Shown in pieces: positions 1 to 64,000 of a stretch of DNA of 64,000 nt (its first letter is position 1; each line of letters opens with the position of its first letter). The position numbers and the translations under genes are program-made. The stretch comes from Argopecten irradians (lineage: Eukaryota; Mollusca; Bivalvia; Pectinida; Pectinidae): positions 22,472,864 through 22,536,863 of the forward strand of contig NC_091140.1 in the NCBI RefSeq assembly GCF_041381155.1, given 5' to 3'. Under the pieces are notes generated by a model. It did not search any database, was not told the DNA's origin, and was given only the letters and a program-made list of their open reading frames with translations.

Positions 1-1440
1 ATAATTTGGTGAATTTTATTTTTGTATGTTATAGAGAAATCCAAGGAGTATATATATTATGATCTTATATAAATATATGTAGTTGTATTGCTATTATAAC
101 CAGATTTATAGAATTGGTACAGAAATAGTCTTCTTGATTTGAGATTTTTCAAAAACTGAAGTACAAAAATGTAAAATTTAAGATAGAAATAATCAATCTG
201 TTGAAATCACTTATATATTATATGTCTTAGTAGACCTTTCATATTGAAAATCTCAACTGAAAGGACATACAATGTACATAGAGTAGAACTTATAGACACT
301 AAAAAACAAACTTGTGTCACCAATTCATTTTCTCTACATTCTCAATATCATCCATATCCACAGATGACTCATCCTCGGTATCCTTGACGATCTATACACC
401 ATACCAGGTATATCAATAAATGATATTGACACCGAAGCTGGATTATCGAGGATGTAGCACTGTCAATGTTAATGTTTACATAGATCATGCATAGATTTTT
501 TACAAAAATTTTGCTACCTTTAATTTTTGTACAAAGTTTCAGATTATTCTTTAGAATTTTTTTTTTTTTTTTTAAATCCATATAATCTTGTCAAACTGTA
601 CAGTGTGTAATTTACTACAAACAAGGAGTTATCATGGTATCTTTGTGGAGTGAGGTTATGTTAACGTTGTACAGTTTACAATGTCCCAGTATAGTGCATA
701 TTGTCTCGGACTGAGCTCAGAGTGATTGTAAATACAACTTGATATTAAATAGTTCCATCAGCAGAAATACAACTAAGGTGCCATATTAATAGTAATAGAT
801 GTGTAATGTACAGCAGAAATAAGTGATTGACACATCAAGGTTGGGGAATTCCTATTTCTTTGTCATTTTGATTTCAAGGAAATTTATAATAGCTCGCTGT
901 GCAATATTTCTTGGAACAATTCACAAAATTTCAAAGTGAAGTCTATATACTTAACACAAAATAGAATTAATTTAATAGAAACTTTCAGGCATAAAACATG
1001 TACTGACAGGAAATATGTTTTGTTAACTAGTTGAGTGTGAAAGGGTGCGAGTAGAAAGTATGTAAGAAATTTAAAAAGGGTAAAAATATTATGATAGAAA
1101 CAAAGGGCTGGAATTAAATTTCTCGTTATACTTTCTCTGTCCTAATTCTGATGTGATTTATGGTTTAACCTTGAACTCAAAACACAGATATTAAGTGTGA
1201 AGGGCTGGGTTTGATATTTTTTTTTGCTGTTTTTTTCTTCTTCACCAGTTTGTTATGCTTCATTTAATCTTTTATTATGTATGCTAATTTCATGTTTGAG
1301 AATGTGAAATAAAAAATTAAACTTTTGGATAAATGTCTTATTTTATGTTCAACAATCACATTGCAAGTTACCTGTAAATCACAAGATAAGTTTGTAGATG
1401 GACTTGAATTGTAAGTTCGGCTCCTCAGAAAAAATGAACA
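1..1440. other. AT-rich sequence, no supported gene
   Basis: No reading frame here has convincing protein character. One weak exception lies on the minus strand, where 318-390 reads as a short acidic C-terminus ending in a stop (see findings). The rest is low-complexity AT-rich DNA with homopolymer runs. Confidence 0.5.
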
Positions 1441-1454
1441 CCTTTACCAACACA

Positions 1455-1700
1455 GGGGCCAAAGTGGCTGAGTGTGTAGGATGTCTCAACATACTACAAA
1501 AAGTCCTTCATCTCTGGGGAGGGAGTTTGAATATATATAGGATGTGATGCAGTTGGCAGGTATGGCTGATGGTTGGTGTTTTTTCTCTGGATACTCTGAC
1601 TTTCCTCCACCATTTAAACATCATGGCACATCCTAAAATGACCCTGGCTGTTAATAGGATAATTAAACCAAACCAATTGACCCACACAGCCTCAACATAT
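1455..1700 (+). mobile_element. tRNA-derived SINE-like element
   Basis: The 5' part resembles a pol III promoter: TGGCTGAGTGTGTAGG near 1460 fits a tRNA box A, and GAGTTTGAATA near 1526 is a degenerate box B. The middle has a CT-rich block (TTTTTTCTCTGGATACTC, then TTTCCTCCACC). The 3' part has CCCTGGCTGTTAATAGGATA near 1652. The middle and tail recur at 47190-47380 and the tail alone near 14545, which shows a dispersed family with a conserved 3' tail. Whether it matches a named molluscan SINE was not tested. Confidence 0.6.
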
Positions 1701-2190
1701 TCATCTCTTTCTCAATCAAAAACAGATAAAGATTTAGACAATATACATGTAATTATATTTTAATATCACAATTAATTTAATATCTACACGATAAGTTTGA
1801 ATTATAAAAAATTTACAAGAAATAACTACTATTTCATATAGTATCAACAACAATAAGCACTCAGTGTATGAAGTGTTCTGTCTAGAGTTTATAGAATCCC
1901 AACATTAGTGTTTAGTCTGCTCAGAATACTATGTAGTCATGGCATTAGTTACTATTTTAGATGTACCGATACCATGTTGAAGTAAGGTTACCACTGTGAA
2001 TGGAACTGTCCTAGTCATGATTTGTTGTTAGCCATACACAGTGATCAACTGATGTTTATATAGTTCCCATCATAATAGATTGAATATGCTGTTATAGAAG
2101 CATTTCCCCGACAAAGTCTCACAACATCTGTCCTCTGAGACCCACACTTTTTCTCTGAAAAGTGTTAAGGGAGGCAATATACAAAATTCA

Positions 2191-5100
2191 TCAGAACAGA
2201 TCAGCAATGCCTTCCTCAAAGAACCGTTTGTATATCGCCATGAACTTGGCCACAAAGGCCTCTAGGTGATAAATAGCCTTCTGTCCTGTCTGTAGACGAT
2301 GTTCATAATATGCTGCAGATTGCACCACCTCTAATTTCAGTTCTCCATCACAATTCTTCACAAGTTCCTGTAGCAGACCCTAGTAAAGCATAGCAGTAGT
2401 CTGTTAGACCATGATCATTATACAAACTGAAATGTGAAATGTAAAGTGAGCTAGCTTGTTGTCATCTGTTCTATTTATAGATTGAGTGGTGACAGTAATA
2501 CATTGCTATGGTTACTGTTTGTTTATACTTTAGCCACTGGTTTATAGCCTACACGACTATGCCTATTACTAGGGGTTCATATCATGTTCATTGGTTTTCT
2601 CACTGTAACTTTAGATTACAATTAATATTGGCCACTTAGTAGACTACAAATTAACCTTATTTCTAAATAGCTATTTCTAAGAATAGTCTTTAATATACTG
2701 AACGATAATATAATCTGTATATTTCAATCTGTCCACTGAACTGAGAGAAAGCAAATTCAATGATGACTTACTCTCATGATGACATCAGCTGGTATACAGT
2801 GGGTGATCAACTCGTACAGACGCGCTCTAACCTCCAACAGTCTGTAAAAGGGGTAATGAAAGGTAGTATTTAGTATAATTGAAGTATAAACATTCAATTC
2901 CTTAAAAACTCAGCAAGGTAAAAACTTTGGTAGAATGATTTTTGTTTAATTGATCAGTTGGCCCTAATGGAAGAGTAAATCTAACCGGCATATTTTATAA
3001 GGCCAAACAAAATTAATTATTAGATTCTCAGGCCCCGCCGCATCGACATTTACCCCCCGCACCAACGTTTTTTATGCGCCATAACTTAAAAATTAAAATC
3101 GAGACCGCCATATCGAACGCACCCCAAATTTCCATTCGAACTCGCCCAAAATTTCCATTCGAAAACACACCCGGAAATTGGCTCCAATTTTAGTATGCAC
3201 CTTTCATTTCCGGTAAAAATGGCTGCCGATGTCAGCATTTGCTCAAAACGGAATGTTTCCTCCCAGGATTATGTATTTTCGATTGAGATATTTAAAAGCT
3301 GTTCTTAAAGACTGAGTAAGAATTTACATTTTCTACATGTGTTTTCATTGATTTTCATGTCCTTCAAGTGAGAAAAAAATAAAATGTTATCTGCCGCATT
3401 TGTTTTCAGAGAAATAAAAAATAAAAAATATTCCCGCCGCCCACACTGACTTTTTATTAAAAAAGTGGCCTGAGAAACTAACAATTAATTTTTTTTGGCC
3501 TAAAGCTAAGACTTATATCATATCTACCCAGACCTAACAGTGGAGGCATTGCAAATTAAGATTTCTCATGTGCGAGGAAACTTTTTTTATTTCTAGTACA
3601 TTTTCTTAGTCTTTGACTTTCTGACCTGAAAATCAACCTCCAATAGGCACATTTCAAGCCAAATAAACAATAACATATTTTTAACTAAACACTTACAGTG
3701 TGTGACCATGTTCAATGAACATATTTTCAATGCTGATTAAAATCATGAGATAACTAACCGTTTTGGCGACTGCTGTTGTACAATGAGGTTTGCTGTCTCT
3801 TTGAGATATAATTCCCAGTCAGGTTCTGTCACTTCTTGGTCTGGGCGGAACGGATACCTGTAAGGACATTGTATTAGGTAAGGCACAGACTAAAAGTATT
3901 AGTCACACGCTAACTTTCATAATTCCTTCTAAACTGGCTGTAATGTACTCTATACTTGAATTAATTTAAATGCATATCAGGTACATAACAATGTTCATTG
4001 CACACCTCAAACTTATCAATTACTTGTCTCCCCATGGCTGACTTTTGAACGGAATTAAGAACTTTGAAGTGTTAGAACTAAGCTCCCTATAAAGTTATAA
4101 TTATATAACATTAAACACTGTGACTTACTGTTGTACTCTGCAAGCCTCACACATCAGCAGGGCACGACGCAAGTTTCTGTTGCTTTTCTTAGCTATCTTG
4201 GTAGCTAATTCCAATGGTAAGGTCAGTCCTTCTTTCTTACACACACTCTGAAGGATCTGACTTACCTGAAATTCAAACAAATGATTTATATGTGATATAG
4301 ACAAAGGCAGTGATATATATTGATAGCATTTCACTTCGAGCTGCTTCGGTCACTCCATAACTCTCTATATGTATATTAATTAGCTAGCTGCATGGGAATA
4401 GCATACTTTTTTGCGACTACTCTTCAAGATGGATCTATTCTTACACACTAACATACTGGTAATACTGTAGTTTTGGTTTACTGTAATTCTTTGTTGACTT
4501 GTTGTTCAAGACTAAGACAGTGGTTTTTTTTGTGTGTACACCTGCTCTAGAGAGAAAGCTGCTACTCGGACCAATACAAAGTACAGATCCCCTGCTGTTT
4601 CATACCTGTATTTACCTGTTCTATAGAGGGAGATGCCACCCGGACACCCAGACACCTACTGCGAATGGCCGGGATAACCTTAGAAGTCGAGTTACAGCAG
4701 AGAATCAAGCGACAGGTAGCCATATACTTCTCCATGGTTCGTCGCAGAGCATGCTGAGCATCAACACTGAGGCGATCCACTTCTGTCAGTATAACCACTG
4801 AAGTAGAAACAAAGAGTTTAGAAATGTTAGGTAATAATGGTAACAAAGGAAGTAATAAGTAACTTCTAAAATCTTAGGTCAACTAATAAGTAGTATGCAT
4901 GATCTGATTTCAAACATTTATGTTGTGTTTACATAAAATGAAATGAAATATATATATTTTGCTAATTTGACTAGTTTGAAGAGACAATATTCATAACATA
5001 TTTTTTTCTGTTTCTGAAAGATGTATATTTCTTACTTTCCATGCGTAATCTTTTAAATTCCTGAAGCATATATTGTATATGAGCTATCTAGCCCTCTAGC

Positions 5101-7770
5101 AGCTGGTTATTTATAGTGGTAGTTGACAAGGTACAACTTGCTACATTTCTCCTTTCTGCTCCTTTTTCTATCACTTCAGAAGACTTAACAACTCGCAACC
5201 CAGGTTCAGATAGAATTTTCTCCTACATCATTCAATATTAGACCAAACCAAACGTGGTCATCAAATGGAACTGGAGTGGAAAACACAAAGCCAAGCTTGA
5301 AATCAAACCTGAGACCTTCAAAACAACAGACAGATACATGTTTTCCTGTATTGTCAATTTTACTGAAAGCTTGTAACTATCAGACATATTCCACAACACA
5401 AAGATCAGATTGATACCTTTAAAGCTTTTCTGTGATGATGATTCGAGCTGATTTGTCTGTGCGACGGTCTTTATAAGTTCCTGTATCACCACTCTGTCAT
5501 TGTTTCCTACATCACTGTAAAACAACAAAGTATGTCAACATTATACAAAAGATATTACCTGATTCTCATTTATATTGGTAGGGTCTTTTTGTACAAGAAC
5601 CAGCTGTGATACACATATATAATATTGCAAAATTACATGCAGTACATTAATAGTTGATGTTTGATTTCCAAACAAAGGTAGGGATATCGATTTAACAATA
5701 AATACAAGTAAAAATCCTTGACTACGTGGCTATCTTTATATTAAGCAATGCAAAACCTTTTCATTACCAAAGAATTTGTTACGTAAAGATAAGGAATTCA
5801 TCATTGTTATCATCTGTTAGAATAAGCAAAGAATTTGGTAATGAGACTATCATTATCTTATTTAGCTAATGTTTAATATTTTCAAATTTTTTAGAACTTT
5901 ATGAATTCTGAATTTGTTGTACAAATTGATGGTTTAATTGTATATTGTAATATGTATATTCTATAAATTACTGACCTTGGGTTGACCTCTATGTGGTAAT
6001 TACTGGAGATAGTGGAGATGTCCAACTTTTTATTAGATGGTGTTGTAAAGTTGTGCTGCTCTATGCGTAACTTTTCTACACCTGACCCATACAGCTCTCG
6101 CAGCAGACACATGATCCTCGTCTTCTTTCCTGCCCCTGATGGTCCATATACAATCAGATGGGGGAAGTCACCACTGTTTACCTGTTAATTAGATTTATTA
6201 ATTGTGCATTTTCGTGTTTCATAATATATATGAACTGGTAATGGATCATTGGTAACGAGATAGCTCAAGAGGTAGAGCTACAGCATCTGTCTAATCTTCA
6301 GAGGCCCCAGGTTTTCTCATCTCGATCCTCTCACGAAATTGGCAAGATTGCTAGCCTGTTTCAAGCTACGTATATATACTACAACGAATATACGTATCTG
6401 GCCTACTATACCTTTGGCCGGGTACGAATTGGTCCCTATGTGTCGTAGTGGAGCACTGCCTCCGTAAATCACTCGGGCACAGTTTTCTATACTTTTTCGC
6501 AGGTTTCCAATTATTTTATGCGTATAAATTCATTTTTATATTATTTTTGTCCAAAACAAACATAACTACCATTCTTAATATCTACCGCACTGCTCACAAG
6601 ACGTCAAATTCACAATTTGTGGACTTGCCGTATAAATTCCCACTAGAAAAATCTTCATATGTATTATGTAAAAAACTAATACCTCAATGAGAATTTGATA
6701 TTTAATGTGGTTCAGTTTTATTGCCTAGTAGGTAAGCGATATCAAACAAGTACGATAAAATGCAAACAAACGTTTTATAATGGTTTGCATAATCATTACT
6801 TTGCTCCATTAGCAGTACTAGTATTAGGCACCAATTGTAGCTCTAAAGACGACACCATTTGAGGCATTTTCTGTCTAAAAGTCTTTTGAGCTACAATATT
6901 GCAGCTACGTATATACATGCACTTTCATACTTAAACATGCAAGATCTTCTGTATAATGATTTAATGAATCATTAGTATTTACAATTATCAAACAGACAGA
7001 TCTGTAACAGGAAAGGAAAAGGGTAGCGGCCAGACCAGGGTTCGAACCACAAAACTCTTAACACTATAGCCGATCATGGCCAATGCTCCAATTATATAAT
7101 GATTGAACAACTGATTGACCTGCAGCAAGCATGGTCATCAAAATTTTCGACCTTGTTGTATTGAGATATGAGCAACTTTGGTGGTTTATTCTCAGGGATA
7201 TGAATAAACTATTGTTTTATTAGTTTGAGCAGTTTATAATTATTTTGCCTACTCAAATTGGTTTTACTTTATCTATAATCGTACGTTAAAACACATTGGG
7301 ATTTTTTATTTTCTCATGATCATCATATCACTTTCTGATTGAACATCACCTACTAACATCCAGGTATGTGTCAAAGTCATTTTTTGATCGGAATCATTTT
7401 GACAAGACATAATCGATGCATGGTCTAGCTAGCTGTCCTGATTTGGTTTTCCACACCTTTATAGGGGATCTTGCAGGACAGGAAAAGTCAGTCAGAAGGC
7501 GATATCTTTTCCGCTACAATTGTAGCTTCATTAGGTTATCACTTGATAATTCATCGATGCTGAACACTGTGCAATCTTTAGTAAAGTAATGTAACTGATA
7601 ATATACGGGGCGAGACGACGGGGCGAGACGACTAGATATTTCTGTTCAATCCACAGAGAATTTTTCATCTATAGTCTACTTACCAGCTTTTTCAAATGGG
7701 CTGCTTGCTCCTTGTGAAAGTCTAATTTATTAAGTGAATTAGGACGGTGTTTATCAACCCACAAACTCAT
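2191..7770 (-). CDS. RFC3: Replication factor C subunit 3 (clamp loader small subunit), 8 exons
   Basis: RFC3 is an AAA+ subunit of the nuclear clamp loader, which uses ATP to open and load the PCNA ring at primer-template junctions. Exons (minus strand): 7770-7684, 6181-5976, 5514-5417, 4797-4616, 4265-4129, 3857-3759, 2841-2772 and 2379-2191. All introns are GT-AG and phases join cleanly to 1068 nt, 355 residues plus TGA; human RFC3 has 356. The N-terminus MSLWVDKHRP matches the family. Walker A GPSGAGKKT is at residues 42-50, the Walker B region LTEVD at 134-138 (degenerate, as in RFC3 orthologues), HALRRTMEKY at 146-155, CCNSTSK with sensor 1 at 164-170, and the SRC arginine-finger motif at 177-179. 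The C-terminal collar domain is complete. The start is set by homology: the frame stays open upstream to an ATG at 7863, so a 31-residue extension is possible but unlikely. No AATAAA lies within 200 bp downstream; TATAAA occurs at 2060-2055. Introns 1 and 6 carry repeats. Confidence 0.97.
3001..3500. mobile_element. 500-bp MITE in RFC3 intron 6, PIF/Harbinger-like
   Basis: Terminal inverted repeats of 34 bp lie at 3001-3034 and 3467-3500, with 3 mismatches. Both begin GGCCAAA and end inside at CTCAGGCC. A direct TAA flanks each side (2998-3000 and 3501-3503), consistent with the 3-bp TWA duplications of PIF/Harbinger transposons. The interior has no transposase-like reading frame, so it is non-autonomous. 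It sits between RFC3 exons 6 and 7, away from the splice sites. Confidence 0.75.
6245..6325 (+). mobile_element. tRNA-like SINE head in RFC3 intron 1
   Basis: TAGCTCAAGAGGTAGAGC near 6260 is close to a tRNA D-arm and box A. A degenerate box B (TTCTCATCTCGATCC) follows about 45 nt later. Acceptor-stem pairing is not evident and the T-loop is poor, so a functional tRNA is unlikely. A pol III-derived SINE head or tRNA pseudogene fits better. It is antisense to RFC3. Confidence 0.45.
6833..6899. repeat. Short inverted repeat (hairpin) in RFC3 intron 1
   Basis: ATTGTAGCTCTAAAGAC pairs with GTCTTTTGAGCTACAAT with one mismatch, leaving a loop of about 30 nt. A related self-complementary string, CTACAATTGTAG, occurs near 7514, suggesting remnants of a small foldback family. 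Confidence 0.5.
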
Positions 7771-7813
7771 CGTGTCGTTATGGCGGGCAGCACGATATTT
7801 GCTTTGATTGCAA

Positions 7814-7824
7814 TTTCGCGGGAA
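7814..7824. promoter_or_regulatory. E2F-like site upstream of RFC3 start
   Basis: TTTCGCGGGAA (minus strand TTCCCGCGAAA) lies 44-54 nt upstream of the RFC3 ATG and matches the E2F consensus core GCGGGAA. Replication genes including RFC subunits are typical E2F targets in animals, so the position is meaningful. The transcription start site is not known from the sequence, so the site could lie in the promoter or the 5' UTR. Confidence 0.45.
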
Positions 7825-7864
7825 GATCGGAGTCAATTGGACGTTTGAAGTAAGGAAGGTCATG

Positions 7865-9204
7865 GACTTAAAGTATTCAAACGTTGATGTGATTCATAAA
7901 ATATGAAGTCCTTCCTTTAGTTGGTTGAGCCTTTTTAGATAGATTTAGTTTAAGGGTGCATTTTGGTACAAAAATCCTCCTTCTGACAAACGTTTGTTTT
8001 GTCTCGATAAACTTAATTCAAGCTATTGATTCTATTTTTTGTACTAGGCGAAATTAAGGATGAATTTTATTTGTTATTACATTGATTTTTTTTCTGTAAA
8101 TTAGATATTTCAGTATCTTACAGACGCATAACTTAACTTGTTACATTTATTTTGAGGACCCGCAATGCAAAAATTTGATTGTTTTGCACCGCCAAAACCT
8201 TTTGTCCCTATACATTTTTTTGTAAATATCGCCAATTTGTCCCGATAAACATATTATTTTTGTATCGCTAAATAAGCGATGAGTGTGTATGTATGTGTTT
8301 TGTCTGTAATCTTTAAAAATCGGGTTGTTCTATTATTTTTTTTTGTTCTTCATTGTAAAATCGTTCCTATTTCTGTCCCGCATCGACCTGAGCAGCCCCG
8401 CTCTTTTTCATTATGATGTCAATCTTGAAAAAAAACTATGTATTTTGATATTTCGAAGAGGTCGACAGAGTAAACTATGTTAGGTACGTGCGTATATATA
8501 TACATGTACTTAAGAAGAATATACTGAAAATTGGAACATGCAGTCAGTTAAATAACGAATCACGCAGAAGTGTCTCAAGGATCTGTTTACAGTGTAGGTT
8601 TATTTATTTATACTATAAATGTAAATGAAATAACTGATAATATATATTAAGCAAAAAAAAAAAAAAAAAAAAAAAAGGTTTAGCGGACTAGATCTACTGT
8701 GGGATATGATGATTGAGTAAATGAAGATGATGAATTATTTGTGTGCTGATATCTAATGTAACTTTATACTGAAAACTTTTGAAAAAAAAAAGGCATTTAG
8801 GGGCGGATATCCAAACATAAACAAAAATGCGCATATTTGCATGTACGAAGACACACAGTAACAATACAATAAAGAGAAATTCAAGAATCACGTGGACACT
8901 TACTAAGTTTATTTGATTACCACGTGCGTCGCCGAAACGCGCGGGAGCTATCACCATGGTGATTGGATAAATCTGACGGAAGTTGAACGGGTTTGTTTCC
9001 TAGCAAAACAAGCATGCGATGATTGGGATGCAGAAGCATAGGCTTGCAATCAGATGCTTAATTCATTAATTCAACTGACTTTCAGGTAGGAGCAAACTTG
9101 TTAATAGTTTCTGCCGTTCTCCGAGTCTAATGTAAAAAAAAAAAAAAAAAAAAACCGCGCAGTCAAATGACATGGAGATACTGATAGCTGAGGAGGATAC
9201 TACG
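7865..9204. other. RFC3 upstream region, no gene seen
   Basis: This AT-rich flank probably contains the RFC3 promoter. It has two long A tracts, near 8655-8676 and 9137-9153, and a small GC-rich patch with CGCGCGGGAG near 8938. No coding exon is supported. Confidence 0.5.
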
Positions 9205-12200
9205 TGAGGTTTGGGTATGATAATTGAGGATGTGACAGGAGGTTTGGGTATGATAATTGAGGATGTGACAGTAGGTTTGGGTGTGATGTTTGAGGGTATG
9301 ACAGTAGGTTTGGGTGTGATGTTTGAGGATGTGACAGGAAATTTGGGTGTGATGTTTGAGGATGTGACAGGAAATTTGGGTGTGATGTTTGAGGATGTGA
9401 CAGGAGGTTTGGGTGTGATGTTTGAGGATGTGACAGGATGTTTGGGTGTGATGTTTGAGGATGTGACAGGATGTGGTGTGATGTTTGAAGATGTGATAGG
9501 AGGTTTGATGTGATGTTTGAGGATGTGACGGGGTTTGGGTGTGATGTTTGAGGATGTGACAGGAGGTTTGGGTGTGATGTTTGAGGATGTGACAGGAGGT
9601 TTGGATGTGATGTTTGAGGATGTGATAGGAGGTTTTGATGTGATGTTTGAGGATGTGACTGGAGGTTTGGGTGTGATGTTTGAGGATGTGACTGGATGTT
9701 TGGATGTGATGTTTGAGGATGTGACTGGAGTTTTGGGTATAATAATAGAGGATGTGACATGAGGTTTGGGTGTGATGTTTGAGGATGTGACTGGAGGTTT
9801 GGGTGTGATGTTTGAGAATGTGACAGGAGGTTTGGGGTGTGATGTTTGAGGATGTGACAGGAGGTTTGGGTGTGATGTTTGAGGATGTGACAGGAGGTTT
9901 GGGTGTGATGTTTGAGAATGTGACAGGAGGTTTGGGTGTGATGTTTGAGGATGTGACAGGAGGTTTGGGTGTGATGTTTGAGGATGTGACAGGAGGTTTG
10001 GGTGTGATGTTTGAGGATGTGACAGGAGGTTTGGGTGTGATGTTTGAGGATGTGACAGGAGGTTTGGGTGTGATGTTTGAGGATGTGACAGGAGGTTTGG
10101 GTGTGATGTTTGAGAATGTGACAGGATGTTTGGGTGTGATGTTTTAGAATGTGACAGGAGGTTTGGGTTGGGTTAGAGGATGTGACAGGAGGTTTTGTTG
10201 ATGTTTGAGGATGTGACAGGAGGTTTTGATGTGATGTTTGAGGATGTGACAGGAGGTTTTGGTGTGATGTTTGAGAATGTGACAGGAGGTTTGGTGTGAT
10301 TTGTGAGGATGTGACAGGAGGTTTGGTGTAATGTTTAGAGGATGTGACAGGAGGTTTGGATGTGATGTTTGAGAATGTGACAGGATGTTTGGGTGTGATG
10401 TTTAAGAATGTGACAAGAGGTTTGGGTGTGGTGTCAGAGGATGTGACAGGAGGTTTGGGTGTGATGTTTGAGAATGTGACAGGAGGTTTGGGTGTAATGT
10501 TTGAGAATGTGACAGGAGGTTTGGGTGTAATGTTTAAGAATGTGACAGGAGGTTTGGGTGTAATGTTTAAGAATGTGACAGGAGGTTTGGGTGTGATGTT
10601 TGAGGATGTGACAGGAGGTTTGGGTGTGATGTTTGAGAATGTGACAGGAGGTTTGGGTGTAATGTTTAAGAATGTGACAGGAGGTTTGGGTGTGATGTTT
10701 GAGGATGTGACAGGAGGTTTGGGTGTAATGTTTGAGAATGTGACAGGAGGTTTGGGTGTAATGTTTGAGGATGTGACAGGAGGTTTGGGTGTGATGTTTG
10801 AGAGGATGTGACAGGAGGTTTGGGTGTAATGTTTGAGAATGTGACAGGAGGTTTGGGTGTAATGTTTGAGGATGTGACAGGAGGTTTGGGTGTGATGTTT
10901 GAGGATGTGACAGGAGGTTTGGGTGTGATGTTTGAGGATGTGACAGGAGGTTTGGGTGTGATGTTTGAGGATGTGACAGGAGGTTTGGGTGTGATGTTTG
11001 AGGATGTGACAGGAGGTTTGGGTGTGATGTTTGAGGATGTGACAGGAGGTTTGGGTGTGATGTTTGAGAATGTGACAGGAGGTTTGGGTGTGATGTTTGA
11101 GGATGTGACAGGAGGTTTGGGTGTGATGTTTGAGGATGTGACAGGAGGTTTGGGTGTGATGTTTGAGAGATGTGACAGGAGGTTTGGGTGTGATGTTTGA
11201 GGATGTGACAGGAGGTTTGGGTGTGATGTTTGAGGATGTGACAGGAGGTTTGGTGTGTATTTTAGAATGTGACAGGAGGTTTGGGTGTGATGTTTGAGGA
11301 TGTGACAGGAGGTTTGGGTGTGATGTTTGAGGAGTGACAGGAGGTTTGGGTGTGATGTTTGAGGATGTGACAGGAGGTTTTGATGTGATGTTTGAGGATG
11401 TGACAGGAGGTTTTGATGTGATGTTTGAGGATGTGACAGGAGGTTTGGGTGTGATGTTTGAGGATGTGACAGGAGGTTTGAGTGTGATGTTTTAGAATGT
11501 GACAGGAGGTTTTGATGTGATGTTTGAGATGTGACAGGAGGTTTTGGTGTGATGTTTGAGGATGTGACAGGAGGTTTGGGTGTGATGTTTGAGGATGTGA
11601 CAGGAGGTTTGTGTGATGTTTGAGATGTGACAGGAGGTTTTGATGTGATGTTTGAGGATGTGACAGGAGGTTTGGGTGTGATGTTTGAGGATGTGACAGG
11701 AGGTTTTGGTGTGATGTTTGAGGATGTGACAGGAGGTTTTGGTGTGATGTTTGAGGATGTGACAGGAGGTTTGGGTGTGATGTTTGAGGATGTGACAGGA
11801 GGTTTGGGTGTGATGTTTGAGATGTGACAGGAGGTTTGGGTGTGATGTTTGAGGATGTGACAGGAGGTTTGGGTGTGATGTTTGAGAATGTGACAGGAGG
11901 TTTTGATGTGATGTTTGAGGATGTGACAGGAGGTTTTGGGTGTGATGTTTGAGGATGTGACAGGAGGTTTGGGTGTGATGTTTGAGGATGTGACAGGAGG
12001 TTTGGGTGTGATGTTTGAGGATGTGACAGGAGGTTTGGGTGTGATGTTTGAGGATGTGACAGGAGGTTTGGGTGTGATGTTTGAGGATGTGACAGAGGTT
12101 TGGGTGTGATGTTTGAGGATGTGACAGGAGGTTTGGGTGTGATGTTTGAGGATGTGACAGGAGGTTTGGGTGTGATGTTTGAGGATGTGACAGGAGGTTT

Positions 12201-13830
12201 GGGTGTGATGTTTGAGGATGTGACAGGAGGTTTGGGTGTGATGTTTGAGGATGTGACAGGAGGTTTGGGTGTGATGTTTGAGGATGTGACAGGAGGTTTG
12301 GGTGTGATGTTTGAGGATGTGACAGGAGGTTTTGGTGTGATGTTTGAGATGTGAAATGAGCTTTTGGTGTGATGTTTGAGGATGTGACAGGAGGTTTGGG
12401 TGTGATGTTTGAGAATGTGACAGGAGGTTTGGGTGTGATGTTTGAGGATGTGACAGGAGGTTTGGGTGTGATGTTTGAGGATGTGACAGGAGGTTTGGAT
12501 GTGATGTTTGAGAATGTGACAGGAGGTTTGGGTGTGATGTTTGAGGATGTGACAGGAGGTTTTGGTGTGATGTTTGAGGATGTGACAGGAGGTTTGGGTG
12601 TGATGTTTGAGAATGTGACAGGAGGTTTGGGTGTGATGTTTGAGGATGTGACAGGAGGTTTTGGTGTGATGTTTGAGGATGTGACAGGAGGTTTTGGTGT
12701 GATGTTTGAGGATGTGACAGGAGGTTTGGGTGTGATGTTTGAGGATGTGACAGGAGGTTTGGGTGTGATGTTTGAGGATGTGACAGGAGGTTTTGATGTG
12801 TGATGTTTGAGGATGTGACAGGAGGTTTGGGTGTGATGTTTGAGGATGTGACAGGAGGTTTGGGTGTGATGTTTGAGGATGTGACAGGAGGTTTGGGTGT
12901 GATGTTTGAGGATGTGACAGGAGGTTTGGGTGTGATGTTTGAGGATGTGACAGGAGGTTTGGGATGTGATGTTTGAGGATGTGACAGGAGGTTTGGGTGT
13001 GATGTTTGAGGATGTGACAGGAGGTTTTGGTGTGATGTTTGAGGATGTGACAGGAGGTTTGGGTGTGATGTTTGAGAATGTGACAGGAGGTTTGGGTGTG
13101 ATGTTTGAGGATGTGACAGGAGGTTTGGGTGTGATGTTTGAGGATGTGACAGGAGGTTTGGGTGTGATGTTTGAGGATGTGACAGGAGGTTTTGATGTGA
13201 TGTTTGAGGATGTGACAGGAGGTTTGGGTGTGATGTGTTTGAGAATGTGACAGGAGGTTTGGGTGTGATGTTTGAGGATGTGACAGGAGGTTTGGGTGTG
13301 ATGTTTGAGGATGTGACAGGAGGTTTGGGTGTGATGTTTGAGGATGTGACAGGAGGTTTGGGTGTGATGTTTGAGGATGTGACAGGAGGTTTGGGTGTGA
13401 TGTTTGAGGATGTGACAGGAGGTTTGGGTGTGATGTTTGAGGATGTGACAGGAGGTTTGGGTGTGATGTTTGAGGATGTGACAGGAGGTTTGGATGTGAT
13501 GTTTGAGGATGTGACAGGAGGTTTGGGTGTGATGTTTGAGGATGTGACAGGAGGTTTTGATGTGTGATGTTTGAGGATATGAAAGGAGGTTTTGGTGTGA
13601 TGTTTGAGAATGTGACAGGAGGTTTGGGTGTGATGTTTGAGAATGTGACAGGAGGTTTGGGTGTGATGTTTGAGGATGTGACAGGATGTTTGGGTGTGAT
13701 GTTTGAGGATGTGACAGGAGGTTTGGGTGTGATATTTGAGGATGTGACAGGAGGTTTGGATGTGATGTTAGAGGATCTGTTAGGAGGTTTTGATGTGATG
13801 TTTGAGGAAGTGACATGTTTGGGTATGAAT
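9205..13830. repeat. 33-bp minisatellite, about 140 copies
   Basis: The unit contains GAGGATGTGACAGGAGGTTT followed by GGGTGTGATGTTT. The plus strand is extremely G-rich: a typical unit has 15 G and 1 C. Because 33 is divisible by three, one plus frame reads as an 11-residue repeat (GLGVMFEDVTG) and all three minus frames lack stops in the consensus unit. Single-base indels between units shift the frame repeatedly, so the long frames here are not genes. Edge units are more divergent (near 9210-9300 and 13750-13830) and the middle is most uniform, as expected for unequal exchange. Confidence 0.97.
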
Positions 13831-13985
13831 ATTAGGATGCTAATGGCGAAAAAGTATACAATTATAGCTGAAAGATTTTATATATTAAGTTACTGAAGAC
13901 AATGAATGTTTATTTTGGGATATCAGCCAAGGCAGTGTCGAATTAAGCCAGTATATATCCTATCCAAACCTCTGATCTTTTACAG

Positions 13986-14060
13986 GAAGGAGTACCAACG
14001 CTCCACAGGGACACATGTTGTGAAGTCGGCTACAGTAAACATCGTGACCATCTCCTCCAG
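13986..14060 (+). other. Possible 75-nt internal exon, unassigned
   Basis: A pyrimidine-rich acceptor (GATCTTTTACAG) precedes position 13986 and a donor (CTCCAG then GTAGCT) follows 14060. The 25 codons between are open in two plus frames. The opposite strand is also open over the same bases, from about 14115 down to a TAA, and reads as plausible protein, so strand and reality are both uncertain. I do not recognise a domain. It could be a fragment of a decayed repeat. Confidence 0.2.
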
Positions 14061-14380
14061 GTAGCTGCCGTACCATACTGTAGGATTGTCAGATAAATCC
14101 CATGTGGTAAAGAATTCAAAAGGTCACAGGGAATTTACTCCTGTTCTGTAGTTACCATGGCAATAGCATCAACTCTCAAAGTGGCTACGGTGGAAAGCCA
14201 GTGTTAGAATAAAGAATGGGCAGTAATGCAACAGGAATACAAATTATAGATAAAATGGAATTTCAAATACCATCGAAGATCAAGCTTAGAACATCAGAAA
14301 CAGAAGATAATCTGATAATCATGATTTAGTATTGTTTTCTTTACATACCAATAAGTATATTTTATCGTTTATGTTTGCCC

Positions 14381-14575
14381 TGCAGGTAGGGTGTTAGAAT
14401 TGTACCTATTGCCCTTATTGCATGATTGTAAAAGGTGACTAAATTTAGGATATGATCTTTTCTCTTCCTCCTAACTAACTTTGTTCTTCCAAACATTGCC
14501 CTTGACATTGCGCTTGACATCGCCTCACTTTTGGCCTTCTGCCTGGCTCTTAATAGGATGTTAATTTAATCGAAT
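14381..14575 (+). mobile_element. SINE-like element with shared 3' tail
   Basis: The block begins near GCAGGTAGGGTGTTAGAATT and ends with CTGGCTCTTAATAGGATGTT, the same tail seen in the copies at 1455-1700 and 47190-47380. The 5' half differs from those copies, which suggests a distinct head joined to a common tail, a usual feature of SINE families. No coding capacity. Confidence 0.55.
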
Positions 14576-15758
14576 AAACAATTATCCTTGATGTGTTTCA
14601 CTTGTCACATCATATTCATTTCCCATAGCGTCGGTCCTCTAATGCTTGTTAACACATATGATGTTCTATTCACAAAATTCTGATATTTTAAAATGCGTAA
14701 AATTAACATTTAATTGTAAAATGTAACATAAAAATGAAATGATTAAAAATATTTGATTGAATTAAAATATTAGAAATCAAATAAATACAATAAATGAATA
14801 TCAGGTAACAATTTTTTGTATTTAAATTGAATTGTTTGAAAATTATTCAAATCTATATAAAATTTTCACATGTAAATTGTAGACGTGAAGGAATTTTGAG
14901 GCTATGAAATTTAAACACTGAAAATAGTAAAAAAAAAGTTGTTCATGTTGTTATAAAAAGTTTAAAATGGCGCATAAAAATACACTGCCTGTAAATGCAT
15001 TCTAAATATCTATTTTCACTCTAATTCATTCATCAGTGACGTCCCTTATATATAAGTAGGAAAACTGTCAACGTGGACATTTACGCAAAGGGCTCTAGAT
15101 TGCAAAATATTCCTGCACTCTTAATTTTTTGTGAATTTATGAACTGTGTATATATAGCTAAAAGTCTAAAGGCTTTATCTAACACAAAAGTAACACCACT
15201 TCAAATGATTCATGCTTTCAAATCACGAAATTATATAAATATCCATTTTTACACTACAGTATAGCGCTTAAAGGGTTAATTCTTCATGATCTAGAATTAT
15301 CTTGCTCCTACACTTGTATTTTGTTACTGTACTGACATCTACTGTGTCCATTTAACGTTTGCATCTAAAATAACATTTCACAACATAGCAATATAAACAA
15401 CTGAATAATAAATAATTTATCAAAGATTTACACAGATATAACAATACTCTGATAAGATAGATGGTCATAATCTGTTTAGGAGGTGATCATTGTGATGTGT
15501 GTGAAATATAAATACTAAACTGTTATTATTTATTGTAGGATTTCATTTATTGTCAAAATAAATGTGATCTGGATAACAGTTAAATAATTAATCGTGACAT
15601 GGTAATGAATGTAAATGAGTACAGTATCAGCTATACACCTTGATTGTGTATAAATACCATTGTAATGGCTAAGATACACACTGTCTGGTGACACTTCGGG
15701 TCTTGGAAAACATCATTTACTTGTTGATCTTTGATATAATGGAATTTATTCATTACAG

Positions 15759-16208
15759 GAGTTGTGTGCCAAACGTTGGATTTATGAGTGTGCGACAGAA
15801 ACGAAGACAAGTCCCAGTAGAGAGATGGGCATGCCTGTAGTTAATGGAAGCCTCTCAGAATCTGTCAGACAAACGGATCTACCAGTAAATTGTGTTTGGA
15901 TAACTGTACAACTATATATTGGCACGTCTCCCAGCTATTGACCAACTTGACCCATGCTGGACGAAGGAAGCCCTATAAGCAGTGTTGAAGAACAACTATG
16001 TGCCGCCATCAAACAGACAAATGATACCTGTTTAAGGGTATCCGTTGATTCTGTGAGGTGTTGTTACAATTTTCTGTAGCTGGAGAGAGAACCGCTATGG
16101 TATACAGTCTGTATATTATACACTTGTGACTTGTGTACTAAAGAACACAACTTCTTATGATAGTTTTCTCGGATTTAAAACTTTCGTCAGGGTGACACGT
16201 TATGATGT
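15759..16208 (+). other. Possible exon block, unassigned
   Basis: An acceptor-like TTCATTACAG ends at 15758 and is followed by 60 open codons to a TGA at 15939. In the same frame an ATG at 15954 opens a 41-codon frame (MLDEGSPISSVEEQL at the start) to a TAG at 16077. A consensus donor GTAAGT is at 16209. This layout would suit a 5' untranslated or first coding exon of a plus-strand gene. I recognise no family, no downstream exon was found, and chance is a real alternative. Confidence 0.2.
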
Positions 16209-18424
16209 GTAAGTACTGTTTATGATTATTTTTTGTTTGTTTGTTGTTTGATTTTTATTATTTCAAATTGTTTTGACTTTCTTCACAGAAAATATATAGT
16301 TAAAGGCTTTTTTCCAGTAACGTTTTTGAGTTGATAATAGCCTCATTCACGGAGGAAATTCTTTCAAATGCAAGCCAAAAAATCCCCAAAAGTGCAGTGT
16401 ACTCCTGAAAATTCCCTTAAAAAAAGTCCTGTTTATGTTAAAGTATTTCTCCTACTGTAGAAACTATTTTGAAAGGTCATTTGAACATATGTTTTAGAGG
16501 CTATAAGGTCCTCATAGCCTTGGTTTGTATCTTTTGTGTTTCAAGTTCTTAACTTGATTGGAGACAATGATTTCTGTTTTATTAGTTCTTAATGCTTGAA
16601 GGTAATATCATTTTCTTCCGTGATAGAAACAATTCGAAAAGGCTGTTGAAAACATTTTATTCACAATAAAATAGTTGGAAATACAGTTATATTCTGTTAA
16701 TTAAGATAATAAATCTGTACATGAATATCATTGTGTGATAAATTAAAAATAAAATAATCTGTCAAAAGCGGCCCTTATCTTATCCAGATCCCTGTGTATT
16801 AGGCGTGATTGTATGACATTGAAGCCTGCATAATCCAGAAACCTGGTTATACTGCCAAATAAAACATGACATCGGTTTAGACAAGTTATACTGTATTTCA
16901 ATCATGTGCTGTTATAACATTTTATGCATTCTGGAAAAAAAAAAAAAAAAAAGACCCGATGCATCTGATTGAAGTTTGTATTATGTTTATAAAAAATTCA
17001 GAAACCAGATTCCTACTTTTCAGGGAAAGATATTTGTTAAATGAACTGGTGTTCATTTTCAATAGTCAAATTATTTATTATCGTACGAGTCTTACTCATA
17101 ACTTTAAGGGTGTAACCTCTTGTCAATGCTTTTTAAGATACAAATTAAAAAACCAACAATATAACAGGGATTAATATTGATTTATATGAAAACAGTTTTT
17201 AACATTAGTTATCAGTCAAGTAAATTAGTGGTTATTGAGGATTTGGCACGTTTTCAAAATATCAATAAAAAGGATACAGAAATGGGGAATAGCTAACACA
17301 TGTATAATTTAGAGTAGATGTTGAAGAGCTCCGCTGGGGAAATGTACACTGACCCCAGTTTATGTTTTCAGTACTGTGTTACGGTGTCCAGTAAAACACA
17401 AAGGGTGGTGGCCAGGCTGTACACTCTTTAACGAGAAGAATGACCTTTCCTACACTGTATAGGCCATTAGGAAAATAATGATAAATGCTGTTGATAGGAC
17501 AGTGTAAGCTGAAAATATATGATTGTATAAATGTTGTGATGAAATGTGTAATTGTAGATATTGTAATTAATAAGAATTATGTAATTTTCAAAATATATTG
17601 TCTGGAATTTTTACCTGGACTTTACCTTACCGTCAATTTATAGCAACTTGGTCAAAGACAAACGAGAGGAAAAACGTCTTGAAATAGCTTCTAAATGTGC
17701 CGTTGTCAATCTACTAAATACTGTACAAAGGCTTTGTATGCTTTAAGGCAGTATACTCTTGGGGTCAATCTCAAGCTCTGTATGTTTTTCCCTTAAGATT
17801 ACTTCACAGAAGGAATTCTGTTTTCAATACACCAGCAGGAACTCTAGTAAGGGTTTTCTCTGACGAAGGTTTTCTGCATCTCTGACACAACAGTAATGAC
17901 ACGGAGTCCTAAAAAAATGATAGGAGTCCAAAGGACTTGTTGTGAAAGATACTTAGAATGAAAAATACAATGCAAATTAAATGATCAAGAAGAAAAATGA
18001 TATGGCTTGAGCTGAAAAATAAAAATGAAGTTAGATATGGAAGTAAAGTATGTGTATGGTAGATCTTGTATTCATGTAAAGAAGGTTTTTGTCATTTTGG
18101 AAACCATGTTTGAAATACTTTTTTACCTTAATCCAATCACTGTACAGCTAGTGGGTCATATAATAGCAAACAACAACTTATTGATAAAAAATTGAAGTCA
18201 ATAAAGACAATTAAGAAGTCGTCAAGCAACTGCAAAATCTATCATTTTACTTATGACATCTAAACCAAGAACAAAAAATCATTATTTTCAAAGACGTACA
18301 ATATACATGGTTACATTACTAGAGGTTCATACTTTGTAGCTATTTGATCTGACACTGGGATTCTACACTCTAATTCATATATCCATTCGTCTTTCAGTGT
18401 AATGACTCTTTTAATGTGTTTAAA

Positions 18425-21400
18425 TCCTTAGGATACTCAACTGAAGGGTTGGTAAATTGAATATACCAACAGGAGCTCCGGGTTATGTCCCCTTGGATGC
18501 CTCACCCAAGGGTTACTACGTTGAGTACACCAACATGAGCTCTGGGTTGTGTCCCCTTGGATTGCCTCATAGAAGGGTTGGTACCTTGAATACACCAACA
18601 GGAGTTCTGTCCCCTTAGATTGCCTCACAGAAGGATTGGCATCTTGAATACACCAACAGGAGCCATGGGTTATGTCCCCTTGGAATGTCTCACAGAAGGG
18701 TTGGTACCTTGAATACACCAAAAGGAGACCTGGGTTATGTCCCCTTAGATTTCCTCATAGAAGGGTTGGTACCTTGAATACACGAAGAGGAGACCTGGTT
18801 ATGTCCCCTTGGATTGCCTCACAGAAGGGTTGGTACCTTGAATGCACCAACAGGAGACCTGGATTGTGTCCCCTTGGATTGCCTCACAGAAGGGTTGGTA
18901 CCCTGAATACACGAAAAGGACACCTGGGTTATGTCCCTTTAGATTTCCTTATAGAAGGGTTGGTACCTTGAATAAACGAAGAGGAGACCTGGTTATATCC
19001 CCTTGGATTGCCTCACAGAAGGGTTGGTACCTTGAATGCACCAACAGGAGACCTGGATTGTGTCCCCTTGGATTGCCTCACAGAAGGGTTGGTACCTTGA
19101 ATACACAAACAGGAGCCATCGGGTATGTCCCCTTGGATTGTCTCACAGAAGGTTTGGTACACTGAATACACAAACAGGAGATGTGGGTTATGTCCCCTTA
19201 GATTTCCTCACAGAAGGGTTGGTACCTTGAATAAATGAAGAGGAGACCTGGTTATATCCCCTTGGATTGCCTCACAGAAGGGTTGGTACCTTGAATACAC
19301 AAACAGGAGCCATCAGGTATGTCCCCTTGGATTGTCTCACAGAAGGTTTGGTACACTGAATACACAAACAGGAGATGTGGGTTATGTCCCCTTAGATTTC
19401 CTCACAGAAGGGTTGGTACCTTGAATAAATGAAGAGGAGACCTGGTTATATCCCCTTGGATTGCCTCACAGAAGGGTTGGTACCTTGAATACACAAACAG
19501 GAGCCATCAGGTATGTCCCCTTGGATTGTCTCACAGAAGGTTTGGTACACTGAATACACAAACAGGAGATGTGGGTTATGTCCCCTTAGATTTCCTCACA
19601 GAAGGGTTGGTACCTTGAATACACCAACAGGAGCCCTGGTTATGTCCCCTTAGATTGCTTCACAGAAGGGTTGGTAACTTGAATACACCAACAGGAGACC
19701 TGGATTGTGTCCCCTTGGATTGCCTCACAGAAGGGTTGGTACCCTGAATACACGAAAAGGACACCTGGGTTATGTCCCTTTAGATTTCCTTATAGAAGGG
19801 TTGGTACCTTGAATAAACGAAGAGGAGACCTGGTTATATCTCCTTGGATTGCCTCACAGAAGGGTTGGTACCTTGAATGCACCAACAGGAGTTCTGAGTT
19901 CTGTCCCCTTGGATTGCCTCACAGAAGGGTTGGTACCCTGAATACACGAAAAGGACACCTGGGTTATGTCCCCTTAGATTTCCTCATAGAAGGGTTGGTA
20001 CCTTGAATACACGAAGAGGAGACCTGGTTATGTCCCCTTGGATTGCCTCACAGAAGGGTTGGTACCTTGAATGCACCAACAGGAGACCTGGATTGTGTCC
20101 CCTTGGATTGCCTCACAGAAGGGTTGGTAACTTGAATACACCAACAGGAGACCTGGATTGTGTCCCCTTGGATTGCCTCACAGAAGGGTTGGTACCCTGA
20201 ATACACGAAAAGGACACCTGGGTTATGTCCCTTTAGATTTCCTTATAGAAGGGTTGGTACCTTGAATAAACGAAGAGGAGACCTGGTTATATCCCCTTGG
20301 ATTGCCTCACAGAAGGGTTGGTACCTTGAATGCACCAACAGGAGACCTGGATTGTGTCCCCTTGGATTGCCTCACAGAAGGGTTGGTACCTTGAATACAC
20401 AAACAGGAGCCATCAGGTATGTCCCCTTGGATTGTCTCACAGAAGGTTTGGTACACTGAATACACAAACAGGAGATGTGGGTTATGTCCCCTTAGATTTC
20501 CTCACAGAAGGGTTGGTACCTTGAATACACAAACAGGAGCCATCAGGTATGTCCCCTTGGATTGTCTCACAGAAGGTTTGGTACACTGAATACACAAACA
20601 GGAGATGTGGGTTATGTCCCCTTAGATTTCCTCACAGAAGGGTTGGTACCTTGAATACACCAACAGGAGCCCTGGTTATGTCCCCTTAGATTGCTTCACA
20701 GAAGGGTTGGTAACTTGAATACACCAACAGGAGACCTGGATTGTGTCCCCTTGGATTGCCTCACAGAAGGGTTGGTACCCTGAATACACGAAAAGGACAC
20801 CTGGGTTATGTCCCTTTAGATTTCCTTATAGAAGGGTTGGTACCTTGAATAAACGAAGAGGAGACCTGGTTATATCTCCTTGGATTGCCTCACAGAAGGG
20901 TTGGTACCTTGAATACACAAACAGGAGCCATCGGGTATGTCCCCTTGGATTGTCTCACAGAAGGGTTGGTACCTTGAATACACAAACAGGAGCCATCGGG
21001 TATATCCCCTTGGATTGCCTCACAGAAGGGTTGGTACCTTGAATGCACCAACAGGAGCCCTGGTTATGTCCCTTTAGATTTCCTTATAGAAGGGTTGGTA
21101 CCTTGAATAAACGAAGAGGAGACCTGGTTATATCCCCTTGGATTGCCTCACAGAAGGGTTGGTACCTTGAATGCACCAACAGGAGACCTGGATTGTGTCC
21201 CCTTGGATTGCCTCACAGAAGGGTTGGTACCTTGAATACACAAACAGGAGCCATCGGGTATGTCCCCTTGGATTGTCTCACAGAAGGTTTGGTACACTGA
21301 ATACACAAACAGGAGATGTGGGTTATGTCCCCTTAGATTTCCTCACAGAAGGGTTGGTACCTTGAATACACAAACAGGAGCCATCAGGTATGTCCCCTTG

Positions 21401-22209
21401 GATTGTCTCACAGAAGGTTTGGTACACTGAATACACAAACAGGAGATGTGGGTTGTGTCCCCTTGGATTACCTCACAGAAGGGTTGGTACCTTGAATACA
21501 CCAACAGGAGCCCTGGTTATGTCCCCTTAGATTGCTTCACAGAAGGGTTGGTAACTTGAATACACCAACAGGAGACCTGGGTTGTGTCCCCTTGGATTAC
21601 CTCACAGAAGGGTTAATACCTTGAATACACCAACAGGAGCCCTGGTTATGTCCCCTTAGATTGCCTCACAGAAGGGTTGGTACCTTGAATACACCAACAG
21701 GAGCCCTGGTTATGTCCCCTTAGATTGCTTCACAGAAGGGTTGGTAACTTGAATACACCAACAGGAGACCTGGGTTGTGTCCCCTTGGATTACCTCACAG
21801 AAGGGTTAATACCTTGAATACACCAACAGGAGCCCTGGTTATGTCCCCTTAGATTGCCTCACAGAAGGGTTGGTAACTTGAATACACCAACAGGAGACCT
21901 GGGTTGTGTCCCCTTGGATTGCATCACAGAAGGGTTGGTACACTTAATACACCAACAGGAGCTCTGGGTTGTGTCTCCTTGGATAACCTCACAAAAGGGC
22001 TACTACTTTGAATACACCAACAGGAGTCTTGGGTTTTGTCTCCTTAGATTACCTCATAGAAGGGTTGGTACTTTGAATACACTAATAGGACCTCTGGGTT
22101 GTGTTCCCTTAGATTACCTCATAGAAGGGTTGGTACCTTGAATACACCAACAGGAGTCCTGGGTTTTGTCCCCTTAGATTACCTCACAGAAGGGTTGGTA
22201 CTTTGAATT
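18425..22209. repeat. 65-bp minisatellite with higher-order structure, about 58 copies
   Basis: The unit contains CAGAAGGGTTGGTACCTTGA, ATACACCAACAGGAG and TGTCCCCTTGGATTGCCTCA. Length alternates between 64 and 65 bp, so frames break between units and no protein is encoded. Variant units recur in blocks. A variant pair with GAATACACGAAAAGGACACC then GAATAAACGAAGAGGAG appears near 18905, 19745, 20200 and 20785, and a three-unit block of about 194 bp carrying GGAGCCATCAGGTATG repeats back to back near 19300-19610. This shows block-wise amplification. Confidence 0.95.
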
Positions 22210-23932
22210 CAGCAGTTTAAATTTTTTTCATCCTTTGAAATTTACTTTAAAAACAATTAAAAGCTAATCCGAAAGATTACCATAATGTGGTCCTGAATGG
22301 GATGTTTTTGGATCTTCTAATAAAATCTGATTGAGAATAAGGGTATTACTTAAATCAGATTGGCTCAAATGGATGTCATTTGCATTTATTGGATCTATTT
22401 AAAAACAGTACAGCTGAAATCATATAAACCAATATAGTTCTAGTGATGGTATACATACTTAAAATAATGGCCTGACAGAAAATGGCACGACATTAAATTA
22501 TATCCAGTCAGATAATATTGGTGTGACACAAAGTGACCAATCTATTAAATCTGGCCCAGATCCGCTGGTTCAATCAAGTGTTGGGGCCTACTTTTACACC
22601 TCTGTACTCTACAGAAATGATGTACTATAGTGGATTGATATTGGGACAGGTTATAGATGTTATCAAAACTGACTTGTCATTCTTTATGTCCAGGACATCT
22701 GAATGTTTGTCAGACGGGCTATGCATAACTGCCAAAAGAATTTTATTGAAATCATAGTTGTCTGAATGTTTGACTTTTATGAGAACTGTTGTATCATAGA
22801 CCAGTACATCAAAAATCTGGAAATCTGGAAGGAGACTATGGCACAAATTCAGGTGGTAAAAAGTTTCTCCTGCAAATCATGATATCATACTTAATTTCTA
22901 TCTTAATGTAATTCAATAAATCTTATGTTGGCTGAAACGACCAATCAGTAATTTAATTACTTTTCAGCCATAGCTCTGATGTTTGATTTAATTGTCAAAG
23001 TCTTTATTACTGAAAAATTAAGAAATTTTATTTAATTATAACATTAACTAATTTGAAATATGATTATTTTTCTACCATCAAAGAAATGAGGATTGAATTA
23101 TTGCCAGAAAAAAAAGACATTAAAAGATAGGTTACTGTGAAGGTCATTTGATGGTTTAAATTTCAGAGATTAAAATGTTTATTGCTGTACAAGAAATATT
23201 TTCGCTGATATTTTTTTTTTTTTTTTTTTTGGTTTTAGTCTTGATGAGAGTGTAATTTGGGGTTATTTTTCCTGTGGCCAGTCTGTACTTGAACATTTTT
23301 CCTATCACAGTGTCATGTTTTCACAGAATTTCCATTAATCTAATGTAAAGGTGTAACTACAGCGAAGCTAGTTCCGGAATTTCAAGTAATGACACCTTAT
23401 CAAGGTGTAATAGATATTTGGGTTGTCTCCCCTCCTACATCTCGCTATACCTTGAGGTTCAGCTAGAGACAGCATCAGGTGATGGCCTGCTGAATCTAGA
23501 TAATCACCCAGAAATGAGACAGACTTTTTTTATCCTTTATGCCATGAATCATTTTCCAGACTTCAATAGCAACTGGAAGACAAAAGGATGCTCTGATCAA
23601 TTGTGTAGATTAATTGAGTATTTTTTGGTCTAAATGCACTTGTACAGCCATATTATAGTATACGCCATCAGTTCAATAAATTCAGGAGTGGTCTCATTTA
23701 TTTATTCCATTAATAAATTGGATGACCAGGTGGTATATATGATACGACTCGTTGCCTGTCACCATGAGGGGAGGGGCTCAATTCCCTGATTTGATGGTTT
23801 CAATTCCTTGACAGGATATTGACTTTTGTGTACCTAATTCAGAAATGGTATGCATGGACACATTTTAGTCTATTAGTAATCAAGGTCATCTGGACCTTTA
23901 GTCATTTTAGAAGTGCTATGGGTAACTGGTTT
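22210..23932. other. AT-rich spacer, no gene seen
   Basis: No exon or element is supported. A T tract lies at 23210-23231. The reading frame at 23418-23633 has no recognisable features and lies next to the modular element that starts near 23935. Confidence 0.5.
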
Positions 23933-23934
23933 TT

Positions 23935-25002
23935 AGGTCACTTGAGACGAAGTTGGGGTCGTCCCTCACCCGTCGTCCCTGGTATGTCCGTAAACAGTTT
24001 ACACTTTTCACTTCTTCTCCAAAACTGCTTAAGCAATTTCTATGAAATTTTGCACAAACCTTCTAAGGCATAAGGCCAATCAAAATTGTGAATAATATGG
24101 CCCCTACCCCCAAGGGGGCTGTAGGAGGGGCCAAAAGGGGTAAAATTGAGTAAAATTTCAAATATATTCTTTTCCACTCACAGATGTGGTGGAATCAAAT
24201 ACTCTTCATAGATAGATAGGTCTTAAGGTCCTTTACAAAAATTGTGAATTATATGACCCTGGGGAGGGGGTCAAGTTTACTATAGTTTATATAGGGAAAA
24301 CACATTTATGAGCATATTTTGCTCAATTTTCATAGGATATGAGTAAAACTTGGTTAGAATTATTAGCCTGATATAGCATTTTAATATCATATCCATATTG
24401 GTCCTGGCCGATCCCCTGGGGACAGAGGGGCAGGGTCAAATAGGTCAAATAGGCTAAAACTTCAGAAATCTTCTTAAATTCCGCAAATGATAGAATCAAA
24501 TATTCCTTATAGATGGAATTTCGAAAGGTCTTCAAGTGTTTTATAAAAATTGTGAATTATATGACGCTTCGGTCTCACGTTTCCCCCTGGGGAAGGGGTC
24601 AAGTTTACTTTAGTTTATATTTGAAAAAAACATTTTTCAACATTATTTGCTCAATTTTCATAGGAAATAAGTCAAACTTGATTAGAATTATTAGCCTGAG
24701 ATATAGCATTTTAACATCTATATCAGTCCTCACTGACCCACTGGGAAACCAGAGGGGCAGGGCCACTGACCCACTGGGAAACCAGAGGGGCAGGGCCAAA
24801 CAGTGTCAATATGACTTAAAATTTCAAAAAATCTTCTTCTGAGTTCACAGGTTTGATGGAAGCATATACTCTTCATAGATTAAAAAGTCAAATTTATCAA
24901 ATCACTGACCGAAATTCAAGGGCCAGTATATTAAAGTTTATATGTCTTTGTATCATTCTAAAAGAACTCAGGTGACCGTTAAGGCCCATGGGCCTCTTGT
25001 TT
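23935..25002 (+). mobile_element. Family 1 modular element, pearl/Helentron-like, copy 1
   Basis: It starts with a degenerate hairpin arm (AGGTCACTTGAGAC), then a short GTCGTCC-rich stretch and TCCGTAAACAGTTTACAC. Tandem core units of about 330 bp carry GTGAATTATATGACCC, a GC-rich block with AGGGGCAGGGCCA, and TTATTAGCCTGA. It ends with CTCAGGTGACC (inverse of the 5' arm), the palindrome AGGCCCATGGGCCT and CTTGTTT. A 52-bp duplication lies inside (near 24726-24798). Non-autonomous: no Rep/helicase frame. The pearl/Helentron comparison is inference from architecture. Confidence 0.75.
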
Positions 25003-25270
25003 GTGGTCACTATGTTGTGATCGGGGTTTGGGGGACTCAGGGTTGAGAAGGTGCCAGCTGGACTAATTAGATTCAAAATGACTACTCTTGGATTTTAAGT
25101 TTAGTAATAAAAAAAGAAAGTTTTGTTGCTATTAACTGATTACAATTTTGTAAAAGCTTTTTGAATCACTGTTGGTCACAACTAGAAAATAAAAGTTCTG
25201 TAAGGGGTCAAGGTCTTTGTTTCAAATGTCAATGTCAAATTTTGTATCGGCTCTGATGAACATTATCACA

Positions 25271-26779
25271 TACCGTATTTTCCGGAGTATAAGCCGCTAC
25301 TTTTTTCCCTGAAAATCGGGAGTGCGGCATATACACCAGTGCGACTTATCTGTGGACGAAAACCAAAATCTGACGATGTTTTGGCATTATTACGTCGTGA
25401 TTCACATGTGAAAATCGTAAGTTTTACTCGCCAGTTTTGTAAAGTTATACATCGAACAAATCACTGTAAAAGTGTTTAAAAGATAAAATATGCAATGAAA
25501 ATATATTAACGATGAAAATGATTACATATCAGATGCATATTCATTCGTAAAATTGTTTAATTCAAGGAAAATCCGCCGACTGAAACGTGTTTGTTTACTA
25601 GCGCAACACAATAGCGGTTTAGTAAAGTTATACATCGAAAATATCACTGTAGAAGTGTTTTAAACGATATAATATGTGATGAAAATATAATAAAGATAAA
25701 AATAATAACGTACCAGATACATGTTCAATCGTAAAATTGTTTAATTCATGGAAAATCGGTTGACTGAAGCGTGGTTGTTTACAGTCACAACACAATGGCG
25801 GACTGATTTCGCTATCGATTTGCTGCAGGATCGTTACCAAGAAAATAATAACTAAAACGTCAAAAACCATCAAATATCAAACAATAAGTTAAATATATTA
25901 TTTAAATATTATTTGAGTGAAAGAAATGTCCGCAGACAGGGAATAAACAATCTTCTGAATGACTGCTAAATATAACTTGCACACGTGTTACACACGGTCA
26001 ACATGTGTATTTCTCAGAATCCTGTCGCTGTGACTTCAATGAAATAATCGGCAGTCAAGTTTATAGTGTGAATTACATGTAATATAGAACATTATAGCGA
26101 TGTTAAAAAGCACCAAACAGTCGTATAAAACATCATTTAATCGATCTCTGCAGCGGCAAACACCACGAAATCATATCCGGAAGTTTACAAAAATAAGGCT
26201 TCGGTGAATTGCATCATGGGATGGCAAGTTGAGAGAGAACACTCTAAACGAAGTCAATTTTAGGTTAATGATAGTCTTGATAATAAAGTAATCCTATACA
26301 CATCAATATAATTAATACGCGAAGTATATCAAAATAGATATAAAAGAAAATCGTATGCATATTGAGGAAAGTATTTTAACCGGCATATTGAAATATGAGA
26401 GAGAGTAAGCGTGAATTCGTACGGCCGCCATGTTTGTTTACACACAAGAAGTCTTACGTAATGGCAGAGTAAACAACGAACAGAAACATGACCAAATCAA
26501 TTTTGCTAAAGATATTTATATCATTGTGAGTTTTATTTGTTATACATTTACAGAACAAGTTTACAGACAGTTTTCGTGATTCTAATTGATCGATAAGCAT
26601 TACCGTGCTTCATTAGAGATCGATCGTATACACAGAGGGTTGCGTGGGTGCATGGGCCTAACTTTTGGTTGCGGCTTATGTAACGGTGCGTCTTATGTGT
26701 GTACAAAACCTGAAAAAATCGTAAAAAAGGCCTCTGCGGCTTGTACACAGGTGCGACTTATTGTCCGGAAAATACGGTA
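25271..26779. mobile_element. 1.5-kb TIR element, TACCGTATTT group
   Basis: The ends are inverted: TACCGTATTTTCCGGAGTAT on the left and, read inward from the right, TACCGTATTTTCCGGACAAT. A subterminal GCGACTTAT occurs near both ends. ACA flanks both sides (25268-25270, 26780-26782); whether the target duplication is this or the TA inside the ends is unclear. A 183-bp direct duplication lies inside (25439 and 25622). No transposase-like frame is present. CGGCCGCCATGTTT near 26421 is shared with the related element at 45380-46920. Confidence 0.8.
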
Positions 26780-27861
26780 ACATGAATAAAAAATTATATT
26801 TACATGTAATTTGATGTCAATAATTAGCAAAACAAATCAACGACATTATCAGAATAAGTTTGAGCATCCCCCTTGGTTTGGATCCTCCCACATGATCCAG
26901 CACAGTACAATTCTATCGGCAACACCAATCATACAAATGCTTACATTTAATAATTGAATCATACATATATTAACGCTATACAGAGATATTAATGATGATG
27001 CTAATATTGAATATTTGTATTTGTTAAGTCATGTTAAAAGCCAGGGTCATTTTGTGGTTTTCAAAGTTATAAATGTGCAGGAAATTGGAGAACCTTGAGA
27101 AAAACCGTTGAATGGTCAGTATCAGGCAACTGCATCACATGGGATACAAACATGTGGAGAGAGTAAATAGTATGTAAGAACTCCTGAACTTAACTCAGCC
27201 CCTTAAACTAAATCTACAATAAAATGTAGATGTTGTAGGTTATGTTAAATCAGGATTACACAGATACATTTTTGTATTAGAATAAAAGTTATTTTAGTCA
27301 AGATACAAATGTTACATTTCAAGTGTTTAAGATAGTTGTCAAATTTCTGTTACAAATTTGGTTAAGGTGGTTTGCAGGAATTGCTATTGACCGATCAGAT
27401 GCTGGTATTAATATGATGAAAGTTATTTTGGTAACAAACAACATTGGAACCAAACTAGAAAATCAATTGTTTTTAAAAATGAGTTTGACAAATTAAAATA
27501 TTTTATGCATTCAATTTTTCCTTAAATTAATAAAAATATGTGCTCACAAATAGGTTTTTTCATGCATGTGTCTAAACTGAAGGCCAAAATGAGGTTATAT
27601 TCCTGTAGAGAACTTCGATGTATTTATAAGTGACATTTGACCCATTTTTTGTGTCAGATATATCATGTCTGTTGGAATTTTCTGACGGAAAAGCTATAAT
27701 GTATATATATTATTAGATGATGGTAGCTCAAGTTATGAGTGCTGTCAATCAGGATTTTAAATGATTACACATGACATATGATTCATAGCTGTATGTATCA
27801 CTCGCATGCATTTAAAAGATACTAAATTAATTTGTTTAATGTCATATGGACAATCTAAATT
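26780..27861. other. AT-rich spacer, no gene seen
   Basis: Unique-looking AT-rich DNA between a TIR element and the 86-bp array. No reading frame, RNA gene or repeat could be supported. Confidence 0.5.
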
Positions 27862-29110
27862 ACTGCATACTTCTAACCTCTCACAAAGGAAAAGTGTGGC
27901 CAATAAGTGTCTTACTACCACAGTTGACTCCACAATAACCCCTTTTTACTGCATACTGCTAACCTCTCACAAAGGAAAAGTGTGGCCAATAAGTGTCTTA
28001 CTACCACAGTTGACTCCACAATAACCCCCTTTTACTGCATACTTCTAACCTCTCACAAAGGAAAAGTGTGGCCAATAAATGTCTTACTACCACAGTTGAC
28101 TCCACAATAACCCCCTTTTACTGCATACTTCTAACCTCTCACAAAGGAAAAGTGTGGCCAATAAATGTCTTACTACCACAGTTGACTCCACAATAACCCC
28201 CTTTTACTGCATACTTCTAACCTCTCACAAAGGAAAAGTGTGGCCAATAAATGTCTTACTACTACAGTTGACTCCACAATAACCCCCTTTTACTGCATAC
28301 TTCTAACCTCTCACAAAGGAAAAGTGTGGCCAATAAATGTCTTACTACTACAGTTGACTCCACAATAACCCCCTTTTACTGCATACTTCTAACCTCTCAC
28401 AAAGGAAAAGTGTGGCCAATAAATGTCTTAACTACTACAGTTGACTCCACAATAACCTCCTTTTACTGCATACTTCCAACCTCTCACAAAGGAAAAGTGT
28501 GGCCAATAAATGTATTACTACCACAGTTGACTCCACAATAACCCCATTTTACTGCATACTTCTAACCTCTCACAAAGGAAAAGTGTGGCCAATAAATGTC
28601 TTACTACTACAGTTGACTCCACAATAACCCCCTTTTACTGCATACTTCTAACCTCTCACAAAGGAAAAGTGTGGCCAATAAATGTCTTACTACCACAGTT
28701 GACTCCACGATAACCCCCTTTTACTGCATACTTCTAACCTCTCACAAAGGAAAAGTGTGGCCAATAAATGTCTTACTACTACAGTTGACTCCACAATAAC
28801 CCCCTTTTACTGCATACTTCTAACCTCTCACAAAGAAAAGTGTGGCCAATAAAGTTGACTCCACAATAACCCCCTTACTTCTACCACAGTTGTCTTACTA
28901 CCACAGTTGACTCCACAATAACCCCATTTTACTGCATACTTCTAACCTCTTACAAAGGAAAAGTGTGGCCAATAAATGTCTTACTACCACAGTTGACTCC
29001 ACAATAACCCCCTTTTTACTGCATACTTCTAACCTCTCACAAAGGAAAAGTGTGGCCAATAAATGTCTTACTAACACAGTTGACTCCACAATAACCCCCT
29101 TTCTGCATTC
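27862..29110. repeat. 86-bp minisatellite, about 14 copies
   Basis: The unit includes TTACTGCATACTTCTAACCT, CTCACAAAGGAAAAGTGTGG, CCAATAAATGTCTTACTACC and GTTGACTCCACAATAACCCC. Spacing is regular at 86 bp (for example 27881, 27967, 28053, 28139), with one deleted unit near 28840-28890. Since 86 is not a multiple of three, frames do not persist and the array is non-coding. Confidence 0.95.
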
Positions 29111-30545
29111 AAAGAACGTGTTGTCAATAAAATCTCTTACTCTGATTTACTTCTAAACCTCTCACAAAAAGAAAACTGTGGCCAAGTAAAATTACTTACT
29201 GCTACTTCAACATGTTCTCAAAGAAAAAATGTCGCAAATAAAATAACTTACAGCATACTTCCAAACCTCCATCACAAAGAAAAGTGTTGGCAATAGAATT
29301 ATTACTGCATAATTCCCAACCAATATCATAAGAAAGTGGTGGCAATATAAATCTCTTACTGCATACTTTCAACCTTTCTCAGAAAGAAAAGTGTGGCCAA
29401 ATAAATATCTTACTGCATACTTTTCTAACCTCTCAGACAAAGGAAAAGTGTAGGCCCATAAATTCGTCTTACTGATACTTTCCAAACTGATCTAAAAAGA
29501 TAACTTCGTCGGGTCAATAACCCCATCTCTTACTGTATACTATCCATACCTCTCTAAAAAGGAAAACTGTGGTCCAATAAATGTCTTAGTGCATACTTCC
29601 TAACCTCTCTCAACAAGTTGACCATCCACAATAACCCCCTTTTTACTGCATTTACTTCTAACCTCTCAACTAAGAAAGAAAAGTGTGGTGGCCCAACTAA
29701 ATGTCCTTAGTGCATAAAAACACACGTATGACTCAACAATAACCCCCTTTCATAGCCAATAAGCGAATATTATACATAACCATGAAAGGGGCTGGACATA
29801 ATGTGCAGTCAACCTTGAGTAACCAATGCTAGAAGAGAGAGGTGAGATAATCATAACTATGTTCTAATGAAGCAGTATGAAATTAATAACCAACTAACAA
29901 ATGCTGACAAAAAAAATCTAATAATCCGATGCAATCAGAAAATCACATTTAACCAGTATCGTAAAATGTACATCCAAAAAGTTTCATTAATTATTATTTC
30001 AATTAATTGTTATATGAATAGCAAGCTTCCATACCTCTGTAAAGGAAAAGTGTGGCCCAATAAATAAATGTCTTACTACTACACAACCTAAAAAAAAAAA
30101 GTGTGGCCAATAAATCTCTTACTGCATACTCCAAACTCTCTAAAAAAGAAAAGTGTGGCAATAAAATAAATCTCTTACTGCTCACAACTTCCAACCTCTC
30201 TCAAAAAAAAGTGTGGCCAATAAATCTTTTACTGCATACTTCCAACTCTCTCAAAAAAAAAAAGTGTGGCCAATAAATAAATGTCATACTTACTAATCTC
30301 TCTAAAAAAAAGTGTGGCCAATAAACTCTTTGCATAACCTCTCTCAAAAAAAAAGTGTGGCCAATAAATCTCTTACTGCATACTTCCAACCTCTCTCAAA
30401 AGAAAAGTGTGGCCAATAAATCTCTTACTGCATACTTCCAACCTCTCTAAAAAAGAAAAGTGTGGCCAATAAATCTCTTACTGCATACCAACCTCTCTCA
30501 AAAGAAAAGTGTGGCCAATAAATCTCTTGCATACCACAGTTGATC
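29111..30545. repeat. Degenerate extension of the 86-bp array
   Basis: Units decay abruptly after 29110, with many small indels and inserted bases to about 29745. After an interruption they resume from about 30035 to 30545 as shorter units of about 50 bp carrying AAGTGTGGCCAATAAATC and CTTACTGCATACTTCCAA. The second half lacks the GTTGACTCCACAATAACC segment until its final unit near 30540. Confidence 0.85.
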
Positions 30546-30870
30546 CACAATAACCCCCCTTTCATGGCCAGTCAGGATTATTGACCATGAATGGGCTTGA
30601 ATCCCCTATGCATTGCCTAATCACGCGATTATTCACATGACCATGAAAGGGGATGCGGGACATGTGTGCAGTCAAAACCAATTGGTAACAAATGTAGTAT
30701 AGAGAGGGGTGTTTATCTTACTTAAACCTTGTTCTATTGGATAAAATTAAATCAATTAAACGTATTATTAACCGATACTGACAAGATTTTCTTAAAAAAA
30801 TGTCAATAATGCAATAAGAAAATTACATTTATTTAAATGCTTCATCACAAAGCTTCCATTATGTATTTCA
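29738..30870. repeat. Duplicated flank of the 86-bp array
   Basis: Sequence following the array occurs twice in direct orientation, about 29738-30030 and about 30550-30870. Each copy starts after CACAATAACCCCC, then has ACCATGAAAGGGG, GTGCAGTCAA, and an AT-rich tail ending near CAAGCTTCC or AAAGCTTCC. The copies differ by many substitutions and small indels. Array half plus flank was apparently duplicated as a unit. Confidence 0.65.
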
Positions 30871-32090
30871 ATTAACTTCACGTATGATATGAGAGCGACT
30901 CTGTATTGTAAGGAAGTTTTAAATCTAAAGGTGCACTTTATATCAATATGCATTTTATCTTGACAATTAAAAAACCTCTGATGGGAAATTAATTTTACAT
31001 AAAATGTACTTACTATTTTAGTTTCCGACAATTTCTTTGTTTTTCTTGCAATCGCTGAACAGAGCTTGATAATAATCCAATTGTTTCATACTGTACATAT
31101 CCCCTAAAAATATTTTGATGCAGCATTTCGCAGAATCAAAGTTTTTATCTCTACATATGGCAAATCTCCTTATGCTCTTTTTGATGGATAATGACAAACT
31201 GATGTATTAACATTGAGCAAAGAACCTCTAATACTGAAAAGTACTCACAAGCATAATAGGTACAGGTAAATCAAAACAGAGAACAATAAGAGGGTTGGGG
31301 TGTAGGGATGAAAAAGGTAGGTGCATGAATTCTCGTCATCTCTCACGGGACATTATTACCCCCCTCGCTTTGCTCGGGAGTAATAAATCCCTTATTACTC
31401 GAAAGCCATGCAATAACCTTTACTAGTTGCCTATTAAAGTGTCAGCAATAAAGGAGTATGTGAAAAGATCTCAAAACAGTCTTTAAATGTATGGGTTATT
31501 GTATGGTACCAAGACACCCAAGTGATTGGGCAGGAGCCAGAGTGCCTCACTTGTTCACAATGAAAAATAAAGACGATGAAAAACAAAATCGCAATTTTAG
31601 GGTTTTATTACATCATATCCTCATTTGTGATGTTTGTACAGATCGGGACGCGATGATTCCTGAAAGTAAATCATAAATGTTAATTGTGTTTTAGTTGAGG
31701 TCCCAGTAGATCGACCTGTCAGATAGACTCACCTATATAGGTGTAGTAATGTCTAACCTAGTAAAACAATAAACAGGACCTCCAATCACTTCTCTTCTCT
31801 CTTTGTTCTCTTACTGTGTCTAAACAAACTATCTAACTGATGCAGTGGAAATTAAAAACATAGTCATTAGGTGAAGAGGTCACAGTTTCCTCATGTCTAT
31901 TACTTATTACTTGCCTAGACATGGTAACTTGTTGAGTTCTCCAGTTAGTTTCCGTGGTAATTCCATAGTAAGTTTTATCTATCTGCCAGCATTAGAACAC
32001 TACAGATTAACTTCTCCGGCACCTGTTCTGATATGATCATTTGTAAAGGTATGTTTGCATGTTTTTAACTTTTTTTGTTGTTGAAACAAT
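30871..32090. other. AT-rich spacer, no gene seen
   Basis: Contains a short reading frame at 31491-31676 without recognisable features and no convincing splice sites. No repeat or RNA gene was identified. Confidence 0.5.
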
Positions 32091-32172
32091 CATATTGTAT
32101 ACCCTCGTATTGAAATATGTACAAATGGCATGTTTTTCGTCTGTTGCAAAGAAGATTTTTATAAAGGATCTA
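32091..32172. repeat. 82-bp direct repeat, left copy
   Basis: This sequence recurs at 34369-34450 with one difference (GAAGATTTTT against GAAAATTTTT). It begins CATATTGTATACCCTCG and ends TTATAAAGGATCTA. The two copies bracket the 157-bp array element exactly. See findings. Confidence 0.9.
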
Positions 32173-34368
32173 AGGGCCGGTGAGCTTATGTCATGGCGCG
32201 GCGTCCGTCGTCCGTCCGTCCGTCCGTCTGTCGTCCGTCTCCGTCAACATTTCCTTTTAAATCGCTACAAGTCATAGAGTTCTGGATGGATTATAACCAA
32301 ATTTGGCCAGAAATATCCTTGGGGGAAGGGGAACAGAACTTCTATAAATTTTGGTTCTGACCCCCAGGGGGCAGGAGGGGCGGGGCCCAATAGGGGTAAT
32401 AGAGGTAAATCCTATAAATCGCTACTTGTCCTAGAGTTCTGCATGGATTGTAACCAAATTTGGCCAGAAACATCCTTGGGGAAAGGGGAACCGAACTTGT
32501 ATAAATTTTGGCTCTGACCCCCTTGGGGCAGGAGGAGCGGGGCCCAATAGGGGTAATAGAGGTAAATCCTATAAATCGCTACTTGTCCTAGAGTTCTGCA
32601 TGGATTGTAACCAAATTTGGCTAGAAACATCCTTGGGGGAAGGGGAACAGAACTTGTATAAATTTTGGCTCTGACCCCCAGGGGGCAGGAGGGGCGGGGC
32701 CCAATAGGGGTAATAGAGGTAAATCGTATAAATCGCTACTTGTCCTAGAGTTCTGCATGGATTGTAACCAAATTTGGCCACAAACATCCTTGAGGGAAGG
32801 GGAACAGAACTTGTATAAATTTTGGCTCTGACCCCCTGGGGGCAGGAGGGGCAGGGCCCAATAGGGGTAATAGAGGTAAATCCTATAAATCTCTACTTGT
32901 CCTAGAGTTCTGCATGGATAGTAACCAAATTTGGCCAGAAACATCCTTGGGGGAAGGGGAACAGAACTTGTATAAATTTTGGCTCTGACCCCCAGGGGGC
33001 AGGAGGGGCGGGGCCCAATAGGGGTAATAGAGGTAAATCCTATAAATCGCTACTTGTCCTAGAGTTCTGCATGGATTGTAACCAAATTTGGCCAGAAACA
33101 TCCTTGGGGGAAGGGGAACAGAACTTGTATAAATTTTGGCTCTGACCCCCTGGGGGCAGGAGGGGCGGGGCCCAATAGGGGTAATAGAGGTAAATCCTAT
33201 AAATTGCTACTTGTCCTAGAGTTCAGCATGGATTGTAACCAAATTTGGCCACAAACATCCTTGGGGGAAGGGGAACAGAACTTGTATAAATTTTGGCTCT
33301 GACCCCCTGGGGGCAGGAGGGGCGGGGCCCAATAGGGGTAATAGAGGTAAATCCTATAAATCGCTACTTGTCCTAGAGTTCTGCATGGATTGTAACCAAA
33401 TTTGGCCAGAAACATCCTTTGGGGAAGGGGAACAGAACTTGTATAAATTTTGGCTCTGACCCCCAGGGGGCAGGAGGGGCGGGGCCTAATAGGGGTAATA
33501 GAGGTAAATCGTATAAATCGCTACTTGTCCTAGAGTTCTGCATGGATTGTAACCAAATTTGGCCAGAAACATCCTTGGGGGAAGGGGAACAGAACTTGTA
33601 TAAATTTTAGCTCTGACTCCCTGGGGGCAGGAGGGGCGGGGCCCAATAGGGGTAATAGAGGTAAATCGTATAAATTGCTACTTGTCCTAGAGTTCTGCAT
33701 GGATTGTAACCAAATTTGGCCAGAAAACATCCTTGGGGGAAGGGGAACAGAACTTGTATAAATTTTAGCTCTGACCCCCTGGGGGCAGGAGGGGCGGGGC
33801 CCAATAGGGGTAATAGAGGTAAATCGTATATAAATCGCTACTTGTCCTAGAGTTCTGCATGGATTTTAACCAAATTTGGCCACAAACATCCTTGAGGGAA
33901 GGGGAACAGAACTTGTATAAATTTTGGCTCTGACCCCCAGGGGCAGGAGGGGCGGGGCCCAATAGGGGAAATAGAGGTAAATCGTATAAATCGCTACTTG
34001 TCCTAGAGTTCTACATGGATTGTAACAAAATTTGGCCACAAACATCCTTGGGAGAAGGGGAAAAGTACTTGTATAAATTTTGGCTCTGACCCCCTGGGGG
34101 CAGGAGGGATGGGGCCCAATTGGGGAAATAGAGGTAAATCCTATAAATTGCTACTTGTCCTAGAGTTCTGCATGGATTGTAACCAACTTTGGCCAGAAAC
34201 ATCCTTGGGGTTAACAGAATTCGTATAAATTTTGGCTTTGACCCCCCTGGAGGAGAAAGAGTGGGTCCCAATAGGGGAATAAGAGGTAAATATCCAAATT
34301 TCTTCAGTAAAGAAACAATGAACTTATATTCAGAACATTTCTTGGCATTACAAACCAGGGATGTACAG
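32173..34368 (+). mobile_element. Family 4 modular element with 157-bp cores, about 13 copies
   Basis: The left end has AGGGCCGGTGAGCTTATGTC, then a GTCCGTCC microsatellite (32205-32240), then cores 157 bp apart (GTCCTAGAGTTC at 32428, 32585, 32742 and so on to 34157). Each core carries CTTGTCCTAGAGTTCTGCAT, CCAAATTTGGCCAGAAACAT and a GC-rich block with GGCAGGAGGGGCGGGGCC. The last 90 bp before the right direct repeat are AT-rich and unlike the cores. The 72-residue frames that recur on the minus strand only reflect the core period and are not genes. Confidence 0.8.
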
Positions 34369-34450
34369 CATATTGTATACCCTCGTATTGAAATATGTAC
34401 AAATGGCATGTTTTTCGTCTGTTGCAAAGAAAATTTTTATAAAGGATCTA
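34369..34450. repeat. 82-bp direct repeat, right copy
   Basis: Second copy of the 82-bp repeat that brackets the 157-bp array element; 81 of 82 positions match the left copy. Confidence 0.9.
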
Positions 34451-34834
34451 TTGAGGTTGTTTAATATATAAAAATAAATTGTTTAATTTTTCATATGATC
34501 TGCACTGTTTGTCTGATCATTGTGTTTTTGTTTGTTTGAGTTTTACGGCCCATCGACAACTAAGGTCATTTAGGGCCATGATCATAGTGTAAAAGAGCTC
34601 TTGAAGTTAAAGTATCAGTGAAAATGAAATAAGAAGTAAGGACTTACCAGTATAGACAAATATTATGCAAACGCAAATTTCACTGGAGAAATGAAACTTA
34701 GAAATGATGACTTGTGTACTAAAATATAATGGAATAATCCAGTTATGCTTGTTGTATTTGTACCAATGCTGTGCAGCATGTACATGTCTAGAATTGATCA
34801 GGTAGCACTGTGTTTGATTTTAACTTTTAACACT

Positions 34835-35105
34835 TGATTGGTTATAATAAATTGAAAATTTGATTGGGTGTCGGTGTAATAAATAGGAATTCTGATTGGG
34901 TGAAACAGATAGAAATTCTGATTGGCTAAAATAAATAGAAATTCTGATTGTGTGTAATAAATAGAAATTCTGATTGGGTGTAACAGATAGAAATTCTGAT
35001 TGGCTAAATAGAAATTCTGTTTAGGAATTGTGATTGGCTACAATAAAAAGAACTTCTGATTGGCTACAATAAATAAAAATTCTGATTGGCTGTAATGAAA
35101 CTAGT
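34835..35105. repeat. CCAAT-bearing minisatellite, about 9 units
   Basis: Units of roughly 25-36 bp carry TTCTGATTGGCT or TTCTGATTGGGT followed by AATAAATAGAAA. On the minus strand most contain a CCAAT core, and several match AGCCAATCAG, the preferred NF-Y site. More isolated ATTGG copies continue to about 35590 (for example near 35391, 35493 and 35582). No coding potential. Confidence 0.75.
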
Positions 35106-35599
35106 ATCAAATTGCTATACAGCAGGAACAGGATATGGCTTTGTTAGTATGGACAGTTAATTAGCCCTGAAATGGTTACTGCTAATGGATCTAATAGGTG
35201 AAAATCTGTCCACTTCCTTAATGATAGATACAAAGTGTCAATAAAAGAAGTTTCGATTGCCCTGACATACTTACCCTATTAGAAACCTCTGCTGTGCTAA
35301 CTGGTCGGCTTTATTGGTATATATAGATTCAATGTTTACTTTCTAAAAAAGCAACTATCTGATTAGTTAATAAGTAGATACCGGTATGCCTTATTGGCTA
35401 TTCAAGATATTTGATTGACTAATCAATAAACAGAATTATTTCAAATTTTTTAAACGAAACATCTGATCGGTGGATTAGTAAACACATGTCTGATTGGCTA
35501 ATATAAGTATAACAATTTGATTGACGAATAATGAATTGAATAGAAGTTTTAATGATTGCTTTGTTAAAAAGGAAACATCTGATTGGTTGATGAGTAAAC

Positions 35600-37382
35600 A
35601 TGTTTTGGCTATAGAGTTCAAATGAGTCTTCAGGGATGAATGAGTTATAGTTGTGATTGAATAACAGATAGAAATACTCAAGTGGTTAATCGTTAAATTA
35701 TTATATTTTATGACGGAGAGAAATATTTTTATTATTTAATTTTTGTAATGAATAGAAATGTCCAATTATTATATACCATGTCCTATTGATGATGGGACAT
35801 TTCTAAAACAATTACCAAATAAATATGAAAATTGAATGAAAAGTAATAAGGTGCCTGGAGTGTAATGGTTTTTGATCATCCAGATGTTATGGGCGAAGTA
35901 AAATCCTTCATAAGGAAGTTCTTTATATTTGTGATCTTAAACAGGTCAAATGAAACACTTCATTAGAGTCCATGCTTCATACACAGCCGTCCACCTAATC
36001 TGACGATGTATCGGTCAAACAACCTAATGTTATGGTCATTTGTGGCTGTTCCCTAGTCAAGTTTGATGGATGATGGTCAGTTATGGCAGCTGAGCCTAAT
36101 CTCAGAAAGCAGGGTAGATGAAATTGGCTATATATTGGGAGAATACTGCTCTAGATCATCTCAACTCTTGAAAGGTCAAAGCACATAAGATCTGGATCAT
36201 TGGAGTGCTTGTTTAGAGTAGAATGTGGTACGATATTGCAGATGTCTGGCGTTACGATTGAATTAGTTTACTTTGTCAATACAATCAGTACGGATCCTTT
36301 ACCATTTCGGGATCCGAGTCCTTGAGTTTCCAAAGTGTGGTAGTGTCGCAATCGGCTTAAGCTAGATTTTTTGGCCATGAGGCATGTAAATGTCACAAAT
36401 AATATATGCTGACGTTAATGTATCGTATATTGACATCCATTTGATTAGAGTTCAGTTTTAGGGAATCTTTCATGATCAAATCTGAGAACTAGTAAATGTC
36501 ACCAGCAGTATTACATGTATTGAATTAAAATAAAATGTCAATGACCGATTGCGAGCTGTCACCCAATGATTTGCTGCTTGTCGGCCATCTTATATACATG
36601 GTTGCTGGTGATTGGTAGTCCGTCTTCCTAAGATGAAATTCTAAAACACCTCAGAACTGACATATCGTGTGCATGAAGATGCAATTTGAACTCCTCCGAT
36701 ATAAATGTCTCACATTGACCTCGGATGTGACAGTCTGTGACACAATCTTTTTTCGTTGCTAGTCATTTGGACTAGTAAACCTCTAAATTTAACTTGTTCG
36801 ACTATTTAATCACTAGTCCAAATTAAATATACAGCCATTTTGCTTCAGCACTTCAAATTCAGTCATGGTAAGTTTACATTTTTTTAACCAAATTGCAGTC
36901 TGGATGCTTTTATGAACACAAATTCTCACAAAATGATGCACCCGGACTGAAATAAAAATATCAAAATAAAAATAAATAAAGAATGCAATTGACCACCGCT
37001 CTTGTAAATGTAGTATTTAATAATATTAATCGAATGGGGAGCCACAAGTCCAATCGGACTAGTTCATTACAATCGTCACTAGTCCAGCTATAAAATTACT
37101 AGTCATGGGCATCGGACTAGTGCTTAAAGTCGCAGACTGATGCAAGAGCATCAATTTTGAAACTAAGGGACTACTTTCATAACCACATGTTTACCTGCAG
37201 GGTTATTATCCCTTGAAAAGATCAGTTAATCTATGCTGTATGTTGTTTATCTCGAAGGAGAAAAGGTTACATTCGATTTCTTACAATAAGGCTATATAGT
37301 AGTACAACATTTTAGTAACTGTTTATTTTCTTATGCTGACTTAGAGTGTAATGTAAGGTTTAACAGCAAAAATTTTTGTTTT
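35600..37382. other. Spacer without supported gene
   Basis: Includes a run of variants of ACTAGTCC and GGACTAGT between 36760 and 37140 that can pair with one another. No exon, RNA gene or mobile element with clear ends was found. Confidence 0.45.
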
Positions 37383-38222
37383 AGGTCACCTGACTCTCAG
37401 GTGACCTATTCTAATCGCCTTTTGTTAGTCGTCGTGCGTCGTACGTTGTCCATCGTGCGTCGTCCGTCGTATGTCCGTAAACAATTTACATTTTTGACTT
37501 CTTCTCCAAAACTGCTGAAGCAATTTCAATTAAATTTTGCACAAACCTTCTATGGCATAAGGCCAATCAAAATTGTGAATTATATGGTCCCCACCCCCCA
37601 GGGAGCTATGGAAGGGGCCAAAAGGGGTAAAATTGATTATTTTTCATAGGAAATTAGTCAAACTGGGTTAGAATTATTAGTCTGAAATAGCATTTTAACA
37701 TCATGTCCATATTGGTCATGGCCGACCCCCAGGGGCCAGATAATCTTTATAGATTGGAAGGTCTTAAGGCCCTTTACAAAAATTTGTGAATTTCATGACC
37801 CTGGGATCTAAGATTTTCCCCTGGGGAGGGGGTCAAATTTACTATAGTTTATATAGGATAAACACATTTAGGAACATTATTTGCTTAGTTTTCATAGGAA
37901 ATTAGTCAATCTTGGTTAAAATTATTAGCCTGAGATAGCATTTTAACATCATATCCATATTGGTCCTGGCCGACCCCCAGGGGCCAGAGGGTTGGGGCCA
38001 AAAGGGGTCAAAATGGATAACATTTCAAAAATCTTTCTTCTGAATTCACAGATTTGATGGAACCAAATACATGTAATATTCATAGATTAAAAAGTCAAAT
38101 TTATAAAATCACTGACTGACTTCAAGGGCCTGATGGGCAAATATATAGTGTTAATATGCATGTCTTTGTTTCATTCTGTATCTGAACTCAGATGACCGTT
38201 AAGGCCCATGGGCCTCTTGTTT
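37383..38222 (+). mobile_element. Family 1 modular element, copy 2
   Basis: The 5' hairpin is perfect: AGGTCACCTGA (37383-37393), a 3-nt loop, TCAGGTGACCT (37397-37407). It is followed by ATTCTAATCGCCTTTTGT, a CGTCGTGCGTCGT-type microsatellite and TCCGTAAACAATTTACA. Core units follow, one partly deleted near 37735. The 3' end has a degenerate inverse arm (CTCAGATGACC), then AGGCCCATGGGCCT and CTTGTTT. It is the shortest copy, with about two cores. Confidence 0.8.
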
Positions 38223-38391
38223 TACATATTTTTACACCTATTGCATCCAAGGTCATGTTATACATCAGAGAAGTTCCGATTGCATGAAGAAAGAGAGAAC
38301 TTTTTTGGTTGTGTCAGGATGGTTTAAACATCACTGGCATTACATGTATTTATATGTGTGAAACTGGACTTGGGGTCAAACACCAGAAACC

Positions 38392-38470
38392 AAGCAGCTC
38401 AATCAGTAGACCATCGGACTGTTGTTAGGAGGTCCTGGGGGTTCAAACCCCGATCTGGTGGTGTAAGGGT
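38392..38470 (+). mobile_element. tRNA-like sequence, probable SINE head
   Basis: AGCTCAATCAGTAGACC resembles box A with a D-loop, and GGGGGTTCAAACCCCGA is a well-formed T-arm and box B about 40 nt later. The flanks do not form a clean acceptor stem and the anticodon arm is poor, so a working tRNA gene is doubtful. A GGTGGTGGTGGTGG run follows. It lies just left of a foldback element. Confidence 0.45.
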
Positions 38471-38599
38471 GGTGGTGGTGGTGGTGTAAGGGTCTTGTAC
38501 GTTGGCTGATTTATGCCATTTCGTCTCAAATATCTTAATTCTTGTCTTTTCGCCCCAAAAAGACGAAAATTAACAAATTTAAACTTCGTCTTTTCGCGG

Positions 38600-39728
38600 C
38601 GAAAAGACGAAAAGTCAAACACGAAAAGACAAAAGTGAAGCATGCTATTTAGCACCTTTAATTTTCGTATTTTCGCCTTCAAAAATCTCATCTTTTTGGG
38701 CAGAAAAGGCCAAAAAATTAACAAACCTTAATTTCCGTCTTTTCGTCTTTTCGCCCCGAAAAGACAAAAATTAACAAACCTTAAATTTCGTCTTTTTGTT
38801 TTTTCGCCCCGAAAAATTACATATTACAGATAGACTTTGTTATCTTTCATATACGACGGAGATTATAATGTAATTTCTAATGTACAATTATGATGAAGAC
38901 CATGTCATGTATGTAGTCAAAATGTCTTTTCAAATAATACACAGTACATTGTACCTACTGATTGATTGTTATAATTAACTGTATTTGAGCAATTTCTTAG
39001 TACAAGTCCTTCCTTTAAACTCAAAGTCTTCACGAGTTGTCTTTCATTAATTATTTTGTTAACAAGTTGATCTGTGGTTCAAACGCTTTCAGATATTATC
39101 CGCCGACAACTTTTTTTTTCAAGTTGTGTAGGGGAGGCAAATACGGTAATTGCTATGCTTAGCATCTTAAGTTCATTATGTGCCGAACATATACACGGCA
39201 ATGTTTTGATAAGCGTCATTGCTAAATAGGGCGATTAGAACACAAAGAATAAGATATTAATGAATTTAAAAAAATGTATCAATCAAGCTAAAAGATTAGC
39301 GGAATGACGAATCTGTTAGTGGCACGTGGCACATGCCACGTGTGAGAAATCTACGTTTCTGCTGTAAACATACATGTTGACTTCTGTTTTAAAACTTCTA
39401 ATCTTAGTTATTGATGAAGACACTTGTAATACTATCAATTTAATAAATCGATTGTTATAATAAACTACTTTGATGCTTCCATATGAACAATTAAGTCACT
39501 ATTAAGATAAAAAGATTTCAAAATGACTTCCACACCGGACCGGAAGACGAAACGACGAAAATTAAGGTTTGTTAAATTTCGTCTTTACGGGGAGAAAAGA
39601 CAAAAGATGAAATTTAAGGTTTGCTAAGACGAAAAGACAAGATTTTTGAAGGCGAAAAGACAAAAATTAAAGGTGCTAATTAACGTGCTTTACTTTTGTC
39701 TTTTCGTGCATAACTTTTTGTCTTTTCA
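38600..39728. mobile_element. Foldback element with long TIRs built of GTCTTTTCG subrepeats
   Basis: Left arm about 38600-38800 and right arm about 39545-39728 are inverted copies. Matching landmarks include TTAGCACCTTTAATTTT, CGCCTTCAAAAATC and AACAAACCTTAA. Both arms are packed with GTCTTTTCG and its complement, so each can also fold locally. The 740-bp interior has no transposase-like frame but holds a perfect CACGTG palindrome (39323-39342) and an isolated AAATACGGTA near 39139. The arm layout resembles foldback transposons; class assignment is inference. Confidence 0.7.
39323..39342. promoter_or_regulatory. Perfect palindrome with two CACGTG E-boxes
   Basis: CACGTGGCA, a 2-nt spacer, TGCCACGTG. 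Each arm carries a full E-box of the kind bound by bHLH-zip factors. It lies in the interior of a foldback element and no gene is nearby, so function is unproven. Confidence 0.35.
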
Positions 39729-39931
39729 TACTATTATGCAGGTGGTATATTTTATGCGTGACACCGGGTAGTGTTGAGAGGGGTTAGGATTAAGGGAGGG
39801 GGTTGGGACAAATATAAGGCAGTGCTACTTAAACCTATCCGATCTTGTCTTAACTTCACATGAAGGTGGTTGGGGGAACTTTATTGTAGACATAACTTTT
39901 TTTTTATTATTTTTGTAGCTATAATGCTATA

Positions 39932-40039
39932 TACAGTAAAACATGTTTATAACAAAATATAATTATAACAAACTATGCTTATAACAAAATAACTTTGTTG
40001 GTCCTTAGAGGTTCTCTTCTATAACCATGTTTTACTGTA
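39932..40039. mobile_element. 108-bp MITE, pogo/Tigger-like ends
   Basis: The left end TACAGTAAAACATGTTTATA and the right end, read inward as TACAGTAAAACATGGTTATA, match at 19 of 20 positions. The outer TA is consistent with a TA target duplication, and CAGTAAAAC resembles pogo/Tigger termini. The interior repeats TATAACAAA. Confidence 0.75.
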
Positions 40040-40464
40040 CACAACCAACATTTCTCTTAAAAAATTCGTTAAAAAAAGTTAAGCATTTCTGTGGATTACG
40101 TTGATATTTTGCTGGATGTGTCTAACAGATTAATCCAGGCTGATGGTGTCCTCATCAATATCATTAGAAGCATTATCAGCAGACATCATCTTGTGAGGTA
40201 TATATTTCACCATCATGAGGATCTACTCCACCCACCTATAACCACAAACACAGGCCGAGTGTAAAAACATTAACCATACACTAACACAGGCCGAGTGTAA
40301 AAACATTTACCATACACTAACACAGGCTGCATACCACATCAGACAAATCAATCTCAACATAGTCCACATAGTGACAGTATCATTGTTATTATGAGAGATT
40401 TTTAAAATCAATGGATTTATGGGATTTTACATATGCAGTATAGATGTAATATACCAGGTATGTT

Positions 40465-42735
40465 CCCATACTGTAAAGATGTGAGATGTGTCCTCTACAG
40501 AAGAGATCTGAGGTTTGTCCTCTACAGTAGAGATATTTGATGTGTCCTCTACAGTAGAGATATTTGATGTGTCCTCTACAGTAGAGATATTTTATGTGTC
40601 CTCTACAGTAGAGATATTAGATGTGTTCTCTGCAGTAGAGATGTGAGATGTGTCCTCTACAATAGAGATATTAGATGTGTCCTCTACAATAGAGATATTA
40701 GATGTGTCCTCTACAATAGAGATATTAGATGTGTCCTCTACAGTAGAGATATTAGATGTGTCCTCTACAGTAGAGATATTAAATGTGTCCTCTACAGTAG
40801 ACACGTTAGATGTCTTCTCTACAGTAGATATATTAGATGTCTTCTCTACAGTAGATATATTAGATGTGTTCTCTATAGTAGAGATATTAGATGTGTCCTT
40901 TACAGAAGAGATGTGAGATGTGTCCTCTACAGTAGAGATATTGGATGTTTTCTCAACAGTAGAGATATTAGATGTGTTCTCTACAGTAGAGGTGTTAGAT
41001 GTGTCCTCTTCAAGAGAGATTTTAGATGTGTCCTTTACAGAAGAGATGTCAGATGTGTCCTCTACAGTAGAGATATTGGATGTGTTCTCTATAGTAGAGA
41101 TGTGAGATGTGTCCTCTTCAACAGTAGAGATGTTAGATGTGTCCTCTACAGTAGAGATGTTAGATGTGTCCTCTACAATAGAGATATTAGATGTGTCCTC
41201 TACAATAGAGATATTAGATGTGTCCTCTACAGTAGAGATATTAGATGTGTCCTCTACAGTAGAGATATTAGATGTGTCCTCTACAGTAGAGATATTAGAT
41301 GTGTCTCTACAGAAAGATGATAGATGTGTTCTCTATAGTAGAGATGTTAGATGTGTCCTCTACAGTAGAGATATTAGATGTTCCTCTACAGTAAAATGTT
41401 AGTGTCTTCTCTACAGTAGATATATAGATGTGTTCTCTATAAGAGATGTAGATGTGTTCTCTATAGTAGAGATATTAGATGTGTCCTTTACAGAAGAGAT
41501 GTGAGATGTGTTCCTCTACAGTAGAGATATTGGATGTTTTCTCAACAGTAGAGATATTAGATGTGTTCTCTACAGTAGAGATGTTAGATGTGTCCTCTAC
41601 AATAGAGATATTAGATGTGTCCTCTACAATAGAGATATTAGATGTGTCCTCTACAATAGAGATATTAGATGTGTCCTCTACAGTAGAGATATTAGATGTG
41701 TCCTCTACAGAAGAGATGTGAGATGTGTCTCTACAGTAGAGATATTAGATGTGTCCTCTACAGTAGATATATTAGATGTGTTCTCTACAGTAGAGATATT
41801 AGATGTGTTCTCTACAGAAGAGATGTGAGATGTGTTCTCTATAGTAGAGATATTAGATGTGTCCTCTACAGTAGACATGTTAGATGTCTTCTCTACAGTA
41901 GAGATATTAGATGTGTTCTCTACAGAAGAGATGTGAAATGTGTTCTCTATAGTAGAGATATTAGATGTGTTCTCTATAGTAGAGATATTAGATGTGTCCT
42001 TCACAGAAGAGATATTAGATGTGTCCTTTACAGAAGAGATGACAGATGTTTCCTCTACAGTAGAGATATTGGATGTTTTCTCAACATTAGAGATATTAGA
42101 TGTGTCCTCTACAGTAACGATATTAGATGTGTCCTCTACAGTAGAGGTGTTAGATGTGTCCTCTACAGTAAAGATATTAGATGTGTCCTCTACAGTAGAG
42201 ATATTAGATGTGTCCTCTACAATAAAGATATTAGGTGTGTCCTCTACAGTAAAGATATTAGATGTGTCCTCTACAGTAGAGATATTGGATGTTTTCTCAA
42301 CATTAGAGATATTAGATGTGTCCTCTACAGTAAAGATGATAGATGTGTCCTCTACAGTAGAGATATTAGATATGTCCTCTACAGTAGAGATGTTAGATGT
42401 GTCCTCTACAGTAGAGATGCGAGATGTTCCAGCATGTATACAGTAGAGATGTGAGATGTGTCCTTTACAATAGAGATATTAGATGTGTTCTCTACAGTAG
42501 AGATATTAAATGTGTCCTCTACAGTAGATATGTTAGATGTGTCCTCTACAGTAGAGATGTGAGATGTGTCCTCTACAGTAGAGATGTTAGATGTGTCCTC
42601 TACAGTAGAGGTGTGAGATGTGTCCTCTACAGTAGTGATGTGAGATGTGTCCTCTACAGTAGAAATGGAAGATTTGTCCTCTACAGTAGAGATATTAGAT
42701 GTGTCTTCTAAAGTAGAAATGGGAGATTTGTGAGA
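40465..42735. repeat. 27-bp minisatellite with internal dyad, about 84 copies
   Basis: The unit is GATGTGTCCTCTACAGTAGA followed by GATATTA. CTCTACAGTAGAG inside it is a perfect odd palindrome, so single strands can form a small hairpin per unit. With a 27-bp period, plus frames read as nine-residue repeats (DVSSTVEIL or RCVLYSRDI), broken by indels. Variants (AGAAGAG, AATAGAG, GTAGATA) recur in blocks. Not a gene: no initiation context, no unique sequence, and several frames are equally open. Confidence 0.95.
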
Positions 42736-43645
42736 TGTGATCTAAAATACCCAGTAGATACATCATTATGCTTGCATGCAGAAGTTAAGATGCGATATGT
42801 GGTCCTTTAAACAACACAGAGGTGATATTTTGGTTGTCTTTCTCCATGTGATAGTGATTATGTTTTAAAAATTTTGTTTTGGCTTTGCTACAATTCCAAA
42901 TAAGATAAAATTAAGGTGTCTCTATTTTGATTTGATAGAGACCGAATTCCGACCATTTTTGGTTTGAGAATGACTTGATCCGACACAAGTCACTTTCGAT
43001 GTGCAGCACGATTTCTTGCGAAATAGAATGCATTGATTAAGTAATATAGTTTCACAGCACCATTTTATGTGGCATTGATTCTCTTGGTTAAGTCGCCTCA
43101 TTGTTTTGCCGTGTCGCGTGGCAGCACGGCCACGGCTGCACCGTGAGAGACAATGATGTTTTAGAGGTCAGCTATGCCAACATGGGTGTAAAGCCAGAAT
43201 TGATCAAATTTCATAATCTGCTTCAGCAGTAAATCACACGAAAAAAAATGTGAAGAAGGAGAAAAGGCTAATAGATTTCTATTTCTCCAATAAAGTCAGG
43301 AAAATTGAGGGCTATGGATTGTGATTAGTTCACTATGACTACTAGTACAACACTCTGTTTGGAGCAAGGAGCGACAATGCATCAAACTAAATATGCTATA
43401 CTCGTAGATGCATTAGAGCAAAAATTGCCAGCGAATGAAGCATATTGTGTAATATTCGTACATGTATACATTGTGTAAAAGGATCTTACATCAGTTTGAA
43501 TTTATTAAGAGTTTTTATAACAGGTCTAAGAAGTAGAAGAAGGGTAGTTTTATTGGTTGGAGGGGTTCCTCAGGGTCCCTAGGTCTAAGAAGTTTTATAT
43601 TTGTGGTTTATCTTAGTATCAAATCCATGGAAACTTGTGATATTT
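42736..43645. other. Spacer without supported gene
   Basis: A moderately GC-richer patch near 43110-43150 (GTGTCGCGTGGCAGCACGGC) stands out, but no exon with splice signals or repeat family could be assigned. Confidence 0.45.
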
Positions 43646-45228
43646 ATCCCCCGCCCAACGAAGTTATATACAAATGGGTTCCGTCCGTCCGTCAGTCCGT
43701 CTGTCCGTCTGTCGTCCGTCCGTCCGAATGGTTTCCGGAGCATAACTCTAAAACCAGTAGAGATATTTCCACGAAACTTCATACACACATTGGTCTACAG
43801 ATACAGATTTTGAGGCTGATCGGAAAAACAAGATGGCCGCCAGGCAGCCATCTTTGATTTTGGCAGTTGAAGTTTGTTATCGATATTTCTTGAGAACTAC
43901 TAAAGGGATTTTGTTCAAACTTCACATGGAGGGTTCCCTTGGTCCCTAGTTGTGCAATACATATTTTGAGGCTGATCGGAAAAACAAGATGGCCACCAGG
44001 CAGCCATCTTTGATTTTGGCAGTTGAAGTTTGTTATCGATATTTCTTGAGAACTACTGAAGGGATTTTGTTCAAACTTCACATGGAGGGTACCCTTGGTC
44101 CCTAGTTGTCCCTTAGAGATTTTGAGGCTAATCGGAAAAACAAGATGGCCGCCAGGCAGCCATCTTTGATTTTGGCAGTTGAAGTTTGTTATCGATATTT
44201 CTTGAGAACTACTGAAGGGATTTTGTTCAAACCTCACATGGAGGTTACCCTTGGTCCCTTTTTGTGCCATACATATTTTGAGGCTGATCGGAAAAACAAG
44301 ATGGCCGCCAAGCGGCCATCTTCGATTTTGATAGTTAAGGTTTGATATCCCTATTTCTCAAAATGTGCTGAAGGGATCTTTCTCAAATTTAATATGTAGG
44401 TTCCCCTAGGGCCCTTGTTGTGCATATTGCATTTTTGGACCAATCGATGAACAAGATGGCCGCCAGGCCGCCATCTTGGATTTTGATAGTTAAAGTTTGT
44501 TATGGCTATTTCTCAGATAGTACTGAAGGGATCTGTCTCAAATTCCATATGTAGGTTCCCCTAGGGACCTAGTTGTGCATATTGCATTTTGGGACCGATA
44601 GGTCAACAAGATGGCCGCCAGGCAGCCATCTTGGATTTTGTCATTCAAAGTTTGTTATCGCTATTTCTCAGAAAGTATGAATTGATCTTTCTCAAATTTC
44701 ACATGTATGTTCCCCTAGGGCCCTAGTTGTGCATATTGTGATTTGGGACCGATTGATCAACAAGATGGCCGCCAAGGAGTCATCTTGGATTTTGATAGTT
44801 GAAGTTTGTTACCGCTATTTCTCAAAAGGTACTGAAGCGATCTGTCTCAAATTTTATATGTAGTGTGTTTGAAAAAGTTTAAAAAGTAGAGAAAAGATCC
44901 ATCTTTCCTTTGTCAGATATAGATCATTCTTTGGTGGGTGCCAAGATCCCTCTGGGATCTCTTGTTTCTGTAACCATAGAAACATTGCTGAAAATATCAT
45001 ATTTTTGTAGCAGGTTCATTTCCGGAGCATAACTCTAAAACCAGCAGAAATATTTCCACTTCATAGACACATTCATTTTATGGTCTAGTAGTACCTTTTG
45101 CTATTTTTAGGTTTTTATTTTTTGCACTTTTTCCTGTTTTTATTTTCATACACAAGTCTCCACAATCTAACTTACTTCAGCTTTGATATCTCCATTGGCG
45201 GGGGATCTGAATGACTATGTCCTTGTTT
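43646..45228 (+). mobile_element. Family 3 modular element with nested family 2 sequence
   Basis: The outer left end ATCCCCCGCCCAACG (43646-43660) is the inverse of CATTGGCGGGGGAT (45193-45206), and the outer end is CCTTGTTT (45221-45228). A GTCCGTCC microsatellite follows the left end, then CCGGAGCATAACTCTAAAAC. That outer core resumes near 45010 after an intervening block of about eight cores (about 150 bp) carrying AACAAGATGGCCGCC. The block ends at 44967 with AGATCCCTCTGGGATCT and CTTGTTT, the family 2 3' end. The 163-residue minus frame across the cores is only repeat periodicity. Confidence 0.75.
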
Positions 45229-45246
45229 ATATCTGAATTAATATTT

Positions 45247-47134
45247 GGCCCACTATTATCAGATGATGCACTATTCAAATTGCCCATCATTCCTCTGTTT
45301 GTAAGCCATTCTTGTTACTGCTATTTCTCAAAAAGTACCCCATACTAAAGGAATCACTTTCAAATTTCATAGATAGACTTACCGTATTTGACCGCAAATA
45401 AGACCCCTCCCGCAAATAAGACCCCCCACCTATTTTGACACATTTTCAGACTTAGGGGGGATGTCTGCAAATAAGACCCCCCACCACTTTTTCAGTTTAC
45501 TGGATGATGGAATTGAGCAATGAAGTAATTAAAAATATCAACAAAAAAGATTTTGTATCGGGACTTATTTTTGTTTGTTTTATCGTCATAAAAAGATCAC
45601 GTAGTAAACAACTGTTTGTGTGCTTGTTATTTTTGTCATTTAATTCAAGTTAATTCACTGGTGATTTTATTTAACTACCAATAACTTCGAATTGTGGACA
45701 GTGCTAATATCTAATTTGAGGTTATTTTCAACAAAATACGCCGATATATGTTTCCATGAACACTTCATATCGGCATGGTCAACAACGTTTTATTGTTCGT
45801 ACGGCTTGTCATTTTTTACATGAATCGGCAAAGATATTCGTCATTGATGCGAATCGTTTCTGCAGTCGTGGATTCTAACTCAATACAATCATTACCTTAA
45901 ATATCTACTTAAGGCATTTACAGTTTCAAATATGTTTATTTGTGAACGTAACGTACCTGTAGTTCACGACCAGTTGGAGAAACCATGCTTTACTTTTCGG
46001 CCGCCATGTTTTGTTTACGCAGTCAGTATAATATGATTAGCCGCAAAGTTTCGTATTTTACTCTGGATACAAAAATACTTGCTACGATGTTTTAATGCAG
46101 TTAATACTTGGATTAAGTTCTGAAATATTATCAAACTATCGTCGTATCAATAACAATACCTATCAAATTCCCAAAACACGACCCGGTGTGAAAATGTGAA
46201 AGTATGGCTTCAACCCGGCGCCATTTTCCTACACATGTGTGTACGATGTTACAAACAACTGCATAAGTGCATGTCGGCACGTTGAAGTTAAATCACGATC
46301 GTTTGCTTATTTGGCTGAGACAAATGTACGTAAATTCTTCTGTTTATGAAAGAATTTGGTATGTAAACGTTTGCAGCGAATTTTAAGTAGACCTGAGCCT
46401 GAACGGCGATCGTCCTTCCGATTGACGGCGATTGATTCACGTGTTTACTAAGACGGAGATGTAGTTGTGATCGTAAACAATAACCGAATTTGAATATCTT
46501 AATATAACTATACGAATTCCTATACGGATTATTAAAACTTCTGGATTAAAATGACATTGCTTATGATGCTGTTTCTTCGTTTTGATTCATTGGTGAATGT
46601 CCGCGTGACTCATGCAAAATGTGCGTTTCCCTTTCAGACTTGCGTTACAACTGCCCTAGTTTAGTTTATATTTTAATTTGTCATAACATTTGATTTAATT
46701 TTACTCATACGTCTTCATAATTATTATAAATATTTGAACATCTTGCTATCACCCATCTGTCATACGACTGTTACAACAATGACAGGACATTAAAAAATCC
46801 AAGATGGCGACCTCATTGATCGATGTTATCAGGCGGGTTGTCCGCAAATAAGACCCCCAACCACTTTTGACCTTTATTTCTTCTCTGGGAGGGGGGTCTT
46901 ATTTGCGGTGAAATACGGTATATTTGACATAAATATGCATATTGCATTTTGGGACGGATTCATCAAAAAAAAAATCCGAAAGGCAGCATTCTTTGATTTT
47001 GAAGAAATTACTGACGCGATCTGTCTGAATTTTCATATGTAGATTCCCCTTGGTGCCTGTTGATATTGCTGAATGGATACAAGATGGCTAACGGGCGTAT
47101 AAAATTGGTCTTTTTTCATCTGTAATTCTTGTTT
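45247..47134 (+). mobile_element. Degenerate family 2 element, interrupted by a TIR element
   Basis: CCCACTATTATCAGATGATG followed by CACTATTCAAATTGCCC is a decayed version of the family 2 5' hairpin and box. TGTTACTGCTATTTCTCAAA begins a core. The core is broken by the 1.54-kb element at 45380-46920 and resumes with TGCATATTGCATTTTGGGAC (46938 on). A CTTGTTTG near 47128 would be the right end. It is more diverged than the copy at 58316. Confidence 0.6.
45380..46920. mobile_element. 1.54-kb TIR element, TACCGTATTT group
   Basis: The left end TACCGTATTTGACCGCAAAT and the right end, read inward as TACCGTATTTCACCGCAAAT, continue into AAGACCCC on both sides; the repeat is about 32 bp. The AAATAAGACCCCCC motif also recurs subterminally near 45416, 45468 and 46845. 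No transposase-like frame is present. CGGCCGCCATGTTTTGTTTAC near 46000 links it to the element at 25271-26779. It lies inside an older family 2 element. Confidence 0.8.
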
Positions 47135-47189
47135 GCTTTGTATTTGTTTTACTTTTGTTTACCAGTGGAGGTCTTCAAAGGATATGCTA

Positions 47190-47380
47190 GATTTTGTTTG
47201 TACCCGGTATATCACCACAAGCCTTTCACCTTTGGGTTGCGAGTTCAAAACTGGTGTGAGGCTGTTGCCAGGTACTGCCATAGGTTGGTGGTTTTTCTCT
47301 GGGTACTCCTATTTTCCTCCACCTCCTAAGCTTGCCACATCCTTAAATTACCCTGGCTATTATTAGGAAGTAAGCAGCTG
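47190..47380 (+). mobile_element. SINE-like element, second copy of the 1455 family
   Basis: GCGAGTTCAAAACT is a box B-like string. It is followed by GTTGCCAGGTACTGCCATAG, TTGGTGGTTTTTCTCTGGGT, TTTTCCTCCACC and CCCTGGCTATTATTAGGAAG, matching the order of blocks in the copy at 1455-1700. The head upstream of box B is not clearly preserved. Confidence 0.6.
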
Positions 47381-47699
47381 TTAATTAATCAGGCTTTGTT
47401 GATTCCTGATGAAATGTGCCATCATAATTAATTACAAATGAATTTTCAAAAATATAACACTATTGCTTGTCTATAAAACATCAATAGGTAATCCATTATT
47501 GATTAATTTTCACTAACCCGGGTGTTAATCTGAACTGTTCACCCTACTATCACAGTTGAAGGTATTGATAACAGCACTTCCGAGTGTAATAATTACTTGT
47601 TAATTAACACCTGAATGAACAGGTAGGTGTAGTGGTGGTGATGAAGTTGTCTAACAGGATTATGTCCTAGCTGCTTCAGTAACCTATAGTTGGCCTGGA

Positions 47700-49020
47700 C
47701 TTCATTGAGAGATTATGGCTACCTATACAAGAGAGTATGACTTGATGGCAGTGTACAACTTGATGACAGAGTATGAATTTCTGGTTGAGAGTATGACTTG
47801 CTGAGAGGGTATAGCTTACTTACAAGTATCACTTAATCATGACAAAATAAAGCTCAATGACAGAATATGGCTCGTTAACAGAGTATGGCTTTATGACAGA
47901 GAATGGCTTCATGACAGAGTATGGCTTTATGACAGAGTATGAATTTCTGATTGAGAGTATGACTTGATGGCAGTGTACAACTTGATGACAGAGTATGAAT
48001 TTCTGATTGAGAGTATGACTTGCTGAGAGGGTATAGCTTACTTACAAGTATCACTTAATCATGACAAAATAAAGCTCAATGACAGAATATGGCTCGTTAA
48101 CAGAGTATGGCTTTATGACAGAGTATGGCTTCATGACAGAGTATGGCTTTATGACAGAGTATGAATTTCTGATTGAGAGTATGACTTGATGGCAGTGTAC
48201 AACTTGATGACAGAGTATGAATTTCTGATTGAGAGTATGACTTGATGGCAGTGTACAACTTGATGACAGAGTATGAATTTCTGATTGAGAGTATGACTTG
48301 CTGAGAGGGTATAGCTTACTTACAAGTATCACTTAATCATGACAAAATAAAGCTCAATGACAGAATATGGCTCGTTAACAGAGTATGGCTTTATGACAGA
48401 GTATGGCTTCATGACAGAGTATGAATTTCTGGTTGAGAGTATGACTTGCTGAGAGGGTATAGCTTACTTACAAGTATCACTTAATCATGACAAAATAAAG
48501 CTCAATGACAGAATATGGCTCGTTAACAGAGTATGGCTTTATGACAGAGTATGGCTTCATGACAGAGTATGAATTTCTGGTTGAGAGTATGACTTGCTGA
48601 GAGGGTATAGCTTACTTACAAGTATCACTTAATCATGACAAAATAAAGCTCAATGACAGAATATGGCTCGTTAACAGAGTATGGCTTTATGACAGAGTAT
48701 GGCTTCATGACAGAGTATGAATTTCTGGTTGAGAGTATGACTTGCTGAGAGGGTATAGCTTACTTACAAGTATCACTTAATCATGACAAAATAAAGCTCA
48801 ATGACAGAATATGGCTCGTTAACAGAGTATGGCTTTATGACAGAGTATGGCTTCATGACAGAGTATGAATTTCTGGTTGAGAGTATGACTTGCTGAGAGG
48901 GTATAGCTTACTTACAAGTATCACTTAATCATGACAAAATAAAGCTCAATGAATATGGCTCGTTAACAGAGTATGGCTTTATGACAGAGTATGGCTTTAT
49001 GACAGAGTATGAATTTCTGA
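47700..49020. repeat. 148-bp higher-order satellite of GAGTATG subunits
   Basis: Landmark CTGAGAGGGTATAGCTTAC occurs at 47811, 48023, 48301, 48449, 48597, 48745 and 48893. The last five are exactly 148 bp apart; earlier gaps are 212 and 278 bp (148 plus one or two extra blocks of about 65 bp). Subunits are variants of GACAGAGTATGGCTTTAT. The 148-bp blocks look nearly identical, so their amplification is recent. Confidence 0.9.
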
Positions 49021-49165
49021 TTGAGAAGATGACTTGCTGTGTCGGTTTTGCTTACCGACAGGAGATGACTTACTGACAGAGTATATGGCTTGTTGATTGA
49101 GATATGACTTGCTGATACAGCATAACTAATAGTATTGCTGATAGTATGACTTGCTAACTCAGTAC

Positions 49166-49367
49166 ACCACATTCGACCCTATAAGCGCCCATGTCCCTAT
49201 AAGCGCCCCTTCCCCTTTTTGATGCCTCAATTTCAATTGCCCAAGCATAAATAAAGACCAAAACTGCACAAAACAGTATAGATTTGCAGTAATAGTGTCT
49301 TATTAGCAACTTTTCATTTGTTCAAGTTTTTAAACGCACTGGGCGCTTATTGGGATTGAATACGGTA
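49166..49367. mobile_element. Remnant of TACCGTATTT-type element inside the array
   Basis: The left end reads ATTCGACCCTATAAGCGCCC and the right end, read inward, TACCGTATTCAATCCCAATA then AGCGCCC. The left outermost bases are decayed. It is about 200 bp, with no coding capacity, and separates the 148-bp part of the GAGTATG array from its 18-bp part. Confidence 0.65.
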
Positions 49368-49379
49368 TATAGTGCTTAG

Positions 49380-50020
49380 AGTATATAAGTAATGCTGATT
49401 GAGAGCATGTCTTACTGTCACAGAGCATGATTTATTGACATAGTTAGTATAAAATATTGCTGACAGATATATTGCTTACTGACAGGGAATGGCATCCAGA
49501 CAGGTGAGTATGACTTACTGAATAGTATTGCTTGCTGTCATAAGTGTGACTTAATGCTGACAGAGTATGTCTTGTTGACAGAGTATGTCTTGTTGACAAA
49601 GTATGTCTTGTTGACAGAGTATGTCTTGTTGACAGAGTATGTCTTGTTGACAGAGTATGTCTTGTTGACAGAGTATGTCTTGTTGACAGAGTATGTCTTG
49701 TTGACAGAGTATGTCTTGTTGACAGAGTATGTCTTGTCAGCATATGGTTTACAGACATTGTATGTCTTTAACTGACAGTGTATGTCTTACTGACATTGTA
49801 TGTCTTGCTGACAGCGTATTGTTTACTGACAGTGTATGACTGGTAGACAGTGTATGTCTTGCTGACAGCGTATGGCTTACTGACAGTGTATGACTGGTAG
49901 ACAGTGTATGTCTTGCTGACAGCGTATGGCTTACTGACAGTGTATGACTGGTAGACAGTGTATGTCTTGTTGACAGTGTATGGCTTACTGACAGTGTATG
50001 ACTGGTAGACAGTGAAATGA
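49380..50020. repeat. 18-bp and 54-bp GAGTATG minisatellite
   Basis: Ten almost perfect copies of TGACAGAGTATGTCTTGT lie at 49558-49740. They are followed by a 54-bp higher-order unit of three 18-mers (TGTCTTGCTGACAGCGTA, TGGCTTACTGACAGTGTA, TGACTGGTAGACAGTGTA) repeated about four times to 50020. Both are derived from the same subunit as the 148-bp satellite. The resulting six-residue repeat frames are not genes. Confidence 0.9.
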
Positions 50021-50580
50021 GTTTATATATTAGTTGGTTGATAGAGTCTGATTGATTAGGACTTGTACACTGCTCCAATCCAAAGTAATCATTAAGTATA
50101 GTTAGCTATGGCCTGAACCGCCATGATGAATGGGCTGTCAAATCTTCAATTAGTACCACACACAGATTCTCAATACTCCAATGAAAAATGTACACTTGAT
50201 TCCAAATAGTCATCCATCAATTCCTATATATACAAGATACAATTTTAGTTTTTCATATCAATTAAATCTAGATGTAGGGTGTTTAGTTCTAAATATACGT
50301 GGATACCTTATGGTATCATTTGTATGTGTTGGTGAAGTTGATTTCTTCGTTATCATACCTGACAATATGTCCTCCATCTTTCACCTGTCTCTATAGTAAC
50401 AGTCTGCCTTAAGTACAACTACTCAAGTTAGCTGCTCAATGCTTTGGACAGAACCTTGGAGTTGTGTGCTGTATAAAACCTCTTAGATTTTGACAATAAA
50501 TTTTTACAAATATTTCTAAGAAAGTTCTGAAGGGATCTTTTTCAAGTTTCATAATTAGGTTTCATGTAGTATCAGAAAAT
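50021..50580. other. Spacer ending in a decayed modular-element core
   Basis: From 50505 to 50580 the sequence (ATTTCTAAGAAAGTTCTGAA, GGGATCTTTTTCAAG) matches the family 2 core. This directly precedes the 35-bp array. Upstream of it nothing is recognisable. Confidence 0.55.
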
Positions 50581-50589
50581 AACATGTTA

Positions 50590-52012
50590 GACTAGATTTT
50601 GACAACTGATGTTTGTTACTGCTATTTCTGTGGCACTATAGTGATGTTTGTTACTGCTATTTCTGTAGCACAATAGTGATGTTTGTTACTGCTATTTCTG
50701 TAGCACTATACTAATGTTTGTTACTGCTATTTCTGTAGCACTATAGTGATGTTTGTTACTGCTATTTCTGTAGCACTATAGTGATGTATGTTACTGCTAT
50801 TTCTGTGGCACTATAGTGAAGTTTGTTACTGCTATTTCTGTAGCACTATAGTGATGTTTGTTACTGCTATTTCTGTAGCACTATAGTGAAGTTTGTTACT
50901 GCTATTTCTGTAGCACTATAGTGATGTTTGTTACTGCTATTTCTGTGGCACTATAGTGATGTTTGCAGCACTATAGTGATGTTTGTTACAGCTATTTCTG
51001 TAGCACTATAGGGATGTTTGTTACTGCTATTTCTGTAGCACTATAGTGCAGTTTGTTATTGCTATTTCTGTAGCACTACAGTGATGTTTTTTACTGCTAT
51101 TTCTGTAGCACTATAGTGATGTTTGTTACTGCTATTTCTGTGGCACTATAGTGATGTTTGTTACTGCTATTTTTGTAGCACTAAAGTGATGTTTGTTATT
51201 GCTATTTCTGCAGCACTATAGTGAAGTTTGTTACTGCTATTTCTGTAGCACTATAGTGATGTTTGTTAATGCTATTTCTGTGGCACTATAGTGAAGTTTG
51301 TTATTGCTATTTCTGTAGCACTACAGTGATGTTTGTTACTGCTATTTCTGTAGCACTATAGTGATGTTTGTTACTGCTATTTCTGTAGCACTATAGTGAT
51401 GTTTGTTACTGCTATTTCTGTAGCACTATAGTGATGTTTGTTACTGCTATTTCTGTAGCACTATAGTGAAGTTTGTTACTGCTATTTCTGTAGCACTATA
51501 GTGATGTTTGTTACTGCTATTTCTGTGGCACTATAGTGATGTTTGTTACTGCTATTTCTGTAGCACTATAGTGATGTTTGTTACTGCTATTTCTGTAGCA
51601 CTATAGTGATGTTTGTTACTGCTATTTCTGTGGCACTATAGTGATGTTTGTTACTGCTATTTTTGTAGCACTAAAGTGATGTTTGTTATTGCTATTTCTG
51701 CGGCACTATAGTGATGTTTGTTACTGCTATTTCTGTAGCACTATAGTGATGTTTGTTACTGCTATTTCTGTAGCACTATAGTGATGTTTGTTACTGCTAT
51801 TTCTGTAGCACTATAGTGATGTTTGTTACTGCTATTTCTGTAGCACTATAGTGATGTTTGTTACTGCTATTTCTGTGGCACTATAGTGATGTTTGTTTCT
51901 GCTATTTCTTTAGCACTATAGTGAAGTTTGTTATTGCTATTTCTTTAGCACTATAGTGATGTTTGTTACTGCTATTTCTTTAGCACTATAGTGATGTTTG
52001 TTACTGCTATAT
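50590..52012. repeat. 35-bp minisatellite, about 40 copies
   Basis: The unit is GTTTGTTACTGCTATTTCTG followed by TAGCACTATAGTGAT. Variants include TGTGGCACT, GTGAAGTTTG and one shortened unit near 50960. GTTTGTTACTGCTATTTCT is almost the same as GTTTGTTACCGCTATTTCT in the family 2 core, which also lies just upstream. The period is not a multiple of three and the array is non-coding. Confidence 0.95.
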
Positions 52013-52081
52013 CTGCCTCCGCTGGATATTCGGAATACATTTTGATGTGAAATTCTTTTAGTTGGGCTTTGTAGTTATGTG

Positions 52082-52238
52082 ATAAAAAGTATCTTAAATT
52101 TGTGTTCATTTTATGAGATTTTATGAAACTCATCTCAAAGTTTTAAGTTTTGCTTGCCAAGGCTCACAAAAATAAAAACTTCCTAGACTCATTTCATAAA
52201 ATCTCATATGAAATGAACACTCATGTAAGATCCTTTAT
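52082..52238. repeat. 157-bp foldback with arms of about 47 bp
   Basis: The left arm (52082-52128, containing GTGTTCATTTTATGAGATTT) is the inverse of the right arm (52192-52238, containing AAATCTCATATGAAATGAAC). The inner parts also pair (AAGTTTTAAGTTTT with AAAAACTT). Probably a palindromic MITE. Confidence 0.6.
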
Positions 52239-52441
52239 ATATCAATACTGTATAAGACATCAGAAAGCTGTTGGTTGTTTTGGGGAACTTAACATGGTAC
52301 TTTATGTATAAAAATACAAAATAAAGTTTTGAAAAATCATATGGCCTCTGCCTATATTGGTATACAAAATGTATTCTCTTTCACTTTTACATATCATGCA
52401 CACTGGAATTAAGATTTAGTAAAATTCAAAGACAACAGAAA

Positions 52442-52676
52442 TACTGTATTCGACCTAATAGGCACCCAGCTTGCTTAAAAATTTGAAAAAAATTGTGGGG
52501 GTACCCAATGAACCATGAATCAATTTGCAAAAGAAATGAATTGAAAAAAACCCTGCATATGATATTCATATTCTAGTCAATAATTGATCAAGATTTAAAT
52601 TGAAGAAGGTAAAGTTGAGACCTAAACAGGAGACTCTTATAAAGAGGCCGGGGGACTTTTGGGTAGAATATGGTAA
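52442..52676. mobile_element. Decayed TACCGTATTT-type element
   Basis: The left end TACTGTATTCGACCTAATAG and the right end, read inward as TACCATATTCTACCCAAAAG, match at many positions and fit the group consensus. About 235 bp, no coding capacity. Confidence 0.5.
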
Positions 52677-52679
52677 TTG

Positions 52680-54009
52680 TTAAGTCACTAAAAACGTGAT
52701 TGATGTAAATACCCATGACCCTTTTGTATAACCAATCCATTGACATAGATGTGGGATTACCAATCTAAGGTGTTGTCATTATTAGTGTTAACTAGCTGTA
52801 GGTTGGTTATTTTATCTGAATATCAAGAGTCTGGGCTGGCAAATTTTGATCTAGTGTATTGGAAACATTTCATACAATGTCAATAGATGTCTGGTGCCAA
52901 AGTGAGACAGCCATTTTTTCTGCCAATACGAGTGCTTGATTGGTCTATAGGGCCAAGGCTATAGGGCTAGACTATAATCTGCTGTTTCTAACATTTTTTT
53001 TTTCAACTTATTATTCCATGAACTGTAGGAATCAATCAATTGTAGGAATAATTTATTGGAACTGTTCCTTGCTCATATAAATTCAAGAGAACACATTTCA
53101 TTTTCAGGGTTTTATTGAATAAAGTCAATATGAATTTTCTGTAATCTTAAACAAAAAAATTGATAATTCAGTTTAAAAATTCTTGCTGTTGTAGTGAATC
53201 ATAAAACAAAGTAATTTCCCTGCATAAGAAAAATTACTTCAGAGAGTGAATTGGTAATTGAAGTACTTAAAGTTTATCAAATATTCTAAAACCAACACGG
53301 TTATTTGTTTCAGCTTCATTTTAATGCATTAGCTTTCTGCAGTGTCTGCTAAAGGTGTTTGTGATATTGGAGATTCTGAAGTATTTGAATTTGTTCGGGA
53401 GAAACAACATGCCTCCTTTACACGCTTTATAATAGTTGCGACTGTTGTTACAAACAACAGGCTAGAAGTTGGCAGGAGAAAAAGATTGCATGCCTGATAT
53501 TTCACTTTTCAAAAGAAGCCATTTTTAAAATGATAATAGAAAAAAAAATCATTTTCAATTATTATTGCAAATTCAATCAAGAAAAGAAATCTTTGCTATC
53601 TGCGTTTGTAGGTTTCAGAGACTAAGATAAAAATGTTGTTTTGCAGAAATGTATGAAGAATAGCATTAATTGACATTCATAGATAGGGACATATAATCAA
53701 TGGAACTGAATATGTGGTGAACATGGAATTGACAAGACGGTGCCACTCTGGGGAGGCGAGTAAAGACTATAGTGCTGCCTATCAATAGAGACGATCTTGT
53801 TCCTACAGACAAACATGTAGTGGTTAAGGTATATCTTTGATTCTGTCCCTTCACTGACCCTCTCCTCTGAGATTTTGTGCTACTTTTCCTCCAGTTTGGT
53901 CAATCTGTATTAATCTGGTCCTGATCACTCCTCAGTACCTCTTTCTGGACATGGTCAGAAAAAGAGATGACCACTCGGACATTACAAAGCAGAATGAATG
54001 AATGATACT
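52680..54009. other. AT-rich spacer, no gene seen
   Basis: No exon, RNA gene or repeat with clear ends was identified. Confidence 0.5.
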
Positions 54010-54155
54010 GATCCAATGGGTCTATGGTAAATATTGAGTCTATTCACACTACTAGATTATTGAATATGAGCTACACAATAAACCTTTGTTAGTAGTAGAT
54101 GTACTAATGTATCCATGATAGTCTTTTTAATGTTTAGCCCATTGGATCTCTTGTT
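54010..54155 (+). mobile_element. Core-less short modular element
   Basis: GATCCAATGGGT (54010-54021) is inverse to GCCCATTGGATC (54138-54149), and TCTTGTTT ends the block at 54155. There is no microsatellite or core array. It looks like a minimal or deleted relative of the modular families, keeping only arm, inverse arm and terminal CTTGTTT. Confidence 0.45.
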
Positions 54156-54184
54156 TATTATAAGAATTTGAGCAATGAAATACA

Positions 54185-54560
54185 AGCAAATGTGATATCA
54201 ATAAGACTAGACCTGCTGTACCACAGGAAGGGAAGATAAACAATAATTGACAAAACAGATTTTAAGGAAAATTAAGCATGTTACATACAGGTCTTTGACA
54301 ATGAAAAAAGTACAAGGCCTTAAACCTTTTGTAAAGAACAAAAAAATAGTTCATTTGCATAACAGTATCAAGTCAAAGATAAGCTATACAGGCCTAATAA
54401 ACCTTTTGTTTGTACTGAAACTTTGAATTCAAGATATAATCAAACTACACAGGCCCAATAAGCCTTTTGTCTGGACCATAGCATTAAGTAAAGATGAACT
54501 TTGCAGGCCCAGTAGACCTTTTGTCTGTACTGTAGCATTAAGTAAAGGTGAGCTTATAGA
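54185..54560. repeat. 42-bp array, left segment (degenerate)
   Basis: Several diverged units carry CAGGCCCAATAAGCCTTTTG, TCTGTACTGTAGCATTAAGT and similar strings. They match units at 56390-57680. The segment is separated from the main array by the family 1 element at 54787-56186. Confidence 0.7.
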
Positions 54561-54786
54561 GCATAGTTATAAACGATAACGATGTATTGATGATTCTCAT
54601 CTTCTGATAGGATATTGATGCCTATTTTTCGAAATCAATACAAGGACCGAAATTGTACTTGATGACCTTCCCATGACCTAGTAAAGTTGGAATTTCAAAT
54701 ACAAATGAAATGTGTATTAGTTTTTACATTATACCAACTGTATATATATTGTAAGGTTCCTGATAATTTAACTCCATGAATTTTTT

Positions 54787-56186
54787 GTTCACCTGAGACA
54801 AAGTCTCAAGTGACCTAATCTATTCGCCTTTTGTCTGTTGTCGTGCGTCATGTGTCCATAAACAATTCACATTTCCAACTTCTTCTCCAAAACGTATGAA
54901 GCGATTTCAATGAAATTTTGCACTAACCTTTTAAGGCATAAGGCCAATCAAAATTGTGAATTATATGACCCCCCACCCCCCTAGGGCCTGTGGGAGGGGC
55001 CAAAAGGGGTAAAATTGACTAAAATTTCAAAAATATTCTACTCCACTCACAGATGTGGTAGAATCAAATACTCTTCATAGATAGAAAGGTCTCAATGCCC
55101 TCTACAAAAATTGTGAATTATATGACCCAGGGATCTCAGGTTTCCCCCTGGGGAGGGGGTTTAGTTTACTATAGTTTATATAAGGAAAACACATTTTTAA
55201 GCTTTATTTGATCATTTATAATAAAAAATTAGTCAAATGTTGTCAGAATTATCCCTATGAGATGACCATTGAATCTTATTTTCAAATTTTTCCATGAATG
55301 ACCCCCAGGGGCCTTAGGGGCAGGGCCAAAAGGGGTCAAATAGGCTAAAACTTCTAAAATCTTCTTCTGAAATTCTAGAACTGATAGAATCGAATACTCT
55401 TCATAAATGGAAAGGACTTAAGGTACAAAAATTGTGAATTATATGACCCTGGGGTCTGAGTCGTGTTTCCCCTGGGGAGGGGGTTAAGTTTACTATAGTT
55501 TATATAAGGAAAACACATTTTTGAGCATTGTTTGGTCATTTATAATAGAAAACTAATCCAAATGTTTTCAGAATTATCCCTATAAAATGGCCATTGAGAA
55601 TCATATTAACAAATATTCCATGACTGATCCACAGGGGCCTTGGGGGCGGGGCCAAAAGAGGTCAAAATTGTTAGAATTTCAAAAATATTCTTCTGAATTC
55701 ACAGATTATATGAAACCAGATACTCTTCATAGATTGGAAGGTCTTAAGAGCCTTTACAACAATTGTGAATTTCATGGCCCTGGGATCTCAGATTTTCCCC
55801 TGGGAGGGGGTCAAATTTACTATAGTTTATATAGGAAAAACACATTTATGAACATGATTTGCTTAGTTTTCATAGGAAATTAGTCAATCTGGGTTAGAAT
55901 TATTAGCCTGAGATAGCGTTTTAAGGTCATATCCATATTGGTCCTGGGCGACCCCCATGGGCCATAGGGGCAGGGCCAAAAGGGGTTAGATGGATAACAT
56001 TTCAAAAATCTTTCTTCTGAATTCACAGATTTGATGGAACCAAATACTCTTCATAGATTAAAAAGTATAATTTATAAAATCACTGACTGACTTCAAGGGC
56101 CTGATGGGCAAATATATAGTGTTTATATGTCTTTGTTTCATTCTGTATCAGAACTCAGGTGACGTTAAGGCCCATGGGCCTCTTGT
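54787..56186 (+). mobile_element. Family 1 modular element, copy 3
   Basis: The 5' hairpin is TTCACCTGAGAC, a loop, then GTCTCAAGTGACCT, followed by AATCTATTCGCCTTTTGTC, a short GTCGTGCGTC tract and CATAAACAATTCACA. About four core units of roughly 330 bp follow, with GTGAATTATATGACC near 54956, 55114 and 55434 and GTGAATTTCATGGCC near 55763. The right end has CTCAGGTGACG, AGGCCCATGGGCCT and CTTGTT. It is the longest family 1 copy and is inserted within the 42-bp array. Confidence 0.8.
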
Positions 56187-56389
56187 TCACAATTACCACA
56201 AATTATATATAAAATACTCAGCAATAGTTCTCGAGTGACATGCGTTGTTTTTGTTTATATAACCGATTATGTAGTACACAAAACGACCTTTCTGGATTTC
56301 GTCTTTTTCTCAACAACGCCTTTGTTTTGATATATATCGATACATCGTGATATTTTCCTTCTGATATATCGATACTTAACATTTATATC

Positions 56390-57680
56390 AATAACAGCTG
56401 TATGAGCTACAAAGCCCAATATACCTTTTTGTCTGTACTGTATAGCATTAAGTAAGGATGAGCTACACAGGCCCAATAGACCTTTTGTCTGCACTATAGT
56501 ATGATACCAAGATTAGCTACACAGAACTTATGTCTGTACTATAGCATGATTACACAGGCCCAATAGAACTTCTTTCTGTACTATAGCATGACTACACAGA
56601 CCCTATAGACCTTTTGTCTATATTATAGTATGACTACACAGGTCCCGTAGACATTTTGTCTGTACTATAACATGACTACACAGGCCCAATAGACCTTTTT
56701 CTGTACTATAGCATGATTACACAGGCCCAATAGACCTTATTCTGTACTATAGCATGGCTACACTGGCCCTATAGACCTTTTGTCTGTGCTATAGCATGAC
56801 AACACAGGCCTTATAAACCTTTTGTCTGTACTGTAGCATGACTACACAGGCCCTATAGACCTTTTCTGTACTGTACCATGACTACACAAGCCTTATAAAC
56901 CTTTTGTCTGCACTGTAGCATGACTACACAGGCCTTATAAACCTTTTGTCTGTACTGTAGCATGACTACACAGGCCCTATAGACCTTTTGTCTATATTAT
57001 AGTATGACTACACAGGTCCCGTAGACATTTTGTCTGTACTATAACATGACTACACAGGCCCAATAGACCTTTTTCTGTACTATAGCATGATTACACAGGC
57101 CCAATAGACCTTATTCTGTACTATAGCATGGCTACACTGGCCCTATAGACCTTTTGTCTGTGCTATAGCATGACAACACAGGCCTTATAAACCTTTTGTC
57201 TGTACTGTAGCATGACTACACAGGCCCTATAGACCTTTTCTGTACTGTACCATGACTACACAAGCCTTATAAACCTTTTGTCTGCACTGTAGCATGACTA
57301 CACAGGCCTTATAAACCTTTTGTCTGTACTGTAGCATGACTACACTGGCCCTATAGACCTTTTGTCTGTACTGTAGCATGACTACACTGGCCCTATAGAC
57401 CTTTTGTCTGCACTGTAGCATGACTACACTGGCCCTATAGACCTTTTGTCTGTACTGTAGCATGACTACACTGGCCCTATAGACCTTTTGTCTGCACTGT
57501 AGCATGACTACACTGGCCCTATAGACCTTTTGTCTGTACTGTAGCATGACTACACAGGCCTTATAAACCTTTTGTCTGTACTGTAGCATGACAACACAGG
57601 CCCTATAGACCTTTTCAGTACTGTACCATGACTACACAGGCCCTATAGACCTTTTGTCTGTACTGTAGCATTAAGTAAAT
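56390..57680. repeat. 42-bp minisatellite, about 30 copies, with 374-bp duplication
   Basis: The unit is ACTACACAGGCCCTATAGAC, CTTTTGTCTGTACTGTAGCA, TG. A block starting GACCTTTTGTCTATATTATA at 56608 recurs at 56982, giving a 374-bp tandem duplication of about nine units with matching variants. The 42-bp period yields a 14-residue minus-strand repeat frame (MLQYRQKVYRASVV) that is not a gene. Confidence 0.95.
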
Positions 57681-58315
57681 GATTTTAACAGATTAGTGAT
57701 TAGTAGATTCCTAAGTGGTCTGTGTCTCTCGTACATCTGTTTGTGATTTCCTCTCTCTTTGAGCTCTAGTCAACAAGTTAAAGCTTCCTCAGGAAATACA
57801 ATTAAGGCATCTCATTATATAATATTTACTTTACAGTAATGTCTTAAGCTGTAGTGTTACTAAGTAAAAAATATTCAATGTTAATTACAAGTTCAGTCTG
57901 CATTATTTTATGTCGAACTTCAAAGTCTTTTATTTGTTCATGTTCATCTTCAGACATTAGACTTTTTTAGACAATAAACCATATCCTCAATTATGTCTTC
58001 TCAATTATGACAGCACTACGATTGAATTAGAATGACTAGGATGTGTTGACCTTCAGTTTACTGGTACAGGCGTTCTGGCTCAATTGACTGAATGCCATGT
58101 GCACATGCAATAGCACAGTGGTAAAACTTCCAAAACCTGAAAAACTACATTTTGTTCTGCATCACTAGAAAATGGCTCATCAAATCACTTGTAATTCTAT
58201 TATCTGTCATCATTCATTTGCAGACCTTTTTAAAACGTCAGATAAAAGTTAATAAAATGGCTGATAGGCTGCCTTCTTTCTAAGAATTTTCTTTGGAAAT
58301 TGAAGGGCTTTTATT
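57681..58315. other. Spacer, no gene seen
   Basis: Non-repetitive AT-rich DNA between the 42-bp array and a family 2 element; no feature is supported. Confidence 0.5.
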
Positions 58316-60133
58316 AGCCCACCATCATCAGATGGTGGGCTATTCAAATCGCCTTTCGTCCGTGGTCCGTCGTCCGTCCGTCCGTCCTTCCGTCCGTCCG
58401 TCCTTCCGTCCGTCCGTCCGTTAACAATTCTTGTTACCGCTATTTCTCACAAAGTACTGAAGGAATCTTTCTCAAATTTCACATGTAGGTTCCCCTAGGG
58501 CCCTAGTTGTGCATATTGCATTTTGGGACCAATCGGTCAACAAGATGGCCGACTGGCGGCCATCTTGGATTTTGATAGTTAAAGTTTGTTACCGCTATTT
58601 CTCAGAAAGTTGTGAAGGGATCTTTCTCAAATTTCACATGTAGGTTCCCCTAGGGCCCTAGTTGTGCATATTGCATTTTGGGACCAATCTGTCAACAAGA
58701 TGGCCGACTGGCGGCCATCTTGGATTTTGATAGTTAAAGTTTGTTACCGCTATTTCTCAGAAAGTTGTGAAGGGATCTTTCTCAAATTTCACATGTACGT
58801 TCCCCTAGGGCCCTAGTTGTGCATATTGCATTTTGGGACCAATCGGTCAACAAGATGGCCGACTGGCGGCCATCTTGGATTTTGATAGTTAAAGATTGTT
58901 ACCGCTATTTTTCAGAAAGTTGTGAAGGAATCTTTCTCAAATTTCACATGTAGGTTCCCCTAGGGCCCTAGTTGTGCATATTGCATTTTGGGACCAATCG
59001 GTCAACAAGATGGCCAACTGGCGGCCATCTTGGATTTTGATAGTTAAAGTTTGTTACCGCTATTTCTCAGAAAGTTGTGAAGGGATCTTTCTCAAATTTC
59101 ACATGTAGGTTCCCCTAGGGCCCTAGTTGTGCATATTGCATTTTGGGACCAATCTGTCAACAAGATGGCCGACTGGCGGCCATCTTGGATTTTGATAGTT
59201 TAAGTTTGTTACCGCTATTTTTCAGAAAGTTGTGAAGGGATCTTTCTCAAATTTCACATGTACGTTCCCCTAGGGCCCTAGTTGTGCATATTGCATTTTG
59301 GGACCAATCAGTCAACAAGATGGCCGACTGGCGGCCATCTTGGATTTTGATAGTTAAAGTTTGTTACCGCTATTTTTCAGAAAGCTGTGAAGGGATCTTT
59401 CTCAAATTTCACATGTAGGTTCCCCTAGGGCCTTAGTTGTGCATATTGCATTTTGGGACCATTTGGCAAACAAGATGGCCGACTGGCGGCCATCTTGGAT
59501 TTTGATAGTTAAAGTTTGTTACCGCTATTTCCCAGAAAGTACTGAAGGGATCTTTCTCAAATTTCACATGTAGGTTCCCCTAGGGCCCTAGTTGTGCATA
59601 TTGCATTTTGGGACCAATCGGTCAACAAGATGGCCGACTGGCGGCCATCTTGGATTTTGATAGTTAAAGTTTGTTAACGCTATTTCCCAGAAAGTACTGA
59701 AGGAATTTTTCTCAAATTTCATATGTAGGTTCCCCTAGGACCCTAGTTGTGCATATTGCATTTTGGGACAGATCGGTCAACAAGATGGCCGAAGGGCGGC
59801 CATCTTGGATGTTGATAGTTAAAGTTTGTTACCGCTATTTCTCAGAAAGTAATGAAGGTTTTTTTCTCAAATTTCATGTGCAGGTTCCTGAAGGGGTCTA
59901 GTGCATTTTCGGACTTATCGGTCAGCAAGATGATCGACAGGTAGCCATCTTGGATTTTGATAATTGAAGTTTGTTTCTGCTATATATGTCAGAAAGTACT
60001 GAAAGGATCTTTCTCAAGTTTAATATATAGTATGTAGTAAAAGTTTGAAAAGCAGGGAAAAGATCCCTCTTTCTGTTGTCAGACATAGATCATTCTTTGG
60101 TGGGCGCCAAGATCCCTCTGGGATCTCTTGTTT
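58316..60133 (+). mobile_element. Family 2 modular element, intact, 155-bp cores (about 10)
   Basis: The 5' hairpin is AGCCCACCATC (58316-58326) and GATGGTGGGCT (58331-58341), followed by ATTCAAATCGCCTTTCGTC, a GTCC microsatellite (58365-58425) and GTTAACAATTCTTGTTAC. Cores are spaced at 155 bp (58526, 58681, 58836, 58991, 59146 and on). Each carries CAAGATGGCCGACTGGCGGC, part of a perfect stem closed by GGCCATCTTG. The right end is TTTGGTGGGCGCC (inverse of the 5' arm), AGATCCCTCTGGGATCT and CTTGTTT. This copy is the best reference for the architecture. No transposase or helicase frame. Confidence 0.85.
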
Positions 60134-63066
60134 GTTTTCGCCATGGCATGTCTAAACTGAATTTTCATACTAATTTGAAATTGAATCAGTCAGTCGCAGA
60201 ATGACAGCTGGGTTATTTAATGACACCCCATGTTTAGTAGGTGGATGAAAGACTGAATACACAGAGAAAAACCATCAACCTGCAGTCAAAACCTGGTAAC
60301 TACCAGTAATGTATTTTGTACTAGATATCCAGATGTGGTAATATGTCATGACACATTAACCATCCTGCCATCATGGCCTCCTGATCTAATTGGAATCCTG
60401 ACATTTGAAGTTTATTATCAATTTCTTATATGGAAGGTGCAGTTCCTGATAAAAGAGTTCGTTAAATTCTTATAGGTCTTTGACCCATGGAATGTTCCCA
60501 GTGTTATCAAATGAGTAAGTCAAATGAACTAAAGGAAAAGGAGAGAAAAATCAGACTTTCATTTACATTTAGCTTAGGGATTTCATTGGGATATCTGATG
60601 TGCTTTTTCTCATATACTTAGGATAAATGTAAATGACTTTCTGTATACAACTTGCGAATCACAGAAAGTAAAGTAACAGGTGTGCTATATCTGCCAATGT
60701 TTAAACAATTATGTAGATATATATACACAAGGGTATTGTGGTAATGTTTATCAGATAATTGCATCTATAATATAATTTTAATCATTCGGATTCATGGAGG
60801 TGAACTGAATCAGATACCTGGTGCATTTGAAACAAGTGACAGATGCCAGCAGGAAACATTGTGATAATAACTATCATGGGACTTATATCAATACGTATTT
60901 ATTGAACAGAGTACGCAACCAATAGTACTCTTGTTGTCTGCCCCACCTGCTCAACAAGATGTTGAACTAGTTGTCATGGTGACTGACCTAAATACATTGC
61001 CCTGTATGATCTTCTGTGTTTATTTTCGTGTCATATGAGTTATCCCCCTTGAATGGTTTTCACTTTTATCCTGATCCCTATGGTGTTTGTGTATTGTGAT
61101 CTAGGTCTTTCTGATGTTTGTTCACCAGTGATCTGAATCCTAACAGTGTTTATACATGAGTGATAAAGGGATCAACACATTAAACATATGTACAGAGTTT
61201 GAACATTTAGACAGCTCGGACCAAAGGTAAATAAACGATTCCACTGTAGCAATGGCATCCCAACACAGAATCCTCGGGTAACATATCACAACCTCTCTCT
61301 ATTATTGGTTAGGTGGGACAGATATCTCTGCATGGACTACCACATTAGTTACAAATAAGAGAAATAAGTAAACATCAGTCTATTAATATACTGATTGTAT
61401 TTGTGTAATCACACATTATTACAAAACAAATGTTACAGAACATGTAAAGAACACATGTGGAAAACGTCCTTGTATGCCGAACCCTGACCCTTGTCTGTGT
61501 AGTAAAGAATTTTTTGTCTAGAACTACTCTTACAGTTGCGTTAACATTATAAGATGCATGTTCTTGTCTAAAAATAATTTCATCAACTCCTCAGTGGTTA
61601 TGTATTGCATTTGTTTAACGTGCGTGAATTTGACTCGGGTAAGGGTACAGCCTACATGTTGTACCTGTTTAATCGTATTGATCAATGATTTGGAATTTCA
61701 ATAGTATTAATCAAAATACTTAACCATGTTGTGGAATTTGTCACTATTTCTTGTCATATGTTTCATAAGGAATGTAGAACAATACATTTATGCCATATTT
61801 TGCTTCTTTGTTATGTAAAAGAATTAACCTGAGTGAATTGTCCCTTTAAGATTAACTTTTGGAAATGCCACCAATCTTTCCAAGTTTACTAAATACAAAA
61901 TTATAGAGTTTTACCGTTTTGATAAATAGGTAAACTTTACTGAAGCTTTTAACGTGGTTAAGCATATACATATATTTACACTTGCTAGGCTTGGTCACTA
62001 TACGCTAATACTAGCCGATTTTGTTTACCATAACTGCATGGTAACATTGAACTTTGAACTTGCGTAAGGAAATGTTCTGTGCAACGTAAAAGGACTACTT
62101 TTTTTAAAAAGAAACACATGGCTTTGTTTACATTTTGACGCAACATTACGTGTATATTGTTGTTTTTCATAGAATTTTGGGAAAATGTAAACAATATATA
62201 CATGTTTTATATTTATATATGATTCAAACAATTTTTAAACTAACAATTGTATAAAGAAACGGAAAAATATCCCGACCGGGGCGACGTGCTTTCATTTTTG
62301 TTAAAAATGATGGGTGTCAAATGTAAACATTACCTCTGTGCCTATGTTCGTCCTACGATCGAGCCTTTGGGGTGGACGGGTGTGAGACACTCTGATAGAG
62401 GTCAGTTATAAACATATCCTCTTGTCTTTGTTCTTTGAGTATTTAATCATGTGTATTATAAAACATGCACCGCTAATAATCCACGTGTTGACAGTTCCGC
62501 ATCACCACAAATACATTGTATCCATCGAACACAAATGATTTTGTTTCATTTATCAATGGCGATATGGATCTAAGCGTAGATTATATAATCACATGGCTCC
62601 CAAGGATGTAATACCGTCAAGTCAGACGACATCTCAAACACATTGAGCTACTTGAAAATCGGTGTTTTGCCAACTTCGGCAAACTAAAGTGTGTAAGCGT
62701 GCGTCAGCTTGGCCTCGCTGCACAATAACGGTCACCGAGTTCACACATGTGGCCGTGTACAAATTCTTTATGTTATTACACTATATATTAACTTTTAGCA
62801 AAATTGAATATATATTTAAAGTTCTGATCTGATTAAATAAAATTATCTCTGAAATTTACTTTGTTTGTCATGTTTATTTCACACTAAAATATTGAACTTT
62901 TTTGTCGTCGCGGATGAATAATTCTACCTTACGTGAAGCGTCACCATTCGCTGTTCAAATGAGTAAGCTCCTCCCACTTTTGACCGACTTTTATTGAATA
63001 ATTACGTCACTTTCAAATGACGATTTTATTGCATAAAATATAAATAAAAAGTCGTGTGAGTGTAAA
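60134..63066. other. Spacer, no supported gene
   Basis: Mostly AT-rich. A slightly GC-richer stretch at 62270-62760 could be a promoter or first exon: on the minus strand GGCACAGAG is followed by a donor-like GTAATG near 62333. No protein frame was found to support this. The frames near 61985-62231 show no recognisable features. Confidence 0.4.
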
Positions 63067-63228
63067 TATAGGGATTGGATTTCGTTTTTATGTTAACCAT
63101 GCTTGTATGGAGCAATTCCTCTAAGAATATATTCAATATGGGGCGCTAACGCGCCCCATAGAATATATTCTTAGAGGAATTGCTTCATACAAGCATGGTT
63201 AACACAAAAACGAAATCCAATCCCTATA
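63067..63228. repeat. 162-bp near-perfect palindrome
   Basis: The left arm (63067-63145) starts TATAGGGATTGGATTTCG and the right arm (63152-63228) ends CGAAATCCAATCCCTATA. They pair along about 78 bp with only a few differences, and the centre is GGGGCG-CTAACG-CGCCCC. No coding capacity. It is most likely a young palindromic MITE; a hairpin RNA precursor is an alternative. Confidence 0.85.
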
Positions 63229-63574
63229 TAGAGGATCAGTGTACTAAGTATGTATTAACCTAAGTGTGTATCACTAACCTAAACGAAAGAAACCACAAAA
63301 ATCAGGCTAAGTAATTGCACACTCAGCCTGCATTACATGCAACATTTGCATGGATGATGTCTTAAAGTATCTTAAATGTATCGGTTTAATTCCTTGTGAT
63401 TGGTTATTTGCACTTGACCTGTTTCGGTGAAGGACAACTTACATCGATACTCCATGTAGCATACTTCTGACTTACAATAAAATGTTGTTACCTCAGGGTT
63501 ATTAATAAAAACTTAACTCACTTCATGTATCTCATGTTTTAAAATATAAGAAAGAAGAGTTAGAATATTTTCAA

Positions 63575-63690
63575 GATTATAAGTTGCACCTGAGTATATT
63601 GGAAAGACCTATTTTGTGATTTTTTTCTTCAAATTTTTGTTCACATTAGCCATATTAGAAAAAAGTAGCAGCTTATAATCCAGAAAATTG
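63575..63690. mobile_element. Short decayed relative of the 25271 TIR element
   Basis: Read inward from the right, TTTTCTGGATTATAAGCTGC then TACTTTTTTC matches the left end of the 25271 element (TTTTCCGGAGTATAAGCCGC then TACTTTTTTC). The left side has GATTATAAGTTGCACC in opposite orientation. About 115 bp, strongly decayed. Confidence 0.5.
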
Positions 63691-63892
63691 GCAGCTAGGT
63701 CATTTGTTTTGAATTTTCCAGGTAATTGTCATCTAATTTGAACTTGTGCATTTGAAGAGATCCTTCTTGGTACTGTGCCAATTTGAATGTTGCTATTGTT
63801 AGTACCCAGAATGTACTGTGCAGATCCTATGAAGGCTCATTTTATTGGTTCCCTATAGCACATATATTTCATTTTTTTACCAAACAAATTAA

Positions 63893-63965
63893 AGTTGACA
63901 ACCGCTATTTCTTAGAAAATACTAAATGAATATTGCCAAGGTTCACATTGGCCTCTTATTATACA
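63893..63965 (+). repeat. Single decayed family 2 core
   Basis: GTTGACAACCGCTATTTCTT, AGAAAATACTAAATGAAT and GGTTCACATTGGCC follow the order of the family 2 core. No hairpin or microsatellite is visible before the window ends. Confidence 0.5.
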
Positions 63966-64000
63966 TGGTATAATTGGCCATCAAGTTCTCAGGTTTCTGA

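Follow-up and report, generated by a model that had tools for sequence, protein, structure and literature searches.

The window, a 64,000-nucleotide stretch of Argopecten irradians DNA, holds several repeat families that are HINEs, non-autonomous Helentrons whose layout matches the published HINE layout. All elements of the window described below lie on the + strand. Family 1 (F1) is represented by three copies. Copy B (37383–38221) has its arm at 37384–37393, the box at 37408–37425, CCGTAAACAATT at 37475–37486 and the terminal hairpin plus CTTGTT at 38202–38221. Copy C (54786–56187) carries a box with 2 mismatches (54817–54834) and a hairpin plus CTTGTT (56168–56187) followed by C instead of T. 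Copy A (23935–25001) has a decayed 5' part, with a 5' hairpin that is incomplete by eye and no box at up to 4 mismatches; its 3' part is intact (3' subTIR, 24967–24977; hairpin plus CTTGTT, 24982–25001). A complete F2 element (58316–60132) contains a hairpin (58317–58340), box (58342–58359), microsatellite (58357–58421), tandem cores of ~155 bp (58431–60021), 3' subTIR (60099–60105) and hairpin plus CTTGTT (60110–60132).

The sequence-only reading had proposed that these two families share one order of parts, which starts with the 5' hairpin, the box and a CGTC/GTCC microsatellite, goes on with CCGTwAACAATT and the cores, and closes with the inverse arm, a second hairpin and the terminal string (CTTGTT here, CTTGTTT as first proposed). 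That order is real. Every part is present and in place, with zero box mismatches, in the F1 copy at 37383–38221 and the F2 element at 58316–60132, and the order is weaker in the F1 copies at 54787 and 23935.

Other elements in the window are partial, degenerate or composite. An F4 fragment that the earlier reading lacked (32174–34291) begins with the 5' inverted repeat GGGCCGGTGAGC (32174–32185), continues with the F4 box and a CGTC microsatellite, and contains 13 cores of 157 bp; its outer 5' arm (the F4 arm is GCTCACCTGG) and 3' end were looked for there and not found. A degenerate F2-like copy (45248–47134; 5 mismatches in the hairpin, 4 in the box) is interrupted by another element at about 45380–46920. 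F3 (43646–45227) had been described as keeping arm, inverse arm and terminal string. It does retain subTIRs (43648–43655 and 45197–45204) and a final CTTGTT, but it lacks a 3' hairpin (fold energy 0.0) and is a composite, enclosing an F2 3' end together with cores of F2 type (43807–44966; hairpin plus CTTGTT at 44944–44966) without the F2 5' end. A short element proposed at 54010–54156 was rejected: its end does not fold into a hairpin, and its only match genome-wide is itself, although a self-match alone is no proof of rarity.

Across one representative each of F1, F2, F3, F4 and F5, perfect subTIRs of 8–11 bp stand at both ends. In F1, F2, F4 and F5 the 5' subTIR is followed by an inverted repeat and a microsatellite, a trait of bivalve HINEs; the single F3 copy has the microsatellite, and its 5' hairpin is not clear. 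The same four families fold into a palindrome near the 3' terminus; no such fold forms in F3 or in the 54010 stretch. Canonical Helitrons have a 5' TC, a 3' CTRR and an AT target. Neither those ends nor that target was found here, where elements run from A to CTTGTT and the target is a run of T. The Helentron-type nature suggested earlier is borne out, for non-autonomous elements whose 3' terminus is marked by a hairpin with CTTGTT behind it. Scans for tRNAs and against Rfam were both empty.

Shared end signals and insertion site

A search of the whole genome (846 Mb) returned 3,386 exact copies of the box (1706 + 1680), compared with 0 for the reversed control. The F1 and F2 boxes are identical at 16/18 positions, a level reached by none of 20,000 single-base shuffles. 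The earlier claim of a 5' box common to families with different arms stands in part: the box is real and strongly shared between F1 and F2 only, and it fades in F6, F5, F3 and F4. At each of 28 inspected box loci (22 distinct boxes), the box follows an arm or inverted repeat of F1 or F2 type, which is incomplete in L145 and L148. The sequence behind the box is also alike among F1, F2 and F4, and F3 resembles F2 there as well. When viral contigs were scanned for the box and for the F2 end, at least 131 loci came up, none with the tested element parts alongside; a scan of the genome contigs collection found nothing.

At the 3' end, the proposed string CTTGTTT was not borne out; the string is CTTGTT, and the base behind it varies. 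Among 28 collected 3' ends, 22 read CTTGTT, 3 CTTGTC, and one each CTTGTA, TTTGTT and ATTGTT, a count biased towards CTTGTT because the search patterns themselves included it. The following base was T at 17 ends, A at 6, C at 4 and G at 1. CTTGTTT by itself is not enriched (17 observed, 18.5 expected). Fully paired stems of 7 bp or more, at most 3 nt before the string, were detected at 6/17 CTTGTTT and 14/65 CTTGTT sites, with a background of 0.6% of 21,310 positions. Independent cases are nonetheless few, because many stem-bearing sites (9/14 for CTTGTT, 2/6 for CTTGTTT) lie on the opposite strand within core repeats. The "different hairpins" said to precede one string reduce to two stems: AGGCCC/GGGCCT is common to F1, F4 and F5, with differing loops, and the other occurs only in F2. 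A literature search for CTTGTTT with Helitron, covering titles and the starts of abstracts, returned no paper on that subject.

Insertion between T residues had also been predicted, and the one readable empty site agrees. For an F2 insertion, the only one for which both flanks were compared with an empty site, the empty site on C376 has 6 T and the filled site on C12 has 5 T, the element and 1 T, placing the insertion within a T run with no target site duplication. One F1/F5-type insertion, judged from its right flank only, fits the same pattern. These observations bear on whether the elements could be MITEs or other cut-and-paste elements, as inverted repeats close to both ends might suggest. 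We consider this highly improbable, given the single empty site without a target duplication, the asymmetric ends with a 3' hairpin, and the coding capacity of the elements that share these ends, in which helicase and endonuclease stand beside a Rep domain.

Pairing of ends and autonomous Helentrons

The families have short end signals in common and differ in the surrounding arms. Perfect subTIR matches span 8–11 bp inside a family and at most 7 bp across families. We examined end pairing in 100 listed boxes on C1 (63 F1 and 37 F2, assigned by the fifth box letter). Up to 4 kb downstream, on the box's own strand, we found an own-family 3' end for 15/63 F1 and 14/37 F2 boxes, and the other family's end for 1 F1 box and no F2 box; 71 of the 100 had no exact own-family 3' end inside 4 kb. 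Within that distance, wrong-strand ends numbered 0 for both families and upstream ends 1 (F1) and 2 (F2). Widening the limit to 10 kb gave 18 F1 and 15 F2 own-family ends, 3 and 3 of the other family, 6 and 2 upstream, and 2 and 1 on the wrong strand.

The likeness of boxes and cores could reflect common descent, recombination or swapping of 5' modules instead of selected signals. The composite F3 element with its inner F2 parts, two places at which an F2 5' part is joined to an autonomous copy, similarity that extends behind the box (F1, F2 and F4; F2 and F3) and a box that weakens family by family are all consistent with such a history. Set against it are the rarity of cross-family joins of 5' box and 3' end (1/100 listed boxes on C1, within 4 kb) and the presence of CTTGTT behind two unlike 3' stems. 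On balance we regard this account as possible but somewhat doubtful.

The genome also encodes candidate partners. The Helitron_like_N Rep profile matched 104 times in this genome and in 0/14 control genomes, and 29/30 Rep loci carry the Helentron-type Rep motif 2, GSPHxH. The C15 piece, the sole Rep piece in the domain scan, contains Rep and DUF6570 domains. PIF1 was detected in 3/3 C-terminal pieces, Exo_endo_phos above cut-off in two of them and below it in L193, and an OTU domain in C15 and C9. The N-terminal piece of the F4 group gave no match in the domain scan.

The search that the sequence-only reading had proposed, for an autonomous Helentron with the same ends, succeeded for F4 and F5 and, by position, for F1. 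In the F4 group, 12/13 Rep matches starting at profile position 43 have the F4 3' end, CAGGTGAGC...AGGCCCTCTGGGCCTCTTGTT, behind them, at 7.5–8.5 kb from the Rep start. When autonomous F4 ends were compared, 8/11 non-query matches stopped within one base of the CTTGTT end. The 23 short F4-end places listed give no sharp end, because every match continues at least 5 bases beyond CTTGTT; at 9 of them a second copy of the end, ~74 bp on, stops at or before CTTGTT. Upstream, the element extends further than the sequence searched. By position, a decayed Rep (C1:21277724; 3 TGA and 1 TAA) has an exact F4 5' end 9.1 kb upstream. For this Rep copy and for C12:14028818, no F4 3' end was among the matches listed.

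In the F5 group, the Rep copies on C9 and C607 have their last 506 nt in common. This end recurs at 28 listed places that have no listed Rep nearby and reach q504–511, and 20 of these stop within one base of the CTTGTT end. A 5' boundary was looked for within 5 kb upstream and not found. The F4 and F5 partner proteins are 48% identical over 726 aligned positions. The F1 case consists of a 1482-aa open frame encoding Rep (C1:16387016) between an exact F1 box (C1:16377965) and an exact F1 3' end (C1:16393634), all on the + strand.

No autonomous partner for F2 or F3 was found in the genome. C11 was considered as an autonomous copy with the F2 5' end and rejected as an F2 fragment within an autonomous element, because 9/10 other copies examined are without it; only C11 and C1 have it. 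C15, for whose group an own 3' end was looked for and not found, was likewise dismissed as a further partner, because its hairpin plus CTTGTT belongs to a short repeat that occurs at many places without the rest of the element. A partial check for ends that disagree with the hairpins, or with every autonomous element, found F1 and F2 ends coinciding with the hairpins and partners for F1 (by position), F4 and F5.

These results bear on the proposal that a single Helentron enzyme moves all families by reading hairpin shape, CTTGTT and the box. CTTGTT and, for F1 and F2, the box are indeed common despite differing arms, and even the 3' stem is common to F1, F4 and F5. The proposal is nevertheless disfavoured, because each family's 5' and 3' ends go together (29 own-family pairings versus 1 with the other family among 100 listed boxes), subTIR matches are confined to within families, and the F4 and F5 ends sit on separate protein lineages; we judge it decidedly unlikely. 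The data favour one partner per family over a single shared enzyme.

A model for mobilization and comparison with known systems

Taken as a whole, the observations are very probably best explained by HINEs driven by autonomous Helentrons of the same genome, with the family-specific arm as address. HINEs would move by rolling-circle replication, using proteins supplied by those Helentrons. A given Helentron lineage may recognise its elements by a family-specific address, formed by the 5' arm (subTIR) together with the inverse copy of that arm close to the 3' terminus, and the box, GTCC microsatellite and CTTGTT may be common parts that the lineages inherited. CTTGTT after the 3' hairpin would mark 3' cleavage or termination, the element would enter a T run without duplicating its target, and the central tandem cores would travel as passengers. 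Which protein recognises which end is something we infer.

A bolder version would treat box and CTTGTT as catalytic signals, a fixed chassis within one Helentron clade, combined with an exchangeable address. Arm and inverse copy would change in concert, in F2 along with the 3' stem, and would choose the lineage for each passenger. New families would then arise through a simultaneous address switch at both ends. We think this version unlikely, the more so because one 3' stem is common to F1, F4 and F5.

Known systems offer close parallels to HINEs with same-genome partners. The parts of the Cg_HINE report on Crassostrea gigas drawn on here (PMC7492417) describe a 5' subTIR, an inverted repeat, a GTCY/GTCC/GTCK microsatellite, central tandem repeats, a 3' subTIR, a 3' palindrome, a TT target without target site duplication, and families with unrelated modules within one genome, all as in Argopecten. 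Those parts do not mention the shared box or CTTGTT that the Argopecten families possess. The pearl elements (CvA, CvE, CvG), MgE and DTC84 of bivalves, compared with the Argopecten HINEs by description and not by sequence, are outlined as short arrays of ~160-bp repeats with conserved ends.

Helentrons and HINEs/DINE-1, as presented in the portions of PMC4067079 compared, likewise have palindromic subTIRs, a 3' palindrome, a T-rich target, Rep/helicase/endonuclease proteins with the Helentron-type Rep motif 2, and ends in common with autonomous copies. An RPA ORF is described there, whereas the 7 Argopecten Helentron pieces scanned, none a whole element, gave 0 RPA matches. Those portions mention no box and no CTTGTT held constant across families.

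The clearest difference concerns the partners. In Crassostrea gigas, according to the parts of PMC7492417 consulted, no relation could be established between 10 autonomous elements and the HINEs, and other published oyster work left autonomous copies undetected and called the elements likely inactive. In Argopecten, autonomous groups share the F4 and F5 ends and, by position, those of F1. Unlike the published oyster results, a single genome contains long-ORF Helentrons and HINEs with common ends, so that both the matching of enzymes to satellite-carrying elements and the role of CTTGTT and the box as recognition signals are now directly testable.

Elements in the window

The sequence-only reading proposed that several repeat families share one order of parts, from a 5' hairpin and an ATTCnAATCGCCTTTyGT box through tandem cores to an inverse copy of the 5' arm, a second hairpin and CTTGTTT. 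The window corresponds to C7:22472864–22536863, and repeats of this type suggest a bivalve mollusc genome. This full order is present in a family 1 (F1) copy at 37383–38221 and a family 2 (F2) copy at 58316–60132. Two further F1 copies have a weaker box with two mismatches (54786–56187) or keep the 3' end with the box absent (23935–25001). We add an F4 fragment (32174–34291) and a degenerate F2-like copy (45248–47134). The third family, F3 (43646–45227), is present but interrupted, with F2-type cores and a 3' end of F2 lying inside it; the short element proposed at 54010 did not hold up, since a genome search with that stretch returned itself only.

A direct repeat of roughly 80 bp (length judged by eye) lies on both sides of the F4 fragment, at 32091 and 34369. 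An element of ~1.5 kb, its inverted ends 42 nt long (86%, TACCGTATTTGACC...), is inserted into the degenerate F2-like copy at 45380–46920, and a pair of ends starting TACCGTATTT also occurs at 25271–25297 and 26753–26779. The window further contains a 35-bp satellite (50607–52015), 22 aligned positions of which resemble the F2 core (z about 5), an exon with a Pfam DNA_pol3_delta2 match (4562–4873, minus strand; candidate clamp-loader, RFC-like protein) and a foldback at 63066–63229 whose 80-nt arms are 93% complementary and 4 nt apart.

The terminal string and the insertion site

The elements end in CTTGTT. The terminal CTTGTTT originally proposed survives in shortened form: CTTGTT closes 22 of 28 collected 3' ends and one-letter variants the remaining six, but the third T is not constant (17 ends have T after the string, 6 have A, 4 have C and 1 has G). 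In the F4-group 3' end search, 8 of the 11 non-query autonomous matches listed stop within one base of the CTTGTT end (the others at query positions 554, 581 and 492). The same holds for 20 of 28 listed rows reaching at least position 504 in the F5-group search (excluding an additional row with 70% identity and those ending earlier) and 23 of 30 listed rows with a query from contig C15 (starting at 1455–1578 and passing 1970). Because the best 40 candidates were scored, these counts are at least the numbers given. Contrary to this pattern, all 23 short places listed in the F4-group search match at least five bases beyond CTTGTT; in nine of them the F4 3' end occurs twice, ~74 bp apart (e.g., C7:22007929 and 22008003), possibly representing a subfamily with a doubled terminator.

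By eye, most 5' ends of F1, F2, F4 and F5 read as a T run, A and the arm. A filled site on C12 has five T, the element (A...CTTGTT) and one T, and the empty site on C376 has six T, which places the cut only within the T run. The suggestion that different hairpins precede the same string was correct for two stems, not many, because F1, F4 and F5 have one stem in common (AGGCCC/GGGCCT, with differing loops) and F2 has another (AGATCCC/GGGATCT).

CTTGTTT alone was not enriched in the window (17 observed versus a shuffle mean of 18.5). Stems of 7 bp or more that end at most 3 nt upstream accompanied 6 of 17 CTTGTTT and 14 of 65 CTTGTT sites, versus 0.6% of positions, 9 of those 14 being opposite-strand copies within tandem cores. 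Genome-wide copy counts (845.8 Mb) are stronger evidence: 3,386 exact boxes, 3,302 F4 5' ends (at most two mismatches), 2,244 F1 3' ends and 2,344 F2 3' ends, with 0 for each reversed pattern.

Within 58431–60021, nine F2 core monomers each carry on the opposite (minus) strand a hairpin (stem 7 bp in eight, 6 bp in one) followed directly by CTTGTT, which resembles the 3' end signal in inverted form.

Shared box and family-specific arms

Representative 18-nt strings following the 5' hairpin were compared against 20,000 single-base shuffles, including F6, a single 5' end seen at C15. F1 and F2 agreed at 16/18 positions (0 shuffles), followed by F1-F6 (13/18, 1 shuffle), F5-F6 (12/18, 34), F2-F6, F2-F5 and F1-F5 (11/18; 30, 71 and 115), F2-F3 (10/18, 139), F5-F4 and F1-F3 (9/18; 320 and 605), and F2-F4, F1-F4 and F4-F6 (8/18; 754, 949 and 1039). 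F5-F3, F6-F3 and F4-F3 were at chance level in these shuffles. With the microsatellite included, which inflates scores, the 5' parts gave z values of 19 (F1B-F2), 24 (F1B-F4), 22 (F2-F4) and 13 (F2-F3); F1B-F3 did not exceed 4. Descent of the entire 5' part from a common source may explain the shared box, as may its retention as a signal.

Over the first 17.9 Mb of contig C1, an exact 3' end of the same family lay no more than 4 kb downstream of 15 of the 63 F1 boxes and 14 of the 37 F2 boxes. A 3' end of the other family lay that close downstream of one F1 box and of no F2 box. For the other 71 boxes there, no exact own 3' end was found within reach. The 5' arm and its inverse copy match perfectly over 8–11 bp inside a family and over at most 7 bp across families. 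The arm pair is family-specific; the box and CTTGTT are common to families.

At C1:5414616–5431391, a tandem array of F1-containing units shows six F1 3' ends, all on the same strand and 3354–3357 bp apart.

Autonomous partners and known Helentrons

The Helitron_like_N (Rep) domain had 104 matches in the genome. In 12 of the 13 beginning at profile position 43, an F4 3' end lies 7.5–8.5 kb from the Rep start; at C12:14028818, which also begins there, none was among the matches listed. An exact F4 5' end lies 9.1 kb upstream of a decayed Rep (C1:21277724) on the same strand. A second exact F4 5' end precedes an F4 3' end by 4.6 kb, also on the same strand (C1:7208027–7212592), with an F2 3' end between. 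The F5 partners are Rep copies on C9 and C607. For F1, a box (C1:16377965), a Rep with a 1482-aa open frame (16387016, the only one in the part of C1 that both listings cover) and a 3' end (16393634) are in line by position; by our own estimate, both ends would match by chance within 10 kb with a probability of about 2 in 10,000. Across helicase and endonuclease, the proteins of the F4 and F5 partners share 48% identity. The protein on C15 shares 30% identity with that of the F4 partner.

Several further arrangements were seen at the loci read. The N-terminal parts of two autonomous proteins (L190, L192) match OTU and Herpes_teg_N profiles. Autonomous-copy 3' ends are followed head to tail by a same-family 5' end, directly at L201 (2007) and after TTTA at L199 (2080, minus strand). 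At two places, an F2 5' end with cores is fused to an autonomous element, the F2 3' half being lost (L194 411–1079, L206 484–1019).

Published work (PMC4067079, PMC12628747) describes Helentron/Helitron replication as beginning at the 5' end and terminating at the 3' hairpin, with insertion in TT. Following this published biology, the present elements would most likely be replicated in the same way and inserted in TT. Each autonomous lineage probably serves its own address. The main-text passages covered in PMC7492417, PMC4067079, PMC7992393, PMC8268682, PMC11136912, PMC10294476 and PMC12628747, and the literature listings, contained no mention of a link between non-autonomous and autonomous Helentrons in such a genome, of a box common to families with different arms, or of a constant CTTGTT. 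The layout and kind of these elements are already known from the text of PMC7492417 and PMC4067079.
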